Assembly: GCF_019443285.1 (NCBI RefSeq)
Contig: NZ_CP080327.1
Coordinates: 3,096,001 to 3,160,000 of the forward strand
Length of the DNA: 64,000 nt
Reading direction: 5' to 3'
Source: Aquisediminimonas profunda
GTDB lineage: Bacteria; Pseudomonadota; Alphaproteobacteria; Sphingomonadales; Sphingomonadaceae
The translations under genes were made by a program, and so were the position numbers. Positions 1-64,000 of the stretch are shown in pieces (the first letter of the stretch is position 1; each line of letters opens with the position of its first letter). Under the pieces are notes generated by a model. That model saw nothing but the letters and a program-made list of their open reading frames with translations, was not told the DNA's origin and ran no database searches.

Positions 1-412
1 CAAATATCACGATCGTCGGGCGCTCGGGGAAGCCTCCCAATTCCCTGAGCGTGCTCGCTGCGAGCGATTGGTTCAGGGCGTTGAAGCCAATAAAGGTGAT
101 CAAGGCCACAACCCACACAAGCAATGCGCCGACGTAGCCGAATTGAGGACGGGACTGGATCATCTGCGGCAGGCCGAGGTGCGGCCCTTGGGTACAATGG
201 AACGCCATGAGGACAGTGCCGAGCACGCATCCTCCCAGAATCGCTATCCCCGACCAGAACAGGTCGAGGCCACCGACCACACTGATCGCGCCCGTCGCAA
301 GTGTCGCCAAATGGGCGTCGCCGGTGAACCAAATGGGCCAGAGGTGCCAGACCTTGCCATGCCGTTCGGCTAGCGGAACATAGTCGATCGACCGGGACTC
401 AACCAATGCCAT
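1..412 (-). CDS. NCS1-family nucleobase:cation-symporter-type permease, N-terminal part (cut by window edge)
   Basis: The minus-strand frame is open from an ATG at 412 to the window edge and encodes 137 visible residues. A GGGGGAGGG ribosome site precedes the ATG. The N-terminus (VPLAERHGKVWHLWPIWFTG) and the stretch GPHLGLPQMIQSRPQFGYVG match the purine-cytosine permease/NCS1 family, an inner-membrane symporter family. Two hydrophobic segments are visible at about residues 40-70 and 100-120. It lies 29 bp downstream of the carnitine dehydrogenase fusion on the same strand, so it may be the last gene of that operon and import a quaternary amine. That substrate is inference; known NCS1 substrates are mostly nucleobases, hydantoins and related compounds. 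The C-terminal two thirds lie outside the window. Confidence 0.8.
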   Translation of the reverse strand, partial: MALVESRSIDYVPLAERHGKVWHLWPIWFTGDAHLATLATGAISVVGGLDLFWSGIAILGGCVLGTVLMAFHCTQGPHLGLPQMIQSRPQFGYVGALLVWVVALITFIGFNALNQSLAASTLRELGGFPERPTIVIF

Positions 413-441
413 GCAAATTCCCTCCCCCGCGCCCGACGTAC

Positions 442-1917
442 CTAGCCGGGCATTTTTATGTGTCGTCCCTGCCCTTCGGGCAATCCAAGATGCGCCTGCA
501 AGGCCATCAGACCCATGGCAGCGACCTGGATTTTCTGCGGCGCAGGCACCGACCGTTCCGATTTGGCATCCACATGCAGGAGCATGTGTTCCGCAGTCGC
601 GATCAGAGTATCCTGTTTCAGGCTGAACATTTCATGGAACAGATGCAAGCGCTTGCTGTCCGCGCCAAGGACGCGCGACCGCACTTCGATGGGTTCACCA
701 AGCCGGGCTTGCCCGAGATGCCGGATATGCGTCTCCACAGTGTAGAAACTGTGCCCGCGCGCCACATAGTCGAGTCCGGCGCCAATGCGGCCGAGCACAA
801 CATCGGTCGCATCGCCAAACAGCTTCAGATAGGCGGATTCCGTCAGATGCTCGTTGTAGTCGATCCATTCCGGCTGGACTGGCGTCGCAATGGTCCGCAT
901 CCTGCCTTCCGAGTCAGGCTTGCCGTCAGCCACTGGCTGACCACTAAGCCGCGCACGATGGGCTTTTGCAATCGCCCCGGAAGCAAAATCATTCCGTTCG
1001 AGCGCATGCGTGAGATCGACCAAGCAATTGTCGCGCAACCGTTCATAAGTGCGCAAGTCAACATCGCCTGCCTGCTCGTCTGACTGCCGGGCAATTGTTT
1101 CGACCAGCTCATCGGTCAATTTCGGGCCGACAAGCTTGGTCCATGGCCATTCCATCGACGGGCCAAACTGATGCAGAAAATGCCGCATTCCGGCCTCGCC
1201 GCCAGCAAGCCGGTACGTCAGAAACGTGCCCATGAATGACCAGCGCATGCCGGCTCCAAAGCGGATCGCATCGTCGATTTCCGAGGCTGTGGCGATTCCA
1301 TCATCGATCAGCCAGAGCGCCTCCCGCCAGACAGCCTCCAGCAACCGGTCGGCAATGAAGCCGTCGATTTCCTTTCGGACATGAAGCACCTTCATGCCGA
1401 TCCGTTCGTAAATGGCACTCGCAATATCGATCGTCGCCTGGCTGGTCTGTTCGCCGCCGCAGACCTCGACCAAGGGCAGTAAATAGACAGGATTGAACGG
1501 GTGGCCGACGACGAGCCTGTCAGGTCGCCGCATCTTTGCCTGAAGCCGGGTTGGCAACAAGCCGGATGTAGACGATCCGATCACGGCATGATCGGGCATC
1601 GCTGCATCCATCTCTGCAAGCAGAGTCTGCTTCAGATCTTCCCGTTCCGGCAGGCTTTCCTGGATGAAATCGGCGTCGCGCACCGCTTCGGCCACGCTCG
1701 CCGCAATCGTGACGGACCCTTCCGTCGGAAGAGCCTGTCCAAAAAGCCGCGTGTTTGCGACGCGCGCATTTTCGAGAACCTCGCGAGCCTTTCGCTCGAT
1801 CTCCGGGTCGGGGTCATAGATCGATACGTCAATGCCATTGAGCGCAAAGCGAGCCGCCCATCCGGCCCCAATCACGCCACCACCGACGATGCCAACCTTT
1901 CGAACTTCGCGCATCAT
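442..1917 (-). CDS. lcdH: L-carnitine dehydrogenase fused to betainyl-CoA thioesterase
   Basis: 491 residues. The N-terminal 3-hydroxyacyl-CoA-dehydrogenase-type domain has the NAD loop GGGVIGAG (residues 12-19) and HPFNP (139-143). It would oxidise L-carnitine to 3-dehydrocarnitine. From about residue 338 a hot-dog thioesterase domain follows, with WIDYNEH near 353, which would hydrolyse betainyl-CoA to glycine betaine. The same fusion is known in Sinorhizobium meliloti; in Pseudomonas the activities are separate proteins. The gene starts 10 bp after the BKACE gene, so the enzymes for consecutive steps are co-transcribed. Two adjacent ATGs can serve as the start; AGGAAAG lies upstream. Both domains look intact. 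Confidence 0.92.
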   Translation of the reverse strand: MMREVRKVGIVGGGVIGAGWAARFALNGIDVSIYDPDPEIERKAREVLENARVANTRLFGQALPTEGSVTIAASVAEAVRDADFIQESLPEREDLKQTLLAEMDAAMPDHAVIGSSTSGLLPTRLQAKMRRPDRLVVGHPFNPVYLLPLVEVCGGEQTSQATIDIASAIYERIGMKVLHVRKEIDGFIADRLLEAVWREALWLIDDGIATASEIDDAIRFGAGMRWSFMGTFLTYRLAGGEAGMRHFLHQFGPSMEWPWTKLVGPKLTDELVETIARQSDEQAGDVDLRTYERLRDNCLVDLTHALERNDFASGAIAKAHRARLSGQPVADGKPDSEGRMRTIATPVQPEWIDYNEHLTESAYLKLFGDATDVVLGRIGAGLDYVARGHSFYTVETHIRHLGQARLGEPIEVRSRVLGADSKRLHLFHEMFSLKQDTLIATAEHMLLHVDAKSERSVPAPQKIQVAAMGLMALQAHLGLPEGQGRHIKMPG

Positions 1918-1927
1918 GTTGTCTTTC

Positions 1928-2818
1928 CTATCGCTTGGTCAGTTTAAGCTTGGCGCGAACCTCCTCGGGGCCAAGGATGCGTGCGCCCATGCCCGTGAGA
2001 GTCTGCACCGCGCGCTCGACCAACTGTCCGTTTGACGCGAACTGGCCACGCCCCAAGTACAGATTGTCTTCCAGACCCACGCGCACATTGCCGCCAGCAA
2101 GCGCGGCCATGGCAACAAAGGGCAATTGGTTGCGTCCAATGGAAAAGCCGCTGAAAACAGTGCCTTGTGGCAATTGATGCACCATTGACATGAACGTCAG
2201 CGGATCATCCGGCGCGCCGTAGGGAATGCCCATGCACAATTGGACCATCAACGGATCGTCGATCAGCCCGTCACGAACGAGTTCCTTCACGAAGACAAGA
2301 TGGCCGGTGTCGAAAACTTCAAGTTCGGGCCGAACGCCAAGCCGCTGCACCTCGGCGGCCATTGTGCGCAACATGCCCGGCGTGTTGGTCATCACATAAT
2401 CGGATTCTGCAAAGTTCATCGTTCCGCAGTCGAGCGTGCAGATCTCCGGGAGCAGTTCCTGCACATGGAGAAGCCGCTCCATCGGACCGACCATGTCAGT
2501 GCCGGACGGATCAAGCGGCAGCGGTGCCTCTCCTTGTCCAAAGACAATGTCCCCGCCCATTCCGGCCGTCAGGTTGATCACCACATCGGTATCGCTCGCG
2601 CGAACGCGCTCCACGACCTCACGATACAAGGCGACGTCGCGCGCGCCTTTGCCGGTCGCTGGATCACGCACATGAATGTGGGCGATTGCGGCCCCTGCCC
2701 TTGCCGCCTCAATCGCTGCATTTGCGATCTGTTCCGGAGTAACCGGCAGATCAGGGTGCTTGTCAGCCGTAGCGCCGGAGCCGGTCACAGCGCAGGTAAT
2801 GAAGACCTCAAAATTCAT
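1928..2818 (-). CDS. cdhC: 3-keto-acid cleavage enzyme (BKACE), probable dehydrocarnitine:acetyl-CoA trimethylamine transferase
   Basis: 296 residues of the BKACE (DUF849) family. It has the N-terminal ITCAVTGSG motif, the metal-binding HIHVRDP motif and a conserved [11 protein letters not shown] segment. In carnitine catabolism this enzyme reacts dehydrocarnitine with acetyl-CoA to give betainyl-CoA and acetoacetate, which fits the thioesterase fused to the next gene. The start at 2818 was chosen because GGAGGA sits just upstream and the protein then begins [11 protein letters not shown] like its relatives; the open frame reaches 2884. It is divergent from the GlxA-type regulator. The family assignment is firm; the dehydrocarnitine substrate rests on context. 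Confidence 0.88.
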
Positions 2819-2858
2819 GGCACATCCTCCAAATACGGACAGACTAATCCGCCAAACT

Positions 2859-2879
2859 GCAAAGAAAATATCTCTTTGC
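2859..2879. promoter_or_regulatory. Perfect inverted repeat GCAAAGA-N7-TCTTTGC, candidate CdhR operator
   Basis: Two 7-bp arms separated by 7 bp lie in the 106-bp divergent region between the BKACE gene (start 2818) and the regulator (start 2925). The spacing suits a dimeric regulator bound on one helix face. Binding by the adjacent GlxA/AraC protein is inference. Confidence 0.5.
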
Positions 2880-2896
2880 GTCATTTAGTTGCCTTT

Positions 2897-2913
2897 TGCG
2901 GCATCTTGCCGCA
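2897..2913. promoter_or_regulatory. Stem-loop/inverted repeat TGCGGCA-tct-TGCCGCA upstream of the regulator
   Basis: A perfect 7-bp inverted repeat with a 3-nt loop sits directly before the AGAAGGG ribosome site of the GlxA-type regulator. It could be a second operator (autoregulation) or an mRNA hairpin that limits translation of the regulator. The sequence shows only the symmetry. Confidence 0.4.
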
Positions 2914-2924
2914 GAAGGGCCATA

Positions 2925-3887
2925 ATGCCGCAATCGCTTTCATTCATTCTGCTGCCCGGCTTTTCCGCAATCGCATTCTTTTCCGCGCTCGAGCCATTGC
3001 GCATCGCGAACCGGCTTGCTGGCAAGCAATTATATGCCTGGACCATTCACGCACCTTCCGCAGGCCATGTTACTGCTTCAAACGGCATGCAGCTGCGGAC
3101 AGATCCTGCCAATCCTGACAGGCCGGATGCATTGATCCTGTGTGCCGGCTTCGATCCGCTTGATCACGCGCAACCTGGATTGCTTGCGCTGGTACGACGT
3201 CTGTGGCGTGCTGGGTGCCAGGTCGGTGCAATCGATACGGGCGCATTCCTGCTGGCAGAAGCCGGCATTCTCGGCAGCGATCCGATTACGCTCCATTGGG
3301 AAGCAGCCGATGAGTTTCGCCACCGTTACCCCCATATTCCCGTTTCAGCCGAACTTTACGAACGCCACGCGCGCCTTTTTACCTGCGCCGGCGGTGCCGC
3401 CGCGATGGACATGATGCTGGACAGCATTGCCGCCAATCATGGTTGGACGCTGGCAAACGCCGTTTCGGACCAGCTCATTCACGATCGGATCCGCCCCCCC
3501 TCGGCACGTCAACGCACATCGCTGGCGGAGCAGGTTCAGGGCACTGGCGCGGTCGTCCAACGGCTTGTAGGGGCGATGGAGATCGGGATCACGGCGGGCG
3601 CATCCTTGGAAACCATATTGGAGCTAGAGGGAACAAGTCGCCGCCAGACCGAGCGCCTGTTTCTCAAGCAGACGGGCAGCACGCCGGGAAGATTCTATCG
3701 GGACTTGCGGCTCCGTCATGCCCTGCAGATGATGCGAAGCAGCCGCATGAGCGTGCATGAGGCAGCGATCGCTGCAGGATTTACCTCTCAGCCCGTTTTT
3801 TCGCGCGCATGCAAACAGCACTTCGGCCTGTCCCCGCGTGCTCTGCTGGCTGCGCCGAATCTGCCAGCCGCACTTGGGCACTCATGA
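2925..3887 (+). CDS. cdhR: GlxA/CdhR-type transcriptional regulator (DJ-1/PfpI domain plus AraC helix-turn-helix)
   Basis: 320 residues. The N-terminal half is a DJ-1/PfpI-like sensor domain (FILLPGFSAIAFFSALEPLRIAN; AIDTGAFLLAEAGIL). The C-terminal about 90 residues are an AraC-type double HTH with MSVHEAAIAAGF and FSRACKQHFGLSPR. CdhR, the carnitine-catabolism activator of Pseudomonas, has this architecture, and this gene is divergent from the carnitine genes. The start at 2925 has AGAAGGG upstream; an earlier in-frame start at 2889 would overlap the inverted repeat. The stop overlaps the convergent homocysteine methyltransferase by 6 bp. Confidence 0.82.
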   Translation: MPQSLSFILLPGFSAIAFFSALEPLRIANRLAGKQLYAWTIHAPSAGHVTASNGMQLRTDPANPDRPDALILCAGFDPLDHAQPGLLALVRRLWRAGCQVGAIDTGAFLLAEAGILGSDPITLHWEAADEFRHRYPHIPVSAELYERHARLFTCAGGAAAMDMMLDSIAANHGWTLANAVSDQLIHDRIRPPSARQRTSLAEQVQGTGAVVQRLVGAMEIGITAGASLETILELEGTSRRQTERLFLKQTGSTPGRFYRDLRLRHALQMMRSSRMSVHEAAIAAGFTSQPVFSRACKQHFGLSPRALLAAPNLPAALGHS

Positions 3888-4781
3888 GCGCAGACGCGCA
3901 ATGGCCTCAATATGCTCGGGGCCGATACCGCAGCATCCGCCAATGATGTCAGCACCGGCATCAAGCCAGATCCGGACCCAGTTCAAATAGCCCGCGGGAT
4001 CAAGGTCTTCCCGGATGGGCAGCAGCGTTTCATTGGCCGTCGCTTCCTTGGGCTGCGGCGGAAATGCATTGGCATAAACCCCGATCGGAATTGAGCGGCC
4101 TGCGGCGTCCATTGCGGCCTTTGCCTGTCTCGCCGCCGCTTCCATCACTTCGGGCTGACTGCAATTGAACAGCACTGCAGCCACGCCATGCTCAAGGCAC
4201 AAGGCAACGGCCGCCTCTATGGCCTCACCTGAACGCAGTCGCGCTCTGGCAGCCGCATCGGGGGCGCCGTCTTCAAGCGTGAACGATATCCAGAGCGGCC
4301 GACCATCCTTGGCGAGCATGTTCGCAACCACTTCGGCTTCTTGCGTCGCCGAAAGTGTCTCTGCCAACCAGAGATCGGCATGATCGGACAGCCCTTTCAC
4401 CAGCGGCGCGAGAAGGCGCGAGGCGTCCTCGGCATTGAAAAGGTCCGGACGATAGGAGCCAAAGAGCGGGGGCAGGCTTGCGGCGACCCTGACCGATCTG
4501 CCTGACCTGTTGGCTGCCTGCCGAGCAAGCTTGCCAGCGCGGTCAGCCAGCATTTCGCCATCGCTTTCAAACCGGGCGTCACCAATGTGAAACGGCACCA
4601 GTGCATAACTGTTCGTGGTGATGATATCGGCACCGGCCTTCACATAAGCAGAATGAACGTCCAGCACGAAGGAAGGGGCTTCGATCAAGGCAAGCGCAGA
4701 CCATTCGGGCTGCCGAAATGGTGCCCCCATTCGCTTCAGTTCCCGGCCCATTCCGCCGTCCAGGATGGTCAATGAATTCAT
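3882..4781 (-). CDS. Homocysteine S-methyltransferase family protein
   Basis: 299 residues of the cobalamin-independent homocysteine methyltransferase barrel. The N-terminus LTILDGGMGRELKRMG, the FNCSQPEV motif and the C-terminal IGGCCGIGPEHI (Cys 283/284) supply the three zinc-binding cysteines. The methyl donor could be S-methylmethionine or glycine betaine. Because glycine betaine is the product of the neighbouring carnitine module, a betaine-homocysteine methyltransferase role is attractive, but donor choice cannot be read from sequence. It follows the SDR gene on the same strand with a 22-bp gap. Confidence 0.85.
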   Translation of the reverse strand: MNSLTILDGGMGRELKRMGAPFRQPEWSALALIEAPSFVLDVHSAYVKAGADIITTNSYALVPFHIGDARFESDGEMLADRAGKLARQAANRSGRSVRVAASLPPLFGSYRPDLFNAEDASRLLAPLVKGLSDHADLWLAETLSATQEAEVVANMLAKDGRPLWISFTLEDGAPDAAARARLRSGEAIEAAVALCLEHGVAAVLFNCSQPEVMEAAARQAKAAMDAAGRSIPIGVYANAFPPQPKEATANETLLPIREDLDPAGYLNWVRIWLDAGADIIGGCCGIGPEHIEAIARLRS

Positions 4782-4803
4782 GATCTCTCCCGAATGCGCA
4801 TCT

Positions 4804-5595
4804 TCAAGTCGATAACTCCATGGACAGACTTTCCGTATGGCCGTCGATGGCTATCGCCTGGCCCGAGATTCTCTTGCCTGCAGGTGACACCAGGTACCGG
4901 ACCATGGCCACGATGTCTTCCTGCGTCACAAATGTGCGCATTGAAATCTGCTGTTTGTATTCGCGTTCGACCTCGTCAACCTGGAGGCCTCTGGCCTCCG
5001 CATCGGCCCTAATGACCCGGTCCATCCTCTCGCCTTCGACACTGCCCGGACAGATTGCGTTAACCCTTATGCCGCCCGGCCCAAGTTCCATGGCAAGTGT
5101 CTTGGTCAACCCTATTATGGCCCATTTGCTTGCAACATAGGGCCCGCGCAACGGACATCCGAACAGCCCTGCGCTTGAGCTCATGTTGATAATGGAGGCA
5201 TCCGGCGCCTTGCGTCGCAACAAAGGGATTGCCAGGCGTGTAATATAAAAATTGCCGTTGAGATTGACGTCGATGGTCTGACGCCATTTGTCGAGCGGCT
5301 GATTTTCGAGCCTTTCCACCGGTCCGGCAATTCCTGCATTGTTGACCAGCAGATCAAGGCCGTCATCGCCCTCTTGGGCCAGGGCTTCGGCCACATCGTC
5401 GAAGAAGCGCTCAACCGCAGAAGGATCGCTGACGTCGCACTGACAAGCCCTGATGGTCGGGTCCGAAGCCGTAAGCGCGGCAATTGCCGTTGCATCCTGA
5501 TCGCAGACAAGGACGCACCAGCCATCGTCTCGCAGCCCGCGCGCGATGGCCAGGCCAATGCCATTGGCTGCCGCTGAGATGATGGCCGTTCGCAT
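4804..5595 (-). CDS. Short-chain dehydrogenase/reductase (SDR)
   Basis: 263 residues. The Rossmann dinucleotide motif is a variant (SAAANGIG instead of TGxxxGIG). NNAGIAG, the catalytic NMSSSAG serine and YVASK (YxxxK) are present. The start at 5595 was chosen for GGGAG a few bases upstream; the open frame reaches 5610. It is probably the first gene of a unit with the homocysteine methyltransferase. The 157 bp upstream to the enolase-superfamily stop hold no obvious gene. The substrate is unknown. Confidence 0.82.
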   Translation of the reverse strand: MRTAIISAAANGIGLAIARGLRDDGWCVLVCDQDATAIAALTASDPTIRACQCDVSDPSAVERFFDDVAEALAQEGDDGLDLLVNNAGIAGPVERLENQPLDKWRQTIDVNLNGNFYITRLAIPLLRRKAPDASIINMSSSAGLFGCPLRGPYVASKWAIIGLTKTLAMELGPGGIRVNAICPGSVEGERMDRVIRADAEARGLQVDEVEREYKQQISMRTFVTQEDIVAMVRYLVSPAGKRISGQAIAIDGHTESLSMELST

Positions 5596-5752
5596 AAACT
5601 CCCGCATCACGATTGTTGAAGTGAATGCAACATTCCATCGCCTCCCAAGGCAGCTGCGACAAGGACAAAATGACGGCTTGGCAAGGCCCAGCCCTCAACG
5701 CGTTGCCAATGGCCGACGATGACACTCCGCCCAGTGCGAACAACTCTCGCTT

Positions 5753-6862
5753 TCAGTTTACAAGTTCGCTCGAGCGATAGCGCATGGCCTCCAGTGCGGC
5801 CGGATTGATTTCGACCCCCCAGCCAGGCCCGGCTGGGACGTGCATGCGTCCGTCTTCAATCCGGAAAGGGTCTCCAAGGAACAGGTCCTGCTGCCACGGA
5901 TAATAGTCCGCACCTTCGATCGAGAATTCGATGTACGGGCCAGCATTGGGAATTGCGGCCAGCAGATGGGCCGTACAGATCGTCACCAAAGACAGGTTCG
6001 CGCTGTGGGGCGTGCAGATCATGCCCGCCTCATGCGCCATGCCCACGAGTTGCAGGGTCCGCGTCATGCCGCCCATGTACATGATATCAGGTTGCAGCAC
6101 ATCGACGGCGCGCATGTCGATCATGCGACGCCAGGTCGCCAAATCCCAGTCCTGTTCGCCGCCTGTGACGTCCAGTGACAGGGCACGCGTCACTTCCGCG
6201 GTCTGCTCAAGCTCCCAATAGGGGCACGGCTCCTCGAAATGACAAATACCCTCCGCCTCGAGCAGCGAACCGACCTCAATCGCACGGGAGGGCGAAAAGC
6301 CGCTGTTCGCGTCGACCAGCTTTGCGACTCCGGGCCCGAGCGCCCGCGCAACGAGCGGCACAATTTCCTCTGTGCGACCGGGCCATTCGTCGACATCGCG
6401 TCCGCATTCTGCGGCAATCCGCCATTTGAAAGCATCAAATCCTTTGGCATCGCGAAGCCGGACCAGTCGGTCTGCTTCGTCTTGCGGTGTGATGTCGCGC
6501 TTCATTGAGGAGGCATAGGCACGCAAGTCTGTCCGTGTTCCGCCTAGCAGATTGGCAACCGATTTGCCTTCGCTCCGGCCGCGCCAGTCCCACATGGCAG
6601 TATCGAGACCGGCAAGGGCCCGATATCGGTAGCTTCCCGGATATTTGTGTTCCCGCTCTTCGACGATGCGGACTGCTCCGGCAATGTCGGTGGCATCCCG
6701 ACCAAGGACCCAGGGCGCAACCTGCCTGTGGAAAACCTGCGCCGTGATATCGGCATTATATGTCGACGTCTGACCCCAACCAAAACTGGCATCATCCATC
6801 GTTGCCTTCACGAAACAGACGAACTCATTGTCAAAGGTTTCGAGTTTCGCGATCCGGATCAT
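5753..6862 (-). CDS. Enolase-superfamily (mandelate racemase/muconate lactonizing type) enzyme
   Basis: 369 residues. Residues expected for the mandelate-racemase subgroup are visible: K146-W-R148 on the second barrel strand, metal ligands D184, E210 and E236, and H286 in CTPHSAN. Such enzymes abstract a proton alpha to a carboxylate, usually in acid-sugar dehydration or racemisation. The ATG at 6862 was chosen; the longer frame to 6913 starts with TTG inside fdsD. It begins 37 bp after fdsD and may be the last gene of the formate dehydrogenase transcript, an unusual partner. The substrate is not predictable. Confidence 0.82.
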   Translation of the reverse strand: MIRIAKLETFDNEFVCFVKATMDDASFGWGQTSTYNADITAQVFHRQVAPWVLGRDATDIAGAVRIVEEREHKYPGSYRYRALAGLDTAMWDWRGRSEGKSVANLLGGTRTDLRAYASSMKRDITPQDEADRLVRLRDAKGFDAFKWRIAAECGRDVDEWPGRTEEIVPLVARALGPGVAKLVDANSGFSPSRAIEVGSLLEAEGICHFEEPCPYWELEQTAEVTRALSLDVTGGEQDWDLATWRRMIDMRAVDVLQPDIMYMGGMTRTLQLVGMAHEAGMICTPHSANLSLVTICTAHLLAAIPNAGPYIEFSIEGADYYPWQQDLFLGDPFRIEDGRMHVPAGPGWGVEINPAALEAMRYRSSELVN

Positions 6863-6899
6863 TGCGCAGGGGACTGCCGTCCGCAGGTTGCAATCATCA

Positions 6900-7103
6900 T
6901 CAGCCGGCTGCAAGCCGGGCTATGGCGGATCGGGCAATCGGGTCCAGCCCGGAACGATCGTGCGCGTATATTGTCGCCTTCATTCTGGGGTCCCAGAAAT
7001 CCCGGATATGCTGAGCGGTTGCGGCAATGGCAGCCTCCTCGCCCTGGGCGGCCAGATTGCGGGCGATCTGGTTGGCCATATAGATGAGGTGGCTTGCATC
7101 CAT
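6900..7103 (-). CDS. fdsD: Formate dehydrogenase delta subunit
   Basis: 67 residues. The sequence MDASHLIYMANQIARNLAAQ followed by HIRDFWDPRMK is typical of the small FdsD subunit, needed for maturation or stability of the NAD-dependent molybdenum formate dehydrogenase. The ATG at 7103 is 4 bp after the fdsA stop; the longer open frame to 7190 lies inside fdsA and was not used. The family's HIRDFWDPRMK motif is complete. Confidence 0.88.
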   Translation of the reverse strand: MDASHLIYMANQIARNLAAQGEEAAIAATAQHIRDFWDPRMKATIYAHDRSGLDPIARSAIARLAAG

Positions 7104-7107
7104 CGCG

Positions 7108-9954
7108 CTATTCCGCTGCTTCCGCCAACGCAATGCGCCGGCTCTTTTCAGACCAGCTGGCATAGCTTTCCTGCCAATCTGTCGGGCCATTGGACGGCGA
7201 CACCTGAACAGCTGTCACCTTGTATTCCGGACAGTTGGTTGCCCAATCGGAGAATTCCGTCGTGACGACATTGGCCTGCGTCGCAGGGTGATGGAAGGTT
7301 GTGTAGACAACACCGGGCGCAACGCGATCCGTTACTTCAACGCGGAGTGTCGTTTCACCGGTCCGGCTGGCCAGCCGCGCCCAATCGCCATCCCTCAAGC
7401 CGCGGTTTTCGGCATCCGTCGGGTGCATCTCGAGAACATCCTCATCGTGCCAGACAGTATTGTCGGTACGCCGCGTCTGCGCGCCGACGTTATACTGGGA
7501 GAGGATGCGTCCAGTCGTGAGGAGAAGCGGAAACCGCGGTCCCGTCCGTTCGTCCGTTGGGACATAGTCCGTCACAACGAACTTGCCCTTGCCGCGGACA
7601 AACCCATCGACATGCATGATGGGTGAGCCATCAGGATTGGCCTCATTGACGGGCCATTGAAGCGAGCCGTCCTTTTCAAGTCGATCGAAGGAGACTCCGG
7701 CAAAGCTCGGCGTCAGCCTTGAAATTTCGTCCATCACCTCGCTCGGGTGCGCATATGTCCAGCCAAGCCCCATTGCATTGGCCAGAGCTTGCGTCACTTC
7801 CCAATCCCCCATGCCGTTCGCAGGTTCCATGACCTTGCGAATGAGCTGTATGCGCCGTTCTGCATTGGTGAATGTCCCATCCTTTTCAAGGAAGGTCGAT
7901 CCGGGCAGGAAGACATGGGCATAGTTCGCCGTTTCGTTCAGAAACAGGTCGTGGACGATGACCAGTTCCATTGCCTGCAGCCCAGCAGCGACATGATGCG
8001 TATTGGGATCGGACTGCAAGATGTCCTCACCCTGGATGTAGATTGCGCGGAAAGAGCCATCGAGTGCAGCGTCCAACATGTTCGGAATCCGCAGGCCGGG
8101 CTCCGGATCAAGCTTCACGCCCCATTCCCCCTCGAACAGGGATCGGGCTTGCACGTCCGAGATGTGGCGGTAGCCGGAAAGCTCGTGCGGGAAACTCCCC
8201 ATGTCACAGGCGCCCTGCACGTTATTCTGGCCGCGCAACGGATTCACGCCAACACCCCGCCGACCGATATTGCCGGTCACCATCGCCAGATTGGCAATCG
8301 CCATCACGGTCGAGCTGCCCTGACTATGCTCGGTCACGCCCAGGCCATAGTAGATCGCGCCATTGCCTCCGGTGGCATAGAGCCGCGCAGCCTGTCGAAG
8401 ATCGCTCGCCGGAACTCGTGTGACCGCTTCCAGCGTTTCGGGGCTGTGGCGCTCGTCCGCAACAAAGCGTGCCCAATCCTCATATTCCTGCCAATCGCAG
8501 CGTTCGCGAATGAAGGCCTCGTCAGCCAGACCCTCTGTCACAATCACATGCGCCATGGCTGTCAGAACCGCGACATTGGTGCCAGGCTGCAAAGGCAAAT
8601 GGAAGGCGGCCTCGACATGCGGCGAGCGGACGAGGTCGATCCGACGCGGGTCAATCACGATCAGCTTCGCACCCTGGCGCAGGCGGCGCTTCATGCGGCT
8701 GGCAAAGACCGGATGGGCGTCTGTCGGGTTGGCGCCGATGACCAGGATCACGTCGCTGTCCATCACGCTGTCGAAATCCTGGGTGCCGGCGCTGGTGCCG
8801 AACGTCGTCTTGAGGCCGTACCCCGTTGGCGAATGGCAAACCCGCGCGCAGGTATCGACATTGTTGGAGCCGAACCCGGCGCGCACCAGCTTCTGGACCA
8901 GAAACGTCTCTTCATTGGTGCAGCGGCTGGATGTAATCCCGCCCAGCGCCCGCGGCCCATGCTTCGCCTTGATGTCGGCAAGCCTGCTGGCCGTGAAGGA
9001 CAAAGCCTCATCCCAACTGACAACGCGCCAGGGGTCCTGCACGCTGTCGCGGATCATGGGATCCAGAATGCGATCCTTGTGGTTTGCATAGCCCCAGGCA
9101 AAACGGCCCTTGACGCAGGAATGGCCGCGATTGGCCTTGCCGTCCTTCCACGGGACCATGCGTACAAGCTGCTCGCCACGCATCTCGGCGCGGAAGGTGC
9201 AGCCGACACCACAATAGGCACAGGTTGTAATCACTGCGCGCTCGGGCTTGCCGATTTCCTTGACGGCCTTTTCCTGCAACGTCGCCGTCGGGCAGGCCTG
9301 GACACAGGCGCCACAGCTTACGCATTCCGAAGACAGGAAATTGTCGCCGGCCTGTCCCGCACTGATCTTGCTGGCAAATCCGCGCCCGTCCATCGTCAGC
9401 GCGAATGTTCCCTGCACTTCATCGCATGCGCGCACGCAGCGGGAACAGGCAATGCACTTCGACGGATCAAAATCGAAATAGGGATTCGATGTGTCGGCTT
9501 CGAGGCCGAGATGGTTTGCACCCTCATAGCCAAAACGCACATCGCGCAAGCCCACCTCGGCCGCCGTGTCCTGCAATTCGCAGTCATTGTTGGCAGAACA
9601 TGTGAGGCAATCGAGCGGATGATCGGAAATATAGAGTTCCATCACGCCGCGGCGCAGCTTCTGCAGGCGCGGTGTCTGGGTGTGGACAACCATCCCTTCG
9701 GCAACAGGCGTCGTGCAACTGGCGGGCGTCCCGCGCATGCCGTCGACCTCGACAAGGCACATCCGGCAAGACCCGAAGGCCTTGACGTTGTCCGTTGCGC
9801 ACAACTTGGGGATCGAGCCGCCACTCTCGGCAGCAGCGCGCATCACGCTCGTGCCGACGGGCACAGTCACGGCCCGCCCGTCAATCCTGAGCGTTACGAC
9901 GGCGTCTTGGCGGCTTTCCGGCGTACCGAAGTCATTCTGAGGTTCATAGCCCAT
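7108..9954 (-). CDS. fdsA: NAD-dependent formate dehydrogenase, catalytic alpha subunit (molybdopterin, Fe-S)
   Basis: 948 residues. It oxidises formate to CO2 in the cytoplasm and passes electrons to FdsB. From the N-terminus: a [2Fe-2S] domain (CATDNVKAFGSCRMC), a His/Cys cluster site (HPLDCLTCSANNDC), two ferredoxin-type [4Fe-4S] motifs (CIACSRCVRAC and CVSCGACVQAC), a further [4Fe-4S] motif CAYCGVGC, and the bis-MGD domain. The molybdenum ligand is the Cys in RVCHSPTGYG, so this is not a selenoprotein. The start at 9954 has GGAGACA upstream and overlaps the fdhD stop; the frame continues to 10053 but with no family similarity. Confidence 0.95.
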   Translation of the reverse strand: MGYEPQNDFGTPESRQDAVVTLRIDGRAVTVPVGTSVMRAAAESGGSIPKLCATDNVKAFGSCRMCLVEVDGMRGTPASCTTPVAEGMVVHTQTPRLQKLRRGVMELYISDHPLDCLTCSANNDCELQDTAAEVGLRDVRFGYEGANHLGLEADTSNPYFDFDPSKCIACSRCVRACDEVQGTFALTMDGRGFASKISAGQAGDNFLSSECVSCGACVQACPTATLQEKAVKEIGKPERAVITTCAYCGVGCTFRAEMRGEQLVRMVPWKDGKANRGHSCVKGRFAWGYANHKDRILDPMIRDSVQDPWRVVSWDEALSFTASRLADIKAKHGPRALGGITSSRCTNEETFLVQKLVRAGFGSNNVDTCARVCHSPTGYGLKTTFGTSAGTQDFDSVMDSDVILVIGANPTDAHPVFASRMKRRLRQGAKLIVIDPRRIDLVRSPHVEAAFHLPLQPGTNVAVLTAMAHVIVTEGLADEAFIRERCDWQEYEDWARFVADERHSPETLEAVTRVPASDLRQAARLYATGGNGAIYYGLGVTEHSQGSSTVMAIANLAMVTGNIGRRGVGVNPLRGQNNVQGACDMGSFPHELSGYRHISDVQARSLFEGEWGVKLDPEPGLRIPNMLDAALDGSFRAIYIQGEDILQSDPNTHHVAAGLQAMELVIVHDLFLNETANYAHVFLPGSTFLEKDGTFTNAERRIQLIRKVMEPANGMGDWEVTQALANAMGLGWTYAHPSEVMDEISRLTPSFAGVSFDRLEKDGSLQWPVNEANPDGSPIMHVDGFVRGKGKFVVTDYVPTDERTGPRFPLLLTTGRILSQYNVGAQTRRTDNTVWHDEDVLEMHPTDAENRGLRDGDWARLASRTGETTLRVEVTDRVAPGVVYTTFHHPATQANVVTTEFSDWATNCPEYKVTAVQVSPSNGPTDWQESYASWSEKSRRIALAEAAE

Positions 9955-10753
9955 TGGCTGTCTCCATTGCTGGGCCCGAGACCCACAACATTGAATCGTC
10001 CCGTGCGACCACAGCAAGCGCGAGGCCCGCTGCCTGAGCGCGTCTGACGGCAAGGTCTGTCGGTGCCGAAATGGCTACCAGAAGCGGGCAGCAGGCGCGC
10101 ACGGCCTTTTCCACGAGTTCGAAAGATGCTCTTGATGTAACAAGCAGGAAACCGTCCTCCGCGCTGATGCCCGAGCGCGCAAGAAAGCCGATCACCTTGT
10201 CCAGCGCATTGTGACGGCCAACATCTTCGCGCACGACGATAAGGCGCCCGTCCCGGTCGCAAAAAGCTGCCGCGTGCGTGGCCGCAGTCTCCTGTCCAAG
10301 CTGCTGTGCCTCGCGCAGCGTCCTGAGGCCCTTGAGAATGGCCTCGGGTCGAACAGGGACAGACCGGGCAAGCGGCGGCAAGGGCCGCAAGGCCGCCTCG
10401 ACGCTTTCAATGCCGCAGATACCGCAACTGCTGTCTCCCATCCTGTGCCGGGCCCGCGCCATGATCGGCTCGACGCAATGGGCTGGAAGCGTGACGCGCG
10501 CAACATAACCATCGCCCTCGTCCAATGGATGAAGCGATATCGGACCAATCTCGTGCGCCCCGGCCAACCCTTCGGAGAGCAGGAAGCCCGTCACAAAATC
10601 TTCGAGGCACGTCGGTGTCGCCATCATCACGGCATATGTCACGCCGTTGATCTCAATCGCGACCGGCGCTTCGACCGGGATCGAGCGCTCCTCATCCTGC
10701 GTCTGCGCCACATAGGCGCTCCGCCGGACGGGAACGAGGCGCGACGCATGCAT
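9944..10753 (-). CDS. fdhD: FdhD sulfurtransferase for formate dehydrogenase maturation
   Basis: 269 residues. FdhD passes sulfur from a cysteine desulfurase to the molybdenum cofactor of formate dehydrogenase. The catalytic pair SSCGICG (C110, C113) and the REDVGRHNALDKVIG motif are present. The start at 10753 shares its A with the fdsB stop (TGATG), and the gene end overlaps the fdsA start. Placement between fdsB and fdsA is unusual; in Rhodobacter and Cupriavidus the fdhD homologue (fdsC) follows fdsA. Confidence 0.93.
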   Translation of the reverse strand: MHASRLVPVRRSAYVAQTQDEERSIPVEAPVAIEINGVTYAVMMATPTCLEDFVTGFLLSEGLAGAHEIGPISLHPLDEGDGYVARVTLPAHCVEPIMARARHRMGDSSCGICGIESVEAALRPLPPLARSVPVRPEAILKGLRTLREAQQLGQETAATHAAAFCDRDGRLIVVREDVGRHNALDKVIGFLARSGISAEDGFLLVTSRASFELVEKAVRACCPLLVAISAPTDLAVRRAQAAGLALAVVARDDSMLWVSGPAMETANGL

Positions 10754-12270
10754 CACTGGCCAAAATCCTCCGGCCAATGCTTGAGAGCCGATCGCACGGG
10801 ATAGGGCGTAAAGCCGCCAAGCGCACAGAGCGACCCGAATTGCATTGTCTCGCACAGGTCTTCCAGAAGCGCGAGTTCTTCCGGGCGTGAACGGTTGGAC
10901 TTGCGCGCATTGTGCATCTGGGGAAGCCGTTCGACCGCATCGGCCGCAGTCGCGCCGCCGCTGCGGATCCGGTCGATCAGCTCGACACCGCGCGTAGAGC
11001 CGATCCGGCATGGCGTGCATTTGCCGCAACTCTCCACGGCGCAGAACTCGAAGGCAAACCGCGCCATGGCGCCCATGTCCGCCGTATCGTCGAACACCGT
11101 GACGCCCCCATGCCCGATCAATGCGTCTGCGACCGTATAGGCTTCATAATCGAATGGCAGGTCGAACTGGTCCGGATGAAGGTAGGCCCCCAAGGGTCCG
11201 CCGACCTGCACGGCCTTGACCGGCCTGCCCGACGTCGTGCCGCCGCCGATGTCATGGACAAGTTCATTCAGGGTGATGCCGAACGCCGTCTCGAAAAGGC
11301 CGCCATGCCTGATGTTGCCCGCAAGCTGGATCGGCATTGTGCCCTTGGACCGGTCGATGCCGAGCTGCGCATAGCGTTCGGCGCCGCCTTCGCTCAGGAT
11401 GTGGGGCACGGCCGCAAGGGTGAGGACATTGTTGACCACAGTGGGGCAGCCAAAAAGGCCTTCGAGAGCCGGAAGCGGCGGTTTCGCACGGACTTCTCCA
11501 CGCTTGCCTTCTAGCGAGTTCAGCAGCGACGTTTCTTCGCCGCAAACATAGGCGCCGGCGCCAACTCGCACTTCGAGGCTGAAAGGGGCCACAATATCAG
11601 CAGACAAGGCGATCGCCCGGTTCAGTTTGGCAATCGCGTCCGGATATTCGCTGCGGACATAAATGAACCCTTGGCCCGCTCCCGTGGCATGGGCCGCAAT
11701 CGCCATGCCTTCGATCAACTGGAAAGGATCCCCTTCCATGATCATGCGGTCGGCAAAGGTGCCGCTATCGCCCTCGTCGGCATTGCAGACGATGAATTTG
11801 GCTTCACCCGGCGCCTCAAGCACGGTCTTCCATTTGATGCCGGCCGGAAATCCGGCGCCGCCCCGGCCGCGCAAACCCGATGCCGTCACGTCTGCAACAA
11901 CCTGCGCCGGGGTTAGAGTTCGCGCCCGAGACAGGCCCGACCAGCCGCCGGTAGCCGCATAATCCTCAAGACTCATGGGGCGCGTGCGTCCGGCGCGCGC
12001 GAATGTCAGCCGCGTCTGGCGCGCCAGAAAGGGGTGATCCGCAATCCGCCCGATCGATTTGGGCGACGAGCCTGCAAGAATGTCTGCAACATCATCTGCG
12101 CAAGCCGGGCCAAACCCGATGCCATCGATATCGACCAATGGTTCCAGCCAATGCATGCCATAGCTGGACACCCTGTCGACCGTGCAACCGGCAGATTCAA
12201 AGGCCGCGGCGAGTTCGTCCGCGCCACACGCCCGCGCGATCGCATCATCGCTGATCCTTACGTGGGTCAT
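10753..12270 (-). CDS. fdsB: NAD-dependent formate dehydrogenase beta subunit (NADH/FMN, NuoF-like)
   Basis: 505 residues. After an N-terminal thioredoxin-like stretch, a NuoF-type domain carries the nucleotide motif GRGGAGFPAG (135-144) and the [4Fe-4S] ligands ESCGKCTPC (C415, C418, C421) plus a distal Cys at about 482. It transfers electrons from FdsA to NAD+ through FMN. The ATG at 12270 overlaps the fdsG stop by 3 bp (ATGA). Confidence 0.94.
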   Translation of the reverse strand: MTHVRISDDAIARACGADELAAAFESAGCTVDRVSSYGMHWLEPLVDIDGIGFGPACADDVADILAGSSPKSIGRIADHPFLARQTRLTFARAGRTRPMSLEDYAATGGWSGLSRARTLTPAQVVADVTASGLRGRGGAGFPAGIKWKTVLEAPGEAKFIVCNADEGDSGTFADRMIMEGDPFQLIEGMAIAAHATGAGQGFIYVRSEYPDAIAKLNRAIALSADIVAPFSLEVRVGAGAYVCGEETSLLNSLEGKRGEVRAKPPLPALEGLFGCPTVVNNVLTLAAVPHILSEGGAERYAQLGIDRSKGTMPIQLAGNIRHGGLFETAFGITLNELVHDIGGGTTSGRPVKAVQVGGPLGAYLHPDQFDLPFDYEAYTVADALIGHGGVTVFDDTADMGAMARFAFEFCAVESCGKCTPCRIGSTRGVELIDRIRSGGATAADAVERLPQMHNARKSNRSRPEELALLEDLCETMQFGSLCALGGFTPYPVRSALKHWPEDFGQ

Positions 12271-12689
12271 GCCGAACGCACCAAGTTCAGGAGCGATGCC
12301 TCATCGAGCCTAGAATGCAGCCGATCACCCGTTCGCGCGTTGGGGCCGACACTGCATAGGCCGAGACAATAGACGGCCTTCAGATTCACGCGCTCACCCG
12401 CTTCAGTTTCGGCTGCAGCAGCGATGGATTCAACGCCCCGAGCCTTGCATGCTTCTGCACGGCAAAGCTCAACGACCGGTCTGGGATCATGAGCGGGTTT
12501 GAAATCATGGTAGAAGCTGACAACTCCGTGCACTTCGGCGCGGCTCAGATTAAGCGCCTTTGCAACCGCCGCTTCCGCATTTGCATCAATGCAGCCAAAT
12601 GCCGCCTGAATGTCATGCAAAATCGGCAAGAGCGCGCCCTTGCGCCCAGCATGGGCGTCGATGATCTCGGCAAGATTGGCTTTCTGCAT
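12267..12689 (-). CDS. fdsG: NAD-dependent formate dehydrogenase gamma subunit ([2Fe-2S], NuoE-like)
   Basis: 140 residues from the chosen start. The [2Fe-2S] ligands are C76 and C81 (CRAEAC) and C108 and C112 (CLGLC), as in NuoE. The start at 12689 has CAGGA at good spacing; an upstream ATG at 12710 would add seven residues and has a poor ribosome site. It is the first structural gene of the formate dehydrogenase operon and lies just downstream of a LysR-type operator. Confidence 0.92.
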   Translation of the reverse strand: MQKANLAEIIDAHAGRKGALLPILHDIQAAFGCIDANAEAAVAKALNLSRAEVHGVVSFYHDFKPAHDPRPVVELCRAEACKARGVESIAAAAETEAGERVNLKAVYCLGLCSVGPNARTGDRLHSRLDEASLLNLVRSA

Positions 12690-12740
12690 GACCAATCCTG
12701 ACCGGTTCATTTTGCGAGGTCAAATCGATTTATGTGAAGC

Positions 12741-12761
12741 ATGATAGATGATTCCTATCAT
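12741..12761. promoter_or_regulatory. LysR-type operator ATGATAG-N7-CTATCAT upstream of fdsG
   Basis: A perfect 7-bp inverted repeat with 7-bp spacer, containing ATAG-N7-CTAT, a classic LysR-box layout (T-N11-A). It overlaps the last codon of the LysR gene and lies about 52 bp before the preferred fdsG start. A second near-identical copy precedes the LysR gene. Recognition by that LysR protein is strong inference. Confidence 0.65.
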
Positions 12762-13651
12762 AACCACCGGTCATCAAGCTGCTGCGCTACTTTCAAGCCA
12801 AGCCTCGCCATGGTGCCCAATGGATCCCGGTTTATGACGACCAAACCAATGCGCCGCGTTTCAGCTGCCGGAATGAACTTCAGAAAGCGACACCATTCAA
12901 GCCCGATCATCAAGCGCGCATAGGCATCCGGAACAATGGTCAAGAAATCGCCGGATTGGACAAGAGACAGTGTCGTGATGTGACTGTCTGCGATCACGCG
13001 CGGGCTGACTGACAAGCCTCGATTGGCGAATTCCCGGTCGAGAATGCGGCGATACTGCATTCCCTGGTGCAGCAAGCAAAGCGGCTGCGCAGCAGCGTCT
13101 GCCCAACTGATGTCTTCCCTGTCATCAAAGCCGCCGCCTTTGCGAGCGACGAAGAGGTACTGTTCGTTGTGAAGTGGGACAGTAAGAGCATTTGCTGGCG
13201 GTTCGTCATCAAGATAGGTCATGCCGGCATCACACTCGTTGGCCTGCAGTCCGCGCTCTATTTCCCTTGAAGTCCCCGACTGCACGGCCAAATTAAGGCC
13301 GGCATGAGCCTTCAGGAGAGCCTGGCCGAATGGCCCGATGAGCGGCAGCGCCGCCGGTATTGCCGAAAGCCGGAACTCGCCCGCGGGGCTCCGCTCACTT
13401 GCTTCTGCTGCCTGCCCAAGACCCCGAATGGCGCCCAGAGCCTGCGCCGCCCAGGGCAGAATGGCTTCCCCATGCTCGGTGAGCCCGATGAACCGGCGAT
13501 CCCGCTCGATCAGCCGCTTTCCCAGCTCAAGTTCCAGAGCGGCAAGCCCCGCCGAAAGGGTTGGTTGGCTGACTCCGCAGACGCTTGCCGCCTGCGCAAA
13601 ATGCTTGTGGCGCGCAAGCGCGACAAAGTAACGCAGGTGCTGAAGTTGCAT
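12758..13651 (-). CDS. fdsR: LysR-type regulator, probable formate dehydrogenase activator
   Basis: 297 residues. The N-terminal winged HTH (HLRYFVALARHKHFAQAASVCGVSQPTLSAGLAALE) is followed by a periplasmic-binding-like effector domain. It is codirectional with fdsG and separated from it by 47-68 bp, unlike the divergent fdsR of some betaproteobacteria. Two matching inverted repeats, one before this gene and one before fdsG, suggest autoregulation and operon control by the same protein. The effector may be formate, but this cannot be read from sequence. Confidence 0.85.
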   Translation of the reverse strand: MQLQHLRYFVALARHKHFAQAASVCGVSQPTLSAGLAALELELGKRLIERDRRFIGLTEHGEAILPWAAQALGAIRGLGQAAEASERSPAGEFRLSAIPAALPLIGPFGQALLKAHAGLNLAVQSGTSREIERGLQANECDAGMTYLDDEPPANALTVPLHNEQYLFVARKGGGFDDREDISWADAAAQPLCLLHQGMQYRRILDREFANRGLSVSPRVIADSHITTLSLVQSGDFLTIVPDAYARLMIGLEWCRFLKFIPAAETRRIGLVVINRDPLGTMARLGLKVAQQLDDRWL

Positions 13652-13664
13652 GCCAAAAACTCTT

Positions 13665-13685
13665 GTGAGAGCTATAATCTATCAC
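13665..13685. promoter_or_regulatory. LysR-type operator GTGAGAG-N7-CTATCAC upstream of the LysR gene
   Basis: Inverted repeat with 6 of 7 arm positions complementary and the same 7-bp spacer as the copy at 12741-12761. The shared consensus is RTGAKAG-N7-CTATCAY. It begins 14 bp upstream of the LysR start codon, a position consistent with autorepression. Confidence 0.55.
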
Positions 13686-13949
13686 AGCAGCGAACACTTG
13701 ACCAGTTCGGCTCCACTTGGCGAAGCGACCAAAGGTCACATGTCCAGCCGACACCACCTAAGGCCCGACCTAGAAAACCAGCCTGGGCATCACAATTATT
13801 CATACAACAATGATTTTTTTCTAATCGTGCGAGAATGAATTTTCCCCCAACGTCTAAAAGCGCCAGAACTCAATGGCTAGGCCGAACGTGGGAGTTTTTG
13901 CGATCAGGCGTTGAAGAAGTCACGAAATTAAAGCCAGTCAGGGGAGGCT

Positions 13950-16661
13950 ATGTTGAAAACCAAACTCAAAATCTCGACGGCAATTCTGTCGATTGCCACG
14001 ATGTGTGCCGCAGGCTCACCGTCAATGGCACAATCGTCGGATGCGACCGAAGCCAATGACGGCGCGATTGCCGACATCATCGTTACAGCAACGCGGCGCG
14101 AAGAATCGCTGAACAAGGTTCCGCTCGCCATTCAGGCGCTGAGTGGAGACTCGCTGTCTGACCTCAATGTCACAAAGTTCGACAAGCTGATCGAATATCT
14201 CCCCAATGTCCGCTCCGCATCGCGCGGTCCGGGTGCCTCCTCAATCTATATCCGCGGTCTCTCGACCGACACCCCGGGCCTGCAGATCGCTGGTACGGCA
14301 GGCGCCCAGCCGACTGTCGCGCTTTATGTCAATGATGCGCCGGCCTCACTCGTTGGTCGCAACCTGGACCTTTACACGGTCGACCTTCAGCGCGTTGAAG
14401 TTCTCGCCGGTCCGCAAGGCACCCTGTTCGGTGCAAGCGCCATGGGTGGCGCTGTTCGCTACATCACCAACAAGCCGGATCTTTCCGAATTCCATGCCGG
14501 CTTCAACGCAAGCTATGCATTCACCAAGAGCGGGGATGACAGCGTTGCGGGGGACGCCTTCATCAATATTCCGATCATCAAGGACAAGCTGGCCCTGCGT
14601 GCGGTCTTCTATGCCGACCAACAGGGCGGATATATCGATAACGTCCCTGGCACGTTCCAGATGCCCTTCGATGGTCATGTCGGTCAGGCTGGCCGGTTGC
14701 CAGAGGGGAACCCGCTGCTCGTGATGCGCGCGATCCAGTCTTGCCAGGCGAGTGCAACGACTGTTGTGGCGAATTGCGACGGCAGCCTTTATACGCCGCC
14801 GACGCGCCAGACGATCAACAACGACCGGTTCGTCGAGAAGAACTACAACGACGCGACCTATCGTGGCGGTCGTATCGCCCTGACCTACAAGGTGAACGAC
14901 GACTGGTCGATTGACCTGATGCACCTTCGCCAGCAGCTCGATACAGACGGCGTGTTCGACTATGAACCCGCGGTCGGTGACCTGCAGGTGACCAAGTTCG
15001 ACAAGAACACCCTTGAAGACAAGGTTGACCTGTCGACGCTCACCATCAATGGGCGGTTGGGCTTCCTGAACATGATCTACACAGGATCCTACCTGCACCA
15101 TCGTGCGACCCAATATGCCGATTATGCGGGCTATTCGAACATCGGCCTGTACATGCCGTTCTACGAATGCGACCGCGGCGTCTATTATACGGCGGCGTAC
15201 AACGGCAATATCGGCAACACCTGCTATACGCCGAACAAGAGCTACAAGGTCCGCAACGAAACCAAGCGTTTCACGCAGGAATTCCGCGTGACAACGCCGG
15301 CCGACAAGCCGCTGCGCGGCACCTTCGGCCTGTTCTATGATGACAACAAATTGTATGACAACACGGACTGGTCGTACCTCCAGCAAGGTGCGGGCTTCAT
15401 TTATCCGCGTCGTCCGGATCCATCAGTCAATGCACACGATACCAGCGTGCGCCCGGTCAACGTTGGGTTCTTCAACGACGTCCAGCGCAAGGACAAGCAG
15501 TTCGCGGCCTATGGTGAAGCGTCCTTTGACATCATTCCGGAAAAGCTGACCATTACCGGCGGCCTGCGCTATTATAACGAAAAGGCCTATATCAACGGCT
15601 CGTCAGCCACCAGTTTCTGCGGCAATTCACGCGGAATCTACAATCCGGCCACCGGGACGTATTCGCCCTCGGCCACGCCTCCGCAATACTATTGCGTCAG
15701 TGCGAACCTGAACCAGCTATATGCCGGAATTTCGCCAGCCAAGTACACGGGCGTGCTCAAGAAGGCCAACCTGACATATCGCTTTGGCGAAGGTTCGCTT
15801 CTCTATGCGACCTTCTCCGATGGGTTCCGCCCGGGCGGTTTCAACCGGCGCCCTTGCCGCATTGGCAGCGCGATCTGCCCGACTGCGGCAGACTTCGCTC
15901 GTTTGGGTCGTTACGTGCCTGACAAGGTGCAGAATTATGAGCTAGGCGGCAAATTCGCCTTGTTCGACCGGCGCATGCAACTCAACCTCGCCGCCTACAT
16001 GATCGACTGGAAGAACATCCAGATTACCTTGTTCGACCAGAACATCTCGAACCAGACTTTCACGACGAACCTGGTTGATGCCCGGATCAAGGGTATTGAA
16101 GGTGATCTGACCTGGCGTGCAACGCCGGAGTTGACGTTCAACAGTGCATTCTCGTTCAACGATTCCAAGCTGAAGAAGTACCGGAAGAACACGACGGTTC
16201 TTCTGCCGCTCGGTTCGCCTCTGGCACTGAGCCCCAAATTCCAGTTCAACGCCCGCTTGAATTGGGAACGGGAGCTTTCGTCAGGCTTGCGGCCATTTGT
16301 GCAGGTTGCATTCCACCATGTCGGCAAGAGCATTTCGGACATCGTTGACAACGTCAGCATCCGTTATCAGAGCTTCAACCCGACGCTTGGATACGCAGCA
16401 TCCATTCCCGTCACCTACAACGGTGTAACGGTCAGCCCTGGCGATATCATCAAGCCACTGCCCGTTTCGCAGAAGCTGGGGTCTTACAACACAGTGGGTG
16501 CGTCCTTGGGTGTTTCGAAGGATGAATGGCGGATTGAAATCTTCGGTGACAACATCACTGATGAGCGGCCAGAACTATACAAGAGCGCAAATGACGGCGA
16601 AATTCGCACGACAACGTCGCGTCCTCGTACATTCGGACTGCGCGTTTCTTACAAGATCTGA
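13950..16661 (+). CDS. TonB-dependent receptor
   Basis: 903 residues with a signal peptide (about residues 1-28, ending SPSMAQ). A plug domain begins with the TonB-box-like DIIVTATRREESLNKVP and continues with VEVLAGPQGTLFGASAMGGAVRYITNKP; the C-terminal 650 or more residues are beta-barrel, ending TFGLRVSYKI. It imports a substrate across the outer membrane. GGGGAGG precedes the ATG. The 264-bp stretch between the LysR operator and this gene holds no ORF and should carry its promoter, although no clear -35/-10 pair was identified. A terminator separates it from the TPR-sulfotransferase. The substrate is unknown. Confidence 0.92.
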   Translation: MLKTKLKISTAILSIATMCAAGSPSMAQSSDATEANDGAIADIIVTATRREESLNKVPLAIQALSGDSLSDLNVTKFDKLIEYLPNVRSASRGPGASSIYIRGLSTDTPGLQIAGTAGAQPTVALYVNDAPASLVGRNLDLYTVDLQRVEVLAGPQGTLFGASAMGGAVRYITNKPDLSEFHAGFNASYAFTKSGDDSVAGDAFINIPIIKDKLALRAVFYADQQGGYIDNVPGTFQMPFDGHVGQAGRLPEGNPLLVMRAIQSCQASATTVVANCDGSLYTPPTRQTINNDRFVEKNYNDATYRGGRIALTYKVNDDWSIDLMHLRQQLDTDGVFDYEPAVGDLQVTKFDKNTLEDKVDLSTLTINGRLGFLNMIYTGSYLHHRATQYADYAGYSNIGLYMPFYECDRGVYYTAAYNGNIGNTCYTPNKSYKVRNETKRFTQEFRVTTPADKPLRGTFGLFYDDNKLYDNTDWSYLQQGAGFIYPRRPDPSVNAHDTSVRPVNVGFFNDVQRKDKQFAAYGEASFDIIPEKLTITGGLRYYNEKAYINGSSATSFCGNSRGIYNPATGTYSPSATPPQYYCVSANLNQLYAGISPAKYTGVLKKANLTYRFGEGSLLYATFSDGFRPGGFNRRPCRIGSAICPTAADFARLGRYVPDKVQNYELGGKFALFDRRMQLNLAAYMIDWKNIQITLFDQNISNQTFTTNLVDARIKGIEGDLTWRATPELTFNSAFSFNDSKLKKYRKNTTVLLPLGSPLALSPKFQFNARLNWERELSSGLRPFVQVAFHHVGKSISDIVDNVSIRYQSFNPTLGYAASIPVTYNGVTVSPGDIIKPLPVSQKLGSYNTVGASLGVSKDEWRIEIFGDNITDERPELYKSANDGEIRTTTSRPRTFGLRVSYKI

Positions 16662-16672
16662 TCAAGGGGGAC

Positions 16673-16706
16673 GGGTGTCGTGGCTTAGCCACGGCACCCA
16701 TTTTCC
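16673..16706 (+). terminator. Rho-independent terminator after the first TonB-dependent receptor
   Basis: A 12-bp stem (GGGTGTCGTGGC against GCCACGGCACCC, one G-U pair) with a TTA loop, followed by ATTTT, begins 11 bp after the receptor stop. Confidence 0.75.
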
Positions 16707-16782
16707 CGAATTTGTATTTGCGTAAATTGCCAATCTTGGACCAGTATTCCCGCTTTGGGCCGATGTCATTTCGGGAGAGGTC

Positions 16783-18786
16783 ATGACCATTGAGGCAGTG
16801 ATTGAGGCAGGCGACACTGAAGACCGCCTGCGCAAAGCCCGTTCGCTCTTGCAAGGAGCGAAATTTGGCGAAGCTGCTGAGGTCTGCACTGAAATTCTTG
16901 CGCATACTCCGCAACATCAGGAAGCGCTCTACACGCTCGCGGTTGCCCAACGCTTCGATGGAAAGCCGCTTGAAGCGCTTTCAACCCTCGCCAGTCTGAT
17001 CGATTTATCACCGAGCTATGGCCGGGCCTGGCAGGAACGCGGCCATTGCCTCCGCGCGCTTGGCCGATCCGAAGAGGCATTTTCCGCTTATCAGGCCGCC
17101 GTCACACACAATGGCGCGCTCACCGCAAGCTGGCGCATGCTCGGCGAGCTGCACCGGGCCGCAGGTCGTGATGCACAGGCTGAATTTGCCATGGCACAGG
17201 CCAATTATCTTGCCAGCCTTCCGCCTGAACTGCAGACAGTCTCCAGCCTGATCCAGGAAGGACGCATTGCCAGGGCCGAGAAATTCTGTCGCGCTTTCCT
17301 TCAGAAAAACGGCCACCACGTCGAAGGGATGCGGCTGCTCGCGGAAATCGGCTCGCGCTTCAACGCATTTGACGAGGCGGAATTCCTGCTTGAATCCTGC
17401 AAGGTGCTGGAACCGAACAATGTCAGCGCCCAATATGACTATGCCAAGCTGTTGAGGAAAAGGCACAAATTCGAACAGGCTCTGGCCGAAGCCCGCGAAC
17501 TGCGCAGCAAGGAGCCGGGAAACCCCGAGTTCGAAATGCTTTATGCCAACGAGAATCTGGCCGTCGGCAATTTCGACGAAGCGATGGAAACATACGAAAC
17601 GCTCATTCGCACCCTGCCCGCGAACCCCGGGGTCAGTTTGACTCATGGCCATGCGTTGAAGACCGTCGGCCGGCAGGAAGAAGCCATTGAGGCCTATCGC
17701 CGCGCCTATGCGATCAAGCCGGATCTGGGCGATGCGTTCTGGAGTCTCGCAAACCTGAAGACCTATCGCTTCACGGATGCCGAACTTGACCAGATGCGGG
17801 TGCAGGAAGCCTCCCCCTCAATTGCGCTGGCAGACCGGTATCATCTCTGCTTCGCGCTTGGCAAAGCCCTGGAAGATCGCGGACAATTTGAAGACTCCTT
17901 CAGCTATTATGAGCGCGGCAATCGGCTCAAGCGGGAGGAACTCAAGTACGATCCCCAGCGGCTGGCGACGGAAATGCAGTTGCAGCGCGACCATGTGTCG
18001 GCGGACCTGCTCGCCCGGTTCGCCAATGCTGGCAGCAAGGCCCCGGATCCGATTTTCATTGTCGGGCTTCCTCGGGCCGGCTCCACCTTGCTTGAACAGA
18101 TCCTCGCTTCGCACAGTCAGGTGGAGGGCACGATGGAATTGCCCAATATCCTGGCCCTTGCGCACCGCCTCGATCATCGGCGGATGGAGAGTGAAGACCA
18201 TGAATATCCGGCCAACCTGGCCGAATTGTCTCCGGAAGACGCGACACGCTTTGGTGAAGACTATATTCGGGATACGCGGATCTATCGCAAGGAAGGAACG
18301 CCCTTCTTCATCGACAAGATGCCAAACAATTTTCGCCATATCGGGCTGATTCACGCGATACTGCCGAACGCAAAGATCGTCGATGCCCGCCGCAGTGCGA
18401 TGGGATGCTGTTTTTCCGGGTTCAAGCAGCTCTTCGCCGAGGGGCAGGAATTCACCTACGGTCTTGATGAAGTCGGGCGCTACTATCGCGACTATGTCGC
18501 GCTCATGGACCATTGGGATGCTGTGCTTCCCGGGAAGGTGCTGCTTGTCCGCTACGAAGATGTAGTGAGCGATCTGGAAACGCAGGTCAGAAGGCTGCTC
18601 GATCATTGCGGCTTGCCATTCGAGGACGCCTGCCTGAGATTTCACGAGACGGAACGCGCCGTGCGCACGGCAAGCTCGGAACAGGTCCGCCAGCCTCTCT
18701 ACAAGAGCGGTGTCGACCAGTGGGAGAATTTCTCACCCTGGCTTGATCCGTTACGGCTGGCCTTGGGGCAGGAATTGGCAGAATAA
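16783..18786 (+). CDS. TPR-repeat sulfotransferase
   Basis: 667 residues. Residues about 1-400 form tetratricopeptide repeats; the C-terminal about 250 residues are a sulfotransferase domain with the PAPS-binding loop PIFIVGLPRAGSTLLEQ (around 423-440). It would transfer sulfate from PAPS to an unknown acceptor. GGGAGAGG precedes the ATG. Such proteins are often found beside TonB-dependent receptors in sphingomonads and Caulobacter relatives, as here, but their function is not established. The MFS gene follows after 24 bp. Confidence 0.85.
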   Translation: MTIEAVIEAGDTEDRLRKARSLLQGAKFGEAAEVCTEILAHTPQHQEALYTLAVAQRFDGKPLEALSTLASLIDLSPSYGRAWQERGHCLRALGRSEEAFSAYQAAVTHNGALTASWRMLGELHRAAGRDAQAEFAMAQANYLASLPPELQTVSSLIQEGRIARAEKFCRAFLQKNGHHVEGMRLLAEIGSRFNAFDEAEFLLESCKVLEPNNVSAQYDYAKLLRKRHKFEQALAEARELRSKEPGNPEFEMLYANENLAVGNFDEAMETYETLIRTLPANPGVSLTHGHALKTVGRQEEAIEAYRRAYAIKPDLGDAFWSLANLKTYRFTDAELDQMRVQEASPSIALADRYHLCFALGKALEDRGQFEDSFSYYERGNRLKREELKYDPQRLATEMQLQRDHVSADLLARFANAGSKAPDPIFIVGLPRAGSTLLEQILASHSQVEGTMELPNILALAHRLDHRRMESEDHEYPANLAELSPEDATRFGEDYIRDTRIYRKEGTPFFIDKMPNNFRHIGLIHAILPNAKIVDARRSAMGCCFSGFKQLFAEGQEFTYGLDEVGRYYRDYVALMDHWDAVLPGKVLLVRYEDVVSDLETQVRRLLDHCGLPFEDACLRFHETERAVRTASSEQVRQPLYKSGVDQWENFSPWLDPLRLALGQELAE

Positions 18787-18810
18787 CAAATAGGGTCGGG
18801 AGAGAAGAAC

Positions 18811-20109
18811 ATGGCAAGCGCAGCACAGACAAATGCAGACAGTGTGTCGACGCTGGGCCAGCGATGGTATGTTCTGTTCATCATGATGCTGGTCTACACA
18901 ATCAGCATTGCAGACCGGTATGTGCTCTCGACGCTGCTCGGCCCCATCAGCAAGGAATTGAAGCTGACGGATACCGGTGCAGCATCGCTCGGTATTCCTC
19001 TCGCGCTCTTCTATGTGGTGATGGGGATTCCCCTGTCCTGGCTGTGCGATCGCACCAACCGGACACGGCTACTGGCAGCCGCTGTCGCCGCATGGTCGTT
19101 CATGACGGCCGTCACCGGTTTCACGAAGGGCTATTTCGACCTCCTGCTCGCGCGCGTAGGCGTTGGTATCGGAGAAGCTGGCGGCACCCCTGCCTGCAAC
19201 GCAATCATCGCGGACTATTTCCCCGCTGACCGCCGCTCCATGGCGATGACGGTTTTCGCCCTTGGAGCACCGATCGGGGCCTGGTTGGGATCGGACATTG
19301 CAGGCTATGTCTCGATCCTGCACGGCTGGCGCTCGGCCTTTCTGGTGCTTGGCATCCCCGGCCTTCTCCTTGCACTGACCATCCTGATCACGATCAAGGA
19401 ACCCAAGCGAGGACGCCTTGACGCCGTAGTCGAGGAGAAAGCTCCAACCGTGATGGAGACGCTCCGCTTCCTGTGGTCGCAAAAGGCCGCGGTCCATGCC
19501 CTGTGGGCGAGTGGCCTCTCGGCGTTCTGGGGGTGGGGCCTGATGTGGTTCACGCCGCTGTTCCTCCAAAGAACCTATGGCATGGATGAAAGCCAGGCAG
19601 GCAGCCTGCTTGGGTTGATCTACATGTTTGGCGGTATTGGTGCTTCGCTTGTGACGGCGTGGGTTGTCGCACGCCCGGCCTTTGCCGATCCCCGCAAGAT
19701 TGCGCGTCTCCTAGCCGTGGTGACCGCGCTGGCGACCATCCCATCCTTCTTCGCCTATTACACCCACGATCTCGGTGTGGCGAAAATGATGTGGTGGCTC
19801 TTCATTCCCGCCATCTATTTCTACATCGGGCCAGCCTTCGCTCTGTGCCAGAACCTCTCGTCACCGCGGATGCGGGCCATGACGGTCGCCATTTCGCTGC
19901 TGATTGCAAACGTCTTGAACCTTATCGTTGCCCCGTGGCTCGTTGGCAGCCTGAGTGACTGGTTTGCGGGACCGGGCGGCGCAAATGCGGACTCGCTTCG
20001 CCTGGCCCAGCTGATCCTCGCACCCAGTGGTCTTTGGGCGGCATGGCACTATTGGCGCGCCGAAAAATACATCATTGAAGATCAGAAAAGAGCCATTGGA
20101 TATGTTTGA
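18811..20109 (+). CDS. MFS transporter, Spinster-like
   Basis: 432 residues with about 12 predicted membrane helices. The signature SIADRYVLSTLLGPISKELKL and WLCDRTNRTRLLA (loop 2-3 motif) match Spinster-type major facilitator proteins common in sphingomonads. It is an inner-membrane importer or exporter of a small organic compound. GGGAGAG precedes the ATG. The end overlaps the aldehyde dehydrogenase start by 8 bp, so it likely serves the catabolic genes that follow. Confidence 0.88.
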   Translation: MASAAQTNADSVSTLGQRWYVLFIMMLVYTISIADRYVLSTLLGPISKELKLTDTGAASLGIPLALFYVVMGIPLSWLCDRTNRTRLLAAAVAAWSFMTAVTGFTKGYFDLLLARVGVGIGEAGGTPACNAIIADYFPADRRSMAMTVFALGAPIGAWLGSDIAGYVSILHGWRSAFLVLGIPGLLLALTILITIKEPKRGRLDAVVEEKAPTVMETLRFLWSQKAAVHALWASGLSAFWGWGLMWFTPLFLQRTYGMDESQAGSLLGLIYMFGGIGASLVTAWVVARPAFADPRKIARLLAVVTALATIPSFFAYYTHDLGVAKMMWWLFIPAIYFYIGPAFALCQNLSSPRMRAMTVAISLLIANVLNLIVAPWLVGSLSDWFAGPGGANADSLRLAQLILAPSGLWAAWHYWRAEKYIIEDQKRAIGYV

Positions 20110-21538
20110 TAAACCGTTGAAATCTTTCATAAATGGCGAGTGGAGACTTCCGGCAACATCGACGGACACACTCGACGCAATCAATCCTGCGACCGAGGAG
20201 GTCTGCGCAACAGTTGCCCTTTGCGGGCATGATGATGTCGATGCAGCCGTGAACGCGGCCCGCGCGGCATTTGATGGTTATTCGGCCATGCCACTCAACG
20301 AACGGATCGCGCTGGTCGAAAAACTGATTGCGGTGTTCGAGCGCCGCTATGATGAGGTAGTTGCCGCGATCTCGACCGAAATGGGGGCTCCCTACGATCT
20401 GTCCTATAATTCCCAGGCCGAATGCGGCCCGGGCCATCTGCGCGCGACCGTGAAGGCGGCACGCGAGATGCAATGGGAATATGACGTTGGAGAGGATGGC
20501 CGCGTCGTGCATGAACCCATCGGTGTGTGCGTCCTGATCACGCCCTGGAACTGGCCCGTGAACCAGCTTGCCACAAAGATCGGGCCGGCGCTGGTCAGTG
20601 GCTGCACAATGGTCCTCAAGCCCAGCGAAATTGCCCCGCTTTCTGCTCAACTTTTTGCAGAATTCATCGAGGAGGCCGGTTTTCCGCGCGGCGTGTTCAA
20701 CATGCTTCATGGAACCGGCGCAGGTATCGGGGACCGGCTTACAAGCCACCCCGAAGTCGACATGATTTCCTTTACGGGTTCAACCCGAGCGGGCGTGCAG
20801 ATTGCCAAGTCGGCAGCCGATACGGTGAAGCGTGTCTCGCAGGAATTGGGCGGCAAGTCCGCCAATATCGTCTTTGCCGATACCGATCTGGAGGCGGCCG
20901 TTACGCGCGGCGTGCTCCACTGCTTTGAAAATGCCGGCCAGTCCTGCAATGCCCCGACGCGAATGCTGGTCGAACAGTCAGTGTATGACCAAGCCGTCGC
21001 GATCGCCGGAACCGTGGCAAAAGGCGTCAAACAGGGCGATCCCATGGAAAAGGGCGCCCACTATGGCCCGGTCGTCAGCAAAATGCATTTCGACAAGATC
21101 CAGGGCCTGATCCAGGTCGGGATCGACGAAGGCGCGCAAGTGGTCGCGGGCGGCACAGGCCGATCGGATGGCTTTGATCGCGGCTACTATGTCAAGCCGA
21201 CGATCTTTGCGGGCGTGCATAACAGGATGCGGATTGCGCAAGAGGAAGTGTTTGGCCCCGTCCTCGTGATGATCCCCTTCAAGGATGAGCCAGACGCCAT
21301 CGCGATTGCCAATGACACACCCTATGGCCTTGCAGCCTATGTCCAGACCGATGACATGGTTCGCGCCCGACGCGTTGCGCGGCTTCTGCGGGCGGGCAGT
21401 GTCAGCATCAATGGCGCAGGGCAGGATTATATGGCGCCGTTTGGCGGCTACAAACAATCAGGCAACGGACGCGAGTATGGCGAATTCGGCCTTCGCGACT
21501 TCCTCGAGGTCAAGGCGATAAACGGATACCGCGCATGA
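20102..21538 (+). CDS. NAD(P)-dependent aldehyde dehydrogenase
   Basis: 478 residues with a complete active site: PWNWPVN (N150), K173, the general base E248 in QELGGK, and the nucleophile C282 in GQSCNA. It oxidises an aldehyde to a carboxylate. The start at 20102 overlaps the MFS stop; the open frame extends back to 20027 but only through MFS sequence. It is translationally coupled to the following enolase-superfamily gene (ATGA), placing both in one pathway. The substrate is unknown. Confidence 0.92.
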   Translation: MFDKPLKSFINGEWRLPATSTDTLDAINPATEEVCATVALCGHDDVDAAVNAARAAFDGYSAMPLNERIALVEKLIAVFERRYDEVVAAISTEMGAPYDLSYNSQAECGPGHLRATVKAAREMQWEYDVGEDGRVVHEPIGVCVLITPWNWPVNQLATKIGPALVSGCTMVLKPSEIAPLSAQLFAEFIEEAGFPRGVFNMLHGTGAGIGDRLTSHPEVDMISFTGSTRAGVQIAKSAADTVKRVSQELGGKSANIVFADTDLEAAVTRGVLHCFENAGQSCNAPTRMLVEQSVYDQAVAIAGTVAKGVKQGDPMEKGAHYGPVVSKMHFDKIQGLIQVGIDEGAQVVAGGTGRSDGFDRGYYVKPTIFAGVHNRMRIAQEEVFGPVLVMIPFKDEPDAIAIANDTPYGLAAYVQTDDMVRARRVARLLRAGSVSINGAGQDYMAPFGGYKQSGNGREYGEFGLRDFLEVKAINGYRA

Positions 21539-22725
21539 AGCTGACGGGCATCAAGACGTTCGTGGTCGGCAACCCGCCGCCACATTTTGGCGGACGCTAT
21601 TTTGTATTCGTCACACTTGAAACGAGCAATGGTTCGTCCGGGCTTGGCGAGGCCTATTGCGTTCCGTTCTCACCGCATCTCGTCGCCAGCATGTGTGAGG
21701 ACGTGTTTGCGCGATACCTTGAAGGTCATGATCCGCACGACATCGAATCCATGTGGCGGCGCGTCTATTCGAGCGGCTTTACGCAGCATCCCGACCTCAC
21801 CTTGATGGGCGTCCTCTCCGCGCTTGAAATGGCGTGTTGGGACATCATCGGCAAGGAAGCGAACAAGCCCGTCTACAAGCTCTTGGGTGGACAGGTGCAT
21901 GAGCGTTTGCGCGCCTATACCTATATCTATCCGCGCCCCGGCGATGCGACCGACGTCTATCACGATCCTGTCCTGGCGGCGGAACGGGCCGCGCTTTATC
22001 TTGGCATGGGATTTACAGCGCTCAAGTTCGACCCGGCAGGCCCCTATTCGGCCTTTGACGGCCGCCAATTGTCGCTGGAAGCGCTCGAACTCTCGGAGCG
22101 TTTCTGCAAGACACTGCGCGAAGCCGTGGGTTCGAAGGCGGACCTGCTGTTCGGCACACACGGCCAGATGACAGCTGCCGGAGCAATTCGCCTGGCCAGG
22201 AGACTGGAGCCTTATGATCCGCTCTGGCTTGAAGAGCCGGTGCCGCCCGACGCGCCTGAGGAAATGGCCAGGGTCGCGCGCGCCACCTCGATCCCGGTTG
22301 CAGCCGGGGAGCGACTGGCCACCAAATATGACTTCGCACGGTTGCTTGATTGTGGAGCAGCCGCCATCCTGCAGATGAACCTCGGTCGTGTTGGTGGATT
22401 GCTGGAGGCGAAGAAGATCGCGGGGATGGCTGAAGTCCGGCACGTCCAGATTGCGCCCCATCTCTACTGCGGACCGGTCGTCGGCGCGGCCAATGTCCAG
22501 CTCGCGACATGTTCTCCCAACTTCCTGATCCTTGAAAGCATCGAGGAATGGGGCGGCTTTCATGCGCAGATCCTGAAAAAGCCCATGGCGTTCGAGGATG
22601 GCCATGTCATCCCGCCAACATCGCCGGGACTTGGCGTTGAGCTCGACGAAGACGTCGCGGCTGCGCATCCCTACACCGGCGACATGCTGCACCTCGAAAT
22701 GACCCAGCATCCGGTAAGTCTTTGA
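21535..22725 (+). CDS. Enolase-superfamily (mandelate racemase-like) protein with atypical GTHGQ metal site
   Basis: 396 residues with the capping domain and modified TIM barrel of the family. KFD (164-166), E234, E259 and H309 (APHLYCGP) are visible. At the end of the third barrel strand, where most members have a metal-binding Asp (for example DFHGR in galactonate dehydratase), it has GTHGQ (207-211). It may therefore belong to a distinct dehydratase subgroup. It overlaps the ALDH stop and the GMC start. The product is probably a keto acid; the substrate is unknown. Confidence 0.83.
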   Translation: MKLTGIKTFVVGNPPPHFGGRYFVFVTLETSNGSSGLGEAYCVPFSPHLVASMCEDVFARYLEGHDPHDIESMWRRVYSSGFTQHPDLTLMGVLSALEMACWDIIGKEANKPVYKLLGGQVHERLRAYTYIYPRPGDATDVYHDPVLAAERAALYLGMGFTALKFDPAGPYSAFDGRQLSLEALELSERFCKTLREAVGSKADLLFGTHGQMTAAGAIRLARRLEPYDPLWLEEPVPPDAPEEMARVARATSIPVAAGERLATKYDFARLLDCGAAAILQMNLGRVGGLLEAKKIAGMAEVRHVQIAPHLYCGPVVGAANVQLATCSPNFLILESIEEWGGFHAQILKKPMAFEDGHVIPPTSPGLGVELDEDVAAAHPYTGDMLHLEMTQHPVSL

Positions 22726-24338
22726 GCGCGACCTTTGATTATGTGATTGTTGGCGCGGGTACCGCCGGTTGCGTCGTTGCGCGCCGCCTGTCGGACAGCG
22801 GCGCAAGCGTCCTGCTGCTGGAAGCGGGCGGAAGCGATCGCATCGTCTGGATCCAGCTGCCCGTCGGCTATGGCCGCACATTCTTTGACAAGCGCATCAA
22901 CTGGATGTTCGACACCGAAGCTGTTGCCGCACTGGGCGGGCGGACAAGCTATTGGCCGCGGGGAAAGGTCATCGGCGGCTCCGGGTCCATCAATGCCATG
23001 GTTCATGTGCGCGGACAGCCACATGACTATGACGATTGGCGGCACCTCGGCAATACTGGCTGGGGCTGGGACGATGTCCTGCCCTATTTCATCAAGTCTG
23101 AAGACCATGATCTCGGACCAAGTGCCGTGCACGGGTCGGGAGGCCCTCAACACGTCACTGACATAAGCAGCCGCGTTCACCCGCTTTGCCAACGGTTCAT
23201 CGCGGCGGGCACTGCCATGGGCTTTCCCTATTCGTCCGATTTGAACGGGACCGAAACCGAGGGCGTCGGCGTCTATCAGATCAACACGCGCGGCGGTCGT
23301 CGCGCCTCGACAGCCAATGAATATCTGCGCCCGGCGTTAAGGCGCGGGACGATCAAGCTGCAGACCAAATCATTGGCGACACGCATCCTGTTTGAAGGCA
23401 AACGCGCCAAAGGCATCGAATATAGGCGGAACGGCCAGACTAAAACTGCACTCGCTAGACGCGAAGTCATCCTCTGCGGCGGTTCGATCAATTCGCCGCA
23501 GCTGTTGCAGCTGTCCGGGATCGGCAGTGCGGAACTCCTCAGCAGCCTTGGTATCGAACCCTTGCTGGACGCCCCCGCTGTCGGCAGGAACCTGCAAGAC
23601 CATTTGGCCGTCAGCTATTTCTACAAGACAACTGTGCCAACGCTGAACGATGCGCTGCGACCACTGACCGGCAAGGCCAAGGCGGCACTGCGATACCTAT
23701 GGGATCGCGGCGGTCCGCTTTCGATGAGCATCAATCAGGGCGGAGGGTTCGTGCGCAGCGCGCCAGATCAGCCACGCCCCAACCTCCAGCTTTACTTCAC
23801 GCCGGCAAGCTACACCCAGACCCCCTTGTCCGAACGCAAGCTGCTGAACCCCGACCCATTCTCGGCGGTCCTTCTCTCGTTCAACAGCTGCCGACCGACC
23901 AGCCGTGGCCATCTGCAAATCCGTTCGAACGATCCCGCTGTTCCGCCGGTGATCCAGCCAAACTATTTTTCCACGCAGCAGGACATTGACGAAGCACGCG
24001 TCGGAAACCGGCTGCTGCGCACGCTCGCCAATACGCGGCCACTGTCCGACATCATCACAGAGGAATTGCTGCCGGGCGCTCAAGTGCAAGGGGACGATGC
24101 CTTGCTTGAGGATTTCCGCCAGCGAGCCGACACAGTTTACCACCCGACATCAACCTGCATGATGGGACCAGATGCTCGCTCATCGGTCGTGGACGCGCGA
24201 CTCCGGGTGCATGGCATAGAGGGCCTGAGGGTGATCGACGCCTCGATCTTCCCGACAATCACGTCCGGCAATACCAATGCCCCCACCGTCATGGTCGGTG
24301 AAAAGGGCGCGGCGATGATCCTGGAGGACGCGCGCTGA
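22722..24338 (+). CDS. GMC-family FAD oxidoreductase (choline dehydrogenase-like), TTG start
   Basis: 538 residues. The FAD motif VIVGAGTAGCVVARRL begins near residue 8, GGSGSINAM follows at about 86-94, and the C-terminal catalytic region has YHPTSTCMMGP and GNTNAPTVM. It oxidises an alcohol to an aldehyde. No ATG exists before the FAD motif, so translation must begin at TTG 22722 (overlapping the previous stop) or at a nearby rare codon; GGTAAG lies upstream. It is the last gene of the MFS-ALDH-enolase-GMC string and converges on the beta-lactamase-fold gene. Confidence 0.88.
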   Translation: MSATFDYVIVGAGTAGCVVARRLSDSGASVLLLEAGGSDRIVWIQLPVGYGRTFFDKRINWMFDTEAVAALGGRTSYWPRGKVIGGSGSINAMVHVRGQPHDYDDWRHLGNTGWGWDDVLPYFIKSEDHDLGPSAVHGSGGPQHVTDISSRVHPLCQRFIAAGTAMGFPYSSDLNGTETEGVGVYQINTRGGRRASTANEYLRPALRRGTIKLQTKSLATRILFEGKRAKGIEYRRNGQTKTALARREVILCGGSINSPQLLQLSGIGSAELLSSLGIEPLLDAPAVGRNLQDHLAVSYFYKTTVPTLNDALRPLTGKAKAALRYLWDRGGPLSMSINQGGGFVRSAPDQPRPNLQLYFTPASYTQTPLSERKLLNPDPFSAVLLSFNSCRPTSRGHLQIRSNDPAVPPVIQPNYFSTQQDIDEARVGNRLLRTLANTRPLSDIITEELLPGAQVQGDDALLEDFRQRADTVYHPTSTCMMGPDARSSVVDARLRVHGIEGLRVIDASIFPTITSGNTNAPTVMVGEKGAAMILEDAR

Positions 24339-24348
24339 GGCGCCGTTG

Positions 24349-25671
24349 CTATCGGCTGCGGGAAAGATGGTCCGCCATGGCCTGGAACATCCCCTGCGTA
24401 ATGGGATCGAAACCAACGGTCGAACCGTCAGGCCCTGACATGAAACGCACAATGACCATTTCGGCCTTGGGATCGACATAGATTGCCTGACCGAACATGC
24501 CGATCCCCATGAAGGCCTTGTCGGCATTATGTGTGTGCCACCATTGGCTCTTGTAGCTCCAGCCGCGCCGGGTGTTGTAATCCCAGATCGCATTCGCAAA
24601 ATCGCGCTTGCTGCCCCCTGCCCTGATCTTGGCGACAACCTTGGCCGGAACAATCTGCTTGCCGTTGAACTTGCCGTTGCGCCGCATCATTTCGCCGAAG
24701 CGCGCAAAATCCCTGGCCGTTGCGCTGAGCCCGCCAGCAGAGCGCGACGATCCGACTTCATCAAGGACGATGTTCGCATCATTCTCGGCGCCAAGTTGCG
24801 ACCAGATGCGTTCTTCCAGGACCTTCTCCGGGCGTTTCCCGGCTATTCGCCCAATGATGAAGCCAAGCACCTCGGTATCGAGGGACTGGTAATCGAACCG
24901 CGCGCCGTGCGGGCCGACTTTCTTGACCGTCTTGAGCAGGTCGAACGTGTTTGTTGGACCGTTATAGCCAATAGGGCGAGGATAGGTTCCCGATGCGAGC
25001 GAGAAATTGCGCATCTTTTCAGCCGCGTCATCTGCATCCTCGTTATAATCCAGACTTGTCGTCATATCGAGGACCTGCCGGACCGTCGCATCGCCAAAGC
25101 CACTGTCGGCAAGTTCGGGCAAATAGTGAGCAACGGTCTTGCGTTCGTCGAGCGTCCCCTCCGCAATCATCATTTCCGCGAGCGTTCCGTAAAAGGATTT
25201 GGTGAGCGAAAAGCCGATATGCGGTTGATCCACGTTCATCACGCCATTGTATTTTTCAAACACGATCCGGCCACGATGCAGCACGACAATCGCGTCGCCA
25301 TAGAGCGCATCGAAGGCCTCGACCCAATTGCTGGCCTTGCTCTCTCCCTTTGGCGTGAAGCTCAGCTGCGCGATATCGGCTCTGGTTGCCACCGGAAGCA
25401 CCGCGACCGGCCCCTTGCCGCGAGCAATCCGCGCGGTTGGAAACAGCTCCTGGTAATGCGCAAAGGACCAGCGGTTTTTGGGGAAGGTAATGAAGCTGCC
25501 ATCCGAAAACTGGATCCGCTTCTCAGGCGGTGGCGGCGAGCCCAGCATCCACCCCAGCTTGAGTGGGTCAGTATCCGCTGCCGATGCCGGCGCCGTTTCG
25601 GCCAGCGCGGGAGACGATGCGACCAAGGCCATAACGCCGAGTGCAAGAGCATAAACTCCGAGTTTGGCCAT
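24349..25671 (-). CDS. Secreted beta-lactamase-fold serine hydrolase (class C/NylB type)
   Basis: 440 residues with a signal peptide (cleavage near residue 24, SPALA-E). The SxxK catalytic motif is SLTK (S155-K158) in HIGFSLTKSFYG, and YQS stands where class C enzymes have YxN. The family includes esterases and 6-aminohexanoate-dimer hydrolases. Location is probably periplasmic. It is the last gene of a minus-strand unit with an SDR and a beta-hydroxyacid dehydrogenase, so it may hydrolyse an ester or amide substrate before uptake. Antibiotic resistance is unlikely to be its role. Confidence 0.85.
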   Translation of the reverse strand: MAKLGVYALALGVMALVASSPALAETAPASAADTDPLKLGWMLGSPPPPEKRIQFSDGSFITFPKNRWSFAHYQELFPTARIARGKGPVAVLPVATRADIAQLSFTPKGESKASNWVEAFDALYGDAIVVLHRGRIVFEKYNGVMNVDQPHIGFSLTKSFYGTLAEMMIAEGTLDERKTVAHYLPELADSGFGDATVRQVLDMTTSLDYNEDADDAAEKMRNFSLASGTYPRPIGYNGPTNTFDLLKTVKKVGPHGARFDYQSLDTEVLGFIIGRIAGKRPEKVLEERIWSQLGAENDANIVLDEVGSSRSAGGLSATARDFARFGEMMRRNGKFNGKQIVPAKVVAKIRAGGSKRDFANAIWDYNTRRGWSYKSQWWHTHNADKAFMGIGMFGQAIYVDPKAEMVIVRFMSGPDGSTVGFDPITQGMFQAMADHLSRSR

Positions 25672-25689
25672 TGATTTATCCTTTTGCAG

Positions 25690-26643
25690 TCAGCGACGTG
25701 GAACGACTTCGTAGCCGGGCTCTTCCGGCTCATCGTCGACCATCTGGTCCGGAAATCCGGTGCCCAGAACCTTGATGCCCAGAGGCTCTTCGTAGCGACG
25801 GATGATATTGGGCGAAAATTCGCGGTCGCCATATTGGGCGCGCGCATCCTTGAACATGCGGACGATCAGCGGCGACATCTCGACCGGAACGCCATGCTCA
25901 TGCGCAATATCGTCAAACAGGCCGATATCCTTGCTCACAAGATCCATGGTGAAATTGATGTCGCGGCTTCCGTTGAGGATCACCTGACTTTCCGTTTCAT
26001 GGACGAAACTGTTCCCGGATGAAATGCGGATCGCTTCATAGGTTGTGTTCATGTCCAGACCGGCCGCCTTGCAGGTCGTCAAGGCTTCGGCCAGCGCAAC
26101 AAGGTGCACAGTGCACAGATAGTTGGTCATCACCTTGAGCTGGGAAGCAGTGCCAAGATCGCCGGTATGAAGCAGCCTGCGCCCCATCGACTTCAGAAGT
26201 GGCAACACCTTGTCAAACCCTTCTCGCGGGCCTCCGGCAAAGATTGAGATATTGCCAGTATCGGCGCGATGGCAACCCCCGGAAACGGGGCATTCCATGA
26301 ACAGGGCACCGCGCGCAGAGACCAAGGACCCAAGCCGGATCACTTCCTCATAGTCGGTGGTGCTCATCTCCATCCAGACCTGTCCGGGCCGCAGGACGTC
26401 CAGAAAGCCATCCTCGCCTTCGGCAACGGCCGCACTTGCCGCCGGAGATGGCAGGCAGGTGATGATCACATCGCACGCCTCGCCCAAGGCGCGTGGACTG
26501 TCAGCGGCGGTGGCCCCCTTCGCAACGAATTCGGCAACAAGGTCCGGATTGAGATCGCGGACCATGACGTCGTGGCCGTTGCGGATGAGACTTCCTGCCA
26601 GCTTGCCGCCAACATTTCCAAGACCGATAAATCCGATCTTCAT
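25690..26643 (-). CDS. Beta-hydroxyacid dehydrogenase (3-hydroxyisobutyrate dehydrogenase family)
   Basis: 317 residues. N-terminal NAD(P) motif GFIGLGNVGG, the substrate-binding ECPVSGGCHRADTG segment, and the catalytic Lys in QLKVMTNYL. It oxidises a beta-hydroxy acid or reduces a semialdehyde. The ATG at 26643 has AGGAAAG upstream and was preferred over the TTG-initiated extension to 26661. It lies between the SDR and the hydrolase on the same strand. Confidence 0.88.
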   Translation of the reverse strand: MKIGFIGLGNVGGKLAGSLIRNGHDVMVRDLNPDLVAEFVAKGATAADSPRALGEACDVIITCLPSPAASAAVAEGEDGFLDVLRPGQVWMEMSTTDYEEVIRLGSLVSARGALFMECPVSGGCHRADTGNISIFAGGPREGFDKVLPLLKSMGRRLLHTGDLGTASQLKVMTNYLCTVHLVALAEALTTCKAAGLDMNTTYEAIRISSGNSFVHETESQVILNGSRDINFTMDLVSKDIGLFDDIAHEHGVPVEMSPLIVRMFKDARAQYGDREFSPNIIRRYEEPLGIKVLGTGFPDQMVDDEPEEPGYEVVPRR

Positions 26644-26657
26644 GACTTTCCTGCCTT

Positions 26658-27425
26658 TCAATTGCGAGTTTTAAGTCTGAGCGAATCCCAGCTGTTATCT
26701 CCGGTCCACCCGCCATCGACGGGAAGTGTGACACCATTCACAAAGCCCCCGTCGCTGGCGAGAAAAAGAATGGCCGCTGCGACGTCTTCAGGATTTGCGA
26801 AGCGGGCCATCGGCACCCGGTTGACGATGTCATCATCGGTATAGGCGCCGGAACCCATGTCCTTGGCATCCATTTCCGTCTTGATCCAGCCCGGACATAC
26901 GGCGTTGGCCCGAACCCCTCGCCCGCCCCATTCGGCAGCCAAAGTGCGCGTCAGGCCGATGAGCCCATGTTTCGAGGCATTATAGGCCGCGCGATGAATG
27001 ACGCCGCCAAGGCCCGCGATCGAGGCAACATTGACGATACTTCCTGCGCCAGCCGCCAGCATCTGTTTGCCGAATGCCTTGCACAAGAGGAACGGCCCCT
27101 GAAGATTGACCGCCATCACGGTCTGCCACTGGTCAAGCGTCGTCTCTTCTGCTGGCTGGATGAGGCTGATCCCGGCATTGTTGACGAGGATGTCCGCTCT
27201 GCCAAGTGATCCAGCGACCCACTCGGCCAGATCTGCAACAAAGGCAGCGGAGGAGATGTCACCCGACATGCCGGATGCTCTCAATCCTTGCGCGCGCAGT
27301 TCGCCAACCACAGGATCGACCGGCTGGACGTCGGTCAGGACGACGTCAAAGCCATGGCGTGCCAGAAGTTCAGCCGTGACCCGTCCCAACCCCTGAGCTG
27401 CGCCCGTGATGACTGCTACGCCCAT
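26658..27425 (-). CDS. Short-chain dehydrogenase/reductase
   Basis: 255 residues. TGAAQGLG nucleotide motif, NNAGISL, the VNVASIAG serine and YNASKHG (YxxxK) are complete, and the ending is typical of the FabG-like classical SDR group. GAGG lies upstream of the ATG. It is the first gene of a three-gene minus-strand unit and divergent from the gamma-butyrobetaine dioxygenase-like gene. The substrate is unknown. Confidence 0.87.
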   Translation of the reverse strand: MGVAVITGAAQGLGRVTAELLARHGFDVVLTDVQPVDPVVGELRAQGLRASGMSGDISSAAFVADLAEWVAGSLGRADILVNNAGISLIQPAEETTLDQWQTVMAVNLQGPFLLCKAFGKQMLAAGAGSIVNVASIAGLGGVIHRAAYNASKHGLIGLTRTLAAEWGGRGVRANAVCPGWIKTEMDAKDMGSGAYTDDDIVNRVPMARFANPEDVAAAILFLASDGGFVNGVTLPVDGGWTGDNSWDSLRLKTRN

Positions 27426-27526
27426 TGTGCCTCAGTACTCATAAACCAGTTTCTTTCCGCTGCTTGTTATCTGCGCGCAGGTCATTTCCTGTGCTGCAAT
27501 TCCATGATGCGGCTGTTATCTCAACC

Positions 27527-27579
27527 ATTAGAAATCCTAATCGCATCAATGGCCATGAGCACGAGCCTTGGAAAAGGCT
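27527..27579. promoter_or_regulatory. Symmetric elements in the divergent region before the dioxygenase gene
   Basis: Two inverted repeats lie in the 209-bp region between the SDR and the dioxygenase: ATTAG-N5-CTAAT at 27527-27541 and a stem-loop AGCCTT-ggaa-AAGGCT at 27564-27579. Either could be an operator or a leader hairpin. No regulator is assigned. Confidence 0.3.
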
Positions 27580-27634
27580 AGGAAGTGGCACATTGCCGCG
27601 GCAGATTGGGCCCGAGCTCTGGGAGGAATGCAAA

Positions 27635-28756
27635 TTGGCGAGCTGTGATCAACTGGAACTGGGTGAACAGGGACTGGAACTTGCGCTGGCCGGGCGGGGC
27701 TCCACCTACTTCAACTATCACTGGCTGCGCGACAATTGCAGCTCCTCGTTCGACCCGGCGACGCGCGAGCGCGTTTTCGATATATTCCATCTTCGCGCAC
27801 CTCCGCGCCCCAGATCGGCCCAGGTTCGCGATGGCGCACTGGAAATCGACTGGGAAGGCGAGAATCACCAGTCCCGCTATGATCTGGTGTGGCTGGAGCG
27901 CTGCGTCTCGGGGCCGCGCAACGACCCGGCCGATCTTGACCGCCGCGCCTGGTTTGCGGACCATTACCCCGCAATTCACCGCGTCCCGTTCGAAAGACTC
28001 CGCACTGACAAGGCGGCCCTGGCCGCCTGGCTGAAGGCAATGCTGGTGGAAGGCATCTCGTTCGTGACGGACATGCCCGACAGTGATGAGGCCCTGACCG
28101 AGGTCGTGCGCCACATCGGTCACTTGCGCCCCACATTCTTTGGCGAATATTTTGATGTCCGCACGCACATCGAACCATCGAACCTTGCCTATACCGCCAA
28201 GGCCCTTGAACTGCACACCGACACACCGGCCGAAGATCTGGCACCCGGCATTCAGTTCCTCCATTGCCGCGCAAATTCGGTTGAAGGCGGAGACAACCTC
28301 TTCCTGGACGGCGTCGCAGTCGCGGAAGACTTCCGCCATGAAGCGCCCGAGGATTTCAGGATTCTGAGCGAAACCTGGATACCCTTCTATTGCGAGCATG
28401 ACACATATGACATGCGCTCGCGCCAACGGGTGATCGAGCTTGACGAAAAGGGCGCCGTATCGGGCGTCACGATCAGCCAGCACATGGCAGACGTGTTCGA
28501 CCTGCCGCAGCATGACCTTGATGCCTTTTATCCCGCTTTCATTCGCTTTGGCCGGAAGCTTGCCGACGAGAAATACCTGATGCGGTTCAATATCAAGGCT
28601 GGCGAATGCATTGTCTTCGACAATCACCGGATCGTTCACGGGCGCGACGCTTATTCCGCGACCAGCGGTGACCGCTATTTGCGCGGCTGCTATGCCGATC
28701 GCGGCGAACTGCGCAGCGCCTATCGCATCCTCGCAGGCGAGGGACGCTTCAAATGA
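27635..28756 (+). CDS. Gamma-butyrobetaine dioxygenase-like 2-oxoglutarate/Fe(II) oxygenase
   Basis: 373 residues from a TTG at 27635. That start has a strong GGGAGGA site 7 bp upstream and gives normal family length; the open frame reaches 27425 through sequence unlike the family. The N-terminal DUF971-type domain has YHWLRDNC, and the catalytic TauD-like domain has H194-T-D196, H335 (RIVHGRD) and the 2-oxoglutarate-binding R350. Members hydroxylate gamma-butyrobetaine or trimethyllysine. Of the Cys-x-Cys-x2-Cys zinc motif only C35 remains; the other positions are Ser37 and Asp40. The substrate could be gamma-butyrobetaine, feeding the carnitine module, or another betaine. Confidence 0.82.
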   Translation: MASCDQLELGEQGLELALAGRGSTYFNYHWLRDNCSSSFDPATRERVFDIFHLRAPPRPRSAQVRDGALEIDWEGENHQSRYDLVWLERCVSGPRNDPADLDRRAWFADHYPAIHRVPFERLRTDKAALAAWLKAMLVEGISFVTDMPDSDEALTEVVRHIGHLRPTFFGEYFDVRTHIEPSNLAYTAKALELHTDTPAEDLAPGIQFLHCRANSVEGGDNLFLDGVAVAEDFRHEAPEDFRILSETWIPFYCEHDTYDMRSRQRVIELDEKGAVSGVTISQHMADVFDLPQHDLDAFYPAFIRFGRKLADEKYLMRFNIKAGECIVFDNHRIVHGRDAYSATSGDRYLRGCYADRGELRSAYRILAGEGRFK

Positions 28757-29475
28757 CTTTGGCAAACGAGGCGAGCTTGCGCGAAGACCTGGCTGCAGCT
28801 TTCCGTCTGGCGGCAAAGTTCGGATGGCACGAATCCGTCGGCAATCATTTCAGCGCAGCCGTCTCCGAAGACGGACACAGTTTCCTGCTCAACCGCAAAT
28901 GGCAGCATTTTGCCTCGATCCGACCGTCTGACTTGTTGTTGTTGAACGCCACTGACCCGGATGTGATGAATGGGCCAGATGCTCCCGATGCATCGGCCTG
29001 GACAATTCATGGCACGATCCATCGCCTGTGCCCGAACGCCCGGGTGGTCCTGCATTGCCACCCGATTTATTCGACTGCACTGGCCATGCTCGCTGATCCG
29101 GAATTGAAGCCGCTCGACAACAACACGGCACGCTATTTCAATCGGGTTGCGATCGACCGCGGATTTGGCGGCATTGCGGACGAAGCGGAAGAAGGGCTCC
29201 GCCTTGTGCAATCTCTGGGCAATCACAAGACCATGCTGATGGGCAATCACGGCCTGCTATGCGCCGGAGAGACTGTGGCTGAAGCCTTTGAAAATATGTA
29301 CTTCTTTGAACGCGCTGCACAAACTCAGATCATCGCCTATTCGACAGGCAAGGAGCTCGCCATTCTCAGTGACGAAATTGCCGAAAAGACAGCTCAGGGC
29401 TGGGATCCCTACCGCGGGATGGCTGACGCCCATTTCAGCTATCTGAAATCGACACTGGAGCCGCTGGATGGCTGA
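28753..29475 (+). CDS. Class II aldolase/adducin-family protein
   Basis: 240 residues. The family motifs GNHFSAAV (near 32), the zinc-binding HCHP and GNHGLL are present. Members are metal-dependent aldolases or epimerases such as fuculose-phosphate aldolase. The ATG overlaps the dioxygenase stop (ATGA), so it may cleave a hydroxylated product of that enzyme, as an aldolase does in eukaryotic carnitine synthesis with hydroxytrimethyllysine. That parallel is inference. Confidence 0.86.
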   Translation: MTLANEASLREDLAAAFRLAAKFGWHESVGNHFSAAVSEDGHSFLLNRKWQHFASIRPSDLLLLNATDPDVMNGPDAPDASAWTIHGTIHRLCPNARVVLHCHPIYSTALAMLADPELKPLDNNTARYFNRVAIDRGFGGIADEAEEGLRLVQSLGNHKTMLMGNHGLLCAGETVAEAFENMYFFERAAQTQIIAYSTGKELAILSDEIAEKTAQGWDPYRGMADAHFSYLKSTLEPLDG

Positions 29476-30547
29476 CGCATTGCCCGCCACCATGCGGGCA
29501 GTCATGCTCACCGGATTTGGGGGGTTCGAAAAGCTTGAAATCCGCAGCGATGTTCCTGTTCCAACGCCGCGCGCTGGCGAAGTCCTCATCAGGATCGGTG
29601 CTGCGGCGGTCAACAACACTGACATCAACACGCGGATCGGCTGGTATTCAAAAGCAGTAACAGACGCGACGTCGACCGGGGGTCAGGAGGGCTTTGCGGA
29701 GACGGCTGGCGATGGATGGTCGGGCGCTGCCTTCAAATTTCCCCGCATACAGGGGATCGATGGTTGTGGGCGGATCGTGTCGACTGGAACGGGCGTCGAT
29801 CAAAGCCGCATTGGCGAACGCGTGCTGATTGACCCGCTGATCAAGGATGCGGCGGGTGCTTTGGGATACATGGGATCCGAATATGATGGCGCCTTTGCCG
29901 ACTATGTCTGTGTGCCTGCCGTCAATGCGCTCAGGGTCCAGAGCGACCTGTCCGATGCTGAACTCGCGAGCTTTCCTTGCGCCTATTCCACAGCAGAAAA
30001 CATCCTGACGCGCCTTGACCTGACATCCGGGCAGACAGTGCTGGTCACGGGCGCATCGGGCGGGGTTGGCGTTGCGGCCGTCCAGCTGGCAAAGCGCCGG
30101 CGCGCGCATGTGATTGCCATCGCCGGAGTGGACAAGATCGATGCCGTAAGGGCTCTGGGCGCAGATCATGTCATTCCGAGAGACGCCGACTTGCGAGCCA
30201 CTTTGGGTGCGAATTGCGTGGATGCCGTCGTCGATATCATTGGCGGCCCGCAGTTTCCTGCGCTGCTCGACTGCATAAGGCCAGGCGGGCGTTATGGGGT
30301 TTCCGGTGCCATTGCAGGACCGATTGTCGAACTGGATCTACGGACTTTGTATTTGAAGGATCTACGCCTGATCGGCTGCACCATCCCGGAAGCGGACGTG
30401 TTTCCACGCCTCGTACAGATCATCGAGAACCGCGAAATCGAGCCGGTTATCGACAGATCCTATCCACTTGAGGACATTGCTGCGGCTCAGCAGCGTTTTC
30501 TGGAAAAGCGCCATGTCGGCAAGATCGTGCTCACCGTACACGGCTGA
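29468..30547 (+). CDS. Medium-chain dehydrogenase/reductase, quinone oxidoreductase type
   Basis: 359 residues. N-terminal GroES-like domain (MRAVMLTGFGGFEKLEI) and NADPH motif TGASGGVGVAAVQLAK. The catalytic zinc cysteines of alcohol dehydrogenases are not seen, so it fits the zinc-free quinone oxidoreductase branch. It overlaps the aldolase stop by 8 bp and is the last gene of the three-gene plus-strand unit. The substrate is unknown. Confidence 0.87.
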   Translation: MADALPATMRAVMLTGFGGFEKLEIRSDVPVPTPRAGEVLIRIGAAAVNNTDINTRIGWYSKAVTDATSTGGQEGFAETAGDGWSGAAFKFPRIQGIDGCGRIVSTGTGVDQSRIGERVLIDPLIKDAAGALGYMGSEYDGAFADYVCVPAVNALRVQSDLSDAELASFPCAYSTAENILTRLDLTSGQTVLVTGASGGVGVAAVQLAKRRRAHVIAIAGVDKIDAVRALGADHVIPRDADLRATLGANCVDAVVDIIGGPQFPALLDCIRPGGRYGVSGAIAGPIVELDLRTLYLKDLRLIGCTIPEADVFPRLVQIIENREIEPVIDRSYPLEDIAAAQQRFLEKRHVGKIVLTVHG

Positions 30548-30554
30548 CGGCCTG

Positions 30555-31466
30555 CTAAGGGTTGAACGAAGAAAACTGACCAATAAGCCAGGTTCGAAAG
30601 GCCGCCACCGCGGGATCCGCAAGATCGTCCGCGCGCAACTTCAGATAATATCCATACCCGTCTTCGATCACCGCATCGTAGGGGGCAACGAGAAGACCCT
30701 TCTCGATTTCGGAAGCGAACATGTCCACGTCACCCAAAAGGACGCCGCCCGAGGCCATCGCATATTTTGCAAGGGCCACTGACGTATCAAACGCAAGTCC
30801 GCCCTTGGCCGAAACCGAAACGCCCTGGCGTCGCAAATAGTCACTCCACAGCAGGTCGCGTGGCTGATTGTCGAGCTTGAGATGCAACAATTCCTGATCC
30901 ACCAAGAACTCCTGCATCGACTTGCCCTTCGCCGCCTTGGCCGTCTCGGGCGAACAGAGCGGCTCGACCCGCACCATCCACAGCAGATCCGTGACCCAAT
31001 CGTCGACATTCGGGCGGTCATAGATGATCGCCATGTCGATCTCCGTCGGGGGAAGCCCCGTGACATTCGCGCTGCAGATGTCGATGCGGATCTCCGGATG
31101 ATCGCGCCGGAATTCGCCCAGCATGGGCATGAACAATTGCTGCAGGAACGATGGCGGCACGTGCAGGCGCATGGCCCGCGCCGGAACGCTTTCATCGCGG
31201 ATCGCATTCATGGTCTGCTCAATCCGTTCAAACGACTTGCTGACCACGGCGAGCAATTCGGTCCCGGCGGGAGTCAGCGCAAGGCGGCCGGCATCGCGTT
31301 CAAACAACAGCTCGCCAAGCAAATCTTCCAGCGCGCTCACATGGCGGCTCATGGCACTTTGCGAGACAGACAGGGTTGCCGCTCCGCCGGTGAAGCTCAA
31401 TTGCTTGCCAACGGCTTCAAAGGCACGAAGCGCGTTCAGTGGCAACCAGCGCCGGTTGATCTTCAC
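30555..31466 (-). CDS. LysR-type regulator (GcvA-like)
   Basis: 303 residues from GTG 31466, where the protein begins (V)KINRRWLPLNALRAFEAVG as in GcvA-type proteins. An ATG at 31556 would add 30 residues without family similarity. HTH: SFTGGAATLSVSQSAMSRHVSALEDLLG; an effector domain follows. It is divergent from the Rieske oxygenase and convergent with the quinone oxidoreductase-type gene. An inverted repeat lies in the divergent region. It probably controls the betaine/sarcosine operon; this is positional inference. Confidence 0.82.
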   Translation of the reverse strand: MKINRRWLPLNALRAFEAVGKQLSFTGGAATLSVSQSAMSRHVSALEDLLGELLFERDAGRLALTPAGTELLAVVSKSFERIEQTMNAIRDESVPARAMRLHVPPSFLQQLFMPMLGEFRRDHPEIRIDICSANVTGLPPTEIDMAIIYDRPNVDDWVTDLLWMVRVEPLCSPETAKAAKGKSMQEFLVDQELLHLKLDNQPRDLLWSDYLRRQGVSVSAKGGLAFDTSVALAKYAMASGGVLLGDVDMFASEIEKGLLVAPYDAVIEDGYGYYLKLRADDLADPAVAAFRTWLIGQFSSFNP

Positions 31467-31559
31467 ATGCTTGCTAATGATCAGCCTCTCGATTTGCTCG
31501 CCTTGCTGCGACGGGGGAGGCTCGCAGCTTTTCAGATGTAGCCATGCAAAAATCATACT

Positions 31560-31579
31560 TGGCTCAATCCTTCGAGCCA
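31560..31579. promoter_or_regulatory. Inverted repeat TGGCTC-N8-GAGCCA between the LysR gene and the Rieske gene
   Basis: Perfect 6-bp arms 8 bp apart, about 35 bp before the Rieske start. Position and symmetry suit a regulator site for the divergent GcvA-like LysR. Binding is inferred. Confidence 0.4.
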
Positions 31580-31613
31580 GTCAAATGTTCAGCAACGCAT
31601 GAAGGACCATGAA

Positions 31614-32828
31614 ATGACCGAGCCCGATTTTCGGCATTTTAATGCCCTTTTGAACCAGCGCAAAGCCGGCCACACCTTGCCGCAGGCCCTGTACACGGAT
31701 GCACCGTCATTCACCTTCGACCAGCGGGCGATTTTTGGCCGCAGCTGGCTGATGGCTGGGATGGAATGCGAACTACCCAAGGCCGGCAGTTACATGTCCA
31801 TGATGGTGGGCGAGTGGCCTGTCCTCATCACGCGCGACCAGACAGGGACCATACGCGCCTTTCACAATAGCTGTCGCCATCGCGGCTCGATCATCTGCCA
31901 GCCCGGACATGGAACGGCGCCAAAGCTGGTCTGCCCCTATCATCGCTGGACGTATGACCTGGACGGCAGCCTGTTTGCCGCAAGCCGCATGCCGGCTGAC
32001 TTCGACAAGGCATCGCATGGCCTGAAGCCCATTTCGCTGCGGACGGTGGCGGGCGCAATCTTCATCTGCCTTGCCAATGAGCCGCCCCCCTTTGACGACT
32101 TTGGGACCCGCTTCGCAGACTATGCCGGCCCGCTCGGCTTTTCGAACATGAAACTGGCCGCAACCGACCTCATGATCGAGCAGGCGAATTGGAAGCTCGT
32201 CATGGAGAATGCCCGCGAATGCTATCATTGCGCGACGGGACACCCGGAGCTGGCCAGGACGTTTCCGGTCGGATTTGCCGGCCATTTCGACTTTGGTTCG
32301 GAAAATCGGGCAAAGGCCTTTATCGACCGGATGGAATCGATGGGCCTGCCCTATCAGGCGGCCGAGGGCGAGTGGTGGCAGATTGCGAGATTCGGGCTGA
32401 ACGAAGGCGCACAATCGATCAGCATGAATGGCGACCATCTTGTGAAAAAGCTGCTGGTCGACAGCTATGGCGGTGACATCGGGTCGCTCCGCTGGGCCAT
32501 CGATCCCCACCTGTTTGCCCATGCGACTGCCGATCACGTCTTCGTGTTCAGCTGCATGCCGGTTTCGGCGACGGAAACGCATGTCCTGAGCAAATGGTTC
32601 GTTCACAAGGATGCCGTCGAAGGCGTCGATTATGATGTGCCAACGATGAAGGAACTCTGGCTCAAGACGAACCAGCAAGACCGCGAACTCGCTGAGAACA
32701 ATCAGCGCGGCATCAACAGCCCCGGCTATACACCGGGGCCCTATTCCAAGGAGGCGGAGGTCCTGGCCCAGCGATTTACCGACTGGTATTGCGCGCAAGC
32801 CAAGGCCTATGTTGCGGCCCATGTCTGA
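31614..32828 (+). CDS. Rieske non-heme iron oxygenase, glycine betaine/stachydrine monooxygenase-like (GbcA/Stc2 type)
   Basis: 404 residues. Rieske ligands C87-x-H89 and C107-x2-H110; the mononuclear iron ligands lie in NARECYHCATGHPEL (H205, H210). The layout YTDAPSF...CELPKAGSY...FHNSCRHRGS...VCPYHRWTYDLDG...HGLKP resembles GbcA and stachydrine demethylase, which remove an N-methyl group as formaldehyde. The start at 31614 has AAGGAC upstream; an ATG at 31599 is possible. No reductase partner is found nearby. It heads the run ending in soxG, in which its product could be demethylated stepwise. Confidence 0.85.
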   Translation: MTEPDFRHFNALLNQRKAGHTLPQALYTDAPSFTFDQRAIFGRSWLMAGMECELPKAGSYMSMMVGEWPVLITRDQTGTIRAFHNSCRHRGSIICQPGHGTAPKLVCPYHRWTYDLDGSLFAASRMPADFDKASHGLKPISLRTVAGAIFICLANEPPPFDDFGTRFADYAGPLGFSNMKLAATDLMIEQANWKLVMENARECYHCATGHPELARTFPVGFAGHFDFGSENRAKAFIDRMESMGLPYQAAEGEWWQIARFGLNEGAQSISMNGDHLVKKLLVDSYGGDIGSLRWAIDPHLFAHATADHVFVFSCMPVSATETHVLSKWFVHKDAVEGVDYDVPTMKELWLKTNQQDRELAENNQRGINSPGYTPGPYSKEAEVLAQRFTDWYCAQAKAYVAAHV

Positions 32829-34080
32829 CGATCCGAAATTGAAATTCCGGCCTGAGACCCTGGCCGTGGCACATGGCTATGATCCCGAATTCGGGATGTG
32901 GGCAGCGAAGCCGCCCATCTTCATGACCTCGACCTTCGTCTATCCATCGGCCCAGCATGCCAAGGACGTGCATGAAGCCTTTTTTGACGGCACCGGCCCT
33001 CTCAAGGGGACCACAAACCACATCTATGCCCGGCTCGGGCACCCGGGCCTCGACTTTCTCGAAAAACGCCTGGCTGCCATGGATGGCGCAGAAGCCGCGG
33101 CGGCCTTTTCAAGCGGAATGGCCGCGCATTCCGCAATTGCGCTGGCCTTCATGCGCCCTGGAGACAGCATGCTCCACGGGCGCCCGATCTATGGCGGCGT
33201 TGACATGCTGTACAATCAGATCCTCTCCGATTTCGGCACGCACAGCGAAGCCTATCTCGACGGGACGGATGAAGCGGACGTTCGGCGCGCCGCGGACGCT
33301 GCAATGGCAAAAGGGCCTGTCAAGCTGATCGTGGCGGAAACGCCTGCCAATCCCACGGCCGCGATCGTGGATCTGGCCTTGATGGTCCGGATGGCCGACG
33401 AGATTGGCGCGAAACAGGGCCACAGGCCGCTGGTCGTCACGGACAACACCTTGCTTGGCCCCTTCGCGCAGCGCCCGTTCGAATGGGGCGTCGATCTCAA
33501 CATGACCTCGTTGACCAAATACTGCGGCGGCCACAGCGACCTCTTGGCCGGTGGTGTGAGTGGCCGGGCGGAACTCATCGAAAAGTTGCGGTTCCAGCGC
33601 GTGATCTGGGGAAGCCATCTGGATCCCTTCACTTCGTGGCTGCTGTTGCGCTCGATAGAATCCGTCGCCGTCCGCACGGAACGGGCCATGGAAAATGCGC
33701 GGGCCGTTGCCGAATGGCTGCGCGATCACCCGAAGGTCGCAGGCGTGACCTATCTGGGCTTTCTGCCGGAAGGGTCGGTCCGGCGCGCGGTCTTTGATCG
33801 CCAATGCACGGCCGCGGGCTCGACCTTTTCATTTCATCTGCATGGTGGCGAAGCGGAAGCCTTCCGATTGCTTGACCGGCTGCAACTGATGAAGCTTGCC
33901 GTGAGCCTCGGCGGCTCGGAAACGCTCATCTGTCATTCCGCGACGACGACGCATTATGCGGTGCCACGCGAGAAGCGGCTTGAAGGTGGCATTACAGACG
34001 GCACAATCCGCCTCTCGGTGGGCCTTGAGCACAAGGATGACCTGATCGCGGACCTCGCGCAGGCAATGGAGGCGGTATGA
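32821..34080 (+). CDS. Cys/Met-metabolism PLP enzyme (methionine gamma-lyase/cystathionine gamma-synthase type)
   Basis: 419 residues. The PLP-binding Lys is K233 in SLTKYCGGHSD; DNTLLGP holds the Asp that contacts the PLP nitrogen, and the C-terminal SLGGSETL motif is complete. Members catalyse gamma-elimination or gamma-replacement on methionine or homoserine derivatives. The gene overlaps the Rieske stop and the next FAD gene start, so it belongs to this operon although none of the standard glycine betaine steps needs such an enzyme. The substrate is unknown. Confidence 0.87.
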   Translation: MSDDPKLKFRPETLAVAHGYDPEFGMWAAKPPIFMTSTFVYPSAQHAKDVHEAFFDGTGPLKGTTNHIYARLGHPGLDFLEKRLAAMDGAEAAAAFSSGMAAHSAIALAFMRPGDSMLHGRPIYGGVDMLYNQILSDFGTHSEAYLDGTDEADVRRAADAAMAKGPVKLIVAETPANPTAAIVDLALMVRMADEIGAKQGHRPLVVTDNTLLGPFAQRPFEWGVDLNMTSLTKYCGGHSDLLAGGVSGRAELIEKLRFQRVIWGSHLDPFTSWLLLRSIESVAVRTERAMENARAVAEWLRDHPKVAGVTYLGFLPEGSVRRAVFDRQCTAAGSTFSFHLHGGEAEAFRLLDRLQLMKLAVSLGGSETLICHSATTTHYAVPREKRLEGGITDGTIRLSVGLEHKDDLIADLAQAMEAV

Positions 34081-35546
34081 CCGTTACGGCCACGGAACGA
34101 AAAGTCGATCCCCACGCGATCGACGGCAAATTCCCGGCTCCGGAGACACGCTATGACCTTGTTGTCGTCGGCGCAGGCCGCAGTGGCATTGCAGCGGCAC
34201 TGGATGCCGCCCGCTCGGGCCAATCTGTCCTCCTTGTTGATGAAAATCCCGTTCCGGGCGCGCACATCGGCAATGACGTGCCCCTGTGGTTCGGCGGTCG
34301 CGCAACGACAGCGGTGCAGAACAGCGAACGCATGGTCGAGACCCTGTTCATGAATACGCCCGGGCTGGAGGACGCGATTGAGGCTGGCGTCGAACTGCTG
34401 CTCGGCACCTGCGCCTGGGGCGTCTATCGCAATGGCCCGCTGGTCGGCAGCTTGCCGGATCAGGTTGTCGGCCTTGCCGATGGATCGCGGTCGTGGCTGG
34501 TGGGATTCGAGAAACTGGTGCTCGCGACGGGAGCGCGGGACCTGCCAATGGCATTCCCGGGCTGGAACCAGCCGGGCGTCATGGGTGCGGCCGCCCTGCG
34601 CATGCTGCTGACGCGCTATGCCGCCTTTGCGGGCGAGCGGCTGGTGATAGCGGGGTCGCATGATCTTGGGCTGGAAACGGCTCTCCTCGCCCATGAAAAG
34701 GGCCTGACTGTTGCGGCCATTCTTGAAGTGCGGGACACGCCACAAGGCAGTGCCGCACTGATTGCGCAGGCAGACGCTGCGGGCATTCTGATCCGCTGCG
34801 GTGTTCACCCACTTGAAGCAAGCGGCGGACTCGACGGTGTGACGGCGGTGCAACTCTCCGACGGCGAGACACTGGCATGCGATACGATTGTTCTGGCCAT
34901 TGGGCTGGTGCCGATGATCGAGCTTCAGGACGCCGTCGGCGCTGCGCGGACCTATGATCCGAGGCGGGGGGGCCACATTGCGTTGGGCGACGGCGCAATC
35001 TCGGCCATCGGCAAATGCGCTGGCCTCGAGGATACGGGCTTCGACCATGCGGCCTATCGCCGCGACTGGCTGGATGCGCTGGGCGGGGCATGCAATGGCG
35101 AAACGATCATCTGCCAGTGCGAAGAGGTTACCCTGTCCGACCTTCTGAACGTGCAGCCGCCGCGCTATCTTGATCGGCCCCCGGCGATGGGCAAACGCTC
35201 GCTCAAGACATTGCTGGCCGACGGTCCCGTCAATCAGGACCAGATCAAGCGGCTGACCCGGGCCGGCATGGGTATCTGTCAGGGTCGGCGCTGCCGCGAT
35301 CAGGTCGCCATGATGCTCGCCTTGGAATCCGGCACCGAACTGGCTGAACTTCCCCTTGCCACGCACCGCGCACCGGTCAGGCCATTGCCACTCAAGATCA
35401 TTGCAGACTGGGATGAAAGCGAAGGCATGCGTTCAGGGTGGGACGTCTGGATGGGAATACCGACGCAATGGGTTCCCTATGCTGACATCGGCACGCCGTT
35501 CGAAGAGGAAAACCGGCGTGTCCTTGGCGGGAACATGAAACTGTGA
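34077..35546 (+). CDS. FAD/NAD(P)-binding oxidoreductase with BFD-type [2Fe-2S] domain (opine/hydroxyproline dehydrogenase alpha-like)
   Basis: 489 residues. N-terminal FAD motif VVVGAGRSGIAAALDAARSG, a second nucleotide-binding region near 190, and a BFD-like [2Fe-2S] site with CQCEEVTLSDLL and ICQGRRC near residues 345-405. This matches alpha subunits of multi-subunit imino-acid or opine dehydrogenases (OoxA, HcnB). With the next gene it forms an alpha-beta pair but the usual small ferredoxin-like gamma subunit is not found. Possible roles are demethylation or oxidation of an N-methylated amino acid. Start and stop overlap both neighbours. Confidence 0.84.
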   Translation: MTVTATERKVDPHAIDGKFPAPETRYDLVVVGAGRSGIAAALDAARSGQSVLLVDENPVPGAHIGNDVPLWFGGRATTAVQNSERMVETLFMNTPGLEDAIEAGVELLLGTCAWGVYRNGPLVGSLPDQVVGLADGSRSWLVGFEKLVLATGARDLPMAFPGWNQPGVMGAAALRMLLTRYAAFAGERLVIAGSHDLGLETALLAHEKGLTVAAILEVRDTPQGSAALIAQADAAGILIRCGVHPLEASGGLDGVTAVQLSDGETLACDTIVLAIGLVPMIELQDAVGAARTYDPRRGGHIALGDGAISAIGKCAGLEDTGFDHAAYRRDWLDALGGACNGETIICQCEEVTLSDLLNVQPPRYLDRPPAMGKRSLKTLLADGPVNQDQIKRLTRAGMGICQGRRCRDQVAMMLALESGTELAELPLATHRAPVRPLPLKIIADWDESEGMRSGWDVWMGIPTQWVPYADIGTPFEEENRRVLGGNMKL

Positions 35547-36667
35547 GCGCGCAGCGGGTCGTCATCGTCGGTGGCGGGGTCACCGGCCTGAGCGCAGCCT
35601 GGTGGCTGGCGCGGTCGGGCGTGGACGTGACTGTCCTCGACAAGGGCATTGTCGGCTGGGAAGCGTCCGGTCGTAATGGCGGCGGGTGTTCACATTACCA
35701 GAGCCCGCTTTTTGTCGAAGAACAGCGCCTGTGGCCGCAAATGGACGAACTGCTGGGCTATCCGACGGAGCATTCCAAAGAACGTATCGTCATGGCGGTC
35801 ACGGCGCGGCAGCTTGAGCAGTATCAATACATCGCCGGCATGTGCAATCGGCTGGGATACCGGGTTGACCTGCTGGACGCACAACAGGTGCGTGAAGCCG
35901 TTCCGCTTGCCGGGGACAATTGTGTCGGCGGCATTCACTATCGTTTCGGGGGTCATGCCAACCCCCACCGCACGGTTCAGGCTTATGCCTGGGCCATTCA
36001 GGATCTCGGCGGGCGCATCATCCAGCATGCGCCGGCAACCGGCTTTCGCCGCTCGGGGGGCAAAGTAACGGCAGTCGAAAGTGCCCGGGGCGTTCACGAA
36101 TGTGATGCTGTCGTGATTGCCGCAGGCCCGCAGATGAGCAGCCTTCTTGCGAAGCTGGACATTGCAATGCCGCTCGCTGCCGCCCGCGCGGAAATGATCG
36201 TCACCGAACCTGCGCCGATGATGAAACTGGGCGGAGTTGACGGCAATGGACTCTATGGTCGGCAGACGCTGCGCGGCAATCTGGCCTATGGTGGCGGCCC
36301 GCACGAGTGGGTCGAATTTGGCGAAACCGGGCCGCATGCCCGTCCCTCCACGCCGCTTGCGCGCAACCTTTCCCGCAGGCTTGCAGAACTGTTCCCGAAT
36401 GCCAGCCATCTGAACGTGATCCGGTCATGGGCCGGTGTGATCGAGATGACGCCGGATGGAAGGCCGATCCTGGATCGGCGCGAGAACGTGACGATGGCAA
36501 CCATGTCCGGCGTCGGATTCGGGCTCTCACCCGCCTCCGGCCATGCCGTGCGGGATCTGGTGATCGACGGCGCATGCAGCTTTACCGACATCGACAAGCT
36601 GGCACTCGACCGCTTTGCCGGCATTGAGCCTGATTGGCGCGAAGCTCGGGGTTGGCTCCCGCTTTGA
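35543..36667 (+). CDS. FAD-dependent amino-acid oxidoreductase (DAO/DadA-type, beta-like)
   Basis: 374 residues starting at GTG 35543, which overlaps the previous stop (GTGA). FAD motif VVIVGGGVTGLSAAWWLARSG and the covalent-flavin-region-like SGRNGGGCSHYQ are present, with the C-terminal DGRPILD...GFGLSPASGHAV typical of DAO-family enzymes. It probably oxidises a secondary or tertiary amine such as dimethylglycine, sarcosine or an imino acid, together with the preceding subunit. It shares one base with the soxB start. Confidence 0.86.
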   Translation: MSAQRVVIVGGGVTGLSAAWWLARSGVDVTVLDKGIVGWEASGRNGGGCSHYQSPLFVEEQRLWPQMDELLGYPTEHSKERIVMAVTARQLEQYQYIAGMCNRLGYRVDLLDAQQVREAVPLAGDNCVGGIHYRFGGHANPHRTVQAYAWAIQDLGGRIIQHAPATGFRRSGGKVTAVESARGVHECDAVVIAAGPQMSSLLAKLDIAMPLAAARAEMIVTEPAPMMKLGGVDGNGLYGRQTLRGNLAYGGGPHEWVEFGETGPHARPSTPLARNLSRRLAELFPNASHLNVIRSWAGVIEMTPDGRPILDRRENVTMATMSGVGFGLSPASGHAVRDLVIDGACSFTDIDKLALDRFAGIEPDWREARGWLPL

Positions 36668-37923
36668 TGGGGCGCTATTCGGCCTTCAGCCTGTTGCGCG
36701 GTGCGTTCAATGGTCAAAGCCATTGGCAGCCAGCCTGGCGTGACCCGGAACCGAAGAAGACCTATGACATCATCGTGATCGGCGGCGGCGGTCATGGTCT
36801 TGCAACTGCCTATTACCTTGCGACCGTGCATGGCCTGCGCAACGTCGCCGTTCTTGAAAAGGGCTATATCGGCGGCGGCAATACCGGCCGCAACACCACG
36901 CTCGTCCGCTCGAACTATCGGCTGAAACCGCTGCACGACTTTTTCGAATTCGGCCTGAAGATGTGGGAGCATCTTTCGGACGAACTCAATTACAATGTGA
37001 TGTTCAGCCCCCGGGGGGCCATGTTCCTGGGCCATTCCGATTCCGACATGATCAGGCTTGCGGAGCGCGGCGATGCGATGCGTTGCAGCGGGATCGATGC
37101 CGAACTGCTGACGCGCGATCAGGTCGCAAAGATCGAGCCCTTGCTCGACATGTCTCGTGATGCACGCTTTCCGATTGTCGGCGGACTGACCCAGCGACGG
37201 GGCGGCACAGCCCGCCACGATGCGGTTGCCTGGGGCTATGCCCGCGGCGCCGACAGACAAGGTGTGGACATTATCCAGAAGTGCCAGGTCACAGGCTTCA
37301 TCCGTCAGGGCGATGCGGTCATTGGCGTCGAAACAACGCGCGGGCCCATCGGCGCAGGGCGCGTCGGCATCTGCGTTGCCGGGCACAGCGGCCATGTCGC
37401 GGCCATGGCAGGCCTGAAGCTGCCCATTGAATCCCAGACGCTGCAAGCGCTCGTCACCGAAGGCGTGAAGCCCATGGTCCAGAGCGTCGTCATGTCCCAG
37501 TCGCTCCATTGCTACATCAGCCAGTCGGACAAAGGCGGCATCGTTATGGGCGGCGATCCAGACAATTGGCCCAGCTACGCCCAGCGTGGCAACCCGATGA
37601 TTACCGAGGGTGCGATTGCGCAGGCCATTGCATTGATTCCCGCACTGTCGCGCCTGCGCATGCTGCGCACATGGTCCGGTGTCACGGACATGAGCTTCGA
37701 TGGCTCCCCGATCATCGGGAAAACGCCCGTGCCCAACCTCTTTCTGAACGGCGGCTGGTGCTATGGCGGGTTCAAGGGAACGCCTGCATCGGGATACACC
37801 TTTGCGCATACGCTGGCAGAAGGTGAGCCGCATCCCCTGAATGCGCCGTTCGATCTCGACCGCTTCCGGCGTGGCGACACGATCGACGAAAATGGGGTCG
37901 GCCCGATGCCGAACCATCGATAG
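36667..37923 (+). CDS. soxB: Sarcosine oxidase beta subunit
   Basis: 418 residues, normal length. The N-terminus MGRYSAFSLLRGAFNG...HWQPAWRDPEPKKTYDIIVIGGGGHGLATAYYLA and the GGGNTGRNTTLVRSNY segment are diagnostic of heterotetrameric sarcosine oxidase SoxB, which carries FAD and covalent FMN. It oxidises sarcosine to glycine, passing the methyl to tetrahydrofolate or releasing formaldehyde. The start shares its A with the previous stop (TGATG). Confidence 0.95.
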   Translation: MGRYSAFSLLRGAFNGQSHWQPAWRDPEPKKTYDIIVIGGGGHGLATAYYLATVHGLRNVAVLEKGYIGGGNTGRNTTLVRSNYRLKPLHDFFEFGLKMWEHLSDELNYNVMFSPRGAMFLGHSDSDMIRLAERGDAMRCSGIDAELLTRDQVAKIEPLLDMSRDARFPIVGGLTQRRGGTARHDAVAWGYARGADRQGVDIIQKCQVTGFIRQGDAVIGVETTRGPIGAGRVGICVAGHSGHVAAMAGLKLPIESQTLQALVTEGVKPMVQSVVMSQSLHCYISQSDKGGIVMGGDPDNWPSYAQRGNPMITEGAIAQAIALIPALSRLRMLRTWSGVTDMSFDGSPIIGKTPVPNLFLNGGWCYGGFKGTPASGYTFAHTLAEGEPHPLNAPFDLDRFRRGDTIDENGVGPMPNHR

Positions 37924-37936
37924 GGGGACAGCAGAG

Positions 37937-38200
37937 ATGATGCTCATCCCCTGCCCGCACTGTGGCCCCCGCGCTCAGGCCGAGTTTGTGTATGAACGCA
38001 CGCTCGATTCCGTCGTGGCCCTAGATGCCGGGGCGGACGATGCGATGAACAGCCTTTTCACCCGTACAAATCCGCGCGGCGTGGATGAAGAACTCTGGCG
38101 CCACACCTATGGCTGCCGGGCGTGGATGGCTGTGCGCCGTCACCGGGTTACGCATGAAATCGAGTCGGTTCAGCCGGTCGGGCCGGAAGCCTTGCCATGA
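37937..38200 (+). CDS. soxD: Sarcosine oxidase delta subunit
   Basis: 87 residues beginning MMLIPCPHCGPRAQAEF. The CPHCG zinc site and the downstream WRHTYGCRAWM motif match SoxD. It starts 14 bp after soxB and its end overlaps soxA (ATGA). The second ATG at 37940 is an alternative start. Confidence 0.93.
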   Translation: MMLIPCPHCGPRAQAEFVYERTLDSVVALDAGADDAMNSLFTRTNPRGVDEELWRHTYGCRAWMAVRRHRVTHEIESVQPVGPEALP

Positions 38201-40977
38201 CCGGGCCTTCGCGTTCGCCAGATGGCGCGACGATCAACTTCACATTCGACGGACGGCCCCTGAAGGCGCGGGCCGGCGACACTCTGGCCGCTGCATTGCT
38301 TGCGAACGGCATTGGCCTTGTTGGCCGCAGCTTCAAATATCATCGCCCCCGCGGCATCATGACAGCGGGCATTGAGGAGCCCAATGCCCTTGTCACTGTC
38401 GGCGAAGGCGGGCGGGCAGAACCCAACACGCGGGCAACTGATGTGTTTGTCTATGAAGGTCTGGTCGCCCGCAGCCAGAACCGCTGGCCATCGCTGAGCT
38501 TTGATCTGGGCGCCGTCTTCGGATTGTTTTCCAAGGCGTTGCCCGCTGGTTTCTACTACAAGACCTTCTTTGGTCCGGCAAAGCTCTGGCTGGTCTATGA
38601 ATGGTTCATCCGCAGGGCCGCCGGGCTCGGGAACGCGCCACAGGAAGCGGATCCCGATCGCTACTCCCAGCGAGCGGCCTTTTGCGATGTGCTGGTTGTG
38701 GGCGGCGGTCCGGCCGGGCTGCAGGCAGCGGTGGATGCGGCTGACGCGGGCAAGCGCGTCATTCTGGTTGAGCAGGATGCAGAGCTTGGCGGCTCCCTGC
38801 TGCGCGACCCGCACGATCTGGGGCCGGACTGGACCTCAACCATGGCCGCGCGCATTCGTGATGCCGGCGGGACGATCCTCATGCGGACGACGGCATCAGG
38901 CTATTGGGAACATGACCTCGTTACCCTCGTGCAGCGGATCACGGAGCCGGGTCAGGTGCCGACCGACGGAACTGCACAGCGCCTTTGGCATGTGCGCGCA
39001 GGCAAGGTCATCCTCGCGACCGGCTGCATCGAGCGCCCGATTGCCTTTGCCCATAATGATCGCCCCGGCGTGATGCTGTCACAGGCGGTGCGGACCTATG
39101 TCCGCCGCTTTGGCGTCCTGCCCGGCAAGCGCGTTGTCATCGCGACAAACAATGACGACGCCTATCTGACGGCACAGACCCTGAGCGATGCCGGAGCAGA
39201 GGTCGTTGCGATACTCGATGCCCGCAGCGCGCTCAGCGCCACTGCATCGGAGGCCCAGGGCCGATTCACGGTGCACACCAATGCCGTGCCCAAGGCAGCA
39301 ACAGGCGGCATGCACCAGCTCAAGTCCGTGAAGGCCACAGTGTCGGCGCAAGATGTGTCCTATGATGCAGACCTTCTTGCTGTTTCGGGCGGCTTCACGC
39401 CCGTCACGCATCTTCACATGCAAGCTGGCGGCACGCTGGACTTTTCGGACGAGGCACAGGCCTTTGTCGCCGCGGAATGCCGGCAGAATGTCGAAACCAT
39501 CGGCTCTGCCGCCAACCCGCCCGCGGCCTTGCCGCTCGCGCTGCATGGCGATCCCAAGACAAGCTTCGTCGATTTCCAGAATGATGTGAGCATTGCCGAT
39601 ATCGATCTGGCATGGGCCGAGGGATACCGGTCCGTCGAACATCTGAAGCGCTATACCACGCTCGGCATGGCGACCGATCAGGGCAAGACAAGCAACATGG
39701 CCGCCCTGGCCCGGCTTGCGGAGCGGCAGCATGCGTCAATCCCGGACGCGGGCCTGACGACCTTCCGCCCACCCTATACGCCCGTCACCATGGGCCTGCT
39801 CGCCGGGCGCAATCATCGCGATGCCGGGGCGCATGTGCGCAGGCTCGCGCTCTGGAACCAACATCAGGCCGCAAAGCCGATCTGGCAGCCTGCCGGATAC
39901 TGGATGCGTCCCCGCGCCTTTCCACGAAATGGCGAGGATCTCGCGACGTCGGCCCGACGGGAAGCGCAGACAGTGCGCAGCGCGGTCGGGATGACGGACG
40001 TCTCCTCCCTCGCAAAATTCGAGGTCAGTGGCCCCGATGCGGCAAAATTTCTGGAGATGATCTGCGCAACCAGTGTTGCAAAGCTTGCCATTGGCCGCGG
40101 TCGTTATACCTTCATGCTCCGCGAAGACGGTCTGGTCTTCGATGATGGCACAGTCTGGCGGCTGGACGAAAACCGCTATCTCCTGACCAGTTCAACGGGC
40201 GGTGCGGATCGGATGGCGACGCACATTTCCTATGTCCGGCAGGTCTTGCATCCGGAGTTGCGCGTTTCTGCCGTCAATGTGCAGGAACATTATGCCGGGA
40301 TCGCTGTCGCGGGCCCGCTGGCGAAAGCTGCCCTGTCGGCAATGATCGGCACCGAACCGCCCCGCCACATGTCCCTGGCATCCGCCACCTTGGCGGGCGT
40401 GCCTGTCCTCCTCCTTGGGGCAAGCTACAGCGGGGAACGCGCTTTTGAAATCTATGTCGAAGCAACGCATGGCGCGCCCGTGTGGGCGGCATGCGAAACC
40501 GCATTGGCCGAACGCGGCGGCTGCACCTACGGCCTCGAAGCGATGGAAATTCTGCGCATTGAAAAGGGACACGTCGTGGTCAGCGGTGAAGTGGACGGCC
40601 GCCTGAGCCCCCATGATCTTGGACTTGCCGGCATGCTCAACAAGGCTGGCGGATATGTGGGAGAGGCAGGACTGTCCCGGCCCGCACTTGCAGCACCCGG
40701 CCGCCTGCAGCTGGTTGGGCTGGAATCGCTGGGCGGGCCAATCCCCGAAGGTTCAATGCTCACCCTGGAAAAGGGTGTCGGCGCTCAAGGCCATGTGACG
40801 GCGGCCGCCTATCGCGTCATGTCGGGCGATCCGATCGCGCTGGCCTTGCTCACAGACGGACGGTCACGCACAGGCGAGGAACTCATCGCCTCATCGCCCA
40901 CACGGAATCAATATGTGCGCGTGCGCGTCACGGCGCCCCATTTCTATGATCCTGCCGGGGAACGCTATCGTGATTGA
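38197..40977 (+). CDS. soxA: Sarcosine oxidase alpha subunit
   Basis: 926 residues, slightly short for the family. Order: N-terminal ferredoxin-like domain (residues 1-110), NAD-binding domain with VLVVGGGPAGLQAAVDAADAG (from about 165) and a second motif near 300, then a GcvT-like tetrahydrofolate-binding aminomethyltransferase domain from about residue 560 (GMTDVSSLAKFEVSGPDAAKFLE). It forms the tetrahydrofolate side of the enzyme, making 5,10-methylene-THF. It overlaps both soxD and soxG. Confidence 0.95.
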   Translation: MTGPSRSPDGATINFTFDGRPLKARAGDTLAAALLANGIGLVGRSFKYHRPRGIMTAGIEEPNALVTVGEGGRAEPNTRATDVFVYEGLVARSQNRWPSLSFDLGAVFGLFSKALPAGFYYKTFFGPAKLWLVYEWFIRRAAGLGNAPQEADPDRYSQRAAFCDVLVVGGGPAGLQAAVDAADAGKRVILVEQDAELGGSLLRDPHDLGPDWTSTMAARIRDAGGTILMRTTASGYWEHDLVTLVQRITEPGQVPTDGTAQRLWHVRAGKVILATGCIERPIAFAHNDRPGVMLSQAVRTYVRRFGVLPGKRVVIATNNDDAYLTAQTLSDAGAEVVAILDARSALSATASEAQGRFTVHTNAVPKAATGGMHQLKSVKATVSAQDVSYDADLLAVSGGFTPVTHLHMQAGGTLDFSDEAQAFVAAECRQNVETIGSAANPPAALPLALHGDPKTSFVDFQNDVSIADIDLAWAEGYRSVEHLKRYTTLGMATDQGKTSNMAALARLAERQHASIPDAGLTTFRPPYTPVTMGLLAGRNHRDAGAHVRRLALWNQHQAAKPIWQPAGYWMRPRAFPRNGEDLATSARREAQTVRSAVGMTDVSSLAKFEVSGPDAAKFLEMICATSVAKLAIGRGRYTFMLREDGLVFDDGTVWRLDENRYLLTSSTGGADRMATHISYVRQVLHPELRVSAVNVQEHYAGIAVAGPLAKAALSAMIGTEPPRHMSLASATLAGVPVLLLGASYSGERAFEIYVEATHGAPVWAACETALAERGGCTYGLEAMEILRIEKGHVVVSGEVDGRLSPHDLGLAGMLNKAGGYVGEAGLSRPALAAPGRLQLVGLESLGGPIPEGSMLTLEKGVGAQGHVTAAAYRVMSGDPIALALLTDGRSRTGEELIASSPTRNQYVRVRVTAPHFYDPAGERYRD

Positions 40978-41455
40978 CGTGACGATCTCCACCCTCCCCC
41001 CTGCCCCGCTCCATGCCCTTGAAATCTGGAGCAATGCGCAGGCCGTGGCCAAGCGATTTCAAAAGGCGGCTGGCTTCGACTTGCCGCCCATGGGTCAATC
41101 AGCAGGCAATGCGGCAATTCAGCTCATCCGTTTTGAACCAACCGTCTGGCTGGTCGAGGGAGATGTGACGGGGCTTGAGTCTGTCCTTGGCGACGATGGG
41201 GCGCTGACCGCGATCGGGGGTGGCATCGTCCGCGTTGCCATGTCTGGCGCGGGCTGGCGCCGTCTGCTGATGGAAGGCGGCGTCTTCGATGCCGAAGATC
41301 CGGCATTCGGACCCGGACGCAGCGCGGCAACGATCATCGATCATGTGAATGTCCGTCTGCATGTGACGGGCGAAGCTCAGTGCACTGCCTATGTGCCGTC
41401 CAGTTACGCGCATGACCTGATCGAATTCTGGAACGCTGCGACCAGCCTGGCGTGA
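40970..41455 (+). CDS. soxG: Sarcosine oxidase gamma subunit
   Basis: 161 residues from GTG 40970, chosen because GGGGAA sits 7 bp upstream and the short overlap with soxA is typical; the open frame extends into soxA. The C-terminal half (RVAMSGAGWRRLLMEGGVFD...ATIIDHVNVRLH...SSYAHDLIEFWNAA) matches the SoxG fold. It completes soxBDAG and is convergent with the amidase gene 3 bp downstream. Confidence 0.88.
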   Translation: MIDVTISTLPPAPLHALEIWSNAQAVAKRFQKAAGFDLPPMGQSAGNAAIQLIRFEPTVWLVEGDVTGLESVLGDDGALTAIGGGIVRVAMSGAGWRRLLMEGGVFDAEDPAFGPGRSAATIIDHVNVRLHVTGEAQCTAYVPSSYAHDLIEFWNAATSLA

Positions 41456-41458
41456 TCG

Positions 41459-42088
41459 CTATGCGGCGGTGCTCCGCGCGAGCAGGCCAAGTGCATCGGC
41501 TTCGCTGATCACTTCGGCATATTTGGCCTGCAGATCGAACAGATTGGCATCATGCGGTGCGGGATGCCGATCGCCGCACGCCTCACGCACGACGAAGGGG
41601 GCGAAGCCATATTGCAAGGCATCGAGCGTCGTTGCCCGGACGCAGCCGGACGTGGAAAGCCCGGTAATGAGCAGCGTGTCGATGCCCATCTCATGCAGGA
41701 TCCTGTCCAGCCCGGTGCCGAAGAATGCCGATGCATATTGCTTGGATATGACACGCTCGCCATCTGCGGGTTGCAGCTCCTTCGGAAAGTCTCCCAGCGG
41801 AGAACCTGCATCGAAGGCCTTCAGGGCCGGGATCTTCTTGTAGAACAATCCGCCATTCGCCCCGCCCGGCTCATAGACCACATTGGTGAAAATGACCGGG
41901 ACGTGACTGGCGCGCGCCGCCGCGACAAGCCGGACATTGCTGGCAAGGGCCGATTCAACGCCCGCATAGAGCGGAGACTCCGGCACCAGATAGGCCATGA
42001 CGAAATCGACGACGAGAAGGGCCGGATGGCTGCCGAATGCAAGGGTTCCGTTGAACGTCCCCGCATAATTTGCAGCCGCATCATTCAT
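41459..42088 (-). CDS. Isochorismatase-family amidase, N-carbamoylsarcosine amidohydrolase-like
   Basis: 209 residues. The cysteine-hydrolase triad is complete: D28 (VVDFVMAY), K116 (SKQYASAF) and C149 (STSGCVRAT). The VMAYLVPESPLYAG segment resembles N-carbamoylsarcosine amidases, which yield sarcosine, CO2 and ammonia. It lies beside soxG on one side and the hydantoinase genes on the other, consistent with a route to sarcosine. Other isochorismatase-family amidases cannot be excluded. The ATG abuts the CoA-transferase stop. Confidence 0.83.
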   Translation of the reverse strand: MNDAAANYAGTFNGTLAFGSHPALLVVDFVMAYLVPESPLYAGVESALASNVRLVAAARASHVPVIFTNVVYEPGGANGGLFYKKIPALKAFDAGSPLGDFPKELQPADGERVISKQYASAFFGTGLDRILHEMGIDTLLITGLSTSGCVRATTLDALQYGFAPFVVREACGDRHPAPHDANLFDLQAKYAEVISEADALGLLARSTAA

Positions 42089-43281
42089 CAGATCGCGCCC
42101 GCTGCCTGCAGCTCTTCGATCTCTTTCGGCGTCAGGCCCAGCAAGCCGCCGTAGACATCGGCATTATGCTGACCGACTTTCGACGGCGCTGGTGTCCGGA
42201 TCGAGCTGGGCGTTTCAGACAGACGTGGCACCACATTCTGCATCTTGAGTTTGCCAAAACGCTCCGTCTCGACCTCGACAATCGCCTCTCGTGCCTGGAA
42301 ATGCGGATCTGCAAACATTTCCGGAGCGCGATAGACCTTGCCCGCGGGCACGGAGTGCTGGATCATCAAGGCTTCGACCTCGGCAATCGTATGCTGCGCC
42401 GTCCAGCGATTGATGAGGGCATCAAGCTCGATCTGGTTTTCGCCGCGCGCAATGTGCGTTGCATAGCGCGGGTCCTTCGCCAGTTCGGGCTGACCCATCG
42501 CCTGGGCAAGGCGGGCAAAGATCGCATCGCCATTGCCGCCAATCATGAATTCGCCGTCGCTGCACATGTAGACGTTGGACGGCGCAATCCCTTTGAGGAA
42601 GGAGCCGGACCGTTCCCGGATGATGCCCATCCTGTCATATTCGGGAATGACGCTTTCCATCACCTGCAGAACCGCTTCATAGAGCGCAGTGTCAACGACC
42701 TGGCCCTTGCCTGTCCGTTCCCGAACATGAAGGGCCGCCAACACGCCCATGCAGCCGTAGGTTGCCGTCAGCGAGTCGCCGATGGAAATGCCCATCCGGC
42801 TTGGCGGGCGATCCGGTTCACCGACAATATAGCGCCATCCGCCCATCGCCTCGCCGATGCCGCCATAGCCTGCGCGGTCTGAATAGGGACCGGTCTGCCC
42901 GTATCCGGACATGCGCGCAATGATGAGGCGCGGATTGATTGCGTGCAGCGCGTCCGGACCAAGGCCCCATTTTTCGAGCGTGCCTGGCTTGAAGTTTTCA
43001 ATAAGGACATCGGCATGCGCAACAAGCTTGCGGACAAGGTCCTGTCCTTCGGGGATGCGAAGGTTGGCGGACACAGACTTCTTGTTGCGGGCAATGACCT
43101 CCCAATTGACCTTGTCCTTGCCGTCGCCCCACAGGCGCATCGGATCGCCCGCGCCCGGCGGCTCCACCTTGATGACATCCGCGCCCATATCCCCCAGCAA
43201 TTGTCCGCAGAACGGCCCGGCCAGAAGCTGGCCGAGTTCAACCACGCGAATATCGCTCAATGCGCCAGAATTCTCGCCCAT
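42088..43281 (-). CDS. Family III CoA-transferase (CaiB/BaiF)
   Basis: 397 residues. N-terminal IRVVELGQLLAGPFCGQLLGDMGADVIKVEPPGAGDPMR is typical, and the Asp that forms the acyl intermediate is in QVVDTALYEAV. It transfers CoA between carboxylic acids. The start at 43281 follows the hyuB stop by 1 bp; the longer frame to 43476 lies inside hyuB. Its presence with HMG-CoA lyase implies that the GntR-linked pathway goes through a CoA thioester. Confidence 0.9.
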   Translation of the reverse strand: MGENSGALSDIRVVELGQLLAGPFCGQLLGDMGADVIKVEPPGAGDPMRLWGDGKDKVNWEVIARNKKSVSANLRIPEGQDLVRKLVAHADVLIENFKPGTLEKWGLGPDALHAINPRLIIARMSGYGQTGPYSDRAGYGGIGEAMGGWRYIVGEPDRPPSRMGISIGDSLTATYGCMGVLAALHVRERTGKGQVVDTALYEAVLQVMESVIPEYDRMGIIRERSGSFLKGIAPSNVYMCSDGEFMIGGNGDAIFARLAQAMGQPELAKDPRYATHIARGENQIELDALINRWTAQHTIAEVEALMIQHSVPAGKVYRAPEMFADPHFQAREAIVEVETERFGKLKMQNVVPRLSETPSSIRTPAPSKVGQHNADVYGGLLGLTPKEIEELQAAGAI

Positions 43282-43282
43282 G

Positions 43283-45157
43283 TTATTCTGCCGCCTCTGC
43301 CATCGCCCAGACGGGCTGTACGGGTGCTGCCAGTCCTGTCTCGGCCTCGCAGGCCGAGCGCAATGCCTCGACCCCCGGACCATAATCGAACAGCGGCAAT
43401 GCCCCACGACCGGCGCGCATGCTGGCCCGAAGCGCATCCGTCGCGGCCTGATCGATCTCGCCATTGTCATTGGCAATCACGCCATAGGCCTTTGCACCTT
43501 CACTGGTGACCAGACCCTGCGTGATTTCCTTGCCGACGAGGGCCGGGTCGCGATCAAGTGGATCGCCCCATCCACCGCCGCCCCAGGTGATGAAATGCAG
43601 CTGGTCGCCTTTGGCAACGCTGACATCCTCGACCTTGTTGCCAACGATCTCACGACTGCCGTCGGCCCGTTCGAGAATCTTCCGTGCACGCTTGCCCGGC
43701 AGTCCTCCATTCACGCCCCAGGGCGGAACGAACCAGCGATCGTCATGGATCGAAATCGTGCCATCGGCGAGGAAGCGATAGGTCATGTGAATCCCGTTGC
43801 CACCCCGGTGGAGGCCAGCACCGCCACTGTCCGGCTCCGTCTCGTACCGTTCGATCATCAGCGGGAAATAGCGCTCCAGAAACTCGTTCGGCACGTTGGT
43901 AAAGCCCGGCCAGAGCGAATGCCCGTCCGGCCCATCGCCCAGCGGTCTGCCGGGAATGCCACCAAAGCCGATCTGGAAGAGCTGGAACCAGTCTCCCTTG
44001 GCATCATTGCCCGAATAGAACAGGTGAGGCGATGACGAAAAGCCGGCTGCATTGAGGAATTCGGGGGTCTTCTGGCCCAGAAGACCGCCCAGAATATCGA
44101 AAATGCGGCCCAGGGCGTGCGTCCGTCCGGAGAGTGCCGCCGGGAACTTCGGCTTGAGCAGAGACCCTTCCGGAATACGCACATCGATCAGGTCGTAGAA
44201 GCCGTCATTGAACAGGATCTGCGGATCGAAGACCATGATCATGTAGATGCCGAAGAACATCTTGAACATGTTCTCGTTCAGGAAGAAGTTGATCGACGCC
44301 TGGCTCTGCGGGTCTGTTCCTGCGAAATCGAGGATGACCTTTTCGCCCTCGCGCCACATCGTGCACTTGATGCGATACGGGCCATAACCCATCCCGTCGT
44401 CACAGATATAATCCTCGAAACTGACCGGCTCTTCGGCGACAGCCATCGCAATAAGGGATTTCATCGCGCGATGATTGCGCGCCAGAAGCTCCTGAGTGGC
44501 CGAGACATAGACGTCATCGCCGAATCGTTCGGCCATTTCGATCACGCGCCGGGCGGCAACGCGGCAGGACGCGATCAAGGCATTGAGGTCCGCCTGGCAC
44601 CAGTCCGGCTTGCGCGTCTGGTGCATGACAAGCTTCATCAGGTCCGCATTATATTCGCCTTTTTTCCATATCTTGACCGGTGGAATGCGCACGCCTTCTT
44701 CAAAGATCGAGCGGGCGTTGATGGGCATCGAACCGACAACCTTGCCGCCAATGTCGGACTGGTGGCCGAACATCGAAGTATAGGCGATCAGCCTCCCGTC
44801 TTTGAACACCGGCAACAGGACGAGCCAGTCGTTCGAATGGCTGACGGCCCCTGCGCAACTATAGGGGTCGGACAGGAAGATCATGTCTCCGTCCTCAAGC
44901 GTCCCGTCGAAATTATCGAGGAACCCGCCGATAAAACTACCGAACTGGCCGACGATCATCCGCCCGAGATGGTCCGCGATCAGCGGGAAGGCATCGCCCT
45001 GCTCGCGAATGCCGGGCGACATGGCGGTGCGCACAAGTGTGGCATCCATTTCGATGCGCGCATTGCGCAGGGCGTTTTCGACAATGTCGAGCGTAACAGG
45101 ATCAATATCGATCTTGCGGAACGGCGTCTGGTTCGTGGCGACAATGGTTGCGGGCAT
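43283..45157 (-). CDS. hyuB: Hydantoinase B/oxoprolinase beta-type subunit
   Basis: 624 residues of the hydantoinase B family (IDIDPVTLDIVENALRNARIEMDATLVRTAMSPGIREQGDAFP; FIGGFLDNFDGTLEDGDMIFLSDPY). With HyuA it forms ATP-dependent N-methylhydantoinase or 5-oxoprolinase; some relatives are carboxylases such as acetophenone carboxylase. GAGGAGC precedes the ATG. It lies between hyuA (12-bp gap) and the CoA-transferase. Confidence 0.92.
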   Translation of the reverse strand: MPATIVATNQTPFRKIDIDPVTLDIVENALRNARIEMDATLVRTAMSPGIREQGDAFPLIADHLGRMIVGQFGSFIGGFLDNFDGTLEDGDMIFLSDPYSCAGAVSHSNDWLVLLPVFKDGRLIAYTSMFGHQSDIGGKVVGSMPINARSIFEEGVRIPPVKIWKKGEYNADLMKLVMHQTRKPDWCQADLNALIASCRVAARRVIEMAERFGDDVYVSATQELLARNHRAMKSLIAMAVAEEPVSFEDYICDDGMGYGPYRIKCTMWREGEKVILDFAGTDPQSQASINFFLNENMFKMFFGIYMIMVFDPQILFNDGFYDLIDVRIPEGSLLKPKFPAALSGRTHALGRIFDILGGLLGQKTPEFLNAAGFSSSPHLFYSGNDAKGDWFQLFQIGFGGIPGRPLGDGPDGHSLWPGFTNVPNEFLERYFPLMIERYETEPDSGGAGLHRGGNGIHMTYRFLADGTISIHDDRWFVPPWGVNGGLPGKRARKILERADGSREIVGNKVEDVSVAKGDQLHFITWGGGGWGDPLDRDPALVGKEITQGLVTSEGAKAYGVIANDNGEIDQAATDALRASMRAGRGALPLFDYGPGVEALRSACEAETGLAAPVQPVWAMAEAAE

Positions 45158-45169
45158 GTACGTTGCTCC

Positions 45170-47218
45170 TCAAGCCGGGTTGATCAGGATGTTGCCCACT
45201 GCATCGACTGTCGCGACGCAGCCGGATTCGATCAATGTGGTCGAATCCATTTCAATGACGATGGCAGGGCCTGGTATGCGATCACCCTGTCGGAGTTTTT
45301 CCCGATCATAGATCACCGCGGCTTGCTCGCGCCCGTCCATCCAGAGCGTATGATCGCGCATCTTTGCGGCAATGGGGTTGCCATCGCCCTTGGGCAGCTC
45401 GGCTGCGGGCAAATCCAGCGACTGCCCCAGGGCGACAGCGCGCAGGTTCACGATTTCGTGGGGCGTGTCCATGTTGAAGGTGAAGAGTCTCAGATGCTCC
45501 TCATCAAATCGCTTGAGCAGGCCGGCGATCCCGTCGTTCCTGAGCACATCCGAACTGATAACCAACGGAACTTCAAAGGCTTGCCCTGCATAGCGGACAT
45601 CCACTTCGAAGACACATTCGATCTCGCTGTCGGGCACACCGTCTGAACGGAGCTCGGCTCGTGTTTGCAACGCCATCTCGTCAAGGATGGCAATCAGTTC
45701 CTCGGCCTTTGTCTCGGTCGCAAGCCGCGACAGCGATCGCGCGGTTTCAGTGCGCATCCGGGTCGTCGCATCACCCAGCGCGCAGAGCACCCCCGGCGAG
45801 ACCGGCGAGATCGCCGGCCAGCTTCCCATGAGCCGCGCCACCGCATTCACATGCAAGGGTCCGGCGCCACCAAAGCCCATCAGCGCAAAATGCCGCGGGT
45901 CATAGCCCTGCTGGACTGAAATCATGCGCAAGGCCCCGAACATATTCTCGTTGACGATGTCGATGATGCCCCGCGCGGCAGCCATCAGGTCGATCCTGAG
46001 GGCATCGGCGATCGTCTGGACTGCACGCTTCGCGCCTTCGCGATCAAGCTTGAAGCTGCCGCCGAGCAGATTTTCTGGAAGGTAGCCGAGGACAACATTG
46101 GCATCGGTCACCGTGGGCGCCTCGCCCCCCTTGCCATAGGCGACCGGACCGGGAACCGCACCGGCCGACTGCGGTCCGACCCGCAAGGCGCCGGTCAGTT
46201 CCGGCACATAGGCGATCGATCCGCCGCCAGCACCAACGGTCTTCACGTCGAGCGAAGATGCCCGAACGGACAGATGGCCGACCTCCGTCGTCCGCACGCG
46301 GCGCGGTTCGAGATTCTCGATCAGCGCCACGTCGGTTGACGTCCCGCCCACATCGAGAGTCAGGATGTTCTTGAGGCCCGCATTTTTTGCGACCCAAAGG
46401 GCCCCCGTCACGCCACCTGCCGGGCCGGACATCAGGATGTTGACCGGATGTTCTTCCGCTTTCTGTGCCGACATCAGGCCGCCATCCGATCGCAGCAGCG
46501 ACAGCTTGCCGGCCATGCCGCTGATTGCCAGCTTGTCCCTGAGGCTCCGGACGTAGCGCCCGACAACCGGACGGACAGCGGCATTGGCAACGGTCGTCAG
46601 TGTCCGCTCATATTCCTGCATTTCCGGCAGAACCTCATGGCTCAGGGACACAGGCACATCCTGGATCATGTCCCGCGCCATTTCCCCGATCCGCTTTTCA
46701 TGCGCGCCATTGGCATAGGCATTGATGAGCGAAACGGTAATGGCCTCCACGCCCTGTGCCTTCAGTTGCGTCAGGGCGGTCCGCACACTGTCTTCGTCAA
46801 GCGGGCGGACTTCCTCGCCAGCCGCGTTCATGCGGCCCTTGACCGTGACTGTGTCCTCCAGCGCTGCCAGGGGCTGCGGTTTGGGCCAGATGATCCAGGC
46901 CGCCAGACCCCCGGGCACATAGCTCCGGGCGATCTGCATGATGTGACGATAGCCTTCTGTCGTGATGAGGCCGACGCGCGCGCCCTTCCCTTCCAGAACA
47001 GCGTTGGTGGCGACGGTCGTTCCGTGGAGAAAGAACTCGATATCCTTCGCCGCAACGCCCGCTTCGTCACAAATGGCGTTCACGCCATTGAGGATACCTT
47101 CGGAGCTGTCATGCGGAGTCGACGGCGTCTTGTGCCGCCAGAAGGCGCCTGTTTCGACATTGAAGAGAAGCAGGTCCGTGAACGTGCCTCCAACGTCAAC
47201 ACCCAGTCGATAACCCAT
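45170..47218 (-). CDS. hyuA: Hydantoinase A/oxoprolinase alpha-type subunit (ATP-binding)
   Basis: 682 residues. The actin-like ATPase phosphate motifs GVDVGGTFTDLLL (6-18) and LTLDVGGTSTDVALIE are present. GAGGGAGAG lies upstream of the ATG. Together with HyuB it would open an imide or hydantoin ring using ATP. It starts 14 bp after the lyase gene. Ring hydrolysis to N-carbamoylsarcosine fits the nearby amidase; an alternative is ATP-dependent carboxylation. Confidence 0.92.
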   Translation of the reverse strand: MGYRLGVDVGGTFTDLLLFNVETGAFWRHKTPSTPHDSSEGILNGVNAICDEAGVAAKDIEFFLHGTTVATNAVLEGKGARVGLITTEGYRHIMQIARSYVPGGLAAWIIWPKPQPLAALEDTVTVKGRMNAAGEEVRPLDEDSVRTALTQLKAQGVEAITVSLINAYANGAHEKRIGEMARDMIQDVPVSLSHEVLPEMQEYERTLTTVANAAVRPVVGRYVRSLRDKLAISGMAGKLSLLRSDGGLMSAQKAEEHPVNILMSGPAGGVTGALWVAKNAGLKNILTLDVGGTSTDVALIENLEPRRVRTTEVGHLSVRASSLDVKTVGAGGGSIAYVPELTGALRVGPQSAGAVPGPVAYGKGGEAPTVTDANVVLGYLPENLLGGSFKLDREGAKRAVQTIADALRIDLMAAARGIIDIVNENMFGALRMISVQQGYDPRHFALMGFGGAGPLHVNAVARLMGSWPAISPVSPGVLCALGDATTRMRTETARSLSRLATETKAEELIAILDEMALQTRAELRSDGVPDSEIECVFEVDVRYAGQAFEVPLVISSDVLRNDGIAGLLKRFDEEHLRLFTFNMDTPHEIVNLRAVALGQSLDLPAAELPKGDGNPIAAKMRDHTLWMDGREQAAVIYDREKLRQGDRIPGPAIVIEMDSTTLIESGCVATVDAVGNILINPA

Positions 47219-47232
47219 ACCTTTTCTCTCCC

Positions 47233-48141
47233 TCAGGCCGCCGCAGGGAATGCGGGTGCTTGCGCAACCATTCCTGGCAGTTTTCGCCCCATGACACCCG
47301 CGAGCCAGTGGCTCGCATCAACCAGTTTTTCCAGATCCATGCCCGTAGCAATGCCTGCGCGTTCAAGCATGTAGACAACGTCTTCGCTTGGCACATTGCC
47401 AGCCGCGCCGGGTGCAAAAGGGCAGCCGCCAAGGCCGCCGAGCGATGCATCGACCACCGTTGCGCCAGCCTCCACAGCCGCCCAGACATTGGCGAGGCCC
47501 GTGTTTCGGGTATTGTGAAAATGCACCCGGACCGGAAGCGGCGAAATGGCCTCCCGAACGCGCGTCACAAGACTGCGGACATGGGCAGGATTGGCGACCC
47601 CGATCGTGTCTGCAAGGGCAACCTCGACCGGCCCCGCCTCTGCGAGCCTTCGGGCCATCGCAACCACAACATCCTCTTGCACTTCGCCCTCGAACGGACA
47701 GCCAAAGGACGCCCCGATCGTGACCTGCCCCGTCAGGCCGGCCTCCTTTGCCATGGCAATGATCTCGCACGCAGCATCGACCGAGCCATCGCGCGTCTGC
47801 CCCTGATTGGCCATGGCAAACCGGTCCGTGGCAACAGCGACTGCGCCCAGCTGGTTGATCCGGCCCGTTGCAATCGCACGCTCGGCGCCGCGTCCATTCA
47901 TCACCAGACCGATAAAGGTGACATCCTGGCGGTCGGGAAGGCCTGCACAGACGTCTTCCGCATCGGCAAGCTGCGGCACCTTCTTCGGGTTCACGAAACT
48001 CGTGACTTCAATGCGGCGTGCGCCGGCACCGATCGCGCGGGTGATCAGTTCGAGCTTGTCGGCCGTGGCAATCGGAGTCGACTCGTTCTGCAGCCCGTCG
48101 CGCGGGCCGACTTCGACAAATTCGATGCGTGTTGCCGTCAT
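47233..48141 (-). CDS. Hydroxymethylglutaryl-CoA lyase family protein
   Basis: 302 residues. VEVGPRDGLQNE (10-20) holds the catalytic Arg-Asp, HFHNTRNTG the metal-binding HxH, and GLGGCPFAPGAAGN the catalytic Cys. It cleaves a 3-hydroxy-3-methylacyl-CoA to acetoacetate or pyruvate plus an acyl-CoA. It is the first gene of the minus-strand operon controlled by the palindrome at 48161. The true substrate may not be HMG-CoA, since the operon is not a leucine pathway. Confidence 0.9.
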   Translation of the reverse strand: MTATRIEFVEVGPRDGLQNESTPIATADKLELITRAIGAGARRIEVTSFVNPKKVPQLADAEDVCAGLPDRQDVTFIGLVMNGRGAERAIATGRINQLGAVAVATDRFAMANQGQTRDGSVDAACEIIAMAKEAGLTGQVTIGASFGCPFEGEVQEDVVVAMARRLAEAGPVEVALADTIGVANPAHVRSLVTRVREAISPLPVRVHFHNTRNTGLANVWAAVEAGATVVDASLGGLGGCPFAPGAAGNVPSEDVVYMLERAGIATGMDLEKLVDASHWLAGVMGRKLPGMVAQAPAFPAAA

Positions 48142-48160
48142 GACTGTCTCATTGCCTCAA

Positions 48161-48170
48161 TTGTATACAA
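48161..48170. promoter_or_regulatory. GntR operator TTGTATACAA upstream of the lyase-hydantoinase operon
   Basis: A perfect 10-bp palindrome fitting the FadR-subfamily pattern TNGTNNACNA, in the 40-bp gap between the gntR stop and the lyase start. An identical copy precedes gntR, so the regulator probably controls both sides. Confidence 0.7.
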
Positions 48171-48181
48171 AATCAACCCGG

Positions 48182-48856
48182 CTATTCTGCTGCCTCTGCA
48201 ATTGCCGTGACGACATCGCCGCGATGGGCATCCGCATAGCTATGGAAAGCGCGGCGAATATGTCCCGTCATGACTGACGCAGCCCAGACGTCGTCGCGAC
48301 GCGCAAAGGCCGTGAGCAATTCCTCATGCTCCCGCCAGGATCGCATCAGGTTTTCATGATCATAATGCTGCGCTGTTCGCCAGACGACGGGCTGTTCGAC
48401 GATCCTCGACAGCAGGCTTTCCAGCTTCTCCGAAGCCGCTGCCTCGACAATGATCGCGTGAAAGCGCCGGTTATGCTCGAGGAATGCCGTGACGTCCGGC
48501 TGCGTCCGGTCAATTGCCAAGCGAAGCCCTTCATTCTCTGCCCTGAGGTCGTTCAGTTGCTTCGCAGAAATGCGCCGTGCGGCCCGTGACGCGGCATGGC
48601 CTTCAAGCATCCCGCGCAGCGTGAAGGCATCTTCAAGATCCTCCAGCGACCAGTCTGCCACAAAGGTCCGTTGCGATTCGCTCTTCTTGATGAACAGGTC
48701 CGCTTCGAGCCTGCGCAAGGCATCGCGAACCGGCGTCCTCGAAACGCCGCAGATTTCGGCAAGATGCTCCTCCCCAATCTGCGCGCCGGGCTCAAGGCGG
48801 CCTGAGAGAATCATGTTCCTGATCTGCTCATAGGCACGATCGGAGGCACGGGACAT
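48182..48856 (-). CDS. GntR-family regulator, FadR/FCD subfamily
   Basis: 224 residues. Winged HTH at about 7-70 (IGEEHLAEICGVSRTPVRDALRRLEADLFI) and an all-helical FCD effector domain with the metal-binding-type His residues (HNRRFHAIIVEAA; HEELLTAF). It is divergent from the racemase-homologue gene and codirectional with the lyase operon. Identical TTGTATACAA palindromes on both sides indicate autoregulation and control of both units; repression relieved by an acid ligand is the usual mode. Confidence 0.9.
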   Translation of the reverse strand: MSRASDRAYEQIRNMILSGRLEPGAQIGEEHLAEICGVSRTPVRDALRRLEADLFIKKSESQRTFVADWSLEDLEDAFTLRGMLEGHAASRAARRISAKQLNDLRAENEGLRLAIDRTQPDVTAFLEHNRRFHAIIVEAAASEKLESLLSRIVEQPVVWRTAQHYDHENLMRSWREHEELLTAFARRDDVWAASVMTGHIRRAFHSYADAHRGDVVTAIAEAAE

Positions 48857-48889
48857 GGATCATTCCTTTCAAGGCTTGACCTTTGTGGT

Positions 48890-48899
48890 TTGTATACAA
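48890..48899. promoter_or_regulatory. GntR operator TTGTATACAA in the divergent gntR/racemase promoter
   Basis: The same 10-bp palindrome as at 48161-48170, 33 bp before the gntR start and 41 bp before the racemase-homologue start. It lies 8 bp after a TTGACC hexamer that could be a -35 box, so binding would block transcription. Confidence 0.7.
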
Positions 48900-48940
48900 T
48901 AGAAGTTTCATAAAGCAACGTCACACAGGGCTCAGGGGCA

Positions 48941-49693
48941 ATGGCTCGCGAACATCGCATCAAGGTGATAGTGCCCATTCCGATGGATGCCGCTGGCGTC
49001 GCCAATCGCGCCTCGCAATTGCCTGCGAGTGTCATTTCCCCCGGATTCAAGCCCGAATTTGCCGCCGTGGGCTGGGGCGCCGCGCTTGGCGACAGCTATC
49101 ATGACATGCTTCTGATGGACTGGACGGTGTTTCAGGCCGGTATCGAGGCGGAAGCAGAAGGCTATTCGGCAGTCGTCATCGATACCGTCAGTGATTCCGG
49201 TTTGCGCGCCTTGCGGTCGCGCCTGTCCATCCCGGTGCTTGGCCCCGGAGAATGCGCGTTCCATCTCGCGATGACGCTGGGCAAGAAATTCACGATCCTG
49301 ACGATGTGGGATGAATGGTTCCCCCTGTATGAAAAGACACTCACGGAATATGGCTTCTGGCCAAGGTGCGCGTCCTTGCGGTCGATCAAGACACGGCCCG
49401 ATCTTGCGGAACTGCTCGCCGGCAAGGAAGACGTCATCTTTGCCAAGCTGAAGCGCGAAGCCGAGCTGGCGATTGCGGAGGATGGCGCCGACGTCATTGT
49501 TCTGGGTTCTACCACCATGCACCAATCGGCAAGCTGGCTTGCCGAGAATTTGCCGGTGCCAGTCATCAATCCCGGCCTGATTGCCTACAAGCAGGCCGAG
49601 CTGCTGGTCCAGCTCGGGATCAGCCACAGCAAGATTGCTTTCCCGAATCCGGGCGTTGCCAATGATGCGGGCATCAAGAAAGGAAGCGCATGA
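48941..49693 (+). CDS. Asp/Glu/hydantoin racemase-fold protein lacking both catalytic cysteines
   Basis: 250 residues of the hydantoin/Asp-Glu racemase superfamily (AEGYSAVVIDTVSDSGLRALRSRLSIPVLGPGE; GADVIVLGSTTM). Where racemases have catalytic cysteines (VIACFxDPG and VLGCxGM) this protein has Thr82 and Ser190. Two-cysteine racemisation is therefore unlikely; it may be an isomerase, hydrolase, decarboxylase or ligand-binding relative. AGGGG precedes the ATG. It is the first gene of a GntR-controlled unit with two SnoaL-like genes and a TBDR. Confidence 0.82.
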   Translation: MAREHRIKVIVPIPMDAAGVANRASQLPASVISPGFKPEFAAVGWGAALGDSYHDMLLMDWTVFQAGIEAEAEGYSAVVIDTVSDSGLRALRSRLSIPVLGPGECAFHLAMTLGKKFTILTMWDEWFPLYEKTLTEYGFWPRCASLRSIKTRPDLAELLAGKEDVIFAKLKREAELAIAEDGADVIVLGSTTMHQSASWLAENLPVPVINPGLIAYKQAELLVQLGISHSKIAFPNPGVANDAGIKKGSA

Positions 49694-50127
49694 TGACAGC
49701 CTGGAGCGAAGGCGGTGCCGGACAGGAGGCGCTCCCTTACCCCTATTACATCGATATCGTCACGAAGCGCTATTTCGACGGCGTCGACAACAAGGACATG
49801 CAAAAGGTTCTTGATTGCTTCACCGAAGATGCAGTCCTGACGGAAGTGACATCCAACACGGTCCACACCGGTCGCGATGTCGGCATCAAGGCCATGTTTG
49901 CAAAGCTGTTCGCCGATTTTTCCTCTATCTGGCATGGCAATTTCGTGCACACCGCCGATCCGCAGTCCAATGCCGTCTGTTCGCAGTTCACAGTGCTGAT
50001 CACGCCCAACGGTGGTGACGAACTGCGCTATGAAAACTGCAACCGCTTCTACCTGAAGGGCGACAAGTTCCATCGCGTCTATGTGTACATGAGCGGAGAC
50101 AATCTGCTGAAGGAGGGGGACGCCTGA
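49690..50127 (+). CDS. SnoaL/NTF2-like protein (first of a tandem pair)
   Basis: 145 residues of the NTF2/SnoaL fold (YFDGVDNKDMQKVLDCFTEDAVLTEVTSNTVHTGRDVGIKAMFAKLFADF). Such proteins are small cyclases, isomerases, dehydratases or ring-modifying enzymes. The ATG overlaps the racemase-homologue stop, with AAGGAAG upstream. It is clearly related to the next gene, sharing the YxG-VYVYMSGDNLL type ending. The exact reaction is unknown. Confidence 0.8.
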   Translation: MMTAWSEGGAGQEALPYPYYIDIVTKRYFDGVDNKDMQKVLDCFTEDAVLTEVTSNTVHTGRDVGIKAMFAKLFADFSSIWHGNFVHTADPQSNAVCSQFTVLITPNGGDELRYENCNRFYLKGDKFHRVYVYMSGDNLLKEGDA

Positions 50128-50525
50128 TGCAATATGAACCCGGCCTCACGCGCGATCAGCTCATCGAACTCGCGACCAGGACCTATTTCGGCAATGTCGA
50201 CGCCAAGAATCTGGATGGCGCGCTGGCCTGCTTCAATGACGAAGCGCTGTTCTGTGTGCAGACGGCATTTACCCGGCATGCAGGCAAGGCCGAAATCAAG
50301 CGGATGTTCGAAGATTTCTTCGGCGCCTATGCCAAGATCGTCCACAAGGATTTCACGTGCACGGTCGATGAAAAGAACGGCCGCATTACAGCCAGTTTCG
50401 AAGCTGTCCTGACGGGCCATGACGGCAAGGTCACACAGCTGTTCAACACGAATTTCTGGCGCATTCGCGATGGCAAGTTTCAGGAAGTGTATGTCTATTT
50501 CAGCGGGGAAAACGTCCTCGTCTAA
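50127..50525 (+). CDS. SnoaL/NTF2-like protein (second of a tandem pair)
   Basis: 132 residues, paralogous to the preceding gene: both have YFGNVDAKNLDGALACFNDEAL-type openings and end with (V/Y)YVYFSGENVLV-like strands. GGAGGGGG precedes the ATG, which shares its A with the previous stop. The pair may form a heteromer. The TonB-dependent receptor follows after 24 bp, so all are likely one transcript. Confidence 0.8.
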   Translation: MQYEPGLTRDQLIELATRTYFGNVDAKNLDGALACFNDEALFCVQTAFTRHAGKAEIKRMFEDFFGAYAKIVHKDFTCTVDEKNGRITASFEAVLTGHDGKVTQLFNTNFWRIRDGKFQEVYVYFSGENVLV

Positions 50526-50549
50526 CAAATCCGGTCAGGGAGACAAAAA

Positions 50550-53072
50550 ATGAAAACCACAAAGATAATCTTGATGAGTTCAATAGCAGCGCTTGCTGTA
50601 ACCTCCGTTCCCGCCTTGGCGCAGACCGCCGAAACGGAAGGCTCGGGCGAAGAAATCATCGTCACCGCGCGGCGCCAGTCGGAACGACTGATCGATGTTC
50701 CCGCGTCCGTGTCCGTGATCACAGCCCAGGCTCTGGCCGATACGGGCGCGAAGAACGCACAGGATTTTACCGCGCTGACGCCGGGCGTCACGATCGTGAC
50801 GGGTACGGCTGAAGCCGGTGACACGCAGATCAACATTCGCGGTATCAACGGCGCGCGCGACGCGGAAAGCTCCGTTGCCCTTGTCGTCGATGGCATCCTC
50901 AAGACCAATACGGCGCAGCTGAACCAGAACCAGGGCACATTGCGCCAGATCGAAATCCTGAAAGGTCCGCAGGGCGCTATCTATGGTCGCAACGCAGCGG
51001 CCGGCGCCATCGTGATCTCGACACTGAAGCCCGGCGATCATCTGGAAGCCGGTGTGACGGCAAGCTATGCCAATGAAAAGACGATCGAAACAAGCGCCTA
51101 TGTCGCGACGCCCGTGGGAGACAATGCCGGCATCGTGCTGTCAGGCTATTATCGCACGACCGATGGCTTCTATCGCAATATCCTGCTGAACAAGAAGGTC
51201 GTGGACGATCAGGAAGTCGGCAGTGTCGATGGCCGCTTCGTGGCCAACCTCGGCGATGCAACCCAGCTGGACGTCAAGGCACGCTATGCGAAGCTGTCAG
51301 GCGCTTCGATCAACTTCAACGCCGCGTTCCACCTTCCCAATTTCGCGGCAGCCAATCCGGCCTTCAATGAGGACGTCGATGATCATCCGTTCCGTTACTA
51401 CAGCAACATCCGTCCGACCAACGATCAGAAGAGCTTCGATGCCTCCATCAAGCTCGACCATGATTTCGGTTCGACCAAGCTGACGACCTGGGCGCTTTAT
51501 TCAAACGTCAAGCAGAGCCTGACGGCTGACGGCACATCGGCGGATTTCGCGCGTTACATTGCCCCCGCTCTCGGTGCCCCTACGAACCCGACCAACCTCG
51601 CCGTGCAGGCAGCCTGCTTTGCTTCAACCGCGGCCAATACCGGCTTCCCGGTCAATGCACCGGGCTTCATCGGCGCAATCCCTGTTCCCTTCATCTTTGC
51701 TCCGGCAACGGGCTCGACCTTTGGCCCGTATAGCCCGACAACCTGCGACGGCACCCAGTATCAGGTGCGCAACCAGAAGGACTTCAGCGGCGAAATCCGT
51801 CTGGCCTCGAACGGCAACGGCCCATTGTCATGGCAGATTGGTGCTTATTATCTCAACATCAGCCGCTTTGTGGGCGTCAGCCTCGGTGCCGACCTGGGTC
51901 AGGGCCTGATCAAGGAGCTCTATAACGCGCCGGGAACCGCCAACCCGACGTCACAGCTCTATGCCGACCGGTTCAAGACCAATGTCTATGCCGGATTTGG
52001 GTCGATCGACTATGCGCCATCGTCCAAGTTCAAGGCAGGCCTGGCGCTGCGCTATGATATTGAGGACCGCTCGGTTTCAAATCGGGTGCCCAATGTTCTC
52101 GACCCGATCACCGGTGCCAAGATCAACCCCGGCTTGCCGGCGACAGGCAGCATTCCTGACCAGTCCAAGGCGTTCAAGCAGCTGGAACCAAAGGTCACGA
52201 TCAGCTTCCGCCCGGACCAGCACACCAATATCTATGCCAACTGGGGCATTGGGTTCAAAGCTGGCGGCTTCAACAATTCCGGCTCATCGGCAACGGTGAA
52301 CAACAATTTCAACATCCCTGAAATTGGGGCCGGCGTTGTGGTCAACGATCAGTTCCGCAAGGAACGTTCAAGCGCGTTCGAAGCCGGCATCAAGGGTTCG
52401 CTGTTCGACAACCACCTGACCTTTGACCTTGCGGGCTATTACACCCGCGTCACCGACATGCAGTTCTTCGAATTCTTCGTTGGCAGCTTCGGCCTGCTGC
52501 GCGTCGTTTCGAACATCGACAAGGTTGACGTGAAGGGTGTCGAACTCAACGCCACGGCCCGGATCGTCGAAGGCGTCTCCCTGTTCGGTTCGGTCAACGT
52601 CACGGACAGCGAGATCAAAAAGAATGCGTCGCGTCCCTATACCGTGGGCAACAAGTCACCCTACACCGCCGATTACACGATCAACGTCGGCGGCCAGGTC
52701 GAGGTGCCGTTCACGGACAGCCTCAAGTTCAAGGTACGCGGTGACTATCGCGTCACTGGTCCGACCTATTTCCACACTGTCCAGGACCAGACCCGGCCGA
52801 CCTTGTTCAGCCAGCTCCTGCCCATCTCTGCACTTGGTCTCCCGGCCTTTGTCGGGAACGCGAACTATAGCGTGGCAAAGCGCAATGCCTTTGGTGTCAT
52901 GAATCTGCGCGCCGGTATCGAGGGCAACAACTGGCACATCACGGCGTTCGCCAACAACCTGTTCGACAAGAAGTATATCAACGAAGCGATCCCGGCGATC
53001 GAGTTCGGCGGTTCCTTCATCTCGCCGGGCGCACGTCGCCTCGCAGGCGTCGAAGTCGGATACAAGTTCTGA
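50550..53072 (+). CDS. TonB-dependent receptor
   Basis: 840 residues. Signal peptide ending VPALAQ (about residue 25), TonB-box-like EEIIVTARRQSERLIDVPASV, plug with IEILKGPQGAIYGRNAAAGAIVI, and a barrel ending GVEVGYKF with the canonical C-terminal Phe. GGGAGA precedes the ATG. It lies downstream of the racemase homologue and SnoaL genes within the GntR-controlled unit, so its substrate is probably degraded by that cluster. A strong terminator follows. Confidence 0.93.
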   Translation: MKTTKIILMSSIAALAVTSVPALAQTAETEGSGEEIIVTARRQSERLIDVPASVSVITAQALADTGAKNAQDFTALTPGVTIVTGTAEAGDTQINIRGINGARDAESSVALVVDGILKTNTAQLNQNQGTLRQIEILKGPQGAIYGRNAAAGAIVISTLKPGDHLEAGVTASYANEKTIETSAYVATPVGDNAGIVLSGYYRTTDGFYRNILLNKKVVDDQEVGSVDGRFVANLGDATQLDVKARYAKLSGASINFNAAFHLPNFAAANPAFNEDVDDHPFRYYSNIRPTNDQKSFDASIKLDHDFGSTKLTTWALYSNVKQSLTADGTSADFARYIAPALGAPTNPTNLAVQAACFASTAANTGFPVNAPGFIGAIPVPFIFAPATGSTFGPYSPTTCDGTQYQVRNQKDFSGEIRLASNGNGPLSWQIGAYYLNISRFVGVSLGADLGQGLIKELYNAPGTANPTSQLYADRFKTNVYAGFGSIDYAPSSKFKAGLALRYDIEDRSVSNRVPNVLDPITGAKINPGLPATGSIPDQSKAFKQLEPKVTISFRPDQHTNIYANWGIGFKAGGFNNSGSSATVNNNFNIPEIGAGVVVNDQFRKERSSAFEAGIKGSLFDNHLTFDLAGYYTRVTDMQFFEFFVGSFGLLRVVSNIDKVDVKGVELNATARIVEGVSLFGSVNVTDSEIKKNASRPYTVGNKSPYTADYTINVGGQVEVPFTDSLKFKVRGDYRVTGPTYFHTVQDQTRPTLFSQLLPISALGLPAFVGNANYSVAKRNAFGVMNLRAGIEGNNWHITAFANNLFDKKYINEAIPAIEFGGSFISPGARRLAGVEVGYKF

Positions 53073-53081
53073 CACAAAAAA

Positions 53082-53122
53082 GGTGCCACTTGCCTGCGAT
53101 GGCAAGTGGCACCCTGTGTTTC
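53082..53122. terminator. Strong rho-independent terminator, likely bidirectional
   Basis: A perfect 13-bp stem GGTGCCACTTGCC/GGCAAGTGGCACC with a TGCGAT loop. A-rich sequence on its left and TGTGTTT on its right allow termination of both the receptor transcript and the convergent SDR transcript. Confidence 0.85.
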
Positions 53123-53146
53123 TCCAAACCGGAAAATCAGAAGTTC

Positions 53147-53905
53147 TCAGCGCTCCGGACGGGCAAACAGTCCGTTGTCGATCGGGATTTCGACACCGGT
53201 CAGAAAGCGTGACTCGTCAGAGGCAAAATAAAGGACCGCGTTCGCCACATCTTTCGGCGCACCCAGTGCATCCTTTGGCAGAACACCTTCCGGAACAACC
53301 GCTTCCTGCCCTGCCCGGCCGCTGACGGCCTGAACCATCGGCGTTTCGATGCCGCCTGGCATCAGCACATTGCAGCGGATCGGATAGCCCTTGTCCTGGC
53401 AATGCATGGCGATCGATTTGGTCATCGCCCGGATTGCGCCTTTGGCAGCGGTATAGGCAATGATCGCGCCATAGCCGAGCAGCGATGCCGTCGACGCCAT
53501 GTTGATGATCGACGCGGCTTCGGATCGTTTCAGCAGCGGCATCGCATATTTGCAGCCGAAGAATGTGCCTTCAACGTGAATGGCCATCTGGAGCCGGAAG
53601 TTTTCGGTCGAACAGTCTTCGATGCTCTCGAAAATAACGTTGCCGGCATTGTTGACGAGAATATCGAGCCGGCCGTGGCGGGCTTCGATATGGTCGATGA
53701 CGCGCTTCCACTGATCCTCGAAGCGGACGTCATGCTGGAGGGCCTCGCCGCCAATCGCATCGGCAACGGCCTGCGCCTTTGCAATGTCGATGTCGGTCAC
53801 GATGACCTTTGCGCCTTCTTCGGCAAGGCGAATGCAATCGGCCTTGCCCAGCCCCATTGCTCCGCCCGTCACTAATGCAACCTTGCCTTGAACCCGACCT
53901 GCCAC
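53147..53905 (-). CDS. Short-chain dehydrogenase/reductase
   Basis: 252 residues starting at GTG 53905, preceded by GAGGGAGAG. TGGAMGLGKADC nucleotide motif, NNAGNVI, the NMASTAS serine and YTAAKGA (YxxxK) are complete. It is divergent from the second Rieske oxygenase, suggesting it may oxidise that enzyme's product (for example a dihydrodiol or alcohol). The substrate is unknown. Confidence 0.87.
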   Translation of the reverse strand: MAGRVQGKVALVTGGAMGLGKADCIRLAEEGAKVIVTDIDIAKAQAVADAIGGEALQHDVRFEDQWKRVIDHIEARHGRLDILVNNAGNVIFESIEDCSTENFRLQMAIHVEGTFFGCKYAMPLLKRSEAASIINMASTASLLGYGAIIAYTAAKGAIRAMTKSIAMHCQDKGYPIRCNVLMPGGIETPMVQAVSGRAGQEAVVPEGVLPKDALGAPKDVANAVLYFASDESRFLTGVEIPIDNGLFARPER

Positions 53906-54054
53906 GATGCTCTCCCTCTCTGAATTCCAAACACATGACGTCTATCGAAGCACAAATCCGGCCCATACTGTCGAAAGGAAGAGGCGTGCCTACCAATTTT
54001 GGCAAGCGCAGCCTTGCTGCCCCGTGCTACTCTATGGTGCCTTGGGAGATCATG

Positions 54055-55365
54055 ATGGACGCCCGCGAAGTTGCTATGTTGAAGGCCATGATGGAATGGG
54101 AAGGGCGCCGCACCGCTCCCCCGCACGGCTTCCCTTCACTGCCCGACATGCCTGCGGGGCGCTACACCAGTCCCGAATATTTTGCGCTGGAGCGCGAGCA
54201 TATTTTCCGGAAAAGCTGGCTCTTTGCCGGTCATATTGACGAAATCCCGGAACCTGGATGCCACGTCCGCTGGGAGAATGCGGGCGAGCCCCTGATCATC
54301 GTGCACGGCATGGATGGCGTAGTTCGCGCCTTCTACAACACCTGCCGCCATCGCGGCGCGCCAGTCGTGACGGCCGAACGCGGCAAGTCGTCCCGTCTCA
54401 TGTGTGCTTATCATCATTGGACCTACAAGACGGACGGCAGTCTGGCCGGCATTCCCGAACAGCGCGACTTCATCGACTTCGATCCCAGCTGCCGCGGGTT
54501 GATCGCGGTGCGCTGCGAGATGTTTGGCAATTGCATATTCATCAACTTCGATGACGAGGCGATGTCGCTTCTCGACTGGCTCGGGCCGCTGGCGGACGAG
54601 TGGGCCGAATTCGGGTTTGACCGTGTGCGCCTCGCCGCGCGCCACAGTTTCGAACTCAAGTGCAACTGGAAAGTCGCGATGGAAGCGAACATGGAAGTCT
54701 ACCATGTTCCCTTCATCCATCCCAACACAGTGGCGCCGCTCGTTGATTCAAGGCGCAATTTCAACAGCTTCTATGCCAATGGCCATGCGCGGATGCTGGC
54801 CCCGGCGCCACCGACGACGGATCGGGAGCATGTCCGTGCGATCGAAAGTCCGCCGGAGTGGAAATCGATCGACACGGTCGGAGAACTCGGCCGCACCTGC
54901 ACGCAAAGCTATACCCTGTTCCCGAACTGGGTTTCGCCGCTGTCCAATTTCTTTGTTCCGCCGCTGATCTTCTGGCCGACCTCGCTCACGACAACTCGGC
55001 TTGAGCTCATCACCATGGCACTGGACTGGGGCGAAGGCCCTGTCCCAGACCTGTGGACTGTGCCGGATGCGACCAGCCCGAATGGCCGCCAAATGAGCCC
55101 GATCATCCTTGAAGACACGCAATTCGGCGAAGCGATCCAGAAATCCATGGCAAGCCGCGCGTTCAAGAGCGTGCCCCTTAGCTACCAGGAAGCGCGCATT
55201 TACAGTTTCCATCAACAGTGCGACCGGATGATCGGCATCGAGAATGTCCCGCCTGCCCTGCGCGTTGAACAGGTACTCGGCACCGAATGGCGCGCGCCGA
55301 CCGATCCGCGCGTCGCGCAGATGCACAGCGAAACCAGTGCATCGGCACAACAATTGGCATCCTGA
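54055..55365 (+). CDS. Rieske non-heme iron oxygenase alpha subunit
   Basis: 436 residues from ATG 54055 (GGGAGA upstream); ATG 53935 would add 40 residues with no family similarity. Rieske ligands C97-x-H99 and C117-x2-H120; iron-site motif EANMEVYHVPFIHP (H217, H222). SPEYFALEREHIFRKSWLFAGH is typical of ring-hydroxylating and demethylating oxygenases. No beta subunit, ferredoxin or reductase is adjacent, so redox partners must come from elsewhere. It lies upstream of the third TBDR. Confidence 0.85.
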   Translation: MDAREVAMLKAMMEWEGRRTAPPHGFPSLPDMPAGRYTSPEYFALEREHIFRKSWLFAGHIDEIPEPGCHVRWENAGEPLIIVHGMDGVVRAFYNTCRHRGAPVVTAERGKSSRLMCAYHHWTYKTDGSLAGIPEQRDFIDFDPSCRGLIAVRCEMFGNCIFINFDDEAMSLLDWLGPLADEWAEFGFDRVRLAARHSFELKCNWKVAMEANMEVYHVPFIHPNTVAPLVDSRRNFNSFYANGHARMLAPAPPTTDREHVRAIESPPEWKSIDTVGELGRTCTQSYTLFPNWVSPLSNFFVPPLIFWPTSLTTTRLELITMALDWGEGPVPDLWTVPDATSPNGRQMSPIILEDTQFGEAIQKSMASRAFKSVPLSYQEARIYSFHQQCDRMIGIENVPPALRVEQVLGTEWRAPTDPRVAQMHSETSASAQQLAS

Positions 55366-55368
55366 GGC

Positions 55369-55459
55369 TTCCGTTACGGAAACAAAGCCCAGACGCCGCC
55401 ATGTGTCATTTCCGCCACACTTCGCCCAGTCCCTATCGCTTTTGCTAAATGAGAAAGCG
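55369..55459. promoter_or_regulatory. Symmetric elements between the second Rieske gene and the third receptor
   Basis: TTCCGT-t-ACGGAA (55369-55381) lies 3 bp after the Rieske stop, and CGCTTT-N11-AAAGCG (55437-55459) lies in the 191-bp region before the receptor. Neither is followed by a T-run, so operators are more likely than terminators. No regulator is assigned. Confidence 0.3.
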
Positions 55460-55556
55460 CAGCAGGCCTCATAGGATTGGTAAGCGTTAAATATGGTCAC
55501 GCCTGAAGCAGATCAATGCAGGTGGACCTCCAGCGTGTAACTATTGGGGAGGATAG

Positions 55557-58148
55557 ATGATGACTGCTTTGTTCCACGATTCCATCCGTCGCGCAGGAAG
55601 CATGCGCAATTTGCTGTTGGCATCGGTGGGTGCAGCCTCGCTGCTTTCGATGCCAGCCTATGCGCAGACTGCTCCGGCAGAAGAGGATAGCGGCGAAATC
55701 TTCGTGACCGCACGTAAGACGACAGAAGCTCTCCAGGACGTTCCGGTCACCGTGACGGCTGTGACAAGCGATACGCTGGAAACCTATGGCGCCAATCAGG
55801 TCCAGGACGTTGCCGGCCGTGTGCCGACGCTGAACGTTCAGGTTGGCGGCTCCGGTTCGGGCGGTTCCATTTCACTCCGCGGTGTCGGCTCATCCGCCAT
55901 TTCCGCATCCTTCGATTCCGCCGTGGCGTTCGATTTCGATGGCGTCGTGCAAAGCTCCATGCGTCTGGTTCAGGCTGGCTTCTTCGACGTCAAGCAGATT
56001 GAAGTTCTGAAAGGCCCGCAGTCGCTCTTCTTCGGCAAGAGCGCGTCCGCAGGTGTGTTCTCGCTGCATTCGGCCGATCCCACGAAGAATTGGGAAATCG
56101 CCGGCAAGGCATCCTATGAATTCGAAGAACGTGGCTATGTTGCCGGTGGCTACATTTCAGGGCCAATCACCGACACACTCGGCATTCGTATTGCGGCGCA
56201 GTACAATGATGTGTCGCGGTACAACCAGATCCAGCCGGGTGTCGGAACGGTCAACCCCAATCGCGGCCTCAAGGATTTCGTCGGTCGTGTGACCTTGAAT
56301 TGGGAGCCGACGGATCGCTTCAAGGCGAACCTCAAGCTGAACTACATCACCAATCGCAATGATGGTGCCTCGCAGTTCCTCGATATTTATTGCGGCTTCA
56401 ACGGTCGGGCGGATGAAGTCGTGCTGCTCGGCGGCGCGATTGCCATCCCGAACAAGGCAAACTGCAACTACAAAGACAAATATTTTGCCATTCCTGACGC
56501 GTCTTCGACAGCAACCACCAAATTCCCGGCGGGCAGCGCGGGCGAAAAATACTATCCGGGACACCCGTTCGGGCGCACCAACATCTTTTTTGGTCGGCTG
56601 AAGTGGGATCTTGATCTGACTGATACGCTGACATTCTCGTCGACGACTGGCTTGATGAAGCTGAATTCGATCGATTTCGACAGCTACAGCTATGCGGGTA
56701 CGGGCCCGGCCTTCAATCCGAACGGGATTCCAATCGCATTGATTGCCCCGAGGCTGGCCGCCATCAACGGGGTAGGTGTACCGTTGGGCATGGGCTCAAG
56801 CGACCCCCAGAACAAGACTTACCAGTTCTCGCAGGAATATCGCCTCGCGAGCGACTTTGAAGGTCCGTTCAACTTCCAGCTGGGTGCGTTCTACGAATAT
56901 CGCAAGCTCGATTTCAACACGTCGCAGCAGGCGGTCAACATCTCGATCATTGCTGCCGATCCGATCACCGGCGCTACCTATGATTACTACAAGAAGCACC
57001 AGACCAAGACCAATACCGTGTCCTTCTTCGGCAGTGCGACGTATGACATTACCGATCAGCTGGAATTGTCGGGCGGCCTGCGCTGGACAGACGAAAAGAA
57101 GGTCAACACGATCACGGTGCCTTATGTCCACCGGTTCCTGGGCCCGGGCCCGGCCTTCATCGGCAGCGGTTTCTTCTCCGGCCCGATCCGCTTCAAGGAC
57201 AGCAATGTCTCACCGGAAGTTTCGCTGCGTTACAAGGTGACCCCGGATGTCAGCATTTATGCGGCATACAAGACGGGCTTCAAATCGGGCGGCATCGACA
57301 ACTCGGCACTGCCATCGAACAGTCTGAGCCAAGCCGCGCTGTCTGGTGACTTCAGTTCGCTCATCTACAAGTCGGAAACGGCCAAGGGCGGCGAAGTCGG
57401 TGCGAAGATGCAGCTTGCCGGTCGTTCACTGACCATCAACGTGTCAGCGTTCGATTATATCTTCAAGAACCTGCAGCTGCAGAACTTCAACTCGACAACT
57501 GTCCAGTTCGTGACCTTCAATGCGTCCGAACTGACCAGCAAGGGCGCGGATATTGATTTCGCCTGGAAAACACCGGTTGAGGGACTGCGGTTCTCGGGTG
57601 GTTTGGCTTATACGGATGCCAAATTCACGAAGGATCTGAACATTGCGCGCAACCCTGATCCACAATTCCCGGAATCGACGGTAACTGCGACCAATCCAAA
57701 GCCTTCAGAAAACCTCAAGGGCCGGGCCGTCTCGCGCGCTCCCAAGTTCGCGGGTAACGTTGCCTTTGACTGGACAGTGCCAGTCAGTGACAGTCTGGAG
57801 TTTGGCCTGAACGGAAACATGGCCTATTCAGGCTCCTATTGGACGGCCAACAACTCCAACTTCACCGCTGAGCAGCGCCCGTTCGGGGACGTCAAGCAGA
57901 AGAGTTATGTGACTTTCGATGGAAGCATCTCCATCTCTGCCCCGGACAAGAAATGGAAACTGTCGCTTGTTGGCCTCAACCTTGCCAACAAGATCTATGT
58001 CCTGACCAGCGGCACGCGTCCATTTGCGGCACCTGCGGGGGGGTATGGTACACCCGGCACCGCGACCTATGTTCCGCGCGGTGATGATATCGGCGTCAAC
58101 ATCAATCGTGGCCGCCAGGTCTTTGTGGAGGCCAGCTTCAAGTTCTGA
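55557..58148 (+). CDS. TonB-dependent receptor
   Basis: 863 residues. Signal peptide ends MPAYAQ near residue 37 (start at 55557, or 55560; GGGAGGA upstream). TonB-box-like GEIFVTARKTTEALQDVPVTV, plug with IEVLKGPQSLFFGKSASAGVFSLHSADPT, barrel ending VFVEASFKF. Its plug differs from the GPQGT(L/I)YG norm, suggesting a distinct subgroup from the other two receptors. The substrate is unknown; neighbours are a Rieske oxygenase and an SDR. Confidence 0.93.
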   Translation: MMTALFHDSIRRAGSMRNLLLASVGAASLLSMPAYAQTAPAEEDSGEIFVTARKTTEALQDVPVTVTAVTSDTLETYGANQVQDVAGRVPTLNVQVGGSGSGGSISLRGVGSSAISASFDSAVAFDFDGVVQSSMRLVQAGFFDVKQIEVLKGPQSLFFGKSASAGVFSLHSADPTKNWEIAGKASYEFEERGYVAGGYISGPITDTLGIRIAAQYNDVSRYNQIQPGVGTVNPNRGLKDFVGRVTLNWEPTDRFKANLKLNYITNRNDGASQFLDIYCGFNGRADEVVLLGGAIAIPNKANCNYKDKYFAIPDASSTATTKFPAGSAGEKYYPGHPFGRTNIFFGRLKWDLDLTDTLTFSSTTGLMKLNSIDFDSYSYAGTGPAFNPNGIPIALIAPRLAAINGVGVPLGMGSSDPQNKTYQFSQEYRLASDFEGPFNFQLGAFYEYRKLDFNTSQQAVNISIIAADPITGATYDYYKKHQTKTNTVSFFGSATYDITDQLELSGGLRWTDEKKVNTITVPYVHRFLGPGPAFIGSGFFSGPIRFKDSNVSPEVSLRYKVTPDVSIYAAYKTGFKSGGIDNSALPSNSLSQAALSGDFSSLIYKSETAKGGEVGAKMQLAGRSLTINVSAFDYIFKNLQLQNFNSTTVQFVTFNASELTSKGADIDFAWKTPVEGLRFSGGLAYTDAKFTKDLNIARNPDPQFPESTVTATNPKPSENLKGRAVSRAPKFAGNVAFDWTVPVSDSLEFGLNGNMAYSGSYWTANNSNFTAEQRPFGDVKQKSYVTFDGSISISAPDKKWKLSLVGLNLANKIYVLTSGTRPFAAPAGGYGTPGTATYVPRGDDIGVNINRGRQVFVEASFKF

Positions 58149-58171
58149 TCCACTGAATTCTACCGAACCTC

Positions 58172-58214
58172 GGGGCATCCGCGATCAACAAGATCGCGGG
58201 TGCCCCTTTTCTTT
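58172..58214 (+). terminator. Rho-independent terminator after the third receptor
   Basis: A 15-bp stem GGGGCATCCGCGATC/GATCGCGGGTGCCCC (one G-U pair) with an AACAA loop followed by TTTTCTTT, 24 bp after the receptor stop. Confidence 0.85.
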
Positions 58215-58223
58215 GAGAGCCCC

Positions 58224-58302
58224 GTCGCCCCTGTGCAGGCAGGGGCCTGTCTGACGCCTTGGTGCCATAATTACCAACAGGCCCCTGCCTCTCGCAGGGG
58301 CC
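58224..58302. repeat. REP/BIME-like inverted palindrome pair, left of the GIY-YIG gene
   Basis: A REP unit CCCCTGTGCAGGCAGGGG at about 58229-58246 and its inverted partner at 58277-58302, separated by a 26-bp linker (CTGACG...AATTACCA). An almost identical about 80-bp copy lies at 58751-58830, so the GIY-YIG gene is flanked by direct copies. Confidence 0.8.
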
Positions 58303-58306
58303 ACAG

Positions 58307-58600
58307 TCAGGTGTTGATCGTCTCGAACAAATCGTCCCACTCTGGATTATGCTCGGCTATCAGGCGCAATTTCCAAACCCGCTTCCACCGCTTCATTGCC
58401 TTTTCCCGGGCGATGGCCTCGTCGATCCTTTCATGGCGTTCCAGATAGACAAGCCGATTGAGGCCCCATTTGCGACAGAATTCCGATCCCGTTCCGCTCC
58501 GGTGCGCCAGAACGCGTGTACCGATATTTGCCGAAACACCGATGTACAAAACCCCAAACGGCTTGTTGGTCATGACATAGATGTAACCGCCCTTTTCCAT
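58307..58600 (-). CDS. GIY-YIG nuclease-domain small protein
   Basis: 97 residues. GGYIYVMTNKPFGVLYIGVSANIGTRVLAHR matches the GIY-YIG core with the Arg on the first helix, and AIAREKAMKRWKRVWK carries the Glu. The start at 58600 has GAGGGC upstream; the longer frame to 58804 is translated repeat sequence. Its stop is 5 bp from a REP-like pair and further units lie upstream, so the gene sits inside a repeat cluster. Homologous small proteins (YhbQ type) are of uncertain function. Confidence 0.83.
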   Translation of the reverse strand: MEKGGYIYVMTNKPFGVLYIGVSANIGTRVLAHRSGTGSEFCRKWGLNRLVYLERHERIDEAIAREKAMKRWKRVWKLRLIAEHNPEWDDLFETINT

Positions 58601-58661
58601 GCGCCCTCGCCAAGGCAGACTATGCCAGAGGGAGCGTGATCGGATGCACCGCCCCACCCCA

Positions 58662-58830
58662 TCGCCCCTGCGGAGGCAGGAGCCCTTGCGTGAGTCTGGC
58701 ACCGTCGCCCCTGCGAAGGCAGGGGCCGTTGCGTGAGTCTGGTACGACCCGTCGCCCCTGCGGAGGCAGGGGCCTGTCTGACGTCTGGGTGCCATAATTA
58801 CCAACAGGCCCCTGCCTGTGCAGGGGCGAC
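58662..58830. repeat. Cluster of four REP-like units upstream of the GIY-YIG gene
   Basis: Units at 58662-58684, 58694-58717 and 58751-58774 share CGCCCCTGCGNAGGCAGG, and an inverted unit at 58804-58830 pairs with the third. A 14-bp linker TTGCGTGAGTCTGG follows each of the first two. The last pair with its linker repeats the element at 58224-58302. Confidence 0.8.
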
Positions 58831-59278
58831 GTGTGGGGATAGTATTCGCCTTATGTTCCTATTTACTTGACAAATAGGAGATAATCTGAAACACACAATC
58901 CCGTCACTCGATCGGCGTTTCTAGGTCGCACGGGTCGAGGGGCGGGACTGCTGGAAAGGGGCCTTGTCCCCAACCAGCACAGGTCGGCGCGAAAGCGGCG
59001 GGCGTCTGCACTCCCCAAAGTGTGCAGCCACGCGCTCTGCGTTCGTTTTGAACCGGTCCGGGCGTCTTTGATGGGAGCATTCCCGTCCTGCAGGAGGGCT
59101 TTCGGGCCTTACCCCCTGCAGGGACGTGCCGGATGAGAAGGCGGTGTTTCGAGACCGGGCGCCGGTTACGCACTCGAGCACCTGCAACCGCACAAAGGCA
59201 ATACCCGCCGGACGCCCCCCAAGGCTTCCGCGCCGACCGTCCCGCCCCCCGCTCACCACGGGATGCCTTCGCGTGCCG
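58831..59278. other. Non-coding stretch between repeat clusters
   Basis: No convincing gene is present. Open frames here translate to repeat-derived or low-complexity Arg/Gly/Pro-rich sequence with no family similarity. A TTGACA at 58867-58872 lacks a -10 box at normal spacing. The block CCTGCAGG appears near 59091-59120 on both strands, possibly a decayed repeat. Confidence 0.5.
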
Positions 59279-59358
59279 GTCGCCCCTGCGCAGGCAGGGG
59301 CCTTTGGGGGCGTCTGGCACCACAGCGTCAAACGGGCCCCTGCCTGCGCAGGGGCGAC
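59279..59358. repeat. REP/BIME-like inverted palindrome pair next to the HupE/UreJ gene
   Basis: Unit CCCCTGCGCAGGCAGGGG at about 59284-59301 and its inverted partner at 59334-59358, with a different 31-bp linker from the GIY-YIG-flanking pair. It ends 17 bp from the HupE/UreJ stop and could form a terminator-like or mRNA-stabilising hairpin. Confidence 0.8.
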
Positions 59359-59375
59359 GGGTGCGGGTTAGCGGC

Positions 59376-60359
59376 TCAAGCAAGCACTCGGTCAATGAAC
59401 CAGAAGCTGGCTGTTATCCCGATCGCATAGGCGGCAATCTGTATCGCGGGGCGCAGTGCCTTGGGCGCCATATGCCTCATGACAGCAAGCACAGCCGATG
59501 AACCAGCGATGATCAGCAACTGTCCGGCTTCGACCCCAAGGTTGAAGGTCAACAGGGCCACTGGCACGTCCGTTTCCGGCAGGCCGATTTCGCGCAGCGC
59601 CCCCGCAAAGCCGAAGCCGTGCAGCAGGCCGAACAGGAAGGCCACCACCCAGGGTAGTCGCTCGGACAGGCGTCGCTCGCCCTCCCGGGTCTTGACGATT
59701 TCGACCGCCAGGAAGACGATCGACAGCGCAATCAAGGCCTCGACCGGGGCCTGTGGGAGCCCAAACAGCCCCAATGTTGTTCCCACAAGTGTGATCGAGT
59801 GCGCCACGGTGAAGGCTGTCGCGGCCTTGACGACCGGCCAGCCGCGCTGGAGCAACAGGACCAGTGCCAGCACGAAGAGCAGATGATCATATCCGCCAAG
59901 GATATGCTCCACCCCGATCATGAAATAGGTGCGCGCCACTTGCCAGCCGTCCGGAACGGCACTGATCGTATAGCTGCTCCTGTCCGGCGTCAGTTGCTGG
60001 GTTTGAACCGGCCTGCCGAGCGGAGCCACGCGCAGCAGCGCATCGGTCGAGCCCGGCTCCATGCCGCGAAGCCCCACGGTCGCCCCCTCCAGGGATCGGG
60101 TGCAGGTCACCGTGCCGGTCGCCACCACAGCCGCGCCGGAAACGCGCGGCGTTTGCAGCTTCAGCTTGCAAAAACGGGGCAGCAATGGCTCTGCCCGGAC
60201 GGCAAGGCTGCCAAGAATGGGTGCCTTCCAGACCAGCTTCCAGTCGGATCGGGTCTGCTGGGAAAGTTCCAGATATCCCGGGCGCAGTTCATCGGCCCTT
60301 GCGGGCGCCCCCAGCACAAGCATCAGAGTGCAAAAGGCAAGAAGGACAATCGTCCTCAT
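59376..60359 (-). CDS. HupE/UreJ-family membrane protein
   Basis: 327 residues. Signal peptide (about 1-22), an exported N-terminal domain to about residue 145, then six to seven membrane helices with GVEHILGGYDHLLF, AHSITL and the HGFGFAGALREIGLP motif of the HupE/UreJ_2 family. Classical HupE/UreJ proteins are linked to nickel or cobalt, but here the gene forms a unit with PpiC and DUF3604 genes and no urease or hydrogenase. The start overlaps the ppiC stop by 4 bp. The function is unknown. Confidence 0.83.
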   Translation of the reverse strand: MRTIVLLAFCTLMLVLGAPARADELRPGYLELSQQTRSDWKLVWKAPILGSLAVRAEPLLPRFCKLKLQTPRVSGAAVVATGTVTCTRSLEGATVGLRGMEPGSTDALLRVAPLGRPVQTQQLTPDRSSYTISAVPDGWQVARTYFMIGVEHILGGYDHLLFVLALVLLLQRGWPVVKAATAFTVAHSITLVGTTLGLFGLPQAPVEALIALSIVFLAVEIVKTREGERRLSERLPWVVAFLFGLLHGFGFAGALREIGLPETDVPVALLTFNLGVEAGQLLIIAGSSAVLAVMRHMAPKALRPAIQIAAYAIGITASFWFIDRVLA

Positions 60360-61192
60360 CTTGGCCGTTCGATCACCACATCATAGCCCCTGAGCATGCT
60401 CTTGAATGAGGCATCTTCAGCCTTGCGCACGGCAGCGAAACGCCAGTCATTTTCAACCGACTGACGGACGTCCTCCAGTCGCGGAGGTGGTGCCTTTTTC
60501 AGGCGCTCGATCTTGACGAAATGCAGGCCGAAACCAGAGACAATAGGACCGGTCCACCGTCCAACGGGTGCATTGGACACGGAGTCCGCAAAATCATCCC
60601 CGAACTCGGCCGCCAGATCGGATGGACTGGCATCGTCGAAGCGATCGGGCATGGCACTTGTCACTGTCGGCAAGGCCGGCGCCAAGCCCGGCTTCGCAGC
60701 CGCGATCGCCGCTTTGGCCGCGGCCCTCAGCGCGGGCGTATCGGCCCCGATATAGCGCTGCTGCAAGGTAAAGCGTGGCGGCGCGGCATAGCGCGCGGGA
60801 TTCTTGTCGAGCAGCGCCTGCAACTCGGCGTCGCTGGGCTGTGCCGCCTCTGCGTCCGCCCCGGAGAGCGCCAGCATCTTGTTGCGCATGCGCTTCTTGA
60901 CCACCTCGTCATCACGATCAAGCCCGAGGCGCAGCGCTTCGCGGTAATAGACCTCGCTGCGGATATAGTCCTGAACCAGGCCGTCTATCTCTTCGGGCGT
61001 CGGCGGCCGGTGGAAGGACTGGACGTAGCGGTTGAAGATACTCTCCAACACCGGTTCATCGACCACGATCCGCCGCTCTGTTGCATTGGGCGGGCGTCCG
61101 GACAGCACAAGGAAGACAAGCGCGCCAGCCACCAGGAAATGGACCAGCGGCTCCCGCAGGACGGCAACCGCCAGGTCGCGACTGGACGGCAT
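60356..61192 (-). CDS. Membrane-anchored PpiC-type peptidyl-prolyl isomerase
   Basis: 278 residues. One N-terminal membrane anchor (about 14-31), a SurA-N-like helical region (RRPPTPEEIDGLVQDYIRSEVYYREALRLGLDRDDEVVKKRMRNKM), and a parvulin/PpiC-like domain around 150-255 with GPIVSGFGLHFVKIERL. It may fold the neighbouring exported proteins. It lies 9 bp after the DUF3604 gene. Confidence 0.82.
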   Translation of the reverse strand: MPSSRDLAVAVLREPLVHFLVAGALVFLVLSGRPPNATERRIVVDEPVLESIFNRYVQSFHRPPTPEEIDGLVQDYIRSEVYYREALRLGLDRDDEVVKKRMRNKMLALSGADAEAAQPSDAELQALLDKNPARYAAPPRFTLQQRYIGADTPALRAAAKAAIAAAKPGLAPALPTVTSAMPDRFDDASPSDLAAEFGDDFADSVSNAPVGRWTGPIVSGFGLHFVKIERLKKAPPPRLEDVRQSVENDWRFAAVRKAEDASFKSMLRGYDVVIERPR

Positions 61193-61201
61193 TGAAACTC
61201 C

Positions 61202-63097
61202 TTATGCCTTGGTCGGCGTATACCAGATGGGCGACGTATAGGCGCGTTCCTGCTGCTTCACGCGCACCTCTGGCGGCAGCTTGAGCTTGTAGCGCACGGC
61301 ATCGAACGCGGGCCAGCTGGGCGTCGGGATCTCCAGCACACGCACATAGTAAAAGGCCCTGACGGACGGATCGAACTCGGGATCGGTCCAGACCTTTGCC
61401 AGGGTCGGCGCCCCAATGGAATTGGTATAGGACGCCGTGGCGACATTCACAGTGTCTCCGACCGCAGGCACCTTGCCGCCCGTGGGCTTGCGCTTGTCAG
61501 GATCGCTCCAGACGACATCAAACACCTTTTCCTGCAGCTTGCCGGCCTTCGTCACCCAGCCCTTGACGATCTGGACACGATCCAGATTGGCCCCGATCGG
61601 ATCCTTCAGCGCTGAGACAATAAAGCTCGGCGCGCCTTTCTTGCCCGCCGAAAGCTCACCGCCCATGGGCACGCCGCGGCGATACCCGGCACGCACCCAA
61701 TCGCCCTTCAGGTCAGCGTCCTTGAAGTCCCAGCCCCCGAAGAAACGGACGGTCATGCGCGGCCCGGTGCTGCCGTAAACTTCACGCCGTTCCATGGCAT
61801 CGAAGATCGAGGCGCGCGTGTTCGCCTTTGCCCAGACCGCGGCATAGCCACTCGCCAGATAGTGCCAGCCAAAGCGGCCTTTCCGTGTTCCCAGGTTCTG
61901 TTCCTGCATCACCCGCGCCGGGTTGGGCTCGTTGCCGGTGTGCTTGCCGAAGAACTGGTTTTCATCAGCGGTGGACAGCGCTGTATGACTGTCGGTCGAG
62001 CCGATGAGCCCGAACTTGTAGGGATTCACACCCATCTGCTGTTCCAGCAGGAGCCCGCGCTTCAGAGCCTCGCGGACATATTCGCCGGCAAACATGCTGG
62101 GCACCTTCGGCTGGTTGCCGAGAAGATTGTTGAGCTCCCATCCGGCAACGCCGAAGCCCGCAAATTCGTCATTGGGTGACAGGAAGGGATGTGCCTCGCT
62201 GTCTCCCTTGATCTGGGTGATTTCAACGACGGGTTCGTGCTGTGCCCGCCGCTTGGCATAGGCCGCGGTCATTGGTCCACCGCCGGGCTGGGTCAGTTCG
62301 AACATCAGGCCATTCGAAAGGTTCGAATTGTGAGGAATTGCGAGAACCCTGCCACCTGTCGCCTTTTCATAGGCTTCCATGTAGTTCCAGATTTCATCAG
62401 TTGTCGTCTTGTACGTCGGGTCGAGTGGCACGACCGTGCGGACGCGGTCCGGGCCGTCGCGGAAGATGATGTTGCGGTGCAGGTTGTTGCCGCCCTGCAT
62501 CAACGTGTATTCAAAGCCGAAGAATGCCGTGAACTTGCCCGGCTCGTTATAGCGTTCGACCGTGTCGATATTGCTGTTCCAGACCGACTTCGTGCGCTCT
62601 GCTGTGCCGTCCTGATTGAGCATGGCCTTTGGCAGCGCATTGCGGCCACGCGCATCGAGAATCTCGGCCATCGCGCGCTGCGATCCGGCCGGACCTTCGT
62701 GCATCATGTCATACCAGCGCAGCATCGTCTCATCGCGGATGAGAAGCCGGGGCGCATCATACAGGGCCTTGGTCGCTCCCAACCCTTCGGCATGATCCGT
62801 GACGACAAGGAAATCGAGCGGGCGGGGCAGCTTTGCCTTCAGACCCGTTGTGGACGTCACTTCCTCGCCACGGGCAAACCGCAATGCTTCTTCCGGCCCC
62901 AGACGGACGCCAAAACCAAAAGCATCGACCGAGTTGGCGGTGTGCAAATGCGTATCGCCCCAAAGAACTCGCTCGGGAAATTCGGTTTCCTTGACGACGA
63001 CATCCTTGCCGCCCGCAACCTTTTTCAATTGGTCGCAGCCCGCAAGCAGGCCGCTTGTCCCCAGCAGCAGAGCCGCCACCATAAGTCTACGTCTCAT
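61202..63097 (-). CDS. DUF3604 lipoprotein
   Basis: 631 residues from ATG 63097 (GGAGGAGGGG upstream; the frame extends to 63166 without merit). Lipoprotein signal with lipobox LLAGC (C21). PHP-like motif LWGDTHLHTANSVDAF near residue 46 and VVTDHAEGLG suggest a metal-dependent hydrolase fold, as annotated in many DUF3604 proteins. It heads a three-gene unit with PpiC and HupE/UreJ. The substrate is unknown. Confidence 0.86.
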   Translation of the reverse strand: MRRRLMVAALLLGTSGLLAGCDQLKKVAGGKDVVVKETEFPERVLWGDTHLHTANSVDAFGFGVRLGPEEALRFARGEEVTSTTGLKAKLPRPLDFLVVTDHAEGLGATKALYDAPRLLIRDETMLRWYDMMHEGPAGSQRAMAEILDARGRNALPKAMLNQDGTAERTKSVWNSNIDTVERYNEPGKFTAFFGFEYTLMQGGNNLHRNIIFRDGPDRVRTVVPLDPTYKTTTDEIWNYMEAYEKATGGRVLAIPHNSNLSNGLMFELTQPGGGPMTAAYAKRRAQHEPVVEITQIKGDSEAHPFLSPNDEFAGFGVAGWELNNLLGNQPKVPSMFAGEYVREALKRGLLLEQQMGVNPYKFGLIGSTDSHTALSTADENQFFGKHTGNEPNPARVMQEQNLGTRKGRFGWHYLASGYAAVWAKANTRASIFDAMERREVYGSTGPRMTVRFFGGWDFKDADLKGDWVRAGYRRGVPMGGELSAGKKGAPSFIVSALKDPIGANLDRVQIVKGWVTKAGKLQEKVFDVVWSDPDKRKPTGGKVPAVGDTVNVATASYTNSIGAPTLAKVWTDPEFDPSVRAFYYVRVLEIPTPSWPAFDAVRYKLKLPPEVRVKQQERAYTSPIWYTPTKA

Positions 63098-63282
63098 AAC
63101 GCCCCTCCTCCGCCGCTTTGCCGGCTGCCTCGCCATGCAGGATGCCATGCTGGCTCCGCGCGTCAATCCTTCGTGTGAAAATCTTTGGTATCAATCTCGA
63201 GTGTCAGGGTTGCGGCCGTGACACACTCGGCAATGCGTTCATCCGCGTCGCGGTAATTGGCAAGCTGGTGGTGCCTGAAACG

Positions 63283-64000
63283 CTAGGCGAAAAGCAGCTC
63301 GGGTTCCTCGATCAGGGACTTGAGCGTGGCCAGAAACGCTGCCCCGGCCGCCCCGTCGATCACGCGATGATCGACTGACAAGGTCAGCTTGATCCGCGTT
63401 TCAACCGCAATTTCGCCGTCATCATCTTCTCGCAATTCGCGCGAAGCCTTGCCGACCGCGAGTATGGCGGCCTGCGGGGGGTTGATGATTGCGTCGAAGT
63501 CCTCAATGCCGAACATGCCGAGATTCGAAACCGAAAACGTTCCGCCGTCGAGATCGTCATAAGCCAGCCGCCCGGCCTTTGCCTTTTCAATCAAGGCGCT
63601 GCTGGCCGCCGCAAGCTGGTCGATCCGCATCCGGTCGACTTGCCGAAGGATGGGCGCGACGAGCCCCTTGGGTGAGGCGACCGCAATGGCCACATCCGCA
63701 TGTGGGAACCGATGAATTTCCTCGCCATGGACCTGCACATTGACATCGGGATGCCTGGCGAGCGCCTTGGCGGAGGCCCAGACAAGATAGTCGTTGATTG
63801 TCGCCTTGCTGCCAAGCACGAGGTTGGCCGTCTTGCGCATGGCCAGCAGATCATCGACGGCGGCCGACGTGCGCAGGTAGAAGTGCGGAATGTCCTGCTT
63901 GGCGGCCGAAAGCCGCTTGGCAACCACTTTCCTGATCTTGTCAAACGGCTCCACTTTCGGCGTATTGGCAACCGGCGCAAAGGCCTGAGACACGGGTTGG
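63283..64000 (-). CDS. 2-oxoacid dehydrogenase E2 acyltransferase, catalytic domain (cut by window edge)
   Basis: The frame is open to the window edge; 239 residues are visible. FDKIRKVVAKRLSAAKQDIPHFYL, FSVSNLGMFGIEDFDAIINPPQAAILAVG and the active-site SVDHRVIDGAAGAAF mark the C-terminal catalytic domain of a dihydrolipoyl acyltransferase (pyruvate dehydrogenase E2 type). The lipoyl and E1/E3-binding domains lie outside the window. The 185 bp between this stop and the DUF3604 start hold no gene. Confidence 0.92.
   Translation of the reverse strand, partial: QPVSQAFAPVANTPKVEPFDKIRKVVAKRLSAAKQDIPHFYLRTSAAVDDLLAMRKTANLVLGSKATINDYLVWASAKALARHPDVNVQVHGEEIHRFPHADVAIAVASPKGLVAPILRQVDRMRIDQLAAASSALIEKAKAGRLAYDDLDGGTFSVSNLGMFGIEDFDAIINPPQAAILAVGKASRELREDDDGEIAVETRIKLTLSVDHRVIDGAAGAAFLATLKSLIEEPELLFA

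Follow-up and report, generated by a model that had tools for sequence, protein, structure and literature searches.

A conserved gene cluster of Aquisediminimonas profunda combining a quaternary-amine-type Rieske oxygenase, a PLP enzyme and flavoproteins, with a probable role in the breakdown of betaine-type compounds

Introduction

Does a 64,000-nucleotide stretch of the Aquisediminimonas profunda genome (NZ_CP080327.1, 3,096,001-3,160,000 of the forward strand; hereafter the window, in whose positions all coordinates are given) encode one continuous route from carnitine to glycine, as proposed in an earlier note on this DNA, or several separable units? We addressed this question using family-model scores, gene order and the loci of relatives. 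The genes named in the earlier note were found, by family-level homology, at or near the coordinates it gave, but three genes of the operon described below and the blocks at 18811-27425 had been passed over, and the single continuous route was not borne out. Instead, the window consists of three separable units: a carnitine module, a C1 sink and a conserved catabolic cluster. The gene content suggests that the cluster probably demethylates and then splits a betaine-type nitrogen compound, and we lean, slightly, towards the view that it represents a distinct N-methyl or quaternary amine pathway, other than the glycine betaine route.

The carnitine module and the C1 sink

The first unit (442-3887) is, judging by homology, an accessory carnitine-to-glycine-betaine module. 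The reverse-strand gene at 442-1917 encodes a fusion of carnitine 3-dehydrogenase and betainyl-CoA thioesterase (cdhA-cdhB type), in which the 3HCDH_N, 3HCDH and 4HBT_2 domains are all present and which exceeds the NF005716 cut-off (660 versus 592 bits). The adjacent BKACE gene on the same strand (1928-2884; PF05853, 329.7 bits, cut-off 24.8; closest solved chain, 3c6c) probably encodes the dehydrocarnitine cleavage enzyme (cdhC type), the neighboring fusion gene being what points to this substrate. Divergent from these genes is that of a GbdR/CdhR-like AraC family regulator (2889-3887, forward strand), with a score below the cut-off of the GbdR model NF052371 (245 versus 480 bits). Both enzymes are thus as the earlier note described them, and homology together with the gene layout, including the divergent AraC gene, supports the conversion of carnitine to glycine betaine via dehydrocarnitine and betainyl-CoA. 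The fusion has matches in 2 of 296 Sphingomonadales genomes, that of A. profunda included (E<=1e-100).

The second unit is an NAD-type formate dehydrogenase encoded on the reverse strand at 7108-12710 (alpha, 7108-10053; beta, 10753-12270; gamma, 12267-12710), with a 700-base gap between the alpha and beta genes. The alpha subunit passes the TIGR01591 cut-off (924 versus 666 bits), and the NuoF-like beta and PRK05988/NuoE-like gamma subunits score below the cut-offs of their own models; the three subunits confirm the formate dehydrogenase previously placed at 7108-12689. The role of this enzyme as the sink that would turn C1 units into CO2 is supported by synteny, because the fdh genes adjoin purU and frmA in a relative (genome G226). 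The A. profunda genome itself encodes, outside the window, frmA (89% identity to that of a relative); a purU-like gene (51%) is also present. Hence, formaldehyde oxidation, listed in the earlier note as missing or unclear, is represented elsewhere in the genome, and so is a dimethylglycine-dehydrogenase (DMGDH)-like gene, a candidate for the dimethylglycine demethylase of the same list, in the second locus described below. A homocysteine S-methyltransferase family protein (3882-4781, reverse strand; PF02574, 208 bits) might possibly provide a methyl acceptor route for betaines; its relatives (58-60%) are encoded between fdhB and fdhA in L066, L074, L105, G226 and G182 (L and G denote loci and genomes, respectively).

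The conserved operon

The third unit, at approximately 18.8-41.5 kb, is a conserved catabolic cluster, the core of which comprises a GcvA-like LysR regulator (30555-31556, reverse strand), and a divergent forward-strand operon that starts with the Rieske oxygenase gene and continues with the genes for a cystathionine-gamma-synthase-family PLP enzyme (CGS), HcnB, HcnC and SoxBDAG. A scan of 30400-41600 for promoters and terminators yielded numbers of neither that exceed those in shuffled sequences (1 versus a mean of 2.4, and 10 versus a mean of 8.6, respectively).

The Rieske oxygenase (31599-32828) is of the quaternary amine type. CntA and Stc2 are described as having a Cys-x-x-Cys pair next to their mononuclear Fe, a feature said to be unique to some Group V members (PMC10952381), and the ECYHC motif of the window enzyme (residues 207-211) fits this description, which places it among Group V-type oxygenases. 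With the GbcA model NF058607, it obtains 436.7-437.6 bits, the highest score in the genome (the next is 405) but below the cut-off of 670; the Rieske proteins of L139 (519.6), L142 (501.6), L121 (445.0), L138 (439.9) and L140 (375.9) do not reach this cut-off either. In the Rieske tree, the window enzyme belongs to a weakly supported group of 11 rows (84/89) with that of Mesorhizobium L140, and lies apart from the S. meliloti/TM1040 pair, the deep forks being weak. For the Rieske reductase, listed in the earlier note as missing or unclear, no FNR-type candidate was detected: a search of the whole genome for the PF00970 domain (FAD_binding_6, as in GbcB/CntB-type reductases) gave no match at E<=0.001, with 8 of 14 controls positive. 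Two Reductase_C-type reductases are encoded elsewhere in the genome.

The CGS gene (32809-34080, with a conserved Met at 32821 as the likelier start) encodes a member of the PRK07049 cystathionine-gamma-synthase family (NF005455, 514 bits, cut-off 504). From the enzyme family, we propose that it might act as a gamma-lyase, performing gamma-elimination on O- or S-substituted homoserine. Its residues 127-130 are IYGG, where methionine gamma-lyases have Cys. The closest solved chains, 5ijg and 7swh, are titled only as family members, and CGS was not assigned as a methionine gamma-lyase. A role as a canavanine gamma-lyase was also dropped: nothing ties canavanine to the Rieske or sox genes, and the term does not occur among the 4 papers listed in a literature search.

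The next two gene products are those that we take to be HcnB-like and HcnC-like. The former (34077-35546), an FAD/NAD(P) subunit, combines Pyr_redox_2 and SO_alpha_A3 domains and contains a CxC...Cx4C pattern (cysteines 346, 348, 401 and 406); the latter (35543-36667) is an amine dehydrogenase subunit of the DAO family (PF01266, 219 bits). A standalone Fer2_4 protein, the small subunit of the HcnABC type, was not found in the genome, where the four Fer2_4 matches are fdhA, two soxA genes and a 721-aa frame. The operon ends with the four genes, in order, of a heterotetrameric sarcosine oxidase layout: soxB (36634-37923; TIGR01373, 655 bits, cut-off 529), soxD (about 37940-38200, recognized as an open reading frame by its start, its position and the relatives in the same place in other loci), soxA (38197-40977; TIGR01372, 1018 bits, cut-off 1164) and soxG (40913-41455; TIGR01375, 44 bits, cut-off 144). 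The soxBDAG genes of the earlier note (36667-41455) are therefore present in the expected order, with soxB above the cut-off, but soxA and soxG fall below theirs.

Conservation of the operon was analyzed in 65 loci anchored on CGS, mostly from Sphingomonadales, but also from Caulobacterales and other taxa, with a gene scored as present when a tblastn match of at least 35% identity, or at least 40% in the case of soxA, lay no farther from CGS than a fixed distance. The Rieske gene is located just upstream of CGS in 56 loci (not in 7, with no room in 2), whereas hcnB is downstream in 55 (not in 6, no room in 4), hcnC is downstream in 53 (not in 5, no room in 7), and a divergent LysR gene is found in 53 (6 without, 6 with no room). 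Such recurrence of the operon order in dozens of loci indicates that it is more than chance. Because these loci were found through CGS, they cannot show a Rieske gene without CGS. Anchored on the Rieske gene, all eight same-genus orthologue loci that were fetched have CGS-hcnB-hcnC adjoining it; Rieske relatives without CGS beside them occur in G033 (47%) and G095 (40-42%), and for Mesorhizobium L140, a reductase is listed and CGS is not. The Rieske gene is missing beside CGS in L101, L114 and G194, and none was seen beside CGS in G230. Among the 65 loci, soxB follows hcnC in no Caulobacterales-titled locus with room for it, and sox genes are not listed beside the core operon on the Novosphingobium capsulatum plasmid. 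Several of the loci are the same contigs as those of the genomes (for example, L083 and G008:C2, 1026613 bases), so the counts from the two sets are not independent. Within the genus, the best-kept members of the operon are CGS (79-81%) and soxB (81-84%), and CGS is therefore no bystander; in Caulobacterales, hcnC (65-70%) is better kept than CGS (60-65%). The named carriers are Sphingorhabdus species, Chakrabartia godavariana and N. capsulatum. By rough impression, lakes, ponds or blooms appear in the titles of many records.

The linked block upstream of the operon

The region between 13950 and 30547 encodes, on the forward strand, a TonB-dependent receptor (13950-16661; genomes of the genus have relatives of 33-82% in this block), an MFS transporter of the D-galactonate/anion family (18811-20109; 64-84%, same block), an aldehyde dehydrogenase (ALDH, 20027-21538; 69-82%), a mandelate-racemase/enolase-type dehydratase (MRenol2, 21535-22725), the closest solved chains of which, 4e5t and 4e4u, are titled merely as MR/MLE-type proteins, and a choline-dehydrogenase-like GMC alcohol dehydrogenase (22722-24338; NF002550, 548 bits, cut-off 605). 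These are followed by two reverse-strand genes, for a beta-hydroxyacid dehydrogenase resembling HIBADH and tartronate semialdehyde reductase (25690-26661; 77% in Caulobacteraceae/Caulobacterales loci) and for an SDR (26658-27425). Three more forward-strand genes encode a dioxygenase (27425-28756), a class II aldolase family protein (28753-29475; NF005689, 351 bits, cut-off 260) and a quinone-oxidoreductase-like MDR (29468-30547), relatives of which lie near the LysR gene of the operon in Caulobacterales L110, L112, L115 and L116. Sugar-acid metabolism commonly involves members of the MR/enolase, GMC and HIBADH families.

The dioxygenase is a BBOX/TmpA-like Fe(II)/2OG enzyme of the TauD family. 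Its His264 and Asp266 align with residues 202 and 204 of human BBOX, presumably the Fe ligands, and Phe239, Phe243 and Tyr256 occupy the positions of Tyr177, Trp181 and Tyr194, which we take to form the aromatic cage for the trimethylammonium group. A homologue (34-35%) adjoins the operon in Caulobacterales L115, L116 and L118. Thus, the gamma-butyrobetaine dioxygenase-like gene reported at 27635 corresponds to a BBOX-like gene at 27425, but the gamma-butyrobetaine step is insecure because the protein scores below the cut-offs of both families (TIGR02409, 279.7 versus 414.75 bits; TmpA, 284.1 versus 400 bits).

Orthologues of CGS (at least 68%) were detected in 9 of the 296 Sphingomonadales genomes and those of MRenol2 (at least 86%) in 8, all of which, spanning three genera, also contain the CGS orthologue. 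This co-occurrence may reflect inheritance of an island, because most of the carriers seen keep the blocks in physical linkage. Occurrence on different contigs was dropped as independent support, given that the blocks of G182 and G315 are at contig ends and the genes are adjacent in G226. It is conceivable, although less likely than not, that the GMC-ALDH-enolase-HIBADH-MFS block serves a sugar-acid pathway of its own and only shares a genomic island with the amine operon, which would fit any substrate of the latter. The block consists of families typical of sugar-acid use, the island of G002 and G008 holds three Rieske/sox-type loci, the N. capsulatum plasmid and the G230 stretch show the core without the block in view, and G230 lacks an MRenol2 match. 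What argues against this possibility is the adjacency kept across two orders, with 72-83% identity for GMC, HIBADH and the enolase; the Caulobacteraceae loci L110 and L112 have MRenol2 (82-83%), GMC (74-75%), HIBADH (77%) and MDR (53-54%) next to the operon.

The substrate of the cluster

A second locus, located 44-53 kb before the window at about 3.043-3.052 Mb of the genome (G000:C1), encodes a Rieske oxygenase, a DMGDH-like protein of 835 aa, SoxB, SoxA and SoxG. Its soxA exceeds the TIGR01372 cut-off (1399.7 versus 1164 bits) and its soxG is below the respective cut-off. A BCCT transporter is encoded near the counterpart of this locus in G226. The second locus might likewise be something other than the glycine betaine locus, because its Rieske protein scores lower with the GbcA model (404-405 bits) than that of the window and because it is surrounded by aromatic-degradation genes.

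A version of the pathway of the earlier note, in which carnitine or gamma-butyrobetaine would be converted to glycine betaine by the products of 442-2884 and further to glycine by the window Rieske oxygenase, HcnBC in place of DgcAB, and SoxBDAG, with CO2 released by formate dehydrogenase, appears unlikely. All the named gene families are present, the window Rieske is of the appropriate kind and the top GbcA scorer of the genome, and G194, the only other genome of the order with the carnitine fusion, also carries CGS-hcnB-hcnC-sox. However, the Rieske score is below those of L139 and L142 as well as the cut-off, the DMGDH-like gene sits in the second locus, the pathway has no place for CGS, and the carnitine fusion is missing in 7 of the 9 CGS carriers of the order sample (E<=1e-100). 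Glycine betaine as the substrate of the operon is thus weakened by the GbcA score, the lack of a PF00970 reductase, the partnership with CGS and the existence of a second locus. A glycine betaine monooxygenase function of a Rieske protein that is partnered by CGS, HcnB and HcnC is unsupported, and so is the assignment of the window soxBDAG to the end of the glycine betaine route, given a second locus with a DMGDH-like gene and a soxA above the cut-off. The distinct-pathway reading is itself weakened, as the Rieske protein of the second locus is no nearer to GbcA than that of the window.

Under the distinct-pathway reading, the substrate would be a gamma-substituted alpha-amino-acid betaine, from which the N-methyl groups would be removed in turn, the quaternary one by the Rieske oxygenase and the tertiary and secondary ones by the HcnBC-type and SoxBDAG-type flavoproteins. 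The C1 units would leave as formaldehyde or methylene-THF and pass through formate to CO2. The freed amino acid could then be cut at the gamma carbon by CGS, with the GMC, ALDH, enolase-type dehydratase and HIBADH enzymes processing the alcohol or polyol part.

One natural compound whose breakdown would call for such a set of enzymes is glyceryl-N,N,N-trimethylhomoserine, which forms the headgroup of DGTS, a betaine lipid of algae. Our leading guess, itself rather improbable, is that bacteria use the cluster to degrade this headgroup: after uptake, GMC, ALDH, enolase and HIBADH would oxidize its glycerol end, the Rieske oxygenase, HcnBC and SoxBDAG would remove its methyl groups in three steps, and CGS, acting as a gamma-lyase, would cleave the homoserine ether. 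Synthesis of DGTS by the bacterium itself was rejected, as no gene for PF11899, presumably BtaA, was found in the genome (1 of 14 controls positive); DGTS would therefore be an external substrate. Among the matches listed in a literature search, none describes a degradation pathway for the DGTS headgroup.

Two other readings seem distinctly less probable. The operon could act on a cyclic, stachydrine-like betaine or another amino-acid betaine, with the Rieske oxygenase producing an N-methyl amino acid, HcnBC and Sox finishing its conversion, and CGS catalyzing a side reaction. The closest solved relatives of the Rieske protein include 3vca and 4qup, which we take to be Stc2, and HcnB/HcnC-type flavoproteins, which occur in hydroxyproline or opine oxidases, come next in the operon. 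Yet CGS, a gamma-acting enzyme without an evident role for proline betaine, is among the best-kept members of the operon in the genus, and the tree, weak as its deep forks are, sets the window enzyme apart from the S. meliloti/TM1040 pair. Equally improbable is that CGS serves as a sink for methionine or homocysteine formed by the methyltransferase (3882-4781) in betaine demethylation, the rest being a general methylamine unit: an S-methyl_trans protein is encoded in the window and, within the fdh block, in some loci of the Sphingorhabdus type, and S. meliloti is stated to have a betaine-homocysteine route (PMC12093977), but the non-sphingomonad core loci L108-L113, L115-L119 and L121 keep CGS-Rieske-HcnBC with no methyltransferase matched, and the IYGG of CGS speaks against this role as well.

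Comparison with known systems

In Sphingomonadales and Caulobacterales, a Group V-type Rieske oxygenase is encoded together with a PLP enzyme and a flavoprotein of the HcnBC kind in a conserved, LysR-linked operon, which offers a concrete candidate gene set for the catabolism of a betaine and cautions against annotating its Rieske and sox genes as glycine betaine catabolism. Should the DGTS headgroup prove to be the substrate, the way in which microbes recycle an algal lipid free of phosphorus would be opened to genetics.

With HcnABC and the opine and hydroxyproline oxidases, the operon shares the HcnB-like subunit with its CxC...Cx4C pattern and the HcnC-like DAO subunit; it differs in that no small Fer2_4 subunit was found in the genome. 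The stachydrine demethylase Stc2 of S. meliloti is a Rieske oxygenase of the same kind, with the Cys-x-x-Cys pair and about 45% identity between the pSymA protein and the window enzyme, but it is on another branch of the tree and has other partner genes. Structures have been solved for few Group V Rieske oxygenases, of which PMC10952381 names two.

In Pseudomonas aeruginosa, cdhR lies beside caiX-cdhCAB (PMC5806209). The cdhR/caiX-cdhCAB-hocS system and the carnitine module of the window have the same dehydrogenase, BKACE and thioesterase functions and a GbdR-kind AraC gene alongside, whereas the dehydrogenase and thioesterase are fused in the window.

Glycine betaine catabolism by gbcAB-dgcAB-soxBDAG is described in Pseudomonas and Vibrio natriegens (PMC12093977). 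This system resembles the window in its Rieske and heterotetrameric sarcosine-oxidase-type genes and in the passage of C1 units through THF and formate, purU being located near the fdh genes in G226. The window differs in a Rieske protein below the GbcA cut-off, in the lack of a GbcB-type reductase domain genome-wide, and in its own set of partners: an HcnBC-type flavoprotein instead of dgcAB, CGS, and a LysR gene beside the operon.

Organization of the Rieske-sox operon

The gene map of the window, which lies at 3,096,001-3,160,000 of a single-contig genome of 3.41 Mb, was derived from family scans. All genes named in the earlier note, which had proposed a route from carnitine or gamma-butyrobetaine to glycine and CO2, were recovered, including formate dehydrogenase (7108-12710, minus strand) and, on the plus strand, a BBOX-like dioxygenase (27425-28756), the Rieske oxygenase (31599-32828) and soxBDAG (36634-41455), but the three genes that separate the Rieske gene from soxB had been overlooked. 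These encode a cystathionine-gamma-synthase-family PLP enzyme (CGS; NF005455, 514 bits against a cut-off of 504), an HcnB-like FAD protein carrying CxC...Cx4C cysteines, and an HcnC-like protein of the DAO family. The eight genes from the Rieske gene through soxG are encoded on the same strand and overlap or almost touch, so that a single operon is most likely; a LysR gene (30555-31556) points the opposite way.

Identity of the Rieske oxygenase

Against the GbcA model, the window Rieske protein scored 436.7 and 437.6 bits in two scans, short of the cut-off of 670. None of the scored relatives reaches this value, neither those of the Ruegeria TM1040 (501.6 bits) and Roseivivax (519.6) plasmids nor those of N. 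capsulatum (439.9), Azospirillaceae (locus L121, 445.0) and Mesorhizobium (375.9); the second Rieske protein of the window genome (404-405 bits) scores below that of the window. In a tree of 21 rows, one of them very long, the four sphingomonad operon Rieske proteins form a single clade (support 100/100), which excludes the pair from TM1040 and S. meliloti as well as the Rieske proteins of the second locus. Support is weak (84/89) for a wider group of 11 rows that takes in Caulobacterales, N. capsulatum, Azospirillaceae and Pseudoxanthobacter, together with Mesorhizobium (L140). Locus L141 encodes the S. meliloti pSymA protein, which contains a peptide of the Stc2 chain 3vca. The ECYHC motif at residues 207-211 of the window protein fits the Cys-x-x-Cys pair that PMC10952381 places beside the mononuclear iron of CntA and Stc2. 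The protein is thus a quaternary-amine-type Rieske oxygenase, while its sub-cut-off score gives no support for naming it GbcA.

Conservation and genomic linkage

A Rieske orthologue (63-69%) was found in 10 of 12 same-genus genomes, followed by CGS, hcnB and hcnC in all eight orthologue loci fetched; more distant matches in genomes G033 (47%) and G095 (40-42%) have no adjoining CGS. Scanning genome contigs with the CGS alignment yielded 65 loci, all CGS-anchored by construction. The Rieske gene lies directly upstream of CGS in 56 of these (7 not, 2 without room); 53 have a divergent LysR gene (6 lack it, 6 leave no room), and downstream of CGS come HcnB in 55 (6 and 4), HcnC in 53 (5 and 7) and soxB in 42 (13 and 10). 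The five loci with CGS at 47% or less lack Rieske, LysR, HcnB, HcnC and soxB partners; Rieske is also missing from L101 (CGS 77%), from L114 (CGS 60%), which lacks the remaining partners as well, and from beside CGS in G194, and none was seen there in G230. Beyond Sphingomonadales, the core is found in Caulobacteraceae/Caulobacterales, Azospirillaceae (L121) and loci titled Elstera (L117) and Pseudoxanthobacter (L119); among those with room, soxB follows it only in L121. A plasmid of the culture-collection strain Novosphingobium capsulatum HAMBI_0103 carries LysR-Rieske-CGS-FAD-FAD.

The proposed link to formate dehydrogenase is supported by fdhA upstream of the operon in 25 of the 65 loci (23 not, 17 without room) and by the gene order in the relative G226: purU, frmA, fdhG, fdhB, a homocysteine methyltransferase-like gene, fdhA, one further frame and the LysR-Rieske operon. 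The formaldehyde step, previously listed as missing or unclear, is present in the genome outside the window, as frmA (89%; one stop codon flagged within the matched stretch) at 2.63 Mb; a purU-like gene (51%) lies at 0.48 Mb.

Among 296 Sphingomonadales genomes, the window genome included, CGS orthologues (at least 68%) were detected in nine and those of the enolase-type dehydratase MRenol2 (at least 86%) in eight, all of which carry CGS; the BBOX protein occurs in two, the second at 39%. The genes adjoining the operon in Caulobacteraceae loci L110 and L112 include MRenol2 (82-83%), the GMC alcohol dehydrogenase (74-75%), an ALDH (37-38%), HIBADH (77%) and MDR (53-54%), and in Caulobacterales loci L115, L116 and L118 a BBOX homologue (34-35%) adjoins the LysR gene. 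In most carriers seen the blocks are joined on a single island, and the eight MRenol2 genomes come from three genera; these patterns are therefore evidence for association of the CGS operon with the GMC/enolase block, short of proof of a single pathway.

Beside MDR, the window has BBOX and a class II aldolase in place of a third Rieske gene (33-34%) that lies between MDR and SDR2 in the same-genus genomes G001, G002, G008 and G009 (for example, L034, 13066-19220 of G002:C8), accompanied, where neighbouring genes were listed, by two DMGDH/GcvT-like proteins of ~815 aa, one of which was scanned. A TPR plus sulfotransferase protein (16783-18786) is retained next to the TonB/MFS block of relatives at identities that vary widely (45-78%). 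Another Rieske oxygenase, distant and 518 aa long (53809-55365), lies among TonB receptors and an SDR, and a HupE/UreJ-like membrane protein, a PPIase-like protein and a DUF3604 protein are encoded consecutively at 59376-63166. The region 41459-50525, encoding an isochorismatase-like hydrolase, CaiB-type CoA transferase, hydantoinase B and A, an HMG-CoA-lyase-like protein, GntR and an Asp/Glu/hydantoin racemase, is a predicted hydantoin- or creatinine-like degradation block.

A putative betaine pathway and the glycine betaine alternative

With moderate confidence, we read the operon as specifying its own pathway for a betaine or an N-methyl amino acid, different from the glycine betaine route. 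The Rieske enzyme would remove one N-methyl group and HcnBC and SoxBDAG the following ones, CGS would cleave the demethylated amino acid at the gamma carbon, and GMC, ALDH, enolase and HIBADH would handle the alcohol part. Such a scheme would require a betaine that bears a trimethylammonio group at the alpha position and a good leaving group at the gamma position; the headgroup of DGTS, a betaine lipid of algae, is a natural compound of this kind and a speculative candidate. No PF11899 (BtaA-type) gene was found in the window genome, so that DGTS would have to come from an external source. No pathway of the proposed kind was found in the best-matching open-licence literature.

A candidate for the glycine betaine role is a second locus, L052 (G000:C1 3,036,001-3,056,000), with genes ~44-53 kb before the window start. 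It encodes the second GbcA-model Rieske protein, an 835-aa dimethylglycine-dehydrogenase-like protein, soxB, soxA (1399.7 bits; cut-off 1164) and soxG (92; cut-off 144). The DMGDH-like gene, a candidate outside the window for the demethylase formerly considered missing or unclear, and the soxA score argue for this role; the low GbcA score and the aromatic-degradation neighbours argue against it. The Rieske and sox genes of L052 lie between an MttB-family gene with formate-THF ligase and the aromatic-degradation genes (MhpA-like, FAH, extradiol dioxygenase). A BCCT transporter is encoded near the counterpart in G226; the ten proteins scanned from L052 include none. For the window operon, the sub-cut-off soxA score (1018 bits) fits a different N-methyl substrate, without proving one.

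Electron supply and the carnitine module

On the Roseivivax, Mesorhizobium and Ruegeria plasmids, the Rieske gene is followed by a reductase gene, whereas in the window CGS takes that position. A domain scan positive in 8 of 14 control genomes detected no FAD_binding_6 domain anywhere in the window genome, and its two Reductase_C-domain genes lie outside the operon. The genome has 12 matches to the GbcA-type Rieske model (E<=0.001), and its Rieske enzymes probably draw on common, general electron donors.

The carnitine dehydrogenase/thioesterase fusion (442-1917, minus strand) and BKACE (1928-2884, minus strand) exceed their model and Pfam cut-offs, respectively, whereas the AraC gene matches the GbdR model below cut-off. 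Directly downstream of the carnitine genes, an NCS1-family transporter fragment (2-412), cut at the window edge, is a possible uptake system. The fusion was detected at E<=1e-100 in only two of the 296 genomes, G000 and G194; the module is accessory, outside the conserved cluster. It probably works. BKACE takes part in carnitine degradation according to PMC12482172, and the arrangement resembles that of cdhR and caiX-cdhCAB of P. aeruginosa (PMC5806209).
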